From Chondrosia reniformis (Eukaryota > Porifera > Demospongiae > Chondrillida > Chondrillidae): DNA of 64,000 nucleotides. The stretch is from positions 2,356,001 to 2,420,000 of the forward strand of contig OX359197.1 of NCBI GenBank assembly GCA_947172415.1, in the 5' to 3' direction. Positions 1 to 64,000 of this stretch are shown here, piece by piece; the first letter of the stretch is position 1, and the number at the start of each line of letters is the position of its first letter. Position numbers and translations under genes: made by a program. The notes below the pieces were generated by a model. The model was not told the DNA's origin and made no database searches. It saw only the letters and a list, made by a program, of their open reading frames with translations.

Positions 1-1524
1 AACAAGAACAGTGAAACTGTCAGCATTTCAAATCGGTATCATGATTCAGCATTTAAACCATCACTAGATCATCTATCAATTAAGCCATTAGAACCAGCCT
101 TTGTTGGCTGCAGTTTCCAGCTTGAAGAGAGCATACCACCACCACCACCAGCATCATCTAACGTAGAACTTTCTGCCAACAGAAATTTGAATCTGTCCAT
201 TTCAGTAGAAAATATAGGTCAGCCCATCTTCACTAGCTCTCCAGTGATAGGAACCCAACCATATTCCACCAAGAGGAACCTTTCCCTGTTGAAAGATGTA
301 GACCAACCCAGCTCTCCTGTGATAAAATCAAAGCCATATTCCACCGAGAGGAACCTTACCCTGTTGAAAGATGTAGACCAACCCAGCTCTCCTGTGATAG
401 AATCAAACCATATTCCACCGAGAGGAACCTTTCCCTGTTGAAAGATGTAGACCAACCCAGCTCTCCTGTGATAGAATCAAAGCCATATTTCACCGAGAGG
501 AACCTTTCCCTGTAGACCAACACATCCTCACTAGCTCTCCTGTGATAGAAAAAAGAACCAACCAGCCTTCAAGCTCCACTGAAAGGAATTCAAATCTGTC
601 CATGTTCACTAGATCCCCTGTGAAACGCAAACTTCATTTCATTGAAAAGGGCCAAAACCATGCTGCACATGAACTTATGATGAATGTCAAACAACTGAGC
701 AAAGTGAAACAGTCCAGCCCAGAAGTCATTAACTCAGCATATAGCCCTTGGAAGGCATCTGGATACATTAGGGTACAGCACAAGAAGCTGCTTTGGGTTC
801 ACAATAATATTGCTAAACTTTCTATAGCAGACAGAGCAGTCATCAAATCACCAACAGGCTGGCTGCATGGTGATATCATTGATGCCGCTCAAAACATCCT
901 GAGTCAACAATTTGGGATCCCTGGATTTCAATCTGTTTCACTTAGGCCATGGTTTAACTTCAATGTCATGCTTGAGGAGTTCATTCAAATCCTCCATAAT
1001 GGAAAGGATCACTGGATAACTATCACCACTATTGGTGAGAAACACCCTGAGGTATTTGTTTTTGACAGCTTATACTATAGGGCATCAGATTCTATCCAAC
1101 AGCAGATTGCTTCCATACTTCAGACAGATGAGGAAGTGATCACCTTAAAGTTTCCTAAAGTGAGCATGCAACAGAATAGCTCTTGACTGTGGAGTGTATG
1201 CTACAGCTTACGCCACAGCACTTTGCTTAAGGGAATCACCATCAAAGCTCCTATTTGATGATAATTTGATGCGCCCTCACCTCATCAAGTGTTTGCAGGA
1301 AGGCCACTTCACTATGTTTCCTGTAAGGCAAACAAGGAGGAAGATAACCATCAAGGCAATACAGCCTACCCCCATCCATTGTATTTGCTGGATGCAAAAC
1401 GTTGAGGGCATTCAGATGATTGAGTGCAGTGCTTGCAAGGACTGGTTCCATGTGAATTGTATTTCTACCACTCAGTCAGTGCTAAACTGCACTGATTAAC
1501 CTAGGTTTTGTAAAGACTGTAATT
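1..1524 (+). pseudogene. Decayed Ulp1-like (C48) cysteine peptidase with C-terminal PHD finger, entering from the left edge
   Basis: The reading frame is open from base 1, so the gene starts outside the window. From about 760 the translation looks like a Ulp1/SUMO-protease fold. The catalytic set is visible: His in DHWITI (about 1010), Asp in VFDSLY (about 1062), and Gln plus Cys in QQNSSDCGVYA (about 1170-1200). A PHD-type zinc finger follows (CICWMQNVEGIQMIECSACK, then WFHVNC), with its last cysteine pair at 1510-1524. The N-terminal part is low complexity and holds a 75-bp tandem repeat. The frame is broken about three times, so this copy is not functional. Ulp1 plus PHD fusions occur in invertebrate mobile elements, so I infer a transposon passenger gene rather than a host SUMO protease. 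The element family is not identifiable here. Confidence 0.6.
235..540 (+). repeat. 75-bp minisatellite inside a coding region
   Basis: Four tandem units begin at 235, 310, 385 and 459, with the next partial unit at 533. The first two intervals are exactly 75 bp (25 codons), so the array was once a protein repeat with core SSPVIxSxPYSTxRNL and LLKDVDQP. The later intervals are 74 bp and shift the frame. Confidence 0.9.
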
Positions 1525-1692
1525 AAACTGCATGTTGATCAACAATTTCACCGTATGATAACAGTACCAATTGTTTAATCTTATAATTAATGCTTTACTA
1601 TAATCTGAAATATCATGTTTACCCCAACCATTCATGTCTCCTAATTTAGCAGAAGAAAATGCACAATGAAAATGGATAGAGCCCAAATTAAA

Positions 1693-1940
1693 GACTCACC
1701 CCCCACATGAATTGATACAATACTAAGACTTGTACATGCACAACTAATGGATATTTCACAGTCTAATCTTGACTCACCCCACACAAAATCGATAAGTTAC
1801 TACATTGACTCATACACTGGGCGCGTACACGTACAAAGAATGGATATTTCAATAAAGATTCACCTCCACAACTACACTAGACTCGTACGTACACACACAA
1901 CAAAATGATATTCGGATTTTGACTAGATTTGTACATGCAC
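1693..1940. repeat. Degenerate tandem repeat, three units of about 80 bp
   Basis: Units begin near 1693, 1771 and 1857 with GAYTCACC-type starts, and share a GTACA-rich middle and an AATGGATATTTC block. Divergence between units is high. Confidence 0.6.
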
Positions 1941-1974
1941 AACAAATACAAGTGGCAGCCAAAATGGTCTTGAT

Positions 1975-2235
1975 CAATGCATGGCTGCCCTGGACCACTT
2001 TTCGCACGGTAGGACCAATAGTTAGGCAGGACGGTAGGACGATCAACGCATGGCCACCCTGGACCACTTTTCGCACAGTAGGACCAATAGTTTTAGGTAG
2101 GACAGTACGACAATCAAGGCATGGCTGCCCTGGACCACTTTTCGAACAGTAGGACCAATAGTTTTAGGCAGGACGGCAGGACGATCAACGCATGGCCGCC
2201 CTGGACCACTTTTTGCACGGTAGGATCAATTGTTT
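1975..2235. repeat. 70-bp tandem repeat, four units
   Basis: Units start at 1981, 2050, 2121 and 2192 (spacing 69, 71, 71). Each carries the block ATGGCYGCCCTGGACCACTT and ends with GGACCAATAGTTTTAGG-like sequence. It lies in the gap between the Ulp1/PHD pseudogene and the NLR gene. Nothing else gene-like is seen in 1525-2971. Confidence 0.85.
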
Positions 2236-2971
2236 TAGGAAATATTAATCCGGGGACCAAAATTTTTCTTTAAAAATTGGTCCCAGGGACCCATGTTTCA
2301 GGACCAAATTTCCTGGTGACAGAGCAATAACACAAAGATCAGTCTATACACGTAAATGTAGTAAAAATTTGCAGTTCAACTTGCCCAATGCTCTTTTTTA
2401 TCTAATCAAGGAACTTAAAGTTCTTATTAACAACTACATCTGTGTATCTGCATCCTCGCATTTCAATGTCTGTGTTAAGTGTTGTACATGAAACGCACAG
2501 TTAGACTGTGATCAAAAGATTTACATGTACATGACATGCATATGTCAATTCATGCGCTTGCAAAGAGATTGTACATGTGTTTAATGCAGTTGACTATTGC
2601 TGAATTAAGTAAAGGTTCATAAAGAGAATTTCAATAAAATGATTCTATTCATTAGACTTAGACATGTTTTGAGTAGCTTTGCTGCATAGTCATGCATGTT
2701 TGCAAACTAACAATAACAACTTGCTGAATAGGCTGGGACATGTACTACATCATGTCATGTTGTCTATTGTTCTTGAAAGAGATATCGAAAACTATTATAG
2801 TTTCATGATTTTCTGCCAAGTTTACCATGTTTCCCACCAACAATTTCTAATAAATAGTCTAGCAATTTTTAAGTCTTGGGCCTCCGGGCTATCAACTCTG
2901 GAGGTCTACTTTGGTGTGAATCAATGCGAAAATCGTGGTAGGAGCACGCCCACTATTCCAGTAGATCTACA

Positions 2972-5900
2972 ATGGCAGTGGCACTGACAGAAGGTGAGAT
3001 TCTGTTTATATAGAACTTCAAAAGTAACTGTAATAAGAGGTACTTTACGGTTGTTATGTCAGTGTAGTAGATTTAGTTTCTTAGAGTTGTGGGCATTACC
3101 CCTCGGTGCTCCTCATAAGGTACAAAGTAATTCCAGTAGATTTAGCAACAGAGAAGATAAAGTCACATCTTCTCATTTCGTCAGAGTAGAATGATTTAGT
3201 TTGATTTTCGAATGTTAATATACGAACGTAACAGTAGAGTCGAGTACAGTATGCTCGATCTGTGTGTACTACTTGAGATAGCACCTATTAAATATGAGGT
3301 AGAAGTCTATCTATCTTGAAACGTAATTCGTATCTTGTTGGGAAAATAGTTATTGAAATTGCAAGAGTTTGTCACGGTCACACAATGTAGTTTTTAAAGA
3401 GTTGTCACTTTCCATTCCAAAAGTAAATATAAAACACTCTTTACAGACATACATATAGCCAGTGCATGTTACAGGGTCAATGAATGTATATATGTGCAGC
3501 CATCAGTAATATACATACATATAATATGTATGTCGAGGCATTAAGAGTAATGAGATGATGTATTTCTTCATTTTTAGAGGAAATAAATAACTTGACTCAT
3601 TCAGCTGTTCCGGTGATCGAGTCAGAAAGAACAGTAACTGAGAATATGAGGTAAGGCAATTCTACAGGACAATGCTATGAATATAATTAGCTGTAACTGT
3701 CACCTGACTATTAATGTGACTTCTTTCAGCTAATCTCCCATGATGAATCAGATAAAATTAAGTTGTCCACTGTCTATTAAACAAATTTCGCTGAATCAAA
3801 TGTATTAGACATCAATGTGACTGAATTGGGTTTTTATATATCATATCTTAAATGATAGTTCTGACAATTGGTTTATATATCTGAATTGCATGGGTTTTTA
3901 AATAACCTATCTTTACTGACAGAATTGACAATTCTGTTTTTCTTATTTCATATGATGTATTCAGTCTGCAGCTCACTGCTGATCAACATTTAGACACACT
4001 GCAGAGATGTGTCATTGATGAAGTGTCCTACAAATGGAAGGAGATTGCGATTGCTCTGGGATTTGCTGTCAACAAGTACATGACAATTGAAGGTAACAAA
4101 CAAACAAATGAAGATCGACTGTTGGATGTGTTCACGGAATGGCTAAAAGGGTCTCATGGAACTGGAGAGAAGAGAAGGACTTTACAAACAGTCAGAGATA
4201 TTCTGGTTAACCGCAATTGTAGACATGAAGCTGAGGGCTTAGTTAAAGCTCTGTCTCAATCTAGTAAGTTGTAGATATAGATCCTAAATTAACACATTCT
4301 ACTAACATGTGCTGCAGTTTATAGAATGTAATCTCTCACACCTAAAAAAGTTACTATAGTGAGATAAATATGGAACATCCATTTTATGTTTTTACAGATA
4401 AGGGAAACACAAGTATTTTGCTTGTTAATGTATTTACTTTTTATATGCATTTGTAGGTATATAGGTACATATATTACGTACTCTATGTGTATAGATATGT
4501 TACTCTATATATATGTATAGGTTTGAATAACAGTGCTCCCGATGCCATGAACTGTACATCACAACTTCCAGTGAGTGCTTTATTTAATAATGAAATTGTA
4601 TCAATGATGTACTTTACTAGCTCCAATGACTTTAGAATACAATACCCATACTACTTGTATATAAGGTTTGCATGAGCCATAGACTAATACAAGATATACC
4701 AACTTAATTTAGTACATGAATGTATGATTATACTTCAACACTGTTAAGAAGTTAATACAGTACTACTAACTAGTAACTACACTATAACTGTTTTTAAAAT
4801 ATTGATGTAATCAACTTTTGAGTTGCCTTTTAAAAGATTTTGATATTGGCCACTTGTTATCTATAGCTAATGCTTGTCAAATGACAGTCTGCATTGTATA
4901 TAATTTCGGGCTGAAAATGCTTTTTTCTTTCATTCATAGTATTGTTGTAGTTCTAACAAATATTATAAAATTAATTAGCTGTTCTTAAGAACAGTATTAT
5001 AGAGAATGTAGTGTATTGTTGTTTCTCTTATCTCGTACTCTCAGAAATCTGTGGTTCCATTTAAGAAGAATGTTTACTCCGAGTATCGCAAGTTCAAATT
5101 GGGTGCTGGAACAACTGACATAAAATATGTGAAACTAGCCATCCTGAAGAACAAGCCCTCAGCTAAGTCTACCACTGGATACAATTTAGCAGTTCTTCAT
5201 AGTTTCAGAGACTGCGGATCAAAAGGGGAAATAGATAGATTCATAAATCCGGAGGAATTATTGAAAAAGAGTGCTGATAAAATAAGTGTACTGTATGGTC
5301 ATGCCGGTATGGGCAAAACAACTGCCCTTCAACACATAGCCCAGCAAGTAGCTATTCAAAAGTATGAAAGCGATTTCACTCTAATCCTGTATTTCCCACT
5401 GCGAGATGGCACTGTAGGTAGTGCCACTGATCTGAAAGGCCTCCTTAGCTACTATGGGTCAGATTGCGATATTGCTTCTGTGGAGAAGGAGCTCTTAGAT
5501 AGAAGAGGTAAAGATGTCCTCTTGGTGTTTGATGGGGCAGATGAGGCAAAAGAGCTAATAAGAGAGGGTTCACCAAATGTGCTGCTACCTTTGCTGAAGG
5601 GTAGGATCCTTCCAGAGGCATCCATCATCCTCTCCAGTAGACCTGGAGTATGCCCTGACCTTCAGGAAGGTTGTTCCACCTTTTATGAAATCCAGGGTTT
5701 TGATCCCATAGCCATCAAAGCTTTTGTAGAAAGCTTCTTCCAAAGTGATCCCCAAAAAGGTGAAGACATGCTGAAAGCTCTTGAGGAACGGCCAGATCTG
5801 ATGGCAGGAGCTTTTGTACCAATGAATGTCTTCATCTTTTGTTCAATCTATGAGAATGGCCAATCCTCCTTCCCACCTACCATGACCAGCTGCTACAAGA

Positions 5901-8900
5901 CCTTTGTGAGTCAGATATTAGGCAGGGAGTCAGCAAAGGCATGCCGTATCAAAACTGATCTCTCTGGTTTACCAAAGGATCTTGCTGATCTTCTTTCTGG
6001 CCTTGCTCAAATTGCTTTTAAAGGTCTCACTGCCAATCCACCTTCTTTCATTTTTACTGAGAGTTCAATTTTAGAGATATTTCCAACCCTCAGTACCACA
6101 GGAATTACTGACTCCTTCTTTAAAGGTCTCCTCCAGGTCCATGCTGGTAAGGTAGGATTCTCTTTTGATTATACCTTCAGCTTCTCTCATGCCACTCTCC
6201 AAGAGTTCCTGGCTGCCTTCCATCTTCAAGGATTGTCAGAGAAGAAACAAGTGGAATTTTGGAAATTGCATCTGATGAATCCAACATTTTCCATTGTTTT
6301 GCGTTTTTTTGCTGGTCTTACTGGTCTGTCATCGAGGGAGTTGGTGAAGCAGTTGACGAAGCCACAAAGTAGTCTCTTCAAGAAATTCCTTTCTCTGTTC
6401 ACCACAAAACTGCCATCGAAATGTGATCTTTCTAATCCACAGCTCCTCTTCCTCTTTCATGCACTTTACGAGTCACGGAATCGACAACTAACTAGAGATA
6501 TTGTCAAACATTTAAAAGATACCATTAAATTTCGTATTTTCCTATCCCCATTTGATCAACTGGTAGTCTCTGACTGCCTTTCACAGTGCAATCACTTGCA
6601 AAGACTGGAAGCTTATTCTGTACTTGGTCAGAAGCATCAAAATACAATCAAATCAGCCAACCCCATTGTGGAATTTGAGTTTCCAGATAATTTTCTCTTT
6701 GCCCATTTGTCAGTAAAAGGTGTGTACGCTAAATTTACATGTACCTCTGCTCTCTATTTCATGTCATCCCCAATAAAGCAATGGAATCTAGGGGAGGGAG
6801 ATCTAGCAGCCCTATAAATTAAATGACACCTTTGCATTAAAGTGTCATGACTATGAATATTTTTAATCTGATTGGTGGAGAAGGTGTTATTTACTATAAT
6901 AGGGCTATTATTTAAGTGCCACTAGACTGTGCCTCTCCTTCCTGCCTTTGGGCTGTTATTCAGGAAGTTCTAGCAAGCCAGACTAGTCATTAACCATTAA
7001 CCCAATTATTTTTCACTTCACTACACTCTTTTCTTATTAAAAATTCCATCAAATTCACTACACTCTTTTTATGTATAAAACATTAAATTTGCAAAGGCAT
7101 AGTTTGGGATGGTTAAATTAGCTAACCTTTGTTTCCTTGCTTCCACTGCTCATTATAATTTTGAAGACAGTGGTCAAGAGTCATAACATTCATATACATG
7201 ACAATAAAGGGTACATACATAGGTCAACAAGGCAACAAAGTAATTTGATCCTTTTTAACTCAAAATACTTATTTTGTAATATGTTTCCCTATATTGTGTC
7301 ATGCGTAGGTATATAGCATTCCACTCCCCTAATGTATAGATATGGCATGCAATAAGAGTGACGTAGTTGGAATGTGAATTAAAGTTAATGTATCATTTTG
7401 ATTATCTTAGAATCACATTGCTGAATAATGTCAACCAGTTAAGGCTAACTATTAACTGTTTTCTGTCGTTTAACCAACTCTCCAGTTTACTAATGTCACA
7501 TAATCGTTTCACTGACCGAGAAAATTATTAAATTTTACATGTTCTATTGTTCACTTGTAGAAGTCCAGACCTTTTCAGATTCCGAACTACCTTCAAAAGA
7601 GTTACGTGTTCATATTAGCAAAAGCACTAGTGTAAGTGCTCTACTTCACCTGGTTGCTATCAAAGGATTACAAACGATGTATCTCTCTATAGTCAACTGT
7701 ACCATAACAGTGGTGAGTCCCTTTGTGCTGTAAAGTTAGTAAATTGTTTGCTATCAAATTGTAAGATTTGAAAATTATTATTATTGTAATAGTGGGTACA
7801 TGCTTTAATTGCATATATTCTTTGGAGCAATCCTAATTTCACTTGAGGCTTACACTCAGTAACTAAACAGTTGAGTGATGAAGATAAGTGTGTTATGCAT
7901 TGTATTCAGGTTAAAAAGAAACAGCTTTTTAGTCTGCATCTACTGTATGTTTGTATAGGCAATTAGCAGTTAGCACAAGTAGTATTGACAAATATCCTCA
8001 GTGTTTGTAAGCAGACAAATAATATTTGAAGTTTGAATGTATATAACATCAATCTATGTAAACATGTAAATATTACAATCTGTCCTGAACATTTACACAC
8101 TGGGTTCTGCATGCCTTAGCAATATCTGAATTTGACTGATTCCCTTTAGCAAATGAATGTATATCCTTGTAACACATTTGTCATACTCCTGGTATATGCT
8201 ACAGTGGGAATCTACAGACTGCTTCTTTAGGTTAATGGCAAACAGTCTATTGCTAATAACTTCGAACATTTTTGTTACCTTGACCACATCTATTGGGATC
8301 AAACAGAATGTAATGTTATGTAAAATAGAAACGTTGCAGTAACTGCTTTGCAGTTAATAACAGTTGATGCATACCCCACAACTCATATATTATATACATT
8401 CCTTGTCATCATAATAAGTACGTATGTAAATCGGTAAAAGAAATATTATTTTATAAATTAATATTTTGAGAAAATTGCTTCCTATGTGGGTCATCAAAGT
8501 ACATACAATTGATGTATGTACTTGTAACACGTTTATGTCCGTTTCTGAGATAGGAATCATTTACTAAGATTTGTATGAATTAATATGTATAGATCTTTCC
8601 TTTTTGTAACTAGTGGTAAACAAAATTTATGTAAAAACTATAAGTATCCTAATTTTTTTGAAACTCAACAACAATTGAATTTTATTTTTTTGTATTTCAT
8701 GTTGATGAAGACCTTTGGGTCGAAACGTTCAATTTGTTTTAAAATGCAATTGTTGCTGAGTCTCAATACATCAGGATATAAACTATAAGTTATATTTTCT
8801 GAAACTTTTGTTGCTAGTGTCTCATGTCAGGTAATGTATATGCAAACGTATATGTACACTTGTTATTATAATAAGTATGTAAATCTGTAAGATTATTTAT

Positions 8901-11900
8901 AAATTAATATTCAGATTTTGAGAAAATGGCTTCCTGAAGTCTAAACAAGGAGCATTGACTTTTGTAAATGGCTGGGTTTTCCTACAAATTTCTCAAATTT
9001 TGCCATTTTGATTATGCTGAAACTTTTACAACAAGTTTAGATTTGAGACAGTTTTCTTAATCGTTTCTTTCTACGTAGCTATCCTTGATTGTCACATATT
9101 ACTTGTTCCAGCAGGTATCAGCTCTACCCAAACACACTCAGTTGCTGTCTTCTAGAGTGTTTTACTTGTTATCATTATCTCATAGTCATACCATTACGGC
9201 TATGTACCATACGTAATACTATGGATAATCACTGGAAGTATTCTAAACCAGCCAAGTGATCAAGGTTTTGTCTCAGCATGGGGAACAAAGTCCTATTAAA
9301 CCATTGATCACCTGGGTATCCATAGTATATCATAACACAAGCAATTACCCTCTTCTATACTTCTTGTAAGTATAATGCAATATATAGTAATCCATTGATC
9401 TACAGATTTCCATGTTATTATTCTCTGTATCATTCCTCATATTATACATTTAACTTTACATGACACACTTCCACTGCATCTTTGCAATGTATGGTTGTCC
9501 TAAAACTGAAGTAAAGATGTTATGGAGTGCTAATTGGTTGAATTCTTTGTATTGTTTAAAGTATGCCTGCACTTTACAGGATTCTCAGTACACTCAATTG
9601 GAAAAGGCTATTCAGAACAGCACATTGTGTTACTTGTATGTTACAGGTGGAGCACCACCTGAATTCTTTGATGCCTTACAAGTAAATATTTCTATTAGAA
9701 GTTTGGAAGTTTGGAGTGAGTTTTATAACACAAACTATAAACATTACATGACTATCATTTACTATATGAATCCATTGTCACCAACGTCTGAGTTCTCCAG
9801 TTGCAGATGTTGATACCACTTGCACAAAAGGAGTCAATCTTCAGGTACACTTGGGGCTTCATAAAAAAATTCGCTAAAATCCCCACTTAAGGGGCATTTG
9901 CAAAATATACGTCCCGCGAAAATTGTACGTATACGATATATACAGTACTTTCTAGCCAAACTTAAACGCGATACTTTTGCATTACAAGCTTGACACCTTT
10001 ATCGTTTGTTAAACTCGGTACAATGTCTCATCGATACCCCAGAAACCCCTTTTCCGCTTAGACTTATGCTAATGATTAAAGACGTTATTAAAGCACATGC
10101 TTCAGCCAGCCTTCCCAAACACCCAACGAAAACGACAAGTCCAGAAGGGTTGCTTAAAATCGTGTTAACCTACTTAAAGATAAGATTACTAACCTAATTC
10201 ATAGTGCCTATATATACCTGTAGAAAGTCCCAATATATAGAAGTCTGTCAGGATAAAACCTTTTGGTCTAACAATGTCTCCAATAAAGCAGTAACAGCTG
10301 TTCATTTAGTAGAGCTCTTTAATTACCTTATTGACAACATTTATGTATGTGTAGACGGTTCTGTATTTAAGTAATGTGTAGGTATCCCTACGGGTACTGA
10401 CTGTGCCCCTGTAGTTGCTAATCTTTTTCTGTTTGCCTATGAGTATGAGTTTATGAAAGGACTACTTAAGGATAACATCACCCTAGCTATTAAATTTTCC
10501 AATACTTATAGGTATATTGATGACCTTTTATGTATTAACAACAAGGATTTTGAACTGTCAATTAGTGATATTTACCCCAAATAACTTTTCTAAAAAAGAC
10601 AAATAAAAAATCCCCTTTTTAGACCTAGATATAACCATTACTAGCAATCAATTTATCACTAAAGTATATGATAAGCGAGAGGACTTTAACTTTGATATAG
10701 TAAATTTCCCCCATTTAGATAGTAATTTCCTAATACCCCAGCCTATGGTGTCTTTATTTCACAACTAATTAGGTATTCTAGAATATGTAGTGACTTCTCC
10801 AGTTTTCAGGCTAAAAGTTTGCAGTTATGCAGTACGCTTATTAAACAGGGTTACAAATACTTTAAGCTAAAATCAACCTTTAAAACCTTCCTATCCCGGC
10901 AGCCTCTAGAAAAAGTAGCTAGTATGCTTAAGGACTGTCTTGTGTTACCCCATATTGTGTTACCCCACCGCCAAAGAAATGTTACTACTAGAAGACCTAA
11001 GGGTAGACTTACGTAATATGTCCTACTTGTGTCTATAGTTATGCTGAGTCTGTTTTACCTGTACAAGCAAGATTATTAATAGATTTATAATTAATTCATA
11101 AAAGTTAATTGGACCTACATTCCTTTCATAAAATTAAATTTCATCATGTGTCTTAGTTAACACCTTATTTAACTTTTGGCGCCAAAATAGTGTATATAAG
11201 GCCCCTAGATTTAGCATAGTGAGCCAAGGATTCACAGAAGATCAAGATAAAGAAAAAGACAAAGACTCCCAGGATCACTGATGAAGGGTGGAATTCCCAG
11301 AAACGGCTGTCTGAACCAGTGGAGAAGAAGATGAAAGAAGGGAAAAGAAGGAAGAAAAGCCTACTGTATCTTCATCTAAAGCTCTCTTTAGGTTTAGTTT
11401 CCCTATAGGCTCTTTTTACAGAATAGGCATATAGCATGTAGGAAAATGGTATCTTAGATTTTTCATAAGTGTGCATGGACATGATATATATTCTTTAGTT
11501 TAATGTCTATTTAGCGAATATTAATTTATTATTCTGTTTTTTCTGTTTATACTTGTATTTAGGTATTAATGGACCTGAACTTGTACCTGTAGTCAACATG
11601 ACAAAATTGAGGTCGCTCTGGTTACGGTACACCAACCCTCTACCAGTTTTAGATGGCTTATGTCAGAGAGAAGATGCTCTGGAGCACCTTCACATATATA
11701 GACCACCGAATTGGGTAAGTATGAAATAGCACGTATATTACGTAATGCATACAGTAGTAGGTGGTAATCAATCAATTATTGAGCATCAGCAATACATATT
11801 AAACAGATTTGGACGTTTTGACTCGGATAATGATCGCAACAAATACTCCCTATTACTTCACAGTAGTAGATATGTATATATGTTGCTTGACATGTACCAC

Positions 11901-14423
11901 TTGCAGTACAGTAGAATCTCGTTAACAAGAAATCGGTTAACATGAAAAATCGCTTAACACGAGTTTTAATTGGTTCCTATATTTGTGCTATACTTCCCCA
12001 TACATTATTATCCTTTTAACACGAAATTTGATAACACGAAAAATCGCTTACCGTGAAAGAAATGTGGCTCTCACAAAGTTTTAAAATTATTTATTATGAA
12101 ATTTAATTATAGCAGCTAAACTGAAATTGTTTGCCATTAAAGAAAAGGTGCAGATATTGAAGGGTATTGAACAAAGCAGTGATCAGTATGGTGCAAAAGG
12201 TAGAATTGCAAAGGAATTTGGCATTACCAATTCAACTTTATCTGACATCAAGGACTAGACACTTATCTTTAACAATTTTGAAACGTCAACATTTGAGCCA
12301 AAAAGGAAGTCTCTACAGATGGCAAAATTTGAAGAGGTAGAGGACACTTTGTTGCTTTGGTTTAAGGCTATTTGCGGCAAACATGTATCCGTGAGTGGTG
12401 CTATTCTCCAAGCAAAGGCAAGCGAATTGGCAGGACTCTATATAGTCTATATAAGAGGCTTTTTATAATAAGCCTCTTATAAATTTTATTACTATTTCTA
12501 TGTACACTATATACTTCTCTTTAAGTGTTATACTGTTAACACGAAATACATTTAACCCAAAATTTGTAAGCAGTCCCTTGGATTTTGTGTTAATAAGATT
12601 CTACTGTATATGATAAAGGTAACATACATAGCTTTGTGCACATCTGCCATCTTTTCGAGGTAATCCAAAGAAACTGCAGCAGAGTCTTCTGTGCACAATG
12701 CAGAAATCTGTACGTATGTGCTATGCAATGAATCAACTTTATCTTTACCTTAAGCTTCTTCTAGATTTATAATCATTAGGTATACACCACATCATTAGGT
12801 ATTCTTTTACTATACTGTAGGTTCCCTCTATAGTGGTTGTATTGTATACACCGTGCACTCTAAGATTATCACAGATTGCCTTGACAGGATTGTGGATTTC
12901 TTAAATATTAGCTGTGGCTATTCTTCAGTGTGCCTTCTTACAGATTGTGGAACAACATTTGTTAAGAAAAGCAGTTGCCATTCCATGTTTTGTTTCATTC
13001 TCAGAATATTTTTTATGTATGATTATTACACTCCTTAATATGGTATACATGAAGTTATGTGAAAAGTACAGAGGTGTGGCTGATAGTAAATGCACCTATG
13101 AAAAACCTAAGATACCATTTTCCTACATGCTATACCTATTCTGTAAAAGAGCCTATAGGGGAACTAAACCTGAAGAGAGCTTTTAGATGAGGATACAGGA
13201 GTCTTTTCTTCCTTCTTTTCCCTTCTTTCATCTTCTTCTCCACTGGGTCAGACAGCCGTTTCTGGGAATTCCACCCTTCTTCAGTGATCCTGGGAGTCTT
13301 TGTCTTTTCTTTATCTTGTACCTATGTATATCAATGTTATAAGTAGCTAAAAACTTCAGACCTTGTAAAGGTGAAACGTTTGAAGGAATTAATGGCTATA
13401 CTTGTTGCATAAGATAATATCTCTAAACAAGCCACAAAGGAAATTGATAGGCCAAAGGAAAGGTCTATTCCTTGATGAGGGCACAGACATAACTTCATGG
13501 CCACATCTAGCTCTTTGTTGCTTGTACTGTACTCTTTATAGATGGCACAGTGAGTGAATTTGTTTTCTATGTATCAAAAGCATCTTGCAAGTCATACAAA
13601 GAGAAGGAATTAAAATTGTTTCAGATGGTGTTCAAAGCTAAAGGATTTTTGTACATATGCTATGCAAAAATTTGTTTTATTTACAAAAAACTTATAATTT
13701 TATATTGTCTGCCCCAACTTGTCTTGTAGTTTATTGCTGTATAAGTAAGCAGTTTGTTTCCATGGATATTCCATAGAATTTTAAATTGATAAATTATAGT
13801 AAGGAATTGATGCATGTACCCCCCCTATAGGTAGAAATTTATTGTTTCTAAGACAACAAAATCTAATAATGCAATATGTGTACTTTGTACTTGGTATACA
13901 GTTACAATTAATGTTTATAGTTACTAAATCAGTCATATACATAGTATATATTGTATTATACAACTGATACAATTCAAAATTTGTCTAGTAGACACTCATT
14001 TCCACAAAATGTACATGTCTGATGTTATAGTTTGTGTACCATTTGTCTTACACATTATCATAATCACGAAAGGAATTTGAATGTTTTACATAAAGAACAT
14101 ATAAAATAACCGTCAATCGAATTCATTGTTATGTAGTAGCAGCTTGTAATGTTACATGTTGTATTGTTGTGTTTACACTTTACATGCAGGACAGAGACTG
14201 GACAGAAGAAGATTGTTCTGTTGTTGCTACTGTTCTCAGTAAGGCCAAGATTAGAGAGATTGGGATACATGTTGGTGTTTGCAGATCTAATTGGAGATTA
14301 CTCAGTGATGCACTGGCATGTAATGATCATGTGAGGAAAGTGTTCCTGTATAGGGTGCCTGATGAGTTGAAAGAAGACATCAAGAGAAAGCTACATACAG
14401 TTGAATTGGAATTTCCCTATTGA
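2972..14423 (+). CDS. NLR immune receptor: DEATH-NACHT-LRR
   Basis: Proposed exons are 2972-2993, 3578-3650, 3965-4263, 4521-4570, 5045-6719, 7561-7712, 9580-9681, 9801-9844, 11563-11714 and 14190-14423. Exons 1-4 encode a short leader and a death-fold domain (about residues 33-125, containing YKWKEIAIALG). Exon 5 encodes a NACHT ATPase: Walker A GHAGMGKTT near residue 233, Walker B LLVFDGADEA near 306, and the HATLQEFLAAFHL block that NLRs carry near the NACHT end. Later exons encode LRR-like pieces (LRSLWLRYTN, VRKVFLYRVP); two are 152 bp with the same phase. The product is expected to be a cytoplasmic sensor that oligomerises and signals through death-fold contacts. Bona fide NLRs of this layout are expanded in demosponges. 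The start was chosen because MAVALTE joins exon 2 in phase. Junction 9844/11563 does not keep frame, so an exon is missed or this copy is damaged. All other joins close. Confidence 0.85.
8640..8780 (+). ncRNA. Hammerhead-ribozyme-like core in a stem repeat (NLR intron)
   Basis: Core 8702-8731 reads TTGATGA, then AGACC-TTTG-GGTC (stem II), then GAAAC and GTTC. The flanks CTCAACAACAATTG (left) and CAATTGTTGCTGAG (right) form an outer stem in the place of hammerhead stem I. The first core base is T where the consensus has C, so activity is doubtful. Confidence 0.45.
9960..11480 (+). mobile_element. 5'-truncated Penelope-like retroelement in an NLR intron
   Basis: Translation of 10006-11016 in more than one frame gives Penelope-type reverse transcriptase blocks: GIPTGTDCAPVVANLFLFAY near 10380-10440, YRYIDDLLCINN with the catalytic DD near 10510, and a C-terminal LIKQGYKYFKLKSTFKTFL block near 10840. 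Several stops and frame changes show a dead copy. The N-terminal part is mostly missing. The 3' end (11225-11480) is a terminal repeat with a hammerhead-like core; the same repeat recurs elsewhere in the window in the opposite orientation. Confidence 0.75.
11266..11330 (+). ncRNA. Hammerhead-ribozyme-like motif in Penelope-like 3' repeat
   Basis: Core 11278-11311 reads CTGATGA, stem II AGGG/CCCA around a TGGAATT loop, GAAAC, a GGCT mini-loop, then GTC as the expected cleavage site. Flanking CTCC...GGATCA and TGA...CC...GGAG can form stem I with an internal loop. Every core position fits CUGANGA...GAAA...UH. Penelope-like elements are known to carry such minimal hammerheads. Confidence 0.75.
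11909..12606 (+). mobile_element. Tigger/pogo-type deletion derivative
   Basis: The ends CAGTAGAATCTCGTTAAC and its near inverse (12587-12606) are flanked by TA on both sides, the target duplication of Tc1/mariner-pogo elements. The inside keeps only the N-terminal CENP-B-type helix-turn-helix coding region (12110-12430): FAIKEKVQILKGIEQ, IAKEFGITNSTLSDIKD, then AKFEEVEDTLLLWF, with an internal stop. The DDE catalytic part has been lost. Confidence 0.8.
13090..13320 (-). repeat. Solo Penelope-like terminal repeat with hammerhead-like core
   Basis: This is an inverted copy of 11225-11476. Its core (13251-13284, minus strand) reads CTGAAGA, AGGG/CCCA stem II, GAAAC, GGCT, GTC, and still fits CUGANGA. 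It sits in the last large NLR intron. Confidence 0.7.
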
Positions 14424-15057
14424 TATGTTTTTATTGTATTCTGATCATGACTTACAGTTACTATTTTATATAGTTTGACTTATATATGTACATAATTATC
14501 TGTTACCATTGGTTTGGTTTGGTAATCTTATTTAAATTGGGAAAGCCACTAGCCAAAGGCTACACTGAAGGCACCCACAAAATACAGAAAAAAAGAAAAT
14601 CAAATAATATATATATAAAGGATCAATATTATACGTATACTCCATAACTATTTGCAATCTATTTCATTTGCTTCCTTTTATCTCTTCTCAACATCTATTG
14701 TTATCATATTTTTGTGATTGTTTTAAGTGTTCAGTATTCTGACTTACATTTTGACTCACAATACTTGTGGTTATGTTTGTACTGCAGTTGACCCAACAGT
14801 ATATCAACTATATGGTATGATTAAGTTAAACATTATAATATTATGGTATGTGGCTGCATGCATGTAGAAGTATATGCATGCAGCCCTCAATAACATGTGT
14901 GAGGTCACAAGTTGTAGTTATGTATAATACATCTATAGTGTGGTACAATAGTACCATGCAGAACTATATATATTATACAATACATGCAGATCTAGAATAT
15001 TAATTAATATTCACATGGCCAGGCATAACATAACTAAGGCAGAACTCTCTAAGTATA
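14424..15057. other. Intergenic, nothing recognised
   Basis: AT-rich sequence after the NLR stop codon, with short TATA-rich runs. I see no gene, RNA or paired repeat. Confidence 0.5.
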
Positions 15058-15240
15058 TAGGGATGACCGAAAAAACATGGCCGCCCTATCCAATGTATTT
15101 TCAATTAACACTTCATAAATCAACAGCGATTGGATTTTTGATTCTATATATTCAAGTGTTTGCAGTCGTTTTTACATGCTTTACTAAACGCCAAAACATG
15201 TTTCAATGCTCTACAACCTTCACAAAGTAATTAAACCAAA
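15058..15240 (+). repeat. Dispersed repeat, copy 1 (also near 58815 and in 18121-18544)
   Basis: Sequence from GACCGAAAAAACATGGCCGCC through a CAATTAACACYTMATAAATCAACA block to a TGTTTCAATGYTCTACAA block recurs at 58815-59010 in the same order. It also resembles the ends and inside of the element at 18121-18544. This suggests one non-autonomous family. Confidence 0.6.
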
Positions 15241-15380
15241 ATAGGCTAAATTCTGAAATTTCTCTTTTTTCTACTACCTATTGGGGCGCCTTAGGTGCCC
15301 CTATATTGTTTTCAGGAATTATGTTAATGTATGGCTTCCTATTCATAACCTTGTATATATATATAAAACAATATACTGTA

Positions 15381-15474
15381 TAGACCTAAATTTTCGCAGG
15401 ACTAAATTTTTGCGAATGTCTGCCAATCCGCAAAAACCGCAAAAGTTTAGTCCCTGGAATATTTAGGTCCATAG
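15381..15474. repeat. Short palindromic element
   Basis: The arms TAGACCTAAATTTTCGCAGG and its imperfect inverse (about 15440-15474) face each other over a short AT-rich centre. This is miniature-element-like. Confidence 0.5.
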
Positions 15475-15688
15475 GGTATATAGGGTGCTTGTGTATGTGA
15501 CTGCTTGGGAAGTGCGGCCTGGTAGCCTTAAGTGGTGAGGGCTTAATACGCCCAGGCAGTCGGGCTATGTACCTGGGCGGATGGCCTGGTAGCCTTAAGT
15601 GGCGATGGTATATATGTGTCCAGGTTAGCCTTAACCAGAAATGGTTGGCATTTATCTACACCTTAATGTATGTACATGCATGGGCACT

Positions 15689-16312
<624 letters not shown>

Positions 16313-16795
16313 TAGTATAGTATAGTAAATTTCAGTATGCCACTTCTGTAATGTTAGCCTAACCATATTGTTAAGTTATTTTTTCTAGATGTGCCAATCA
16401 CTGTTACATATAGTGGAATCCTAACTTTTAACTTCATTTTTTAATGTTTTTATTTAACTTATATTACACATTGATCGAATAGGATGGCCATGTATACTCT
16501 GGACATGCATGTAGCTATATCTTTTTAACTATATATAGAGCACATCTATATATGGCTAAACAATACCGAGTACAAATCAGCAATATTATATTATATATCT
16601 GTTTGTGTTCTGTATTTACAGTTGGACCGGAGTATTATCCAATCACGGCTAACAGCTGGCCTCCATTATATATATATACACATGATAAGCGCCTAACATC
16701 ATTTTCTAGTATCCACAAAAATGCAACAAGGGTGTATCCACTAGGACATCAAAGGTGAGCGGTCTAGCTTAAGAAAGGAGAGGAGAGACTCTAGG

Positions 16796-16865
16796 ATGAT
16801 GGTCTACAAGAGTATAAACGTTTTGGTAGCGTTGCTGACTTTATGTCAGACCTGTCACTCAGAAG
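16796..16865 (+). CDS. Orphan signal-peptide exon
   Basis: An ATG (16796, with a second in-frame ATG at 16799) opens a hydrophobic leader, MMVYKSINVLVALLTL then CQTCHSEG, and the exon ends in phase 1 at a good GTAAGG donor. This is the same phase as the first exon of the receptor kinase at 50274, and it would join the 52804 Ig exon in frame. That join would span 36 kb and two other genes, so it is unlikely. I see no partner exon downstream within several kb. It may be the relic of a duplicated receptor gene. Function unknown. Confidence 0.35.
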
Positions 16866-18120
16866 GTAAGGAAGAGTTTCCTAGTGGAAGTTGAAAGAGC
16901 GTACGTAGTCGCTATAGATCTGTCGACACAGTAACCACTACCATCTAGCTATCTGCAAGCAATCTATATATGTATAAATCATACGGAGATATATATATTG
17001 ATCATGAGTACCAGGTATTTGCTGAAGGAGCCAATATGAAATGAACCGTTGGCTGGGGGTCCGTCGCGCTTGCATGTTTCGTGGCTTTGTAGGGTTAATT
17101 TATATAGTCAGATAATTTATAGCCAACATGATGGTGACATTAGTATATAGGAGACGTATGCTATGAAATTGGTCACATTATAGGCGTACACAAACACCGC
17201 TACCAGTTTTTGTTTCTCTACAGTCTTGTTATGATTGCAAGTTTAATAACTGTGTCTTTTTCGAGGCCTGCCAGTTAATGTATAATTTATATATAAGTAA
17301 AACTATATATTCTTATTCCATTATGAGATGACATAATTATAGTTATGTTATGCAAGAAGGGAGTTTATGGAGCAACAATAATAAAAATGCTATCAGAATT
17401 GTACTTCAGGAATAGTATACAACACATGGATTCAAATGAAAACTATTTACACCTTTTATAATGCCATTAAACCACCAGCTACGTATAAAAGACTTATCAT
17501 AGTTAACATGACAGGAATCTGATGCTATAGGATACTATATATATTAAACGTTCTTTTTGTAATGTAATAATGACTTGCACATTCTTATCTTAAACATGCT
17601 TCAATCTAGAAATGCATATCATGATTCCTAAGATTTACTAAACTATGAACCAAAAGCTTACTGCATATTATGATAAGTCTGAAGAGTTTACTAATATTAG
17701 TTAATGTTATTATTATATACTTGTGTCCTAATGTTTGTATATATACGTTGCTCCTTAATTTGTCAAATTGGAATCTGTGACCTATAACTGAACCTACCAG
17801 TGGCTTCTACGAAATACTGGACTTCTATGTGCTTAGTTTACCCCCAGTCTCTAAATACGATTTGTAATCTATTGATGTAGTAGAATGGAGCACTAATCAA
17901 ACACTTTCACTGGCATATAAGTCTTAGATGTAATAAAGGACTGTGCTGTTTGAATGCATGTACGGTGTATTGAGATGGTTTAAAAAAGAAAACGTTCTAT
18001 TCTAAATATCAAATTTCCTTAAAATTAGTGCCGTATTGATGTCAACAAGACAGGTTTTAGGAAAAAGGTGTATAGAGTAGTACAAGTAAATAAAAAACAT
18101 TTACAATAATGATGTTAGAA
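16866..18120. other. No feature recognised
   Basis: AT-rich, non-coding sequence. No paired repeat or conserved translation was seen. Confidence 0.5.
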
Positions 18121-18544
18121 GTAGGAATGGTGCACCGAAAACCATGACCTCTTAAATAAAACATGGCGTCCGAGAAGACCACAATTTTCGCTTTTCACAA
18201 TTAACATGCTTCTTGGAGAGCGCATTCAGATTTAGGGCCCGCTTTTCCCTAGTTCGGAAATATCTTTATATATGATGATTTATAACTTGTACGTGCCCAC
18301 ATAAGTTCGCATATTAGCACTAGTCGATAAAAGAAGAAAAAGAGGAAAAAATAAATTTTTGAAATGGGTTAATTCCTGGTTAGCCACTTTTTGAATGCTG
18401 TAGAGGGTGTAGAGCATCGAAACATGTTTTAGCATTTAGGAAAGCGTGCATTAATGGCTGCAAATAACCGAATATAACCGAAAATCGCTTCGTTGGCGAT
18501 TTATGAGGTGTTGCTAGGGTAGCCATTTTTTCGGCCATTCCTAC
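18121..18544. mobile_element. Non-autonomous inverted-repeat element
   Basis: The left end GTAGGAATGGTGCACCGAAAA and the right end (inverse GTAGGAATGGCCGAAAA) pair. The inside has no reading frame. It shares blocks with the dispersed repeats near 15058 and 58815. Confidence 0.65.
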
Positions 18545-18689
18545 TTAGAGAGTACTACCGTACTCTCAGACTGATTTATGTTAAATTATTTTGTTCAGCA
18601 TTGAAACACATTCTTGTATATCTACACGCATTACAGGCTATACACGAAAAATCTATACACACCATGCATTATCCTATATACATGCTATC

Positions 18690-20250
18690 AATCAATCAAT
18701 CAATCAATCAATCAGTCAACATTGTACAAACACTGTATGTTGGAGATTCAATAACTAATAATTCAATGGTTCTAAGAGCACAATTGCAAACAAATTATAA
18801 ATATAGTCATGATATAGTATCGCATAGCATTCTCCACTCCCTAGCAGCAGCAACTCTTCTCAATTCATCCAGCTGGAGGCCTGTGTTGCGTGACAGCATC
18901 CAGGTGTAAGTTAGACGGTTGGCCTGTCCTACTTGAAACCTCTCTTGACTCTGCCAGAATACTAGGTCACTAGCTGGCTGGTACCGAGTACCACTTGCCC
19001 TGAAGCAGTGGCCTACAAGCTGTATAGCCCTTTCTTGTGACCAGTGCTGATGGCCTTTGAACCCCTCTGAACAGTTCAGAATTGGAAACTATCATTCTCC
19101 AATTCATGTTAAGAGCTTTACGCAGCAGGCGGGTGTACGCTCCATTTAGCCTTTTCTCTACCCATTAAGTCATACACCAAGTCTCACTACCATACAGCAG
19201 GACACCCTCGACTGTGGCACGAAAGAGTCTGACCTTCAGGCTCCTAGAGATGTCTGACCTCCAAACTTGCCACATACAGTTGGCAGCATCAAATGCCAAA
19301 GCTCGCCAGACCAAAAAGTCCTTCTTAGAGTCCTTCATCCAACATCCCAGGTACCTGAAGTCATCCACCTACTTGATGGGGCGCTGGATGTTGTGAGCAC
19401 GGGTTGCCCAAGGAAGTCATCTGCCAGCATGAACTCTGTTTTGGCAACATTAATCTTGAGACCCACTGTTTTAGTGTTAGTCTCAAGAGCAGTGAGCAGA
19501 TGCTGAGCACTTCCAACTGTATTGGCGAGAAGTGCGATGTCATCAGCATAGTCGAGATCTGCAATGTGAGCAGCTGGCCTCCGGGACCCCTCACGCCTCT
19601 TCCATCTGAAATCAATACTGGGCTCAGTTACAGTCAGTCTCATGATGTAGTCCACATTACAAACAGGAAGGGGGACAGTGTGTCTCCTTGCAGCACTCTG
19701 GCAGTGATGTCGAACGGATCACTATGCCCATCAGGTGTAACCACCATGGCAGCTGTGCATATGTACAAGCAGCCAGCACGCTACGAAATGGGAAGTGTCC
19801 AGGGTTAGATGGCATACCCCCAGAACTGGTGAAGCTAGAGGGCATTCTAGACATCATTCTCCCCATTCTTAACCAGGCCCTAGACAGTGGGCACACACCT
19901 CTGGAGTGGAGGCAGGCTGGGCTGCTACCCCTCTTCAAGAAAGGTGACAGGAACTGCTCAACCGGAAAGAGAAGTGGAACCACTCCTTCAATTCGCTACA
20001 ACCAGAATGGATTCTGCCCAGGTCGGTCTACAGTACAGCATGTGTTGTCCTTCCGTCAGATCCTGGAGCAGTGCCGAGGCAGAACACAAACTGTGTTGTT
20101 GTATTTGTGGACTTCTGTAAGGCCTTCGACAGTGTCTAAAGGGGTAAGATGGAGCTGATACTGTCATGCTACAGAATCCCAAGGAAGATTGTCAAAGCCA
20201 TCATGTCCGTGTACATGCTATGCCAAGTCTGTAAAAGGCTATGGGATGTA
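18690..20250 (-). mobile_element. LINE copy with internal inversion
   Basis: Minus-strand 19655-18820 encodes the 3' half of a reverse transcriptase: LDYADDIALLANTV near 19550, then DFRYLGCWMKDSKKDF, and a C-terminal QERAIQLVGHCFRASGTRY block. Plus-strand 19770-20210 encodes the 5' half: CPGLDGIPPELVKLEG, WRQAGLLPLFKKGDR, NQNGFCPGRSTVQHVL. The two halves of one protein therefore point at each other. A (TTGA)n tract at 18690-18716 lies just beyond the 3' end. Several stops show it is dead. The clade is not certain. Confidence 0.8.
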
Positions 20251-20816
20251 CATAATGTCCTTTAAGTGAGTTCGAATTCAAAGCTGAATCCTTCCCCAAC
20301 TATTAATTGCAAACCATGGTTCATGTGCACCAAACTTCCATTGACTCCTCAGCCAGCTTGGCTACAAGTTCGATATGTATGCCATAGAACCTCACTGCTG
20401 GAGCTATGCGTGTTACAATATCATGCAAGTTAAATAAAAATATATATGTCAAATTGATGTATATTACAGAAATATATATGGATGGTATATAGATCCAGAA
20501 ATCCAAACAAGATACTTGTGATCATATGATAAGGCTAACCATATTATATAAACAATAACACACGTACTGAAATCTGAGTGACTATTATACATGATATATA
20601 TATACTTATATAGGCAATTCATGATAACTGAAGTATCTAGCCTTATCATATACTATTCATCCAATTTTGCAGTCAATTTAAAGCTTTTGGAAGACAAAAA
20701 GTAGAAACATTTCAAAATTAGTTAAGCTGTGTGTGTGCATGGTGCAGAAAAGAGGAATTATATATAGTGTTAAAAAAGTGACTATTTATTATTTGTCAAT
20801 TATGTGGACAGGCATG

Positions 20817-21050
20817 CAGGGTTCCATCTAGTGGGGTCACCTCCCTACTGCTCTCTTTTTTCACTTTCTTTCCATTTAATTTCGTAAGAAAAAAGTGACA
20901 GTTACCTTGCATGCAGATTGCATGAAAATCAATCTCAGAGGGCCTAAAATCATACCCCTGAACCCCTTCAATATGCATGCATATATCTTCAATACTACAA
21001 ATCACCCCCCCCCCCCCCCCCAATTAAAGGTTCCTATAGATAGAACCCTG
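20817..21050. mobile_element. Small inverted-repeat element with C18 tract
   Basis: The ends CAGGGTTCCATCTA and its inverse (TAGATAGAACCCTG) bound 234 bp without coding sequence. A homopolymer of about 18 C lies at 21004-21021. Confidence 0.65.
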
Positions 21051-21322
21051 GTGGTATATACACTGAAAAGGGTAAACTTGCTTTTAAATTTCGAGCCATC
21101 ACTAATTAGAGAATATGTGTTTTCTCTGATAATCAAAGGCTTGAGAGATTTTTGATCATCCAACTGCTGTGATTCAGTAGCTATGATCAAAATTGTTTAT
21201 GTCAACAGGACAACAGGTGTACCATTTGGTCTGTGACTTAAAACTCAATAAATAATAAATTAACCCAAAACACAAAGTCTTGAAGATTAAATATTAAACT
21301 TGGACATTAGTGTTGTTTCTGC

Positions 21323-24300
21323 TTAATTTTCTCGGGATCCAAATATTGCAGTACCAACTCGTATATAATTAGAGCCTTCTTCTATAGCATGAATGAAATC
21401 ACCTGACATTCCCATGCTCAACTTAACTGTTTCCGGCTGCAGAAAATATAATATTAGTGTGAACATACAAACTAACATCAAGATTAATTCATTTTGTGTG
21501 AATATCTAATATGAAGTACACAAATTATAAGTACCATGACCCATGTATGCACTGATGGCAACAAGCATTTTCTTACATAGGCATTTAAAGATAAATATAC
21601 GCCATTAACGCCGTTACAAATAATTTCACTCCTCAATTTTCAAATGATTAGTTGAACCGAAACCACACAAGATTTACAGAAATTATTACTTATTATGATT
21701 CATAATTAATCTACTCTATTAAAATTATTATTAAATTACATTATTCATTAGTGTATTAAGAATGAATTTTCTTTCCATACTTTGAGCATCATTGTGTCTC
21801 ATTTCTAACCAAAAAAATTCAAAAAGCTGACGAATAGTCTATTAAAAAAGCATAAAACTTACATTAATGTCCAGATCTTCACAAAGCTTTAGTTTAGTTG
21901 CTGTAAGGCAATGAAAATCTGGATTGCATGTTTGCATATCCTTGTTAGCTGGATTACCAATTGTCATTAGACCACAGAGAGATAATCCTACATTTTATAC
22001 ATATCATATAGGGCACTATCTGTATAAACATAATGAGGGCATAGAACTTGCAAGATAAGTAGTAGTTATACCACACTCAAGTGTGATGCATAAGGGATAT
22101 CTGCCCAAGGCCGAAGGTGGATATCCCCTATGAATATCATTTGAGTTTAGAATAATATTTTATATCACCTATGTCTTGAATCAATTGTAAAGGTGATAAT
22201 AAGGTATTGTAAGGTGATAATAAGTAAATATGAGTAGGCCTCCTGGTGATATAACATTTATCACTAGTTCAAGTGTAAAATATAAGGTTTATAACACCCC
22301 AGATATCACCCGGTTGCCCTGGTAACATGATATATAAAGAAATATAAATCACTTGTATACAAAGCCAAGTGTTAGTGCTGAGTGATATAGTGCTTTTTAA
22401 CTATCACAATAGTGGCTGAGGCAACAGTCACGATATTCATTAGTTTCACAATAGTTCGTTTTCCAATTGCTAAACACAAAAAACAGCAAGTCATTACTGA
22501 TCACTGACTGAAAATTGTGGGCAAAACTGGTGCATTTGATTTAATAACTGTTTTACACTATTACATACAGCTAGTTAAAATTTTCAATTTTACATTCAAG
22601 AGTGAATGAAAAATCGTTAACAGCAACCGAAAAAGATAAACCAATCCAAAAAGTACTAATCCAAAATGAAAAAGCGTTAACGAAAACATATGAACTGCTT
22701 GCAGTGACCATTCTTGGGAAACACTTGACATGAACGGTCTTAGCAAGCAATGGATTGAATATCTGCAGGGTTTATTGTGGAAATCAAAGGCTTAGTTTTG
22801 GGTTTTGTAGTTTACACTGTTTCTAGCCCCACTATCGTAACAGGGCCTAGTACATGCATTATCGCGACAGTAATTTGACTATCGTGATAATTGCAATATC
22901 AATACACTATCACTCAGCACTACCAAGTATCAAAGCAGTATCTTTGAGATGGTTCATCTTTTAGTCTTTTGAGTATCTGAGATGCAGTTGATTCTTTAGA
23001 GATTTGACCGTTTCGACCTGGGGATCGTCCTCAGTCACTGAATCACTGGAAAATCTTTAATCTTTGTTAATAAATCTCCTTTATCTGGCAATTTTGCTGT
23101 ATTCACAAAGTGTCTAAGTTAGTAACCTCAGTTTTATTGTTGAAATTTTATCAGTAGAATAAGCTTTGTATAAGGGTATAAATTATGAGTTTGTTGTTAA
23201 AAGGTTGTGTCTACAATCCCTTTCATAAGTGAGTAGAAGCAAAAGTTAGAGAGAGGGAAATAATTAAGTTGATGCTTTAAATCAATTTCAAGACAATTAA
23301 CTGGATTAAACAATCTAATACACCATTTTGATCAGTTTAGTACATCTTTTGTTGGAACCTCAGGGTTAAAATGTCTGACCAAAGATCACTACACTCTGTC
23401 TTTCTATGCTCAAAGAGTCAAAAGATGAACCTTCCAAAAGATAAGTTTAATGCACTTGGAAGAATCCTTATTCTATTATAGTAGTATATTATACATATAT
23501 GATAAATGATTTAGATTTGATCTATTCAAGAAAAGAATACTATGGATCTACTTAAGGTACTTATCTATTACAATTTACCTGGACAATTTCTAGATATAAA
23601 TTTTGCCAATACGGTACAATCTTCAGGTAAAATTCCAGATTTAGAACTCTCTCCACTGGTGTTAACTTGAATCAACACCTTAAGTGTTCTATCAGGGTGT
23701 TTTTTACTCCAATGCTTATTCAACTGGAGAGCGAGATTCTCAGAATCCACAGTGTGTACACAATTAAGTGTAGGTAGATTAGTCAAAAGATTGCATTTAT
23801 TACTCTGAATGTGTCCAACAAAATGCCACCTAATATCCATCAAATCTATACAAAAGTATCTCAACAGTTAGCAACATATACAAAGTAAGTATATCTATAC
23901 AGTGTCTTGCATACATACGTACATCAAAGATAATGGAGACATGACTCTTCAATTTTTATATATACAGTGTCACCTGCTTATTATACCGCGGGATAATAGG
24001 CCAAACCGCCTAATCCGCCTGAGTTTGTATAGAACAAATTCATTTGCATATTAGAAGTATCTATGTAATCCGCCATCCGCCATTATTTTCTCACCTAAAT
24101 TGCACATTTAAAGGTGTTTTCCAACTTTGTAATCCACCGCTTTCGTCAAGATATTAATCGCATAAAGTAAATCTTAGAGATCGCCTCTAAGCGTTCCAAA
24201 ACCGACTTATAAAATATGGTGAAATTCCCTCTATAATCATACTTCTCAAAGTAGCTTCCCTAATCTAGGGAAGACAGTGAGTGTTGAAGTGCTGACACTG

Positions 24301-27300
24301 AACATATAGAGGGGTTGCACAGGTGCAATCACTTCCGAGTGTCGGCCATGTTGGAGGACAACCGAGGTGTTATGTCGACGTGCGAACATATGCATCAATA
24401 TGGCAAAGGCAGCTGACAAGTCTCTTTCACCTGGATACAGAGTCTCTCTGTCCAATCCTAAATCGAGAGAAAGATATGACGAGAAGATAAGAGCGATCAA
24501 AGATCCGTATGAAATACCCCTGAAAGAGTGGAAAGACAATGTAGATTTGTGGCCCGTGATAAAATAAGTAAACCTGGAATTTTATCTGATCCATTCAGCC
24601 AGAACTACAAGAGCATGGAAGCTTACCAGCGCTTTGTTGCTGGCTGGGGTAAGGACATTCTTGTATTTCTGGGAGAAGGAGAAATCTCTTTGGTTACTGC
24701 AAAGGTGAGTCATATTATTTCATTTTGTGATCATCATTATTTTCATGCAATCATCACTATACCTGTCTCTATAATGTCAGGTTTATCACACTCAACGACT
24801 GAGGGATAAACCTTTGCTGCCATGGGTAATTGCTGAAAGATCAGGGAGAACCCTGTCAGCACACTGCGACTGCATTAATGGCCTAGGAGAGACATGTAGC
24901 CATGATGCTTCCTTTCTCTGGGCCATTGAAGCGGGAGTGCGCATGCGTGAATCAAGGACAGTGATCCAGAAGAAGGCATATTGGGTTGTCCCTTAAAGCA
25001 ACAGAGAGGCTCCTTATGCTCCACTGAGCCAAATTCAGTTCACTGGGAAATCTGCTATGATGAAGACCCTGCAAGGGTATCAGGACAGCAAGCAATCCCT
25101 CAAACATCACAAACAGCACAACCACCTCAAGCAGCACCACAATTATCAGATTTAGAAGGCTTTTTGGACGATCTGTCAAGGTGCTCCAGCAAGGCAGCCA
25201 TTCTTGTAATACTGCCAAAGTATGCAGATACCTGCACCCCACAAACTTCAACTTCTGTTTTCCCTGTTGCTCTTTGTGAGCTGTACCAGCCTGATCACTT
25301 ACAGTTGTCATTTCTGGAACTGCTGCATCTTTCGGACCAGACTATCATCACTGTCAGACTACAGTAGGCTCAAGCAGTAGAAAAGGCAACCAGACAACAG
25401 TCCAAGTCCAAGATGTGGTACAGGATGCGTTCAGGGTGGGTTACTGCATCAAAGTTGCATGCTGTTTGCCACACTGATCCAGCAATGCCATCGCTGAGCC
25501 TCATTTCGGCCGTCTATCAACCTGAATTGTCTTGCTTTGGCACAGCAACAACCAAGTGGGGATGTGAACACGAGGAAGTCGCTCGTACAACCTACACAAA
25601 GTACATGGAGGGAAAGCACCAGGACTTTTCAGTCACAGAGTGTGGAATGTTCATTAGCCCTGAACATCCCTTCATGAGTACCTCTCCAGATGGACTTGTC
25701 AGCTGCCAATGTTGTGGCAATGGTGTATGTGAGATCAAGGTACATATACTTATGTACATATACTTTGTATGGAATTATTGTAAGCTTGAATTTAATTTGT
25801 TTGTATATTGCTATTGCAGTGTCCACATTGTCACCGTGAGGACACACTCGAGCAATCCTCACTATCCCAGTCCTTTTGCCTGGAGAAAAAGGTGATGACA
25901 CTTTGCACCTGAAGCAGACACACCTTTACTTTTATCAGGTGCATATACTATTAGGTACTTTCAATTCCATGCTGCATGTGCACATGTACCGTATATTCCC
26001 TAGTTTTTCGGCAAAGCAAAAAGCAGATCCAAGTCAGCAATTAGGAATATATGGGTCACAATCAGAGGCGCGACGAAAAATTAGGAAATTACGATGACTA
26101 CTTAGAGTATGCGACTATATAATAGGAAAAAAAATGGCGGAATTCTCGTTCATGGGATTACTGTAATTATTCTTAAAATTCGTAAACTTTTTATGCTTTT
26201 TAATTCTTACCTTTCGAAATTCAGGAGGAAATATGTTCTCCTTCAGTTACGCATTGCGGAAATTAGAGCCTTCTTGCGAAATTGGAAGCGTCTGTGCCGC
26301 CATCTTTAGGAAAGCTCCAGAAATAAAATGGCCGCTGCTGGCTCTTTCTTCATCGCCATATCTTCTGCTGTGCAATAAACTTAGCCAAAAGAACAACAAA
26401 AGAACAAAGCCTCGGTAAATAAGGAACAGAAAGAATTCAATCTTGAAGCAGACGACAAATTAGAGTTGAAGATTAAAAATTTGGAAAAGCCAATTTTCAC
26501 CAAAGATTAGAGTACAATCTGACCCTTTTAGGTACGTGCCGAAATATTAGGGAGCCGAAAAATTAGGGAATATAAGGTATTATGCTTCTATTACATCCGG
26601 GTCCAGTCACAAATGTTTTGTACTGGAAGACGTTTCAGCAACTTTGTGGTGCGGACAAAGAAGGAAATCCACATAGAAAGGATTTTGCCTGATGAGGAAT
26701 TCTGGCTGCAATGCGTCAGGAAATGTAAACATTTTTTCCAGACAGCATGTCTCCCAGAGCTACTAGGCAAACGGTTTTCTCAGCCTTCCACAGCTGTTTC
26801 TTATGCAAAAGAAGAAATCGATCATGGAGAACTTGATAAGGATCAGGATGCTTACTGCTATTGCCAAGGGCCTGAAGAAGAACCGATGGTGGCCTGTGAC
26901 AATTCCACATGTCCTTACCAATGGTTTCACTTCAGGTGCCTCAAATTGCAGTCTGCACCACAAAAAAATTGTGGTTTTGTCCCACTTGCCGAAAGAACAC
27001 AAGAAAGAGCAAGGCAACAGCAATGTAGCAATCTGGAACAATGCATAATTGAGTAATTAAATTGCATGGTATATAAACGTAATTATTCTTACTCTAAAGG
27101 TACCATGGAATTACACATTTTCACTAAAGCACAACAAACAATAACAATTTTGTCCAGTAACGGAATACCATCCTCTAGGAAGTCTATCAGTTGTCTTTTA
27201 CTCAGGAAAGTGTACTTCTGTCGAGGTACGCCAATGCCTCTCTCGACATGAATCCTCACATTAGCAATGTGTTGAGTTTGCTCAACTTCAATTCCTGTAA

Positions 27301-30300
27301 GCTGCTTCCTTCCTTTAGTAAAAGATGGTATACGGTCTCGAGCACAATAGAATCCCACAGATTCCTGTATGTAAAACCCTCGGTCTGCGAGTATGGTGTC
27401 ACCAGGCAATAAAAAGTTCATTAAAAATCTCGGTGAGGTGCTTGTCACTGACCCTTCCTCCCCAGCCACATAAAATGAAGGAAACTGTGCCTTGTGGTGT
27501 TATTCCAATTAAGTAATTGGCAGTGTTGTGGTGTTTATGAGAAGAGAATGTCTGTGCCCTTGCTAACAAGTTTGTTGGCCTTTCAATAAAAATCTCGAAC
27601 AGTCAATAATCACAGTGCAATTGGGACAGTGCTTACGAAAATCCATTGGCAAAGTTTGTCGCAAAACATCTCGGTCTGGCCAATAAATGAGTGGCTTTAA
27701 AACAGAACACATGACGTCAATCATCTGACTGAATAACCGACTTACAGATGACTTGTGTAATGCAAATCTGTAACCCAGATCCTGGCCCGATAGCTTGAGA
27801 CGCAATCTCATCAGTATCATGATCAGCAGCTGAAAGGCACTCATACTCTGTGACATACTAGCAATTTTAGGACATACATACGTGAGTAGTGCCAGCAAAA
27901 CTTTCCACGATGGCAGACCGGTGTAGTCAAGCACCTTCTCATTGTTGTCCACAAAAGCTGCTTCCCCATACACAACTCCTTTGTTGTTTGGGAGAGCTGG
28001 CCACGTGCAACTTGCAATTCTACCTCACTGTTTCCAGCTCAGCTTGTAGACTGCTTCAGATAACCGCAGATCCATAGATTCATTGCTGGGCTCTTCTAAT
28101 TCGCTGATCTCGACCACTTTGATTCGTTTGGCGTTTTGCTCCACAGATCTTGAGTGTCTCGCGCTAGCACTGTTGCTACCCTTGACTTCACCATGACCCA
28201 GCTTCATGGAGGATACCCAATCTGGGTGAGTCCTTTGATACAGAGCAACAGGCTTTCCGCTCTGAAAGTGGTCGGAACACATTCACATGTGGGATAGGTT
28301 GCCTTCGATGGTTAGATCTTTCCTTCTTAGGGCCGCTATCCACACCAGCTGACATTCCCTGCTTAATTCCTATCTCCGAACCTTCTCTGGTTATAATAGC
28401 TGGCTAACAATGAAAACTCTTCTCCTTTTCACAATTCGATCGGTTACTACAACCATAGACAGCACAGAAGTTCACCATAACGTCTTCTACCTTTGCTCAA
28501 CAATGAGTCTTGGCCCCCACCCTGTGCAACCCCTCTATACTGAAATTAGGAAGTAAATTAGTAAATTTCAACTCACAGTGATTTTTAAATTTTTATCATG
28601 GCCTAGGCACATGGAGATTTTGTATATTAACTTCTATTTTGAATATTCATGTATTTGTTGAAAATAATATACTGAACATGAATATTTATTTTCAAAACAA
28701 TTTGGTCTATTTACTTCAAATGTTGTGAGTAGTATAGATATAGTCTTGTGTTATCGTAATAAGCCTCTGTAACAGAAGAACATAAAACAGCAGCATACAT
28801 TGCTTACGTATCTAATATTCTAAATATAATAAAACTGATAAAAATTTCAAACTACCGATTTACAAACACGTCCACACCATGAAGAACTTGAAGAAACACG
28901 CACATGTAGGGCGTGGCTTCTACTTTCGGACGCCTTATAAAATCGGACACCAGTTCTCGGTCTTTAAAAATGCTACCTTTTTGATACTTGGCATACTTGT
29001 TAAAGGAACAAAGATATAAAGGTCCACAGCGCTAGGTGAGGATAGGTGATATCGTTCTGGAAAAATAAACGAAAATGTTCAGTGACCGAAATATCCATTA
29101 ATCGGACGGAAGGATTGTAATTTTGGACACCGCCTCGTACGTTTTAAAGAGCTAACTTTTCTTCACTTTTATTTTATAATTGAGTTGGTATACACAAGGT
29201 CTTCTTTCAGTAAAAGTACCAACTTTAATTAAGAAACCGTGAATGAGGGAGAACACACCAAAGCGGAAGTGGTGTGGCGATTAAAAATCGGACACCTACC
29301 CAGATAGTCTATAAAGCCTTTTTCAAAAATGCGACGTGCTTTATAGTTGTGTTCTTCATAGAATCAAGTTTTACCTCCTCGACAAGCATTTTTCTGACAT
29401 TAAGACGGATTTTTAGTCAAGGTATGCTGGAAACAATAATTAAAATAGTTGTAATTATGTGCATGTGTTGATTAAAGGCTGACTTTTTGCTAGACATGGC
29501 TGGATGTGTTCCATTCCTCGTTGCTGGCACCAGCCAGGCACTTCCATTGCAATCTCGTGTTGCAAAGTCTAGCAATAAAATAAAAGTTCAAGTACCATTT
29601 CTTCCTCAACGCCCTACCAAATACAGAGATTATAGCTCTACTAGCATGGACAAAGCTTGTGAGGCAGTCAAAACTGGTAAAATGAGTTTGAGAAGGGCAG
29701 CTATAGATTTTGGAGTCCCACGTTCCACTTTGTATGACAAAATATCCGGAAAAGCTACATTGAAAGGAGTTGGCAAGAAGAGGTACCTCACGGATGAAGA
29801 AGAAGATAACCTTGTAGACTTTTTGATAGGCTGTGCATCCGTTGGATATGCCAAATCCAGAATAGAAGTTCTATCCATTGCCCAAAAGATTGCTTCTGTA
29901 AGACATCCAGGGATTGGAATTGGTGGGATTTGTTTTATAGACAACATCCTAAAGTATCCCTGAGACATGCAGAGCCTCTTTCCTATGCAAGAGCAGCTGT
30001 AAATAACCCATCCATTATTAATAAGTATTTTGATCTGCTAGAAGAAACCATTCATCTTAATGGATTAACAAAGAGACCAGGACAGATATTTAACTGTGAC
30101 GAAACTGGCATGCCACTTTCCCAGAAATCACCTAAAGTAGTGGCACAAGTGGGCCAAAAGCATCCCTACTCAGTTACCTGTGGTGATAAATCACAGATGA
30201 CAATACTGGCCTGCGCAAGTGCTTCCGGATATAATATACCACCAATGGTGGTATTTGATAGAAAGCACATACAGGCTGATATGACCGCTAATGAGGTTCC

Positions 30301-33300
30301 AGGAACATTTTATGGTTTATCCAAGACTGGATGGATGGATGGGGAACTTTTCAAAGAAAGGCTTAAAAACCATTTTCTCATACATGCTCCATCAGCAAGG
30401 CCTTTACTGCTTCTGCTAGATGGGCATGTCTCTCATTATACTCCAGATGTCCTCCAATTAGCTTCAAATGAAGGCATTGTCTTATTCTGTTTACCTCCCC
30501 ATACAATCCATCTTCTCCAGCCCCTTGATAATGGTACATTTTCATCACTGAAATCACACTGGAGAAAAGAATGTCAACTCTTCTATAGCCAAAATCCTGG
30601 GAAGGTGCTAAATCGTTACAATTTTAATAGTGTTTTCCATAGAGCTTGGATACAAGGTATGTCAATTTCGAATGTAATCAGTTGCTTTCGTACCACAGGT
30701 GTATATCCCATCAACAGAGCTGCAATTCTATGCCAACTAACCCAACCTGACTCATGTAACAGTCCTGTAATCACAGGCAATATCCTACTTATGTACCTTT
30801 TTGTACGCCAAGGAAGGATGCTGTAACTACACCCCTGGCTTTAAATTCTCCTGTTACGTTTACTGATAACGCATGTGGAACATGTCCACGAATTTCCGAT
30901 TTTTGTAAATCGTCTTATTATTGCCTACAGAAGTGTCACATTCCAGGCGGAAGTGTCTTTAGCATGTGACCTGCGCGTGAAGCGGAGCACCCAGCACTGA
31001 AACGTCACCATTCATCACTAGTCGTTATAGATGTTAAATTATAGTATAGCGTAAGAAGGCCAACGACGGAGGAAGGCCCATAAAGGCCTACGTGACCGAA
31101 ACGTTTTATTTTCCTTTTGATTATACTATGTTAATATTAAAAAAGAAGAATAGAACGTTTCGGTCACGTAGGCCTTAATTCATCATTATACTACGTTAAT
31201 ATTCAAAAGAAGAATAGAACGTTTCGGTTATGTAGGCCTTAATTCCTCAGCAATTATTATTAGCTGAGGAATTAAGGCCTACGTGACCAAAACGTTCTAT
31301 TCTTTTTCTTTTGATTATGCTTCGTTAATTGCTCATACATTTTCGCCATTGATATTTACATAGATATTAGTAGACATGCAATATGCTTACTGTTTCCACT
31401 TACCTCCTACGACAACAAAAACTTTGATCAAGGAAACTGTCTCGCTACCGAGAAGCCTTACTTCTAATGGTTGTATAACGCGTTACCAAATATTTGGGTG
31501 CATATGCAACGTCATAAAACGTCATTGTATGATGGCTAAGCTATACTACTAATTGTGGCTGATAATCACGTGACAATACCATTATTCGAAGGAGAAGAGA
31601 CAAATGGAAAATAAACGGATTATTAGACAGTGGAGGATTGTAAATCTAACTATTTTTTGACATCAATCTCTTCAGTAAGTAACAGCCTAAAAGTTGTATA
31701 TATACTCCTGGAATATTCCCTTGTTTAGCCTAGATATGAAGTACTATAGGTACCCGAAAAAGCTACGAAAATATGTTTTCGATTATAATTCATGAACTAA
31801 AGGGAATTTAAAAGGAGTATACATACAATTGTTAGATATCATTGTCCTTCATAGATTGGTGTCACCATTTATTCTGTATTCGTATTTTCCACTGTCTAAT
31901 AAAACATTTTTGGTGATTTCGCACCTCTCACTTACGGCCGCTTAACTTCTCCTTTAAGCCTGTAATTGTGACGCTCTTGTAGCCAAAATATTAAGAAAGA
32001 ATAGCGCTTCAATTCTATATAATTTGTTTAACGATACGATGTTTCTACCGTCAAATAGAATAAACTAAAAAAGAGTGTTAGTTAGCGACTTTTACTGAAA
32101 TTCCCGGAAGTGTGGACATGTTCCACTAGCGAAAGAGGTGGATCACTTCATGGAAAGACAAAGACAAGGATCTGAAATTGAATCAAGGTATACTCTATGG
32201 AAGGAGACCTTCTACCCAAATCAAAGCCAAACCAGGAAAAGTGAGGGACTACTGGAAAAGATTTTGAAAAGGCCTACACCACCAGCACAGCATAAGGCAA
32301 ACTATCAGCAAGGTGCTCGTGTACTAACAAGTCAACAATATATGAAACAGGTAAAGGAGAAGAGTGCAAGGAAAAAGGCAATGGCTGAGGAGAAAGAGAA
32401 GAAAATATTAAGGGAAACCAGACGACTGGCAAAGCTGAAGGCAAAAGAAGCCACAAAGAAAAGAAATAAAAGTAAGTATATAGATGACAACATTTGCTTC
32501 AAGAGAAACACATATAGCATGCATGAGCAATGGCAGCTAGCAAGTTCATATACATACATAATATTATTTGTTATTTGGGAACATGATTTCATTTTCTAGT
32601 AAAAGTTCATATAACAACAGCCTTTAAGCACTTTACGCAAAGTATATGCTGAATCAGATAAATACATTTGTAATTACAATGGCTGTATGTAAAAGACTTT
32701 GAATTCTTAAATCTAATGTTATATTGATTATATATAATTTTAAGGTATTTGGTGTTTATATGAGTCCTAATGATCTACAAACATGTAGATCTGTATGTTT
32801 GTCTGAGCTGTACGTTTTTATACCCAACTGGTATATTTTGCATCAAAATTAAATATCAGTCATCCCTTTCATGTATTCTATGTAGAAACTGTGGTTCTAC
32901 AAAGTCCTTTAGTGACTTGATCACGACTGCATGATAGTCCTACAGTCTTCAGTAGTGCTGAAATAACACTTTTTGAGAGGCGACATGAAGAAGGATACGA
33001 TATCCCAGACCCAAGATATACACTATGGCTAGCAAGCATAGGTGCTGATGAGCCCTCAATCTGCCAGAAAGTTACAAGCAATACACACACCCAGTTAGAA
33101 ACCATTGAAGAAATGCAGTTGGTTTCAGACCATGATGCCCAACTGAAGACTGAATGTGAAAATGGAAAGTACAGACATCCTAGGGCTAAGAGGTGGATTG
33201 CCTGCGACCAATGCAATAATTGGTTTCATTGCATGTGTGTCAATTTACCTTATAAGAAGGCCTTGAAAGACTTTAACTTCAAGTGTTCAGTTTGCTCTGT

Positions 33301-34078
33301 ATAATTTCTTGCTGTCTCTTATTATAATAGCTCATTTCACTAAAATATGCAATAATAGTTATTCATACATCGGAAAATCTGTCGCAATTTTGAAAACGGC
33401 TTCATTGACTATCTGGGTAGGTGTCCGATTTTTAATCGCCACACCACTTCCGCTTTGGTGTGTTTTCCCTCATTCACGGTTTCTTAGTTAAAGTTGGTAC
33501 TTTTACTGAAAGAAGACCTTGTGTATACCAACTCAATTATAAAATAAAAGTGAAGTAGCTCTTTAAAACGTACGAGGCGGTGTCCGAAATTACAATCCTT
33601 CCGTCCGATTAATGGATATTTCGATCACTGAACATTTTCGTTTATTTTTCCAGAACGATATCACCTATCCTCACCTAGCGCTGTGGACCTTTATATCTTT
33701 GTTCCTTTAACAAGTATGCCAAGTATCAAAAAGGTAGCATTTTTAAAGACCGAGAACTGGTGTCCGATTTTATAAAGCGTCCGAAAGTAGAAGCCACGCC
33801 CTACCATCAAATAACAAACAAGCGATAGAGAGATACCTTGACTCACCACGCAACAGCGGATGTGCCGCTTTATCAATAATTTCTTTTACATAATTTTCTC
33901 CAAAGTCCCTTTGTCCATTTTCGTAGGCTTCTTTGACCAACTCAGCTGATTTGCATTTGCTCACTGCCACCAGAATTACATCTTTGGTTTCTCTACCCGA
34001 TCTAATACAGGCTTCTTCAATATTTGTATGAACCGCCTTCAGCGTAGCAGACACGGAGAAACTGAATAAATCTGCCAT
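21323..34078 (-). CDS. PLPBP: Pyridoxal phosphate homeostasis protein (YggS/PROSC family)
   Basis: Four exons on the minus strand: 34078-33847, 23845-23579, 21987-21863 and 21436-21323. All junctions have GT-AG signals and close in frame, giving 245 residues, the normal size for this family. Family blocks are clear: [12 protein letters not shown] with the PLP-binding lysine, [48 protein letters not shown], and [20 protein letters not shown] then RVGTAIFG. The protein binds PLP and buffers its free level in cytosol and mitochondria; it is not known as an enzyme. Introns 1 and 2 are swollen by transposons (10 kb and 1.6 kb). The start codon faces that of XYLB across 77 bp. Confidence 0.95.
22373..22922. 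mobile_element. Inverted-repeat element in PLPBP intron 2
   Basis: The ends TAGTGCTGAGTGATATAGTG and the inverse of CACTATCACTCAGCACTA match closely over about 18 bp. The 550-bp inside has no convincing reading frame. Confidence 0.7.
22945..23481 (-). ncRNA. Repeat with hammerhead-ribozyme-like core (PLPBP intron 2)
   Basis: The minus-strand core at 23034-23006 reads CTGAGGA, stem II CGATCC...GGTCG, GAAAC, GGTC; all core positions fit the consensus. Outer inverted blocks (GGTTCATCTTTTAGTC near 22951 and its inverse near 23410-23432) enclose it. The tail 23436-23481 (AAAAGATAAGTTTAATGCA, then AATCCTTATTCTATTAT) recurs at 62788-62832 beside another such core. Confidence 0.55.
24397..27056 (+). 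pseudogene. YqaJ-type nuclease with SWIM-like finger and C-terminal PHD (transposon gene)
   Basis: The start [20 protein letters not shown] is at 24397. A SWIM-like zinc-binding block lies near 24830-24930 ([20 protein letters not shown]). A YqaJ/lambda-exonuclease-like domain follows at 25413-25740 and 25820-25900, containing [13 protein letters not shown] and [11 protein letters not shown] with a GVCEIKCPHC-type active-site strand split by an intron-like gap. The C-terminal part (26613-27056) ends in a PHD finger: [30 protein letters not shown]. The role in the element is inferred to be DNA end processing. Frames shift at several places, and one break is the insertion at 25987-26579. Confidence 0.7.
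25987..26579. mobile_element. Small DNA element nested in the ISL2EU nuclease gene
   Basis: The ends TACCGTATATTCCCTAG and the inverse of the right end (TACCTTATATTCCCTAA) continue into TTTTTCGGC on both sides, about 26 bp. TA at both edges suggests a Tc1/mariner-like target. It lies between the YqaJ domain and the PHD part. Confidence 0.75.
27089..28478 (-). pseudogene. THAP-DDE transposase (ISL2EU-type)
   Basis: Minus-strand start at 28478 with [14 protein letters not shown], the first half of a THAP C2CH finger. [20 protein letters not shown] at 28282 is the second half. The DDE_Tnp_4-type catalytic region shows the three acidic residues: IDCSRF (about 27600), ILADRGF (about 27400) and [11 protein letters not shown] (about 27240). 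[13 protein letters not shown] block precedes it. Several frame changes and stops break the gene. Confidence 0.8.
30875..32126. mobile_element. Non-autonomous element nested in the pogo transposase
   Basis: The ends GTGGAACATGTCCAC and its inverse GTGGACATGTTCCAC bound 1.25 kb. The coding sense of the transposase stops before it and resumes right after it. The inside contains a palindromic array (31085-31305). Confidence 0.65.
31085..31305. repeat. Array of inverted AGGCCTACGTGACC units
   Basis: The unit AGGCCTACGTGACCGAAACG and its inverse occur four times (near 31087 forward, 31155 and 31217 inverse, 31268 forward). They are joined to GAATAGAACG and TTAATTCCTCAGC blocks that pair with each other. 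Confidence 0.75.
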
Positions 34079-34155
34079 GGCAGCTTACGAAAGGGAGTTC
34101 CCCAGATTCCAGCATATCGAGCAGGAAAATACGATATTCGATTGTAGCTACAAAA
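34079..34155. promoter_or_regulatory. Putative shared bidirectional promoter of PLPBP and XYLB
   Basis: Only 77 bp separate the two start codons, which point away from each other. Both 5' UTRs and the core promoter must lie here or overlap coding sequence, unless an upstream non-coding exon exists. No TATA box is evident. Confidence 0.6.
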
Positions 34156-37100
34156 ATGGCTGAAAAAGAACCACCATTGTTCCTAGGACTTGACCTTAGC
34201 ACCCAGCAGGTGAGGAACACTGCACATTATATGTGGAAATGAGAGTACCACGAGAAGTAGTCCTATGTCTTGATTTGATTAGTTGAAAGCAGTTGTTCTG
34301 GATAGTAGTATGAACATTGAACATGAATGCTCAGTTAGCTTTGATGCGGATCTGAAGCAATTCTGGTGAGTGCACATTTAAATTGCTTTGAATATTTAAA
34401 CTGTTGTAGTGTCAAGTATTTTCAGCTGTTAAGCATACACTGTGTGATTAAGCCACAAACACCCCCTACAGCTGCCAAAGGCCTGAGGGAGAGAGATCAT
34501 TTTTTATTATTCTTTAATTCATTATTTTACTACAATATGGTAAACTGTACAAAAAGTGTGTTTATTGCCTTTAGGAGTAAGTAGCTATAGCAGACAACAA
34601 AACCATAATAATGTATTCTAGATTTTAGGGAAAGGTCTGGACATACTGCATACTGCATGGACATGGAGTTCCCATAACACTGGACTTGGACCTTGGACAG
34701 TCTTACCTTGCTTATTTAGCATTTTTGAATATTTAACGTCTTGCCAATTTCATATTCTTTTTATGATTCACCAAAATTATCAGAGTTCTTTCCTTTTCTT
34801 ACATACATAATATGTTTGTTTAATTGCCAGTTAAGAAGTATTTAGTTGCCAAATTCTGTTCATGTTAACCAGTAGCCTTTGAATTTTACTGATGTTTTCC
34901 AAATTCAGTTCCTGTAAAGCAGTAATTTTGTAAAGCTTGTAATGATTATGGTATATTTACATTAGTATGAAAAATCTAAGATATCATTTTCCTACATGCT
35001 ATATGCCTATTCTGTAAAAAGAGCCTATAGGGGAACTAAACCTAAAGAGAGCTTTAGATGAAGATACAGGAGTCTTTTCTTCCTTCTTTTCCCTTCTTTC
35101 ATCTTCTTCTCCACTGGGTCAGACAGCCGTTTCTGGGAATTCCACCCTTCATCAGTGATCCTGGGAGTCTTTGTCTTTTTCTTTATCTTGATCTTCTGTG
35201 AATCCTTGTATGTATGCATTTTAAATATTGTAATTGAAAGTGGGCATAGACTGCTTCATGTTAACAGCCAACCTTAAAAAATCATTTTGAGTGCAAAAAT
35301 GAAAACGATTTAGATCATTACAAAAGTAATATCAAAGAGTTGTTTACCATATATTCTAAAGGTCAAGGTGAAGATACACTAAATGATGGGTCTAGGGTGT
35401 CTTTTGGTTATAATATTACAAGCTATATTTATATTATAGAATGCAGATAAATAAAATTTCTAAAGAAAGACTAGTTATTTCTGCTTTTACTGAAAGCACT
35501 CTCAGTTGTTTCCATTGCTTAGAAAGCTTTATGTCATTAGACTAAAAATGTATATTATCTACTCTTAGTACTGAGGGAGGTGTAATAAAGCATGAAGATG
35601 GAGTCACCTTTACAGCTCCTACTATAATGTGGGTAAAGGTGAGATCCTTTTACAGTGCACAGTAGACATTAAGTAATTTTCTACAGTAACCACTTTACCA
35701 CATTTATGCCTGTAATTGCTCCTGTGTCATATAAATACAATGAATATTTGCTACCTTGTTAGTACGCATAGGAATGCATGGAGAGACATCAGTTAAGAAT
35801 TAACCTTTTCACAGCCACCTCTGGGACCAATTCTATTTGTAATCAATCAGGATATAGGATTATTTTAGATAATATTACAAAGGGGGGGGGGTAACCTAGT
35901 ACATGAAATGTTCGCTAGTAAAAATTGGCAATTTAAGATAAGCTAGTTTCAATTTTGAGTAGTCGATATGTAGTACATTACACTTTTTAAATTAAGTTAC
36001 TGCCACCTGGAACCTCTGCACTCAAGTCTTTTTGTACTATTTAGGAAATGTAAAACAGTTAAACTAAACCCAAAAAATACCAATAACATGTTACCTAAAT
36101 GTTACATTCTACATTTTGAATTTAAAAAAGGTTACACACGGCCAATGGCCTCTCTAAAGACATTCTAGACTAACATTGTTTACATGTGACCAAAACCCTT
36201 CTTTGGCAAGTTCTTAATACACATTTACAATACATTGCATATATGTATATTTTCTAACTGACAGCAGTGATAGTACATTTAACTGGGTAATATAAAAGGT
36301 AACATGTGCATATAGGAAAGACAGAAGTACAGTTTCACTTGCTAGCTGTCTTTCTAATATTTAATTATTTACCATACTGTATTTATCCATTGTGTAGGCT
36401 TTTGATGTACTATTGGTAAGATTACAGAATGCAGTATGTCTATCAAGAATAGTTGCAATATCTGGATGTGCACAGGTATGAATGTAGTAAGTAATATTTT
36501 AATTTCTAGGTGGCTGACATACTATGTATGAGGCTACATACAGTACATATGAACAGAATCTCTTATGAAACATATGGTAGGCAAATTGTTATGAATTTGT
36601 GATAGTTTAACCCGACTGATCCTTTTTTGGCCAGATTTACCTTCTCCTGCAATCCTGAAAGCGTACTATCCCTAATTTCTATTTTCTAAAAATTAAACTT
36701 ATTGGTCTGCTTTGGAGTAAATTGTAAAAATACTAGTTTTACAGTCTATCCACTCACTCCTAATAATTAATGAAGGCAAAAACATTGTAGCCTTAAGACT
36801 AAGGTGTTCATTAAATATAACACCTAGGTACTTGTACGTATTTGTCAGTGTGGGTGATATAAGCATTGCAGCATTTAAGTGTTGTTGAATCTACTGTAAA
36901 TCCCTTAATTTTTGTGTTCCTATATTTTAGTGATTTGAGCATTTTACATCATAAAATGTACTTATATTTTAGCGATTTTGAAAAATGACCTTTAAGTACT
37001 AGTATACAGAACAGTATAATAGCAATGGCTTCAACAACTATGGTATTAGCTTTAGCGACCTCATCCTCTTTCTTCTTTGTCTCTTGGTTGGATGGATCAG

Positions 37101-40100
37101 GTAGATACAGCTTGCTGAAAGCACTCAAGAACCAGCAGTAGAGGGACATCGTCATTCTATTTGTAAGCTAGCTCCACATGGCAATCACGTGATTAATTTT
37201 AGCGACTTGGAAGAAATCATGAAACTCATGAAAATTAAAGGACTACATAAATAAATGGATTTACAGTAGTGGTTTTCTATTATTGCAGAAATGCATTGTT
37301 TTAGTTTTATCAGGGTTGATAGACAAATTTCATAAGTTACAATAAGAGATAAGAGATATAGTTTACTCTGTAGGTTTCTAGGTGAGTCTGCCATGATAAC
37401 TAAATCATCTGCATAGAGTAGAGCATCAATCTTTATACTACCAAAGCTAATTGGGGCATTTATATCCCTAAGAGAAACTGGTAGATCGTGTTAAATAGAG
37501 TGGGGGATAAAACACATCCTTGTTTGACACCTGTATTAACTTGGAACCAATCGGTGGTACCATTTTCAGTACATACTACATATTGTGTTTTAGAATAAAG
37601 CCTACGGATAGAGCTGAGAAAATGGCCGTTAATACCCATATTGTTTAATTTTGACCATAATTTCTCACTTGGTATAGAGTCAAAGGCTTTTTTAAAGTCA
37701 ACAAAACAAGCGAATGTATCCTTTTCCCTCAACTTATGGTTTTCAATGATGCTAAAAAGAGAAAATATTTGGTCTTGGCAGTTTCTGTTTTTCCTAAATC
37801 TACCTTGCTCTTCACATAATAGATGGTTAGAATCCATGTATGCTGTAAGACGATTATTCAGAATTTTACAAAAACATTTAGTGCTACAAGATTGCACTGC
37901 TATTCCTCTGTAATTATTGGTGTCATATTTATTTCCGATACCCTTGTATATGGACATCAGGGAGCTATAATACCATTCATCAAGGATCAGCAAATTCTTA
38001 AAACTGAAATTAAATAGTTTATGTAGATATCTAAGGATACTGATATTCTTAAGTGTACTAGGTCCTAGACCATCTGGGCCTGGTGCTTTTTTATATTTTA
38101 AAGAGTAAACTGCATCAGTGACCTCTTCTAAAGAGATTTCCCTATTTAGGTAAGGTTCCCATTGGGTCTGATTATTGTTTGTTTGTGGTATGTGTACCAA
38201 ATCGTCAGCCACTGAAGCTAACTCTTGATTAGGCTGCTGTTGATATAGGGGTTTAGTAAGTTCTTCAAGTGGCCAGATATATTTTATTTCTTGGGGATCA
38301 GATGTTAATGTACCATTAGCATTTAGAAGTGATCTTGTTTTTTCCTGGGGTACTAGTGATACTAATTTTATCAAATAGTTTTCAAAAGTTTTGAGAGTTG
38401 CCCATGCTTAAATGGTTTCCTAGGTTTAAACTCATTCTATTTTGGTACTTTCTTTTTTCATGTCTGACCAGGGTGTCAAAAGCTTTCGTTTACTTCTAAA
38501 TATTTGCCATAATTGTAGTCTAGTTGGGTCTGGTCTGTTACAGGCCAGCCACTTTCTCTGGGTCTCCTTCAGCTCTTTTCTACAGATGGACAAATTACTG
38601 TTCCACCAAGGGATAGGGGATGGGCCGTGGTGTCTTGTATTATTAGGGCTTTGACCATCAACTTCAGACTTGATGGTATTACAGAATGCACTAATTATTA
38701 AGCTTAGTGAGTTTGGCTCAAAGGAGATAGGTTTAAGTTCTGCAATGAGTGTGTCTATAGTGTTAGTGGCTTCCGGTGTTGATAGACAGGCCTTTGATGG
38801 AGCACAGTGGTAAGTATGTCTAGGTCTATAGGATGGTCTAGATTCATCTTTGCTTGAGTTAAATTGTTGAGCAATGCATGTAGAGTCCATTACATAATTC
38901 CATGTAAGAAGGGAGTGATCAGGTGCATTAGGGTCGTATAGTAAGTTTAACTCCTCGACTAAATCTAACACAATGTGTACTTCAAAATTTGAGAAATAAG
39001 CCAGTGAGGACTGAGGGACAATTACATAATCTACTACTGCCCTGCCAAGTGTTAATATACTATTAAATTGTTATACTTGGGATCAGATCTACCATTCAGC
39101 ATGATCATATCTCAGTCTAGTAGCAGATCAATAAACTGCTGCCCGTGGGAGTTCACCGATGCATCAACCACCTGTCTCTTAGGGAGGTAGGGCATGTCTG
39201 CATCGCTCAGGGTGCCATTCCTATAGCATTGAAATCCCTGCATATAATAAGGTCACCAAGGGAGTGAAAAAGCATTATTTGAGTTCTTAAGGTATCAAAG
39301 TATTCTACAGATGAGTCTCCACGGCTAGAGCCTGAGAGTGGCAAATAACAGAAACAAAGACAGAAGGAATCACTGGAGTTAATATGGTTAATATGGTTGA
39401 AAGACAGCCATATGATGCCTTTATAACTATTATTAAGGTATAATTATAAAGTAGGGACTCTTTCACTAGGACTCCCACCCCACCAGAGCCTCTGACAGCC
39501 TTTTTAGATAATTTAGTACGATTATGGCCTATCCATAAATACGCAGGTGTAGTAACTACATCTTTATCCTTCAAAAAAATTTCACAAATAACTATTATAT
39601 CTAGGTTTAAACACTCTAAAATTTATTTACGTAAATTATTACAATTACTATCTAAGAAGCCTCTAATATTCCATAGACCTAATCTTATCTGTGACATTGT
39701 GTTGGTATCAGTTGATGAGCTGGTGGAACCCGTAAGTGGTGTATCATTCTCCCAAGCAGCTTCAGTTGGTCCACATGATTTTCCATTGCTCTGACCTCCA
39801 CCTCATCAAACGCATCCCCCTGTGCATGTCCTTCTCCTCAACCCCCCACAGTACCACTCCCAGTGGCAGAGTCAGATGGGTAATGGCGGTGGAATAAAAA
39901 TTAGTTTGGTTGATTTTATCAATGTGATGAACTACGTAGGTTGTTGTTCCCTGCGCTGGTCGAAACTTGCAGAACATGATTTGAATTGTCACCTTTGCTG
40001 GGGTACACAGTCTGCATGGAGTGCTGAGGTTTTGATGGCGGATAATCATAGTATGAGAATGAGAACTCTCTTTTGCTTGTGCAGTTCCAGTTGATATTTT

Positions 40101-43100
40101 GGTTCTAACAGAGGAGTGCCCAGGTGGTTGAGGTTCGGGAGTTCAGTTAGGTGGAAAGTTAGAAAGAGACCATTTGCAGTGCTTCAGTTGGTCCATAGCT
40201 GTAGTCAGAGCATTTAGAACTTCCTTTGCCTTAAAAATCACTTTGAAGAACATACGTCTTCCAGTGAAGGTGGGTATAGTCTGCTCCGAAATCAGTTTGT
40301 CAATAGGCACCCCTTTCATCTTCAGGATATCAGTAACATTCTCTTGAGTTAGTATAGTGGAGATGCCTCTAAAGTATTTGGATATGGTTAGTCTATTGTG
40401 CTGGGTGACTCAGCATTTATTAGAGCAGTTGTCTCCTTCTCATTCACATTGACAACTGTAGATGTTATTAGGTTGTTATATTGTTGTTCTAACCTGACTT
40501 CCAATGAATGACAAAGTTTATTGACAGTTTGCTACATCTCAGTTAATTCCTTTGATAGCTTATAATTAGCTTCCTCCATAGTGGCCAACCTCTACCTTCC
40601 CCTCACCATCTCCTGAAACATACAGAAGTTACAGAGAAATATCTCAAACATATTAGCAGTCATTCCGGCACAGGATTGGTGTAGATATTGACTGCACCAT
40701 GTACATTGAATAAGTTCATTTCTTGGTGACTTACTCGTAGCTTTACCACAATTTGTGCTGACTTACGTCAACAGATAGGGCAAGACCAGGGCTTCAGGTC
40801 AGCAGACTGTGATGTACGGTCATATTCCTTTTTAGATGTCTTATAATATATATATATACAGTGCAAGTTACAATATACAATATATATATATATAGTGCAT
40901 CGTCTGTGTACCCAGCATTGGCAAGCAACATCACACAAAATAGCGTCTTCATCTTTCCCATTGTCAACTTCTTGTAGACAAATCGGACAGATCAACGTCG
41001 GGTCAACCACGGCATTAACTATGTTGCTGTTACCTTCGGTATCACTAACGACATCATTAGCGTCGAATCTTTCAACAAGTCTTACTGTATCTTCAAATAA
41101 GTTTATGATTATAATAATTGGTTACAATACTAAACGATTTCACTATGAGAGATACATACCACAGTAAGGATGTGAGAGTCTATATAAGTTAGGAGTACAC
41201 TGTATACCACATCTCCCTTTATCCAGTAGGCGAGTCTCTTTGGAGATCTGTTGAACAATATCTTGTGCTTACGGGTTGATTGGCATTTGACTCTATATAC
41301 GGAGGTACTTTCGTTTGCTGTTTCTGGATGGCGAGGCTTTAGATGATGGCGGTTCCTTCTGAGTAGAATTCCTCACGTGGATACAAGATACAACCTTGGT
41401 GGTCCTGCAGCTGGGACAACGTGGCCAGGGATTTGAGTGTTTCCTGTTTGCACCCAGACTTGGGTGTTATCCTCCAGTGGTGGTAGAGGTCTTGTTCTAT
41501 GCCTCCTGTCGTAGTTGAACTTTTTTGGGCTTTGACATGCTTATCTTTCTCCTCAAATTCCCTTAGGTATGGCCACTGAGGAATAAACAGATCTGGGGCT
41601 TGGGGGTTATCTGCCTTAATGGACCTTCCCATAAGTAGCTCAGCTAGACTTCAACCACAACATGGGAGAGGGGTTGCCCGGTAGCTGAGTAAAGCCAAGT
41701 GTTGGTCGGTTGAATTGCTCAGGTGCTTTACTGCTTGCACTCCTCTCTCCACTAGTCCATTGCTCTGGGGCTATAGTTTTGCAAGGCTTTGTACCTGTAA
41801 TTCTGACTTATGGTCTGCCACAGAAAATACATACAGACATGGGAGGAGAGGAGAGAATATAGCAGCTTGGCAGTACATGATACAGCATCATGGGCATGAA
41901 AGGTGTGTGACTGCCAGTAGCTCATTTCACAATGAGTGGTTTGAAAGATTGGGGCAGGATGTACCATAGGAGTATTTATTTTCGTGATATCCTGTAGAAT
42001 GCCTTATAGCAAAATTTTCACGGATTCTATATTTTGTAATTTACACCACGCGCGAAAATATATACCGAGTATAGTCTTTGGTCAAAGTGTGACCTGTGCG
42101 AGCTGAGAGGAACGTTCTATAAAGGAACGTGCTGAGAGAGACGATATGGCAGTGACTTACCTGTGCAATTCTAGCGTCAGAGGCTACACATATACCAGAG
42201 TGTGTGGAGTGCGGAAGAGGGGGAGAACCTTGTATGCAAGCTGTTTATCTGTTAGTCGACCATATGGTCCCCGCATACGTGACTTCGCACTGGCATATCT
42301 TTTCTCGGCCGACAAAGCATTTAGGTTTGCTTACTAAATAACAAGGAATATTTCGCATGTACAAATTTTTGCGAATTGGGGAACAAACCGCGAAAATAGC
42401 GAAAATTTGTCTCTCGCGAAAAAAAACTACTCCTATGGTACATTTTGCTGTTCTAATCCCATTTAAAGCGCTGTTCATGAGACTGGAGAGGGGAGGGACC
42501 TGTGATGTCAATAGTGACATTGACTTGTTCTTGCCACATGAGGCCTTCCAATTTCGTATCAACAAATGTCTGAGAGTTCAAGTACTGCTCAGAATGGGCT
42601 GCTTGCATTATACAGAAGTGCTAAAGAAATCTTCAGTCCATGGGTATAATGTTTGCAGTTAATACATTTATTCACAGCGTAGCTTCAGTATTATGCAATT
42701 AGCTCACGAATTTTTAAGACTATTCAATATCACATTAAGTGTATACGATTGAAAGCTTCTAATACAACAAACTGGATATATATTGGCTTATTTAGCTGTA
42801 AAAATAATTGCTTGTGTTTGAAACTTTCTGCTGCTGGCTAGTGGCTCAATTGATACATTGACAAGGCAGCACAATGAAATTTACTCAAATTGCTTTGATT
42901 TTTATTTCATCACTTAGCAACATGGCAGTGTGTATTGGAAAAGGGGAAGCAAAGATATATTACAGAACCTAAATTTTAAGTTGACATTAGAAGAACAGCT
43001 AAAGGTATGTTTCTCTATATAGTACGTTTAGAAAGTAAAGGTTATCACTTTTGGTAATTAATTGTTGGGTAAAAATCATTCATGTTCCTAATAACATTTG

Positions 43101-45107
43101 CAATGCTGAAACTCTCTGGAAGTGTCCACTATTCTTACACACAGTAACATACAGTTAGCGCATTCCACTACATCTGTCACAATTGGCTCAGACAATACAG
43201 GTTAGGAGTTGGCAGATTGTATGTACAATATACACCCACGATATATTACATCTTCATAGTCCAATATACTGTACACTATTATAAACACCAAAAATAAATG
43301 ATATACGTACGTATACAGTGAATATATGATTTCCCTTAAACAGAATTGCTTTGCTATTGACCAGTCACCTATATGGATGGATTGTAGTACTACCAAACAA
43401 TGTCTAAAACTGGAAGACTGTATCGGAGGAGCTAAAAATATGGCAGAGATTACTGGCTCACGAGCTTATGAGGTTACCTCATTCTATATTTTCAGTGATT
43501 TCTTCTTCATTTTATATTTACCCTGCAATGTGTTAGCGCTTTACTGGTAATCAAATCCTAAAAATGCTTGAAACCATGAGCAATGCTTATGAATTAACTG
43601 AGGTAATTTATAAATTATTTCTTATTGCCCAAACTGTAGATAATTATTATTCTATTATGAACACTTGTAGCGAATATCCCTTGTGAGTAGCTTTTGTGCT
43701 ACATTGTTCCTGGGAAAATATGCTGAGATAGATTTCAGTGATGGATCAGGAATGAATTTAATGAATTTGAGGACTAGAATGTTAGAAAGGCAACTTGTTA
43801 AAAAGGCCGGAGGCTTCACTTTGGAAGAAAAGTTGGGTTTTGTGTTGGTGCCTTCAGCTACAAATTTGGGATGTATCTCTCAATACTTTGTAGAGAGATT
43901 TGCTTTTTCACCTAAGTGCATAGTTTCTGCATTTACAGGTGATAATCCTGCCTCTCTTGCAGGTTTGAGTTTGAAAAGTGGAGATATTGCAGTGAGTACA
44001 ATTGATATATCACTCTTAGCATTTTATAGTCTTTTATAATACGTACATACATGTGAACTTGTTTTTACAAGTCAGATTGAGCTAGCATGTATATTTCTGA
44101 TGTATATAGAAATTTGTGCAATGACTCCTACGTAGATAAGTTTGGGAACAAGTGATACAGTTTTTGTGTGGCTGGATACTCCTCATCCTCAGTTAATGGG
44201 TCATATATTTGTAAATCCTCTTGATGAAGCAGCTTTCATGGGACTCCTTTGGTATGTCATGACTAAACTGTTTTCTCAGCTTAGTTAGCTATATTACTTC
44301 ATCAATTTAGTTATAGAAATGGTGCATTGACAAGGCAAAAGGTGTGTCAAGAATGTGCAAAGGGTGATTGGGATACTTTCAATGAAATGCTCCTGTCCAC
44401 TCCTGTTGGTAATAATGGCCTTTTAGGTAAGATTAATATTACATGTAAAGTTGAACACTTTTAAAGCACCTTATGGACCTGATTAATTATATACAATTAA
44501 TTTTTGAATAGGTTTCTTCTATGAGTATCCTGAAATCACCCCTAAAGTAATAGGATTGCATTTTTTTCAAGGTGGCATTAGAATTGAATCTACAAAAATT
44601 TCTCCCCAACAGCAGATAAGGGCACTAATAGAAGGACAATTTATTACTAAGTATAATCATTTGAAGCAGCTGGGATACTTTGTAGGATCCCATTCCCGCA
44701 TCCTTGCTACTGGAGGGGCCTCAGCAAACCAACACATTTTACAAATACTTTCTAATGTGTTCAATGCACCAGTATTTGTATCAAAGGAAACAACCAATTC
44801 CACATGTGTCGGAGGAGCTATTATTGCAGCATCAGGTATTTGTGTACATAGCAACACCTTCTTTAACCAAGTTGTACACTATAACTGTATACATACTGTA
44901 TGTGTTATCAAGAAGCCTCCTTATATTGCTTGATCTGAATCAGTTCTTTCTCTTGCTATTTTAGTTTATTGGAAGACCAAACCAAGTGAGATAAAGACAA
45001 AATCATATGAAAAACTGGCAGCCCTTCCAGTTGCTGACCTACATGAGGTGTATAGAAAGTCTTTTGATGTTGCATTTCAGTTAGAACAAAGTTTACTCAA
45101 TAATTAA
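34156..45107 (+). CDS. XYLB: Xylulose kinase (FGGY family)
   Basis: Twelve exons: 34156-34209, 34283-34365, 35569-35638, 36398-36475, 42918-43004, 43344-43472, 43537-43602, 43671-43991, 44136-44251, 44311-44426, 44512-44835 and 44965-45107. All joins are GT-AG and in frame, giving 528 residues against about 536 in human XYLB. The product phosphorylates D-xylulose with ATP, feeding the pentose phosphate pathway. Recognisable blocks are LGLDLSTQQ (N-terminal FGGY), SGCAQQHGSVYW, PIWMDCSTTKQC, TGSRAYE joined to RFTGNQI, IDFSDGSGMNLM, AFTGDNPASLAGL, ISLGTSDTVFVWL, RALIEGQF and RILATGGASANQHIL. Intron 4 (6.4 kb) is filled by mobile elements. It shares its 5' flank with PLPBP. Confidence 0.95.
34966..35215 (-). 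repeat. Solo Penelope-like terminal repeat with intact hammerhead-like core
   Basis: About 250 bp, homologous to 11225-11476. Minus-strand core 35155-35122 reads CTGATGA, AGGG/CCCA stem II, GAAAC, GGCT, GTC, identical in all core positions to the copy at 11278. It lies in XYLB intron 2. Confidence 0.75.
36600..41130 (-). mobile_element. LINE retrotransposon in XYLB intron 4
   Basis: Read on the minus strand: a PHD-like finger of a first protein (41010-40768: CPICLQEVDNGKDEDAILCD, then CWVHRRC), an endonuclease region (39574-38432, with RGSGGVGVLVKESL), and a reverse transcriptase (38374-37380: KKAPGPDGLGPSTL, CFVDFKKAFDSIPSEKLW, GVKQGCVLSPTLFN, LLYADDLVIMAD). A C-terminal tail with LGVIFNEHLSLKATMFL lies near 36830. 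Order and domains fit an APE-type LINE such as CR1/L2-like; the clade is not certain. Stops and frame changes are present. A small element interrupts the 3' part. Confidence 0.8.
36891..37269. mobile_element. Small inverted-repeat element nested in the LINE
   Basis: The ends CTACTGTAAATCC (36891-36903) and the inverse GGATTTACAGTAG (37257-37269) match perfectly. LINE coding sense is found on both sides. Confidence 0.75.
41340..41960 (-). mobile_element. Fossil Gypsy-type LTR retrotransposon fragment
   Basis: The minus-strand translation resembles the end of a Gypsy-type integrase region and the segment after it. Only a fragment remains; it is broken and old. No terminal repeats were identified. 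Confidence 0.6.
41962..42440. mobile_element. Inverted-repeat element in XYLB intron 4
   Basis: The left end TACCATAGGAGTATTTATTT and the inverse right end TACCATAGGAGTAGTTTTTT match, each continuing into a TTCGYG block. The inside is rich in GCGAAAAT motifs and has no convincing gene. Confidence 0.65.
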
Positions 45108-45599
45108 AATAGAGGTTTGGAGAGAAGACTAGTTAGTAACTGAAATAGTACTGTATTTTCTTGAACTCCAAAAAGTGTGTATACTTTACCTTTTATTGCC
45201 TACGTTAAGATTTTTCATATACCCACTATGTCCTGAAGACCACTTTTCTGTTGCGAAGGTGAAAGGCATTTTATTAGGGTATTCCTGAGGATATTTTGTA
45301 GCTCAACAGCAAGAGCAATTACTGATTTGGTAAGTTTTAACCCTTTGCCTGTCAAACACAAGAAAAGTGGCTCTTAAGGACTGACTTTCATGGCAGCCAT
45401 TTTTTCTCCCATAACTGTATACGTATTGCACAGACAGTTACAATTATGTTTGTGTAGTTATAGCACTCTACTACATATGTAAAAAGAGTTATAGAGCATA
45501 TATTGGAAAGAAACATACTAAGTTAAACGTAAATATGTCATGTCGATTACTCAAAGACACACTATAGTAATTAGTTATTATAGTAAATAAAATAGTAGT
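45108..45599. other. Intergenic, nothing recognised
   Basis: AT-rich sequence after the XYLB stop. No gene or paired repeat seen. Confidence 0.5.
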
Positions 45600-47404
45600 C
45601 TCAAAGTTACTGAAAGGTTTTCAGTGCTTCTTTGCCATTAGTTTCATTTCTTGGTTGTGTGGTATTCCTCGAAAAATGTAATAGGGCAGAGATGGATGGC
45701 AGATTGTGGGACACAAGACTTGCAGCAATATGTGGTGCATTTTCGGTGACCTTCCTTCCTACAAACCTTGTATTTACGTTTAGCCTCTCCTCTTTTAGGA
45801 TGGTGTTGTTGCTCACAGAAGCGGGTTGATGGTGGGGCATCTATTGGGGAATTCACCAGTCTTTTCCTCCCGGAATGCATGGCCAGTAACTCCTTAGGTG
45901 GAATTTCTTTTGTTGGAGTGTCTTCTTACTAGCGCTGGTAGGACTGCTTTCCTTGTAAAGAATCTAGCTGTTGACCAAGGAGATATCCGCCAAATAGTGA
46001 AACAGGGGCATCCACCATTTCACCAACTTCCTGCCTGTGCTATAGGTCTTTCAGTGTTGGTCTGCTAAATCTACTCGATCCATATATTTATAAAACATTT
46101 TGATTTACAGAGGACATAGCACATCACTTCTGGACCCATCTTTCTTGTGGCGCATGGCTGTGGTGGTTGATGCAGGATCAGTAAGTGTGTTTACAAATGG
46201 TATACAATTTTAAGTCCATCCAAAGGAGGTACTCAACATCAATACCAGCTGATGTATGTACAACAACAGACTGGCATTTGCCTCTAGACATTCTTCTCTA
46301 GCTTGAGGTCATTGATGTCGAGTGCTTGTGGCCACTGCTTATCAAAGAACAGGTGGTGATCCCTATTTAGAATAGGATTGGCCAGCTTTAGCACTACTTG
46401 CCCTTGAAAACCAAGGTCTTGGACAATACCACTTGCACCAGTATTAACATCATAAATGGGATATGTAGCCATTGGTAGAATCACACAAAGACCACACTTT
46501 AAATCCCCTCTCTACAGGGACGTATTACTTTAGCGATGATTGTCCCTTGAAAGCCACCATTGCTTCATCTATGCTTAGCTGCTGATGAGGATGATAAGCT
46601 AGGAGGCAATTGTGTCGAACTATTTCAATAAGGGATCTCACTTTATAGAGGCAATCATACCCATCTTGCCCTCTACCAATGGCTCGGCTATTATCATTTA
46701 GGTGCACAGTACAACGGAGGACTTTGAAGCGACGATATGGCATGATTCCTGGTACAGCAAGGAGGGGATCAATGTACCAACACATGCAATTAGGTTCCCC
46801 AAGAAGTGACACATATTATTTTCATCTGTGTTGTGCCACTTGTAGCTAGCTTTTGTGTGGCATAGAGATTGGTTTCTTCTACCAGACATTCAACTGTCTG
46901 TTTGCCAAAGATGATGTTAAAGAAATCCAGGGGTGTTGCACCCTGCTGCTGTCTGAAGGTGGGACCAATCGGTTGTGTAAATTGAACAGCAGGTGTGGTC
47001 ACTGGTTATGAATCCAACCTCCCAGGCTCCTGCTGCTGTGTTGAGTGATGAGTAGGTGTAGAGTTTAGATGGTTATCTCTAGATGCCTCTAGAGGTTGGG
47101 AATCATTTCTGATGGTCTCATCACCCTCAGCCAACTGTGCTACTTCAAGTACATCAGTACAGAACTGAATTTTCAGCTACGTAGGAACTGCTTGACAGCC
47201 ATCTTCATTGCTATCTATGCCACAGAGGTCAGAATTGGCCCAGTTAGATTCAGGATCATCATCAAGAAACCTAATTGAACCACTGACATGCAATTTATCA
47301 CTTGGTCCTGACATTTCTGTAAGGTATGTATACATTAAAATATTATAATTATTAATCTGATGACTTTTTCTGCATTTACCTGGTCTTTGAAACTCAAAAC
47401 ACAA
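45600..47404 (-). mobile_element. Decayed piggyBac transposase
   Basis: Minus-strand blocks in order: an acidic N-terminal stretch (47404-47170), TPLDFFNIIFGKQTVECLVE (46920), PYRRFKVLRCTVHLNDNSRA (46740-46680), HPHQQLSIDEAMVAFKGQSS (46590-46530) with the DEA catalytic acid, a C-terminal catalytic region (46484-46284), and a cysteine-rich tail (45780-45650: KYKVCRKEGHRKCTTYCCKS). This matches DDE_Tnp_1_7. Many frame changes; dead copy. No TTAA-flanked ends were located. Confidence 0.8.
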
Positions 47405-48829
47405 ACTAAATTTTCAAGATAAGCAACAAGATCTTCAACAGTGTTGAACAAATCGAATAGAGTTCTAAATGGCATGACAAAAGTAAATAATGCAACACAC
47501 AATTAAAGGATTATAATATGCGTATAAGCCAAATAGAAATGTTTGATATTTTCTACATTTTATTATTTGGTATATCATTTCAGTTTCATTTAGTGCACAC
47601 AGCACAAGGTAGGATCTCCCCATTAACATAAAATGATGGACAGGGCAGTTCTGAATTGTTACATCCCACTGACCTGCACATCATCATGCACTTGTGTCTG
47701 TACATTGTATTCTGCTATGGCTGTTCCATTACTATATAGTGCCACTGTTCTATGGCCAGATGGACTATATATCATGGCCCCATCTAATGTATGTACTACC
47801 TGAATTAATTAATGTATCTTTTCACCTATCATTCCTTTTGGGTCCTTCATACTACACTAACTACTCCCATTCTTCCTATATCTAGGATAACCAAGTTGAC
47901 TTTCTCACCTTTCTCTCTGGTTGCATGGACCTGTACTGCCTCTATAGTGTCTTCTTTTCTCCCCATTTTCTCACTTCACTCCTCTGATTAATTTCTTCAT
48001 TTCCCTTATCTTCTTTGCATGGCCATGGGTCTATATAGCTAATTTAAGAGAAAATTCTACTCCAAGTATCTCACTTTCTTGACATCTCAATCTTTCAGCA
48101 ATTCTCAACTCTCCTATCAGCTTGTCAAACTCTCTCTTTTGTCTCCAAAGTGATCATTTTCTCAATAAATAGTATGTCATGATTATGAGTTGCAATTCTT
48201 GACTAGAGCCTGGATTCTATGAGTGCTCAAGGTCCACTTTCAGGTTAGCATTGTAGCATTGTTGAAGATCACGTCCATATCGGTAGTCACTCGTACTCAA
48301 TACTCAATGGATCCCAGAATAATACATAACCACAAGCATACACAAAACTGTAAATACTAAAACATACTAAGATATTAACACCATACATAATAGGTAAGCA
48401 TTAGGTCATGCAGTTCTAAGAGTTCACACCACAAGCATTACCAGTCACAACTGCTCCATTGCCACTCAACAGGTGGGAGCCCCCAACTGATTACTAAAAT
48501 GTGACAGAGCATGCATTGAATTGACTGTATTATCTGGTCCTATATAGTTCATATATATGTGCATGCAGTAGAATGTAAATTATGTTAGTGCATGTGGTAG
48601 CTATATAGTGTGGCCTATATTTAATATTGTACTCTGGATGTAGATATGGTAACTGAGCAAAGGGTTGAAAATATTATATTTTCAATTCATTGTTCAGCTT
48701 GAGAACAATATATGCTACTAATTAGCTGCACGCCATGTAAATGGTAGCTGACATTTTGCATAAATTATATATATGCTGCATGAAACACCATTTTTCTAAA
48801 TGCTATTTAGAATAAAAGCCCTATATATA
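47405..48829. other. Intergenic, nothing recognised
   Basis: No convincing coding sequence. A C/T-rich stretch lies at 47800-48150. No paired repeats seen. Confidence 0.4.
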
Positions 48830-48960
48830 ACTAAACCTCTGGAGAGAGTTGTGTATACAGGGGTCCTCTCTTTATTCTTCTGCTCCACCGGGCCAGAGAG
48901 GTGTTTTCACAAAAACACCCTTCATCCGTGACTATGGCAGTCTTTGTGGAGACCCTTCAA
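48830..48960 (-). repeat. Diverged relative of the Penelope-like terminal repeat
   Basis: Minus-strand sequence keeps the layout of the 250-bp repeat (CCACCGGGCCAGAG, CACCCTTCATCC), but the hammerhead core is altered (CGGATGA, and GAAAAC in place of GAAAC). Confidence 0.5.
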
Positions 48961-49334
48961 ACATCTGCAAGATCAGATAAGGGTTTCACTTAAGTATTTT
49001 GATGTACTATATGGCAGATAGATCAGCAATATAGAGCTTTCTTCTTGATAGATAAATAACATAAATGCCAAAAAATAAGTGAATGAAGGAAACCATCAGG
49101 ATACAGACCATGCCCTTATTCAACATGGACCCCACACAGATTATCTCTGGAACCAATCTGGACTGACTTCATTAATATATAAAATTTAAATGAAAACATT
49201 TAAAAAATGAAGTTATGCATAAGTAGGGATAGCCAGTGTTGAAGTAATGTATATATGTGTTGGATCGAAACAAGACAGTGATTTTAAAATTTATGTTACT
49301 TATCCATACATATCACTTCTGTGTTTGGACGTGC

Positions 49335-49575
49335 CATGAAAAATCTAAGATACCATTTTCCTACATGCTATATGCCTATTCTGTAAAAGAGCCTATAGGG
49401 GAACTAAACCTGAAGAGAGCTTTGGATGAGGATACAGGAGGCTTTTCCTCCTTCTTTTCCCTTCTTTCAACTTCTTCTCCACTGGGTCAGATAGTCGTTT
49501 CTGGGAATTCCACCCTTCATCAGTGATCCTGGGAGTCTTTGTTTTTTTCTTTATCTCCATCTTTGTGAATCCATG
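49335..49575 (-). repeat. Solo Penelope-like terminal repeat with hammerhead-like core
   Basis: Homologous to 34966-35215. Minus-strand core 49523-49490 reads CTGATGA, AGGG/CCCA, GAAAC, GACT, ATC. The base before the cleavage dinucleotide differs from the other copies (GTC there), which may reduce activity. Confidence 0.65.
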
Positions 49576-50273
49576 GATAGCTGAAGTATGTGGGGATGGT
49601 TAGAAGATTTCTGAAAAATGTTTCAAATGGAACTTAAAAGGTTAGACTGAGAGGAGGACTCCAGTTTTTACTCTTGTGCCACAAAGTGGTCCTCCGGTAT
49701 ATATAAGGGGGGAATGCGGTGACACTTACACATAAGCATTAATTAAAGGTTCTCAGGGAATTATCAGTGTATGGGTATATAATTACAAGATACCAGATCC
49801 AGTTTAACTGTATAAGTATTAAATATTTCTGGGGAAAGCAGCTATCTACATGACCTTGCATGGATTAGATGTATATTCTGTTTTCATGGTTATAGGTATA
49901 CACTTTCATATAGATATGAATTAGGTTAAATTTTTGAGAAAGTTTATTCCAATTGTATCGGAAATGGGTGTTAATTATATGCAGAATGCTGCCAGTACAT
50001 AGGGATATGGTGCTAAGATTTTTTCCTTGTTACTCTACTTTGTGCATGCCATCCATTTTGTATATAGATTTATTATTATTCCTTACTCTCTGTATATATA
50101 TATGAAGTTTCTATTATATATAAAAGTGCTAAAATTGTGTTTTTGGTATACTGAATCAATCATAAGTGTTCCAAGTTCAAGCTGCTACAATTATCTAGAG
50201 ACGTTTTTTAAAGCATTGTTGAGTTGGAGTCACAAACATCCTATACTAACTATAGTCAAGTTCACCAGCTGTG
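49576..50273. other. 5' flank of the receptor kinase gene
   Basis: No separate gene recognised. It contains short hydrophobic reading frames with no family signal and is presumed to hold the promoter and 5' UTR. Confidence 0.4.
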
Positions 50274-53200
50274 ATGAGGGTTCTTACTATCATTTCATTT
50301 CCAGTAATGTTTGCCCTGATTTACGTGTTCCAATCATTTGTGTCTGCAGGAGTTGAGAAAAGTAAGTGAGCTTTCTAATCTAGCATGTCATGACCAATTT
50401 TGAAGAACTTACAACATGCTAGTTTTTATGTAATCAATCTCCGATATATATTAGATATATCTAGGAATAAGTTACCATTTTGACACTTTAATGAAATTAA
50501 TGGCTGCATGATTATGTTCCAGAACTCTAACGTTATATTTATATAGTGAAACCTCACTTTAATAAAAAAAACTGAGCACCCAACTGAAGGCGGCTTGCAT
50601 TGAAAAGTAAACAAATTAAATTTTTACGCGAAATCGTTTCAATTTCTCTCAATAAGGACCAAAAGCTTCAAAGTTACCGTAAACTGCTTTTGAATGACAT
50701 CAAATTCGATAATCATTATTAGACCACGGGTTCAGTATCTTCATACACCATATATTTAGACACCTGTTCGCCAGCGCGTCGAATCAAAAATCTAATAGGT
50801 CATTAATCTCTGTTGTCTTAAAACTGCTGGTAATTTCCTCTAGTGTAGCTATGTGCAACACCAAATGAAGTCAATGAGAAATATGAGAAATATGTCTATA
50901 AGTCGCTAGGAATACCTTTTCCCACATCCCATCCAGAATTCTTCCTACTCCTTCCTCCTTTACTGCCATTCCTAGAATTGTCGAGGACAATTCTAGGAAT
51001 GGCAACACCTCGTCTGCAATCACTTGATCAATCTATCAGATCTCAGATCTCATCTACAACAACTTCACCCAAAACACGATTCACCTCTTCTTTGTAGCCC
51101 ATTCAAATGGAAGCATGTCCATTTCCATCTCCATTGAAGACTTAGGATGGTGCCTATTAACATCCAGAAATACCCTAAAGTCCTTAAGCTGCACCTGTTC
51201 CACTGAGTGCACTGTCTTGCAACAACTCCCATACTTCCGCCCCATAACGTTATTAAAGCTATTAAAGTTTCCATTAACTTCCAAAATGCTCCACCTCTTT
51301 CATTGACACGCACAGCATATTCTCCACATCTACTAAACCATAAAGTGAGGGCCTTATTACCTGTTATTACTCTTGTCACCACCATATGCCCTATACTTTG
51401 GGGTAAGACAAGACATGGTCCACGGTAAAGGAAAAACTGCAAGCACATTTGGAGCTGACATTGCTGATGTTCCACCTGTATCGCAGACACAGGGCATCCC
51501 TAAAGGCATCCTTACTCAAAGAGAAACCATGTTCCTCAATGGGTAGGGCAGATAACCTAGCTGATGCACCATTCTCTCTTGCACAATCCATCAATCTACC
51601 TTTGACCACTGGCAACTGGTAGTAGATGCTGTTAGCCATCTCTGACAGTTGCGTGACGTTCTTCTTCTTTGCCTCATTTATACTTGGAATGGTGAGGTCC
51701 TCTTAAGGTCCTGACTGATGATTGATTTAACAAGTGGTGCAGAGATTTCTTTGGATAACTCACATTCTGCATCTGCAGAGACAGTTGGGTTAACAAGTCC
51801 CATTCCCCCCATCTTCACAGGGAGAGAAAGAAGATCCCGTTCAAGCAGTGAACATGGAGGTCATCCTGTAATAGGAGGTATTAGCTTACGTTGGATATTA
51901 TCTTCTAACAGGTGGAGAAGATGACTGGATCTAAGGATGGTTCTGTGTAGATAGGTCCATTTATTCTTTGTTCCATGACATTAGGCACTATATACCGCAT
52001 GTGGTTAGCTAAAAGCAATGGTAGCTAGCTTTTTAATTTCTTCGATCCACTCTTTTACTTTAGCACCAACTTACTCTTCTACAAAGTTCGGAGAGTCCAG
52101 GGCAGCACCTAAAAGTCTTGATCCATGAGTATATAGAAATAGAGATGCCTGTCTCCTAAAAGCAACCTTGGCTTTTTCTTAATTTTCCTGTGTGACCACG
52201 GTGCCATTTTAGATGGATTAGGGTAATACCCGAAGTGATGTCCCTAGAAGGATAGTACATCCAACCACTGCCTGAGGCAGTTGGCTGTTGAAGCTGCAGT
52301 TACATCATCAGCAAACCATATTATCTTAGTGAATTCTGTACACCGTACGCGATGCACCCACACAGGGAAATGTATTAGCATTGTGCTTCCCACTAGAAAA
52401 TGCATGGTGTTTACTCTTATTCTTCCCATGTACATAGGTATATACCACCATACAGGAAGCCTTTGTCTATGTCCTACTTTCCTATACTTATTTGCAGCCT
52501 TTACACTTATTTCATTACATGTCATTTTACACGTGTGGAATATACGTGTTAGGGGGACTGCAGCTTCATCTGCCCCAGTTCTAGGCAATGCTGCCATATG
52601 TAGGGATATGCAACACCTTGGTTGTATGATTCATGCACAGCTAATACTTCACTGTGTAACATCATTTCTTGTTTCTGTACTTTTTGTGCCATCCCTACAT
52701 CTTCACTATTTTGTAGAATTTTTTTAATATTTCTAGTAGTATATACATAATCACTCTGTGACTCTGAGATTAATATATGTACATATATATATTGTAAATA
52801 TAGGGATTACAGCACCTGTCATTCGAAAGACTATTCCTGGAACACATATCAATAGGACATTGGAAGACATTGAAGTTAATGTTGGTGAAGATGTCCACAT
52901 CTCCTCAGGACAGAGAGCTACCATAATCTGTGACCTGGAAGAACCAGGTAATCCACAAGCAGTAATAAATTGGACCAGGCCTGACCACCTGACGTTCCCT
53001 TTGGATGACAGTGAAGTTCCAACATCTGAAGGTGTCCTTAACATTTCATATGTAACAGAAGTATTTGAGGGAACTTACTGTTGTATTGCCATAAATGCTG
53101 AAGGAATGGATGAGGCTTGTACTGAGGTGTCATTGCTTAGTCCACCACCTCTATTTACAGCAACTATAGGTATACAGTTTTATAAATGCAGTACTTAATT

Positions 53201-56200
53201 ATCATATGTGCACTATCAGTCTGATTCACCACTGGCAATCGCATTCTTCAATAATTGAGTTAAATTTATTCTAACCTACCAGTAAAAACAGTATCACAAT
53301 TCATTCATTATTCGTGAGTTTAAGACACATATATATATAGATGGACTTCTCTTATCATAAATCATTTAAATATAATTGTATGTACATAAGGAATTTGAAT
53401 TTTGTAGTGCACTAAACATGAGATAAATATTACTTGAACGTCAGAAACATAATTCTGGACGTTTCTACCCAGAGGTCTTTATCAGCAATATATGAAGGGT
53501 GGACATACAAACCATTTTAAAATCAGTGTATTCATATGAACATCAGCAACAGTAATTTCCACCTCATCCTTTTGCTGATGGTTGATAAAGATCTTTGTGG
53601 TCGAAACGTTCAATAACTTTCAGAAAAAATAAATGTTACTGATGCTTATATGAAATTCACTGATCTTATAATGAACACAACAAATAAGCCATATCATTTC
53701 AAATGTGTGACAGTTGGTGATGTCAAAAAAGTTCACCGAATAATGAAAATGATGATGATGTATGTTGTTAATGAATGGGTAGTTAATGGATGTAGAGAGC
53801 GTTGATTAGTTTCTAATGATGTCATCCCAGATCAGATGTAGTTGCATCCCCTGGTTCAAGTCATGCATGGTGTGGTCTTGATGTGAATTGCCTCTATGAT
53901 CATCCTTTTTATTTTGTCTTGCTCGCTAAGAGGAACCATGGCCTTCCACCCTCATCATATTGCTGATGAAGACCCCCCAGGTTGAAACGGCCAGGATTAC
54001 CAAATTCATGTTGCTAAGTAATAAGTAATAGAAGTACCTCTTATATACTGTATACTAATTTAAACATTTTATATATTGAATTTCTTATATTACTCCTTGC
54101 AATTGACTGACATATACGTATATAGGTTGTCCTAGTGGAATGTATAATTGTATGATGACTGGAAGGTGTGTAGATATCTCAGTCCTGTGTAATGAAATTA
54201 ATGACTGTGGAGATTCTAGTCTTGGATCAGATGAGTCAGAGTCTGTTTGTAGTAAGTTATTGACTAGTGTGCTTTTGATTTAATTAATAATGATTGACAT
54301 GCAGTATATATATTTGAGGCTGACAGAATTGTATATATAATATAATAGAGTGATTCCCTTGGACGATCGAGCACACCGACAAGTCACTTTATTAAATTAT
54401 AATTCAAAGCAACGTTTTGCCTATCACAGGCTTTGTCAGGCACAAAATAAAGGACGAAAAAGAAACAGTTGGCATTTTATATACATAATGAGTGGGCAAT
54501 AATTAGTACACAACACTAATGAGGTGGAAGGGAAAAAATTAACAATGCACAGTTCACAATTCAAGATATCGCTATATGTAGTCAGTCAAATGGCAAACAT
54601 TGTTTCACTTTTCTGTAGCTGTCTAATCAGGGGGTTCCACACTGGGCTCAGGGAAGAACCTGAGTCAATGTTAAGGCCAGGAAGACCTACAATTGTCTGA
54701 GACCCCTTGATGTATACGCTTTCTTTGATCTTCCTCTCTCTCCACCTGCTTGACTTGTCCCCTACAGTTGCTGCACTCCAATCCCTGCTATGGCAAGTCT
54801 CCATCCAGTGGGTGGCATTAGCATTCCTCACATCTCCTGTAGCCACTGCCCTTTTATGTTCACTAATCCTGATCTTTAGGGGCCTTCCTCTTTCCCCGAT
54901 GTAGACCTTGTTGCAAGGGATCTGGTATACCACACCTTTGTCCCCATGCTTTTTTAGTCCCTTCACTCTTGTGAGTAGACTCCTCAAAGTTGATTTCTGT
55001 TGGCACACGGGGTGTATACCTACCTTTCGGCAAATGTCTACTAACTTGTCTGAGACCCCCTTCACATAGGGTAATATGCACAAGGTCTTCCTTCTAGATT
55101 TAGATACTTCTGTGGCTGTCTCCTCTGCTTGTTGTGTCTCCTCCTGTCTCTTCCCTTGCCTCAATGCACTTGCAATAAACCTTTCTGGATAGCAGTTCTT
55201 CTGGAAGGTCATCCTAAGGTGGTCCTTCTCTGCTCCAGTTCCCCTGTTTCGCAGATCCTCATTGCTCTCCATGCACCTCAAGCACTTATTGACCCCCGTT
55301 TCACCTTGTCATGATTGGAGGTGAAGTGGATGTACTGGTCTGTGTGGGTGGCCTTCCTATAAACTGTTGTTGATAATTTATCCACTCCTCGTGTGATCAG
55401 TACCACCAGGAACGTGAGCTTCCCATCCTCTTCCATTTCCATTGTGAACCAGATGCTGGGTCTTATTGAGTTTAGATACACTAGGAAGTCCTGCATCTTG
55501 CTTCATTCCAAATGACGAAGGGGTTGTCAATGTATCGCAGCCAGATGGTTGGCTTAAACCTTGCTAATTCAATGGCTAACTCCTCAAAGTGCTCCATGTA
55601 GGTGTAGTGTGGAACTCCCTGATTAGACAGCTACAGAAAAGTGAAACAATGTTCGTCATTTGACTGACTACATATTGTGATATTATGAATTGTGAACTGT
55701 GCATTGTGAAATTTTTCCCTTCCACCTCATTAGTGTTGTGTATTAATTATCGCCCACTCATTATGTATATAAATTGCCAACTGTTTCTTTTTCGTTCTTT
55801 ATTTTGTGCCTGACAAAGCCTGTGATAGGCAAAACATTGCTTTGAATTATAATTTAATAAAGTGACTTGCCGATGTGCTCGGTCGTCCAAAGGAATTGCT
55901 CTATTATCTAAACTCCACGCCCAACAAATTTCACGATTGTATATAATAAGTTTCAATGAATTATATAAATTCATAGTGCGGCCATTCCCTGGAATACCTC
56001 GTTATGTGAATGTTGGTTTAGTAGACACAGTAAGATTTCCTACTGATGTGATGGTTTATCTTGACTGTAAACATTATGCTCAATCAACATTTGGAAACAA
56101 ACTCAATGAATCATCAATTAAATGGTTTAAAGAGAAATATGAAGTGTTAGACAATTCTACATTTAGAGGTATCACTCTCAGTGCAAGCAGGCAGACACTG

Positions 56201-59200
56201 TTAATTGATAGAATAAGCATAACCAGTGGTTCTGAAGATGGAACTGAAAGCTCATACACCTGTAAGGTCTGCAGTAATGGGGTAAACAATTGTTCAGCAG
56301 CTACCACAAACGTCTCTGTCATTGGTATGTCATTAATATATATATGACATATGTATTAATGTATATGATGGCTTTCTTCTAATATTTAGATCCCCCTAAT
56401 GTGCTTGTCCTTTTGGAGATAATAACTTGGAAAGTTCTCCTATTATATCCATTCCCATTGGTTGTGATGTCTGTGTAGATATTGGTGATAATGTCACAAT
56501 TGCTACGCTCCTCTGTTTTCCATTAACTAAGAGACTACCAGTGGACTGTGTCATCAATAATCCTGAAGGATTAACTGCGAATCAACTAGCATCTTATGAT
56601 GGTTTCCACGTATCTATGGACTATGGTTTAATCACTATGATGGGACTACTAGCAAATCCTGAAGATCCTGCACCACCAAGAATACTCGGAGATTGGACAT
56701 GTATGTGCAATAATTCTGATGGAAGAGTAATTGTTGTTTCAAAGTTTGGATCATGCCGTAAGTTGATTAAACATACAGTAAACATATATATTACTAAGTA
56801 ACACCTAAATTGGTAGCAATTAATATATCAATTTACTCCTTGGTTATTGGTTAAGTCTAAGACTTATCGTATATTGGTAAATGTCATCACTAAAGACTTA
56901 CAACTAAGCCCTCAGTTTCTGCAAATGATTACCCATTTTTGTACTTTTAGTTAGGTTAAGTGATATTAGTAAAATAAAGAACATCTGATGGCTTTGCCTC
57001 CTAGTATGCTCTAGTTTCACCCTTCCCTAAGCTTTCCATCTTTTTTATCCACAGGAAAGGCATAGAAACCTATGCATGAACCTTTGAATTTATTAGTGCA
57101 ATCTACCGCACAACAGCTCACCGGCATGACCAATTTTACTCAAAAAGATGAAAACTGTAATACATATATGTAGTGTCTTTGCCAGGAGTGAAACACGCAG
57201 GGGTAATTGTGCAATTTCAAAACGTTCTATATATAAGCCAATATATAATGAACCTAATCCGTAGGCAGGACTATAATAACTTTAAATTATAAATGAAGTA
57301 AATTAAAGGTTTCCATGTAATAGAGTATTACCAATTTGCATTATAATCTTTTATGTATACATTTCAGTCAATTACATACGACTCAGTGCAAATAGCACTA
57401 AATCAAATGAAGGAGATGTTCAAGTGTTTTACAATGGTGTTTGGATAAATGTATGTAAAGAATCTTGGGACAACCAGGTGGCTGCTGTTGTGTGTAAACA
57501 GCTTGGCTACCCAAGAGCATTAAGTGCAACAACAAGAGATTACATTGGAGGAGGGAATGGTGTTTCTTGCTTGTCTGGCATTATTTGCAGTGGAATCGAA
57601 AATGAATTAGGAGAATGCCAACACAAAAATTGGAAGGAGACAATGCACTCCAAGAAATATGCTGTGGTAATATGTCAAGGTATGTCTATTAGTAAGAAGT
57701 GTAACATCACAAAAATAAATAATACTATAATTTCTAAAAACTAAAGCTCTCTAAAAAAGTTTGCTTTTTAGACAAGCGAAAATTTGGGTAGACCTCTAAG
57801 TTCAGCAAAGCACACGACATCATCTTTAATATGGGGGTTCCACACCTCCTTGTAGACATGATAACTACAAATAATGCACACTACCGAGACGTAGAAACGT
57901 AGAAAGAGCCACGTGCTACCATTTTATTCACGGAACATTCCAAAAATGGGTGCAGAGAATTCCTACAATTTCATACTAGGTCTATTCCTGCAGGACGTGA
58001 GCAGCACATTTCCTCCTAAATTTCCAAGGGTGAATATTGAAAAGTCTCAGATTTATGGTTGTCTTTTTTCATTGCAAATGCTTTGATTTTATATTGTAGT
58101 TTTATTTACCCTAGAACTCTTTATATATCTAATTCATGAAAAAGCTTTGCTTGTGATATGTATGTATGTTACTAGTTTAATTTGCTCTTTACAACTTATA
58201 TAGATCCACAATTGCCATATAATTTGTCTATCTCAGCAACTGATAAAGCCATTTACATATCATGGCAACCAACTGCAACTGATTCAAAACATTGTGATAA
58301 ATATATATTCACTTTAAAGTCAGTCAACAACAAGAGTCACAGCACTAGTCGATTTGTCGGAACTGATGACTCTCATTATGTTTTCAACAATTTAGGTAAA
58401 CTGTTGTATGTATGCAAAACTATACCTGCATACATTTCTATGGTTACCTTATAGTAGTAGAACCATATTACAATACCAAGTTACATATTTTTTATCTTAG
58501 ACTATTAATTCTTTTTATTGTTATAAATGCCCCAAATGCAGTCTCAACACACTACACTGTTTAGGCCTCAAATCCATTAATTTATACCTTCAAATTTATG
58601 GTCTGTTTGATTAAAATCTATGTAGCATCATAATTACCATGATATATAACCTATAAACATTTAATTTTATATATATAGAACCATCTACATCTTACCAATT
58701 GACTATAAACACAAACACTAACTCACATCATGATAAGTCTGAAAACTGTGAAGTACACACAAAAAGTATGTCTTATGTATACGCATACATATATGTATAC
58801 ATATACGTATATCAGAGAGTATGGTTGGCCAAAAAATGGCCACCCCATTCAATGTATTATCAATTAACACCTAATAAATCAACAATAATTCGATTTTAAG
58901 TTATATTCAAATATTTACAGGTCATTTAGGTATGCTATTCTAAATATTAAACGTGTTTCAATGTTCTACAATTTAGGAAAGTAGTTAACCAACAAGAAAC
59001 CCAATTCCAAATGTAAAATTCTTATTTTGTGCAAATGAATTACATAAGTTTGAAAACACTCTACGCGAAGCAAGTTAATCGAAAAAAACAAAAGTAGTGG
59101 TCTTGTCGGCTGCCATTTTATATAAGAAATTTGGTTTTCAGCTCTTTTCTCTTGGATTGTGTCATAATTTTATACCTCATTGAATTAAGTAACCTGGAAT

Positions 59201-62200
59201 CAAAATGGCTAAGAAGGCTATAATAATTTGAAATCACCAGTAACTATGAGAAAATGAATACATATATATGATATACTGTTTTTTTCACTTTAAATCCCTT
59301 CACATTACTTGAAAATTCATATAATTCTACTTTTAAACGAGTCTCTTGCTTTATACATTATGTTAATTACAGGTCTATTGTTGCCAGAGAATGTTACTAT
59401 AGAAGTGGATGCTGAATTTGCTGTGGTGTCGTGGCAACAACCATCTGGTTCTGTGGAAGGATTGTTTTTGTTCATTACAAAAACTATGGAAAATACTAAT
59501 CACCTTAACACTACCTCAAAAATGTTTACAGTGAACAGTGATCCATCTCCATTCAGCATCAATAATTTGAGTGTGTATTTTTGTAGTATTAATGTGTATA
59601 ATGAAGTCTATTTTTACAGGCATCAAAATTTAATTGTGAATATTATTTTCTGTGCAGAACCATTAACAACATATATGCTAATCATACAGATTTACCCAGG
59701 AACTTTAGCAGAGAAATCATTAAGTATAAATTTCACAACACATGAAAAGTTGGCAGGTATGTATAATGTAATTATGTTAAACACTGTTTTAAAACAAATT
59801 TATTAATAGAGATCAAAATCAACTGTATTTGTTCTTGTTAATATCTGAGAAATTGCTACTGAATGAAAAGTATACCTTTATAATAGGTTAATTTCTGAAG
59901 CTGTGAATTGTGTATAGGCTACAATAATTTAATTAGATTCACTGGCATTCAAAATACACATGTGAACCAGCTGAAATTCTTTTTCTGTAAATAATAATCG
60001 CTAGCTAATCTGAACTGAAACTGATTGATTAAGGTACAGACGTACAGCATTTAATTTAGACCCTATAAATTGGAGCCTCGAAATAACAAACAGCATTAGG
60101 ATACACATATTTTTTCATTATTAAGAAGTGGGAGGCTTTGCTAATTCTCATTCAGAATATCATTTACATAAAATACAATTATATACTCTGTTACCGGGGC
60201 AACTGCATGTGGTTAAATTCCATAACCAGGATATAACTGCACTAAGAAGCCTGTTCCAGGATATAAGCAGCTATACCTGCATCAACTTCTTAAATTCTGT
60301 TATATCCCTGCCCAAGAATAGAAGGTGGTATATAATGATTTCATGAAGCTGAAGTAAACACAATACCAAACTTATGATAACTTGTCCATCAGAAACTCCA
60401 AATGCAACTTCTCCTACTTGCCGCTTCTCTTTTGAACATGTGAGGCTCAATGTCCTTGCCTTAGAATCCTTGAGACTAAGACGTGTGCAAGCAAAAACAA
60501 CCAGATGCTAGCTGAGCCATCCTGAAATTGATCGATAGTACCACCATAAAAGCCCTGGCGACAGAGTATATATCACTCATACCACAGTACTGAGGTATAT
60601 ATGGATTTTAGACGCACTTGCCCTTGGGCACGTATATAGCTAATACATATGATGGTTCATATCATTTAAAAAGTCATTCAAAATGCTGCATTATTGATTC
60701 TTAGTCTCAAGAATTCTAAGGTAAGGACAGCGAGCCTCACTTGTCTAAGAGAAGCAACAAGTAGGACAAGTTGCATTTTGAGTTTCTGACAGACAAGACT
60801 TGAAGTTATTTTAAGCTTGGTTTTGTGTGAACTTCAGCTTCATGAAATCACTTACAAATACATAATCAATTAAACAGCTAGTACTAGTAACTTCAGAAAA
60901 ACCTGAGTGGCTCTCTAAAAATGCTTAATTCACTGGGAAAAAAGTAAACAGGGGTGCTGGTTATGGCTTGGAAATAGCATATGTTTATAAGAGGCTCCAA
61001 GAAGTATTTACATTAGCAAGTGCCAGTGGACTGTCATAGGTTGCAGCTAGGCTGTTCAACTTGCACCATATATATGACTTAATACTTTTCAATATCGTGA
61101 ATCGGTGTTCTATGCAGTGCTGTGAACAAAGCATTGTGCTGGATAAATTTCATGTATCCAGGGTCCAAAACTATAAATCTCAGCTTGGTACTTTATATCA
61201 GCGTAAAAGGGAAACAAATACACTAGTGTTTAAATGATACTAAGAATCATGTATATCCTATTGGGACATAGTATATGTATTTAAGTGTTAGAATATTGAA
61301 TGCTTCATGCTCATTGTGAAAGAAGGTGTATTCAATGTCTACTTGTTCCATTCAACTTTCCAATAAATGGAGATCTAATTTACACATTTGGGCAAGGTAA
61401 GTAAGTTCATTATTCTTAAGTGAGAGATTACCACTGTTATTTTAGTTCAAAACTGCCTTCATTGTATAGAGGTTTCCATTTTGGCAGAGTCCTTAACAGA
61501 GGTTCCACTGTGTATATTAAAACCATTTTATATATACGTGTGTGTATCAGGTGCTTTGCTTAACATAGCAATTTGGATTATCATTGAAAAATTAAAACGA
61601 TACATGTCTCCAAAGGATTTAAAGGAAAAGTTCTACTTTTAATACTTTTAGTATCTGTTCTTTCCTTTGATGTATATTGAATATATAACTCTTTTTATAA
61701 AATGTATTTACAGAAATATGTATTTTCAGTTTTGTCCAGTGATGTTTTGATTGATGACCAAGTAGTTTTCTCTCTTACTGGACTGCTGGTGTTTGCTTTG
61801 CTTATAATTATCCTATCAGTTACAGTATTACTTGTGAGATGGCATCACAGAAAAAAATTAAGGTATATATTTCTTATACACATTGTTAGAAGTTTATGAA
61901 ATTTGAAATTTTTATAGCTATATACAGAATGGCATATTACATTACCACATTGTTTTTACTTGTTTTGGTATATAAGGGCTAACAATCTAATAAGATTTCA
62001 GTTGCGAGACAGGAAAAAAAATGTAAGGTAATGTTTACATGAATTATTGTGTAATACCATTGTTTAATCCTGCTATTAACACTATATACAGTAGATAACA
62101 CTTCCATTATCAGCCTGTTTCCATGGTAAAGGGTATAAATATATAATCAGGTGTAAACTATATGGATTAGTTAAGGAGTACATGGAAAAGAGATGAGTCA

Positions 62201-64000
62201 ACACCAGCCGGCTTGATCTGGCTACTACGACTTGGCCAATGATGAAAATGAGATATATATATATATGTCTATATAGATAGCTTGATGATGTTGCTCATAG
62301 CTGGTAACATGTATTGTTTACGATTCAGCTCTATTCAGCACTTCTGATTGAGTTGGATGAGGATTGGGTGTTCTCTAAAGATGATGTTACAATTCTGAGA
62401 AGTATTGGCTGTGGTAACTTTGGTGAAATACAGTTAGCACTTATTCCACATGACATTCAGCATACAAGAGCACAAAAACATTTCAAGATGAGTGAGAAGA
62501 ATAACCCAACACTAAGTTCTAACTTCGTAATTGTGAAAAGACTTAAAGGTATTATATTCCAAGTATGCATTATGTAAAATAGTTTATCGGTTAAAACAAA
62601 TGGCTGTTTCTTTTGGATGGTTCCACTCTATCGATAATTTTGAATGTCTAAAGATGCAGCTTTCTGTTTTCTGTTCCATCAGACATTTCGACCTTGGGGG
62701 TCTTCTTCAGCAACTCCCAGGGTTGAAACGTCCGACTGAACAGAGAATAGAAAGGTGCATCTTTAGACGCTTAAAATTATTACCCAAAAGATAAGTTTTA
62801 TGCAGTTAGAAGAAATCCTTATTCTATTATTATTTAATGACTGTGTATAATGCTTTTCATAAATTTATCTCTTAATCTACATAACTATATTGTGTATTTA
62901 TAGATTCAGGAACCTCAATAGAAGCTCAAATGGCATTTGCAAAAGAATTTAGGATCATGCAGAGAGCATGCAATGGAGACTGTCCCAACATAGTGCACAT
63001 TCTTGGATGCATTATATGTGAAGACCTTGCAATAGTTTTAGAGTACATTCCATTGGGTGACTTACGGCGTATGTTGAGAAAATGGAAAGGATTGGTAAGG
63101 TCTCCTGCTATTTACATATGACCATATTATGCACATTAATGTATTAATATGTAAAATACTATAGAGTATGCCAACTTCCGAGGAAAACAATCAACTAAAA
63201 AGGGAACCACCGTCAACTGTGAAATATGATAATGAGGTAGATCCAGCAACGACAAATGCATGCATTTCAGGCCAGCAAGATGTTTACTTTAGAAAGGAAG
63301 TTGCAGACATTTCTTATCAAGCATTATCCATTGACAATGATGACTTGATTTCCTTTGCCTACCAGATAGCGTCTGGAATGGTTAGCCACAATATATCTAT
63401 ACCTTTTAAATTTAAATAGAAATCAAGAATTATTACAATTTGTTCAATTATATATAGGAGTATCTCTCAGGTCTTAACATCATACATCGTGATTTGGCAT
63501 GCAGAAATGTTCTTGTGGCTTATGAAAATTTATTGAAGATAACAGATTTTGGGTTGTCTAGGGAAAGTGAAGCCGAATATGCATCCTCATCCACTGCAGG
63601 TATGCCAATGAGATGGCTGGCACCAGAGTGTCTCACTGAGAGGAAATACTCTGAGAAATCAGATGTGTGAGTCGCATGTTTATATGTATTTTAAGTAGAA
63701 TATTTTGTTGGACATATGCATCTTTTTGTTATATTACACCTAGAATAATAAATTCATGTACATGAATCCAAGATTAGTTTGAAAATAAAAGCAATATATA
63801 CAAGTTACAAATACCTTAGAATACCATCTAATATAATATAAAAAATTCATATGGTTGATTATAATTAATGCAATATGTTTGAATAGGCCTGTGTGGCTAG
63901 GTAGGTTTTTCATGTAGCTAATCATTCGTCTCTAGCCTGAACATTTTATCAATTTTTTTTAATATTCCAACTTTTCGAAATCTATACAGGGATCATCATC
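50274..64000 (+). CDS. Receptor tyrosine kinase, mosaic ectodomain (runs off right edge)
   Basis: Exons: 50274-50361 (signal peptide MRVLTIISFPVMFALIYV...), 52804-53169 (Ig), 54126-54251 (LDLa, CPSGMYNCMM...SDESESVC), 55977-56324 (Ig), 56419-56757 (Ig-like), 57368-57679 (SRCR, DVQVFYNGVWINVC), 58204-58395 plus 58679-58765 (FN3), 59373-59570 plus 59658-59756 (FN3), 61730-61862 (membrane helix SLTGLLVFALLIIILSVTVL), 61977-62022, 62329-62548 (Gly loop GCGNFGEI; VIVK lysine), 62904-63094, 63165-63380 (kinase insert, then YQIASGM), 63458-63666 (HRDLACRN, DFG, APE). Every junction keeps frame, and ectodomain exons are all phase 1-1. About 1,056 residues lie inside the window; the kinase C-lobe continues outside. 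The ligand is unknown. HRDLACRN and DFG argue for an active kinase. The exon 5 acceptor was placed at 56418 because the earlier AG leads to a stop. Sponges have expanded RTK sets of this style. Confidence 0.88.
51060..51900 (-). pseudogene. Retroelement-like remnant of unknown family
   Basis: The minus-strand block GASARLSALPIEEHGFSLSK, then FRDALCLRYRWNISN and a cysteine pair, resembles a conserved C-terminal segment seen in multicopy invertebrate element proteins. It is broken, with no adjacent catalytic domain recognised. It lies in the first intron of the receptor kinase. Confidence 0.4.
53430..53655. ncRNA. Two facing hammerhead-like cores in a stem repeat
   Basis: The minus core 53485-53458 reads CTGATAA, AGACC/GGGT, GAAAC, GTC. 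The plus core 53582-53611 reads TTGATAA, AGATC/GGTC, GAAAC, GTTC. The second is enclosed by TTCATATGAACATCAGCAAC (53531) and its near inverse (53633-53652), an outer stem. Both cores deviate at one or two conserved positions. Confidence 0.4.
53950..54005 (+). ncRNA. Hammerhead-like core
   Basis: Core 53963-53992 reads CTGATGA, AGACC-CCCCA-GGTT, GAAAC, GGCC. CUGAUGA and GAAAC are intact; the cleavage triplet is unclear. Confidence 0.4.
54343..55925 (-). mobile_element. Penelope-like element with inverted terminal arms and GIY-YIG endonuclease
   Basis: Minus-strand coding: reverse-transcriptase tail (55496-55310: KLTFLVVLITRGVDKLST, YRKATHTDQYIHFTSNH) and a GIY-YIG endonuclease (54960-54700: GVVYQIPCNKVYIGERGRPL, RISEHKRAVATGDV). 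The reverse-transcriptase core upstream is missing. Arms 54343-54655 and 55608-55925 are inverse copies; each contains a degenerate hammerhead-like core (CTGACAA...GGCAAAACGTT). It lies in the intron between the LDLa and second Ig exons of the receptor kinase. Dead copy. Confidence 0.8.
58815..59010 (+). repeat. Dispersed repeat, copy 2
   Basis: Homologous to 15058-15240: GGCCAAAAAATGGCCACCCC, CAATTAACACCTAATAAATC and GTGTTTCAATGTTCTACAA in the same order. It lies in a receptor kinase intron. Confidence 0.6.
60337..60850. mobile_element. Foldback element in receptor kinase intron
   Basis: Arms 60337-60482 and 60700-60850 are inverse and imperfect (GATTTCATGAAGCTGAAG at one end, CTTCAGCTTCATGAAATC at the other). 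The 217-bp centre has no coding sense. Confidence 0.75.
62645..62832 (-). ncRNA. Stem repeat with hammerhead-like core in kinase intron
   Basis: The minus core 62710-62682 reads CTGAAGA, AGACCCCCAAGGTC, GAAAT, GTC. An outer stem of about 27 bp is formed by AAAGATGCAGCTTTCTGTTT (62650) and the near inverse at 62738-62766. The tail at 62788-62832 matches 23436-23481. It sits between two exons of the kinase N-lobe. Confidence 0.5.

Follow-up and report, generated by a model that had tools for sequence, protein, structure and literature searches.

The 64,000-nucleotide stretch of the Chondrosia reniformis genome analyzed here (the window) contains five copies of one repeat. One of them, a start-to-tail segment at 11225-11466, lies on the forward strand, which is its hammerhead sense strand. 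The other four lie on the reverse strand: two solo copies at 34967-35208 (core at 35155-35122) and 49336-49578 (core at 49523-49490, with AUC), a copy with a slight 5' truncation at 13098-13336 (core at 13284-13251, CUGAAGA) and an old, diverged copy at 48783-48948 in which the hammerhead core is destroyed. Target duplications, read by eye, flank the two solo copies (CATAC and CATGG, respectively) and the slightly truncated one (CATAGGT). All five copies of the initial annotation were thus recovered at their loci, including a fifth (48830) that it had described as core-less; the four young copies, which it had called diverged, are only mildly different, being 94-99% identical to the element at locus L089. 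Genome-wide, where the best 40 of 1827 first-look candidates were scored, at least 40 copies are 98-100% identical over about 242-251 bp and one reaches 83%, while the 26-nt repeat tail has exact matches at 1203 places. Old copies are 71-84% identical to the 48830 copy. When 67 distinct rows were sorted, 35 were old, 20 young (including the second copy in L011, an old copy assigned to that set by its name) and 8 were intermediate; the 4 others were excluded (the second copy in L028, the window copy 48948, and fragments in L004 and L072).

Directly upstream of copy 11225, on the same strand, lies the decayed 3' part of a Penelope-like open reading frame (9949-11013), detected by tblastn with the L089 ORF and matching L089 at 96-97% by blastn. 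Residues 702-997 of the L089 ORF match 10132-11013 and residues 282-354 match 9949-10167 in the tblastn comparison, with 92% over 73 aa and 74% over 308 aa. The multicopy, Penelope-linked nature of this repeat with its hammerhead-type core is confirmed, as is the claim that one copy is joined to a Penelope-type reverse transcriptase (RT) in the expected orientation. The genome also contains repeats of the sequence that precedes copy 11225; among the 40 places listed there are four pairs, three of them 3501 bp and one 3533 bp apart. In L089, an open frame of 997 codons lies inside a 3501-bp repeat unit flanked at both ends by the same terminal repeat (pLTR), an 810-bp direct repeat with a spacing of 3501 bp. 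In the window, the pLTR begins where the ORF match ends and runs through the fixed tail TTAGATTTTTCAT (11014-11466, forward strand), and the same block forms the direct repeat 3501 bp apart in L089. Its elements follow a definite order: the GGCGCC palindrome TTTTGGCGCCAAAA (11174-11187, read in the sequence and identical in L089), a TATATAA box (11193-11199, forward strand), the start (C)CAAGG 33 nt further on (11225/11226, where short genomic copies begin), the hammerhead, a hairpin and the tail. The repeat unit corresponds to the last ~242 bp of the pLTR.

In the protein encoded by L089, Pfam places a GIY-YIG domain at residues 126-159 (E 2.2e-4, with 21.9 bits slightly short of the curated 22.6), and residues 81-159 align with the C-terminal GIY-YIG of a canonical Penelope-like element (PLE) of the same genome. 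The RT of the canonical PLE in L057, which itself matches RVT_1, aligns with residues 510-938 (22% identity over 453 columns, E 5e-14). The RT domain of the L089 ORF was not matched directly by Pfam, and weak RT matches were obtained with NCBIfam (E 5e-4 and 4e-3). A CxC motif is located at residue 419. L089 therefore combines a PLE-type RT, a GIY-YIG endonuclease and pLTRs in tandem units with a fixed tail, in a domain order that is permuted relative to the canonical PLE of the same genome. It also has the N-terminal endonuclease and CxC linker by which Naiad-type PLEs are recognized. The repeat is the 3' part of the pLTR of a PLE with an N-terminal GIY-YIG endonuclease. Among the 49 genome matches listed, 8 span residues 1-997 at 99-100% without stops, so activity of the element is recent. 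A fragment of another, canonical PLE is present in the window at 54586-55308 on the reverse strand and is joined to no repeat copy; its C-terminal GIY-YIG was recognized from similar frames elsewhere in the genome, Pfam giving no match. This canonical PLE has 868 first-look candidates genome-wide, several of them in facing pairs a few kb apart.

The ends of the copies were analyzed in the best 30 loci, which were picked by score and are hence biased toward full length. All of them end at the fixed tail, which has one change in L030, and their starts lie at (C)AAGG or slightly upstream, in the TATA region; short target duplications starting with CAT were read by eye at several of these loci. 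With starts at, or slightly 5' of, the TATA-positioned site and ends at the fixed tail, these best-matching copies look like retroposed RNAs. Other tail-bearing copies, sampled on contig 1 by reading 20 of 29 unmatched tails (102 nt each), are 5'-truncated at scattered points, with a cluster beside the CTAAAG hairpin. In L111, L118, L130, L113 and L125, the truncations fall by eye within a few nucleotides at the CTAAAG..CTTTAG hairpin and resemble RT stops.

The hammerhead-type motif of copy 1 occupies 11272-11317 on the forward strand, and cleavage is predicted between 11311 and 11312. It consists of stem I (GGATCA/TGAACC), CTGATGA (11278-11284), A10.1 (11285), stem II (11286-11298), A11.1 (11299), GAAAC (11300-11304), a GGCT loop and G-T-C (11309-11311). 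In hammerhead sense, the four young window copies read CTGANGA-A-GGG-TGGAATT-CCC-A-GAAAC-G(G/A)CT-(G/A)TC. The CUGANGA, the GGG/CCC stem around a seven-base loop and the GAAAC that had been noted in four copies are thus all retained, but the GUC-like site of that description is present as GTC in three of them only: the copy at 49523 on the reverse strand has ATC (GAAAC-GACT-AUC), and has therefore lost the only C-G pair of stem III. The CUGAAGA of the copy at 13284 on the reverse strand is allowed by the free position 7. The catalytic core CUGANGA ... GAAA ... UH and three helices are present, stem III having only 1-2 pairs. In a hammerhead catalytic core, a standard pair is expected at 10.1/11.1. 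In this motif, the position is occupied by A.A instead, in each of the four window copies that retain a core, in all 30 loci L009-L038 and in 27 of the 29 rows of alignment A1. The hammerhead is accordingly non-canonical, with A.A at 10.1/11.1 and at most two stem III pairs.

We also searched for the motif, defined as the core plus a stem II of at least 3 pairs and a stem I of at least 4 of 6 pairs. Three matches were found in the window, all in the one repeat family, and none in 60 windows simulated by a first-order Markov process with the dinucleotide make-up of the window; over 292 kb of loci, only the repeat family and canonical hammerheads matched. The occurrence of the motif in the window is above chance. 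Most old copies carry GAAACAGCTGTC together with a stem I of 6 pairs (GGGTCA/TGGCCC), while young copies have stem I GGATCA/TGACCC, with one A.C, and GAAACGGCTGTC. The stem III strand ACAGCUGU of old copies is self-complementary, and so is ACGGCUGU of young copies, with two G.U pairs. Between the old and young majority sequences, the hammerhead region shows 4 changes, two in stem I, one in loop II and one in loop III, with none in the core or stem II. This sparing of the core is no more than suggestive, because the query used to collect the old set covered the hammerhead region.

A covariance-model search with hammerhead profiles had been proposed as a check, and Rfam returned no hammerhead in the window, neither at the gathering cut-off nor at E<=10, and none at E<=10 in 121 nt around copy 1; the motif thus stays below the gathering cut-off of RF00163. 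Upon energy folding, two molecules of the old majority sequence pair through an 8-bp stem III into a double hammerhead, and so do those of L001, a canonical hammerhead of the same genome. The hammerhead fold is absent from the minimum-energy structure of the young sequence, both as monomer and as dimer. The ribozyme is hence predicted by folding to be weaker in the young, recently spreading lineage than in the old one, and cleavage therefore need not be favored by selection. Covariation of the helices in 29 related copies was not above that of shuffles, as expected of dead copies, and RNAalifold proposed another structure than the hammerhead for alignment A1 (29 of the 41 extracted rows, the 12 rows that were not exactly 67 nt long being omitted). 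The argument of the initial annotation that conservation of the core points to selection was accordingly rejected: the copies are close relatives, the covariation result is null, the young subfamily is the weaker one, and one copy has lost the C-G pair of stem III.

If the motif cuts, an RNA with a 5'-UGACCC end should exist, and its insertions should start there. With the first base 3' of the predicted cut numbered +1, the genome was searched for places with an exact +1 to +24 in which base -1 is not C; this exact match means that the site sample reports on the young subfamily. Base +6, 6 nt downstream, served as the control position, with an exact +7 to +30. There were 90 such places at the site and 28 at the control, the two patterns conditioning on slightly different downstream letters and differing slightly in their base sets. 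Among 47 of the 90 site places (40 of the 83 outside contig 1 and 7 on contig 1, of which six were read and C1:5551983 was called a point mutation from an exact start 24-mer), unrelated flank extends exactly to +1 in 29 (24 distinct), internal element sequence is joined to +1 in 10 (9 distinct), and 8 are point mutations; distinct insertions were counted after merging identical flanks by eye. The control places gave 14 point mutations and 2 true ends among the 16 of 28 that were read. The 5' ends are thus in excess at the predicted site over the neighboring control (24:8 versus 2:14, Fisher p = 5e-5, comparing distinct insertions with unmerged point mutations). Internal element sequence is fused directly to the cleavage-site 5' end in L136/L137, L139, L144, L146, L147, L157 and L167. 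Such joins possibly reflect template switching after run-off, and those in L148 and L151 could be plain deletions or rearrangements.

Individual ends were also read in a sample from contig 1. Of its 95 exact 24-mers starting at +1, 72 are accompanied by an exact pre-site 24-mer or start 24-mer, and 20 of the remaining 23 copies were read. Six of these (5 distinct) start exactly at +1 (L093, L101, L102, L104 and the duplicate pair L106/L107). L110 begins at -1 and L105 at -2, as judged from target duplications, L099 at -6, L100 near -10 and L091 near -54; the other nine are at or nearly at the start, or rearranged. L104, the only exact +1 copy with both flanks read, has a perfect 6-bp target duplication, CATATA, of which the 5' one directly precedes TGACCC. 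CAT or ACA occurs within the last 10 nt of the flank in 17 of 24 insertions, compared with 7-9 of 24 in segments further out. Because the starts of most copies sampled on contig 1 lie 5' of the hammerhead, the template is mainly uncut RNA. Counting 24-mers with at most 2 mismatches gave 2592 on the upstream side of the site and 1849 on the downstream side, hence no rise across it; old copies carry indels downstream of the site that confound these counts, which were set aside as a test. At C7:5308349-5308457, a 28-bp unit starting at the cleavage site is repeated four times in tandem, the flank read being that of the first unit (L170).

The RNA cleavage proposed for this repeat is thus supported by evidence that the initial annotation did not hold, namely insertion 5' ends at the predicted site. 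Judged from these genomic ends, cleavage of the RNA at the hammerhead site probably takes place in vivo, with cut and uncut RNAs both being integrated, and cleavage at C17 is the simplest account of the +1 ends. We propose that the repeat is the transcribed end segment of an N-terminal-endonuclease PLE, with transcription starting ~33 nt downstream of the TATA box within the pLTR. The RNA would bear a minimal type I hammerhead, with A.A at the stem II base and a self-complementary stem III, that is probably most effective as a dimer. Part of the RNA would be cut after C17, and the 3' product, 5'-UGACCC..., would also serve as template, giving rise to insertions that start exactly at the cleavage site. 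Start-to-tail RNAs and truncated forms would be carried to new sites by the RT/GIY-YIG protein of the element, leaving solo repeats. The anatomy of the element, the classes of copies and the surplus of 5' ends at the site relative to the control are observed, while the attribution of the cut to the hammerhead, the dimer, the start site and the mobilization by the element's protein are inferred. To this account as a whole, in which a partly self-cut pLTR RNA is retroposed in both forms, we assign a probability of roughly 0.78.

The pile-up at +1 might instead be due to RT stopping at RNA structure, the hammerhead being a fossil. Stop-like truncations do cluster elsewhere in the repeat, beside the hairpin (by eye), some contig 1 ends lie at -1 to -10, and the young motif folds poorly. 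Yet an RT would be expected to stop on entering a helix, here stem I at ~+7, which is the control site, and true ends there amount to 2 of 16; moreover, the nine distinct internal joins at exactly +1, a set chosen by position, resemble run-off followed by template switching. We therefore consider RT stopping unlikely. That the likeness to a hammerhead arose by chance, with a second transcription start or cutting by a host nuclease giving rise to the +1 ends, would fit the lack of an Rfam match and the non-canonical pair at the base of stem II, but is hard to reconcile with the absence of the motif from all 60 simulated windows, with the identity of the old-copy letters (GAAACAGCTGTC) to canonical hammerheads of this genome, and with ends falling exactly where the motif predicts them. 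No TATA box was seen by eye 30 nt upstream of +1 either, and this explanation appears very improbable.

Least credible is the view that the solo copies are retrozymes, i.e., small circular RNAs produced by double self-cleavage and then integrated, even though animal retrozymes bear type I hammerheads and coexist with PLEs (PMC7229834). A circle would yield permuted copies running through the tail. The best 30 copies instead run from the TATA-positioned start, or upstream of it, to the PLE tail, and not from cleavage site to cleavage site. None of these 30 loci (3.2 kb each) contains a direct tandem copy, an inverted second copy being present in L014, L028 and, weakly, L011; the small tandem repeats of retrozymes are thus not seen among these solo, start-to-tail copies. 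Self-cleavage of part of the pLTR RNA followed by retroposition of both forms remains the preferred reading.

The Naiad and Chlamys PLEs reportedly combine an N-terminal GIY-YIG, a CxC linker, a C-terminal RT and pLTRs (Craig et al. 2021). They are not known to carry canonical hammerhead motifs. Compared with these elements, the sponge element has the same GIY-YIG/CxC/RT/pLTR layout and adds a non-canonical hammerhead with a cleavage footprint. PLEs are known to carry minimal type I hammerheads in the pLTR (Cervera and de la Pena 2014 and Lunse et al. 2017, as described in PMC7761336 and PMC6155905). These share with the sponge motif the pLTR location, the type I order, a nearly absent helix III and, as proposed here, cleavage as a dimer. 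The sponge motif differs from them in A.A at 10.1/11.1, in being missed by Rfam, in its N-terminal-endonuclease host and in the cleavage-site position of genomic 5' ends. The Anolis element PAc (Poseidon; PMC11167929) is likewise a PLE with a hammerhead and a fixed "tail" at which RT starts, and uncut RNA is the main insertion template in both, for PAc in vitro. For PAc, RNA-seq reads beginning or ending at the cleavage site are reported as not found, and cleavage as dispensable for insertion in vitro, whereas insertions of the sponge element do begin at the cleavage site. In the limited literature collection searched, no report was found of a hammerhead in a Naiad-type PLE, nor of PLE insertion 5' ends at a hammerhead cleavage site; by their titles, the papers on hammerheads, Penelope and sponges concern retrozymes, viroids and RNA circles. 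Hammerheads in PLEs were already known; what appears to be new is the variant core, together with its permuted host element and the footprint.

Across the whole genome, Rfam finds 65 hammerheads, 51 of them over the cut-off. The ten canonical ones examined, eight in L001-L008 and two in L090, share GAAACAGCTGTC with the old copies of the repeat, as well as a self-complementary stem III, but differ from the repeat in G-C at 10.1/11.1 and in Rfam scores of 37.1-43.1 bits. The PLE ORFs available for comparison had no match within 1.5 kb in any of the eight loci L001-L008. Some members of this canonical type I family (e.g., C3:1599500-1600700) lie ~354 bp apart, and L090 contains two with palindromic arms; the family is retrozyme-like. 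It seems rather likely that N-terminal-endonuclease PLEs harbor a cryptic hammerhead of the dimer type, mismatched at the base of stem II and missed by standard models, and that it cuts in the germ line, the cut RNA being a second regular template. If this is true, the genome itself would be a base-resolution record of ribozyme cleavage. Counting 5' ends at the predicted cut makes the question testable in any PLE-rich genome, and a ribozyme beyond the reach of Rfam's profile could still leave a testable trace.

Several further features were found in the window. Long, near-perfect hairpins at 31082-31290, 15372-15480 and 50961-51007 are MITE-like, with matches to miRNA families below the cut-offs. 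Remains of an RT, by eye of the non-LTR type, lie at 37460-39070 on the reverse strand (RVT_1 E 1.7e-23 at 37460-38407), and the frame at 29472-30826 on the forward strand resembles, by eye, a DDE transposase of the pogo/Tigger type.
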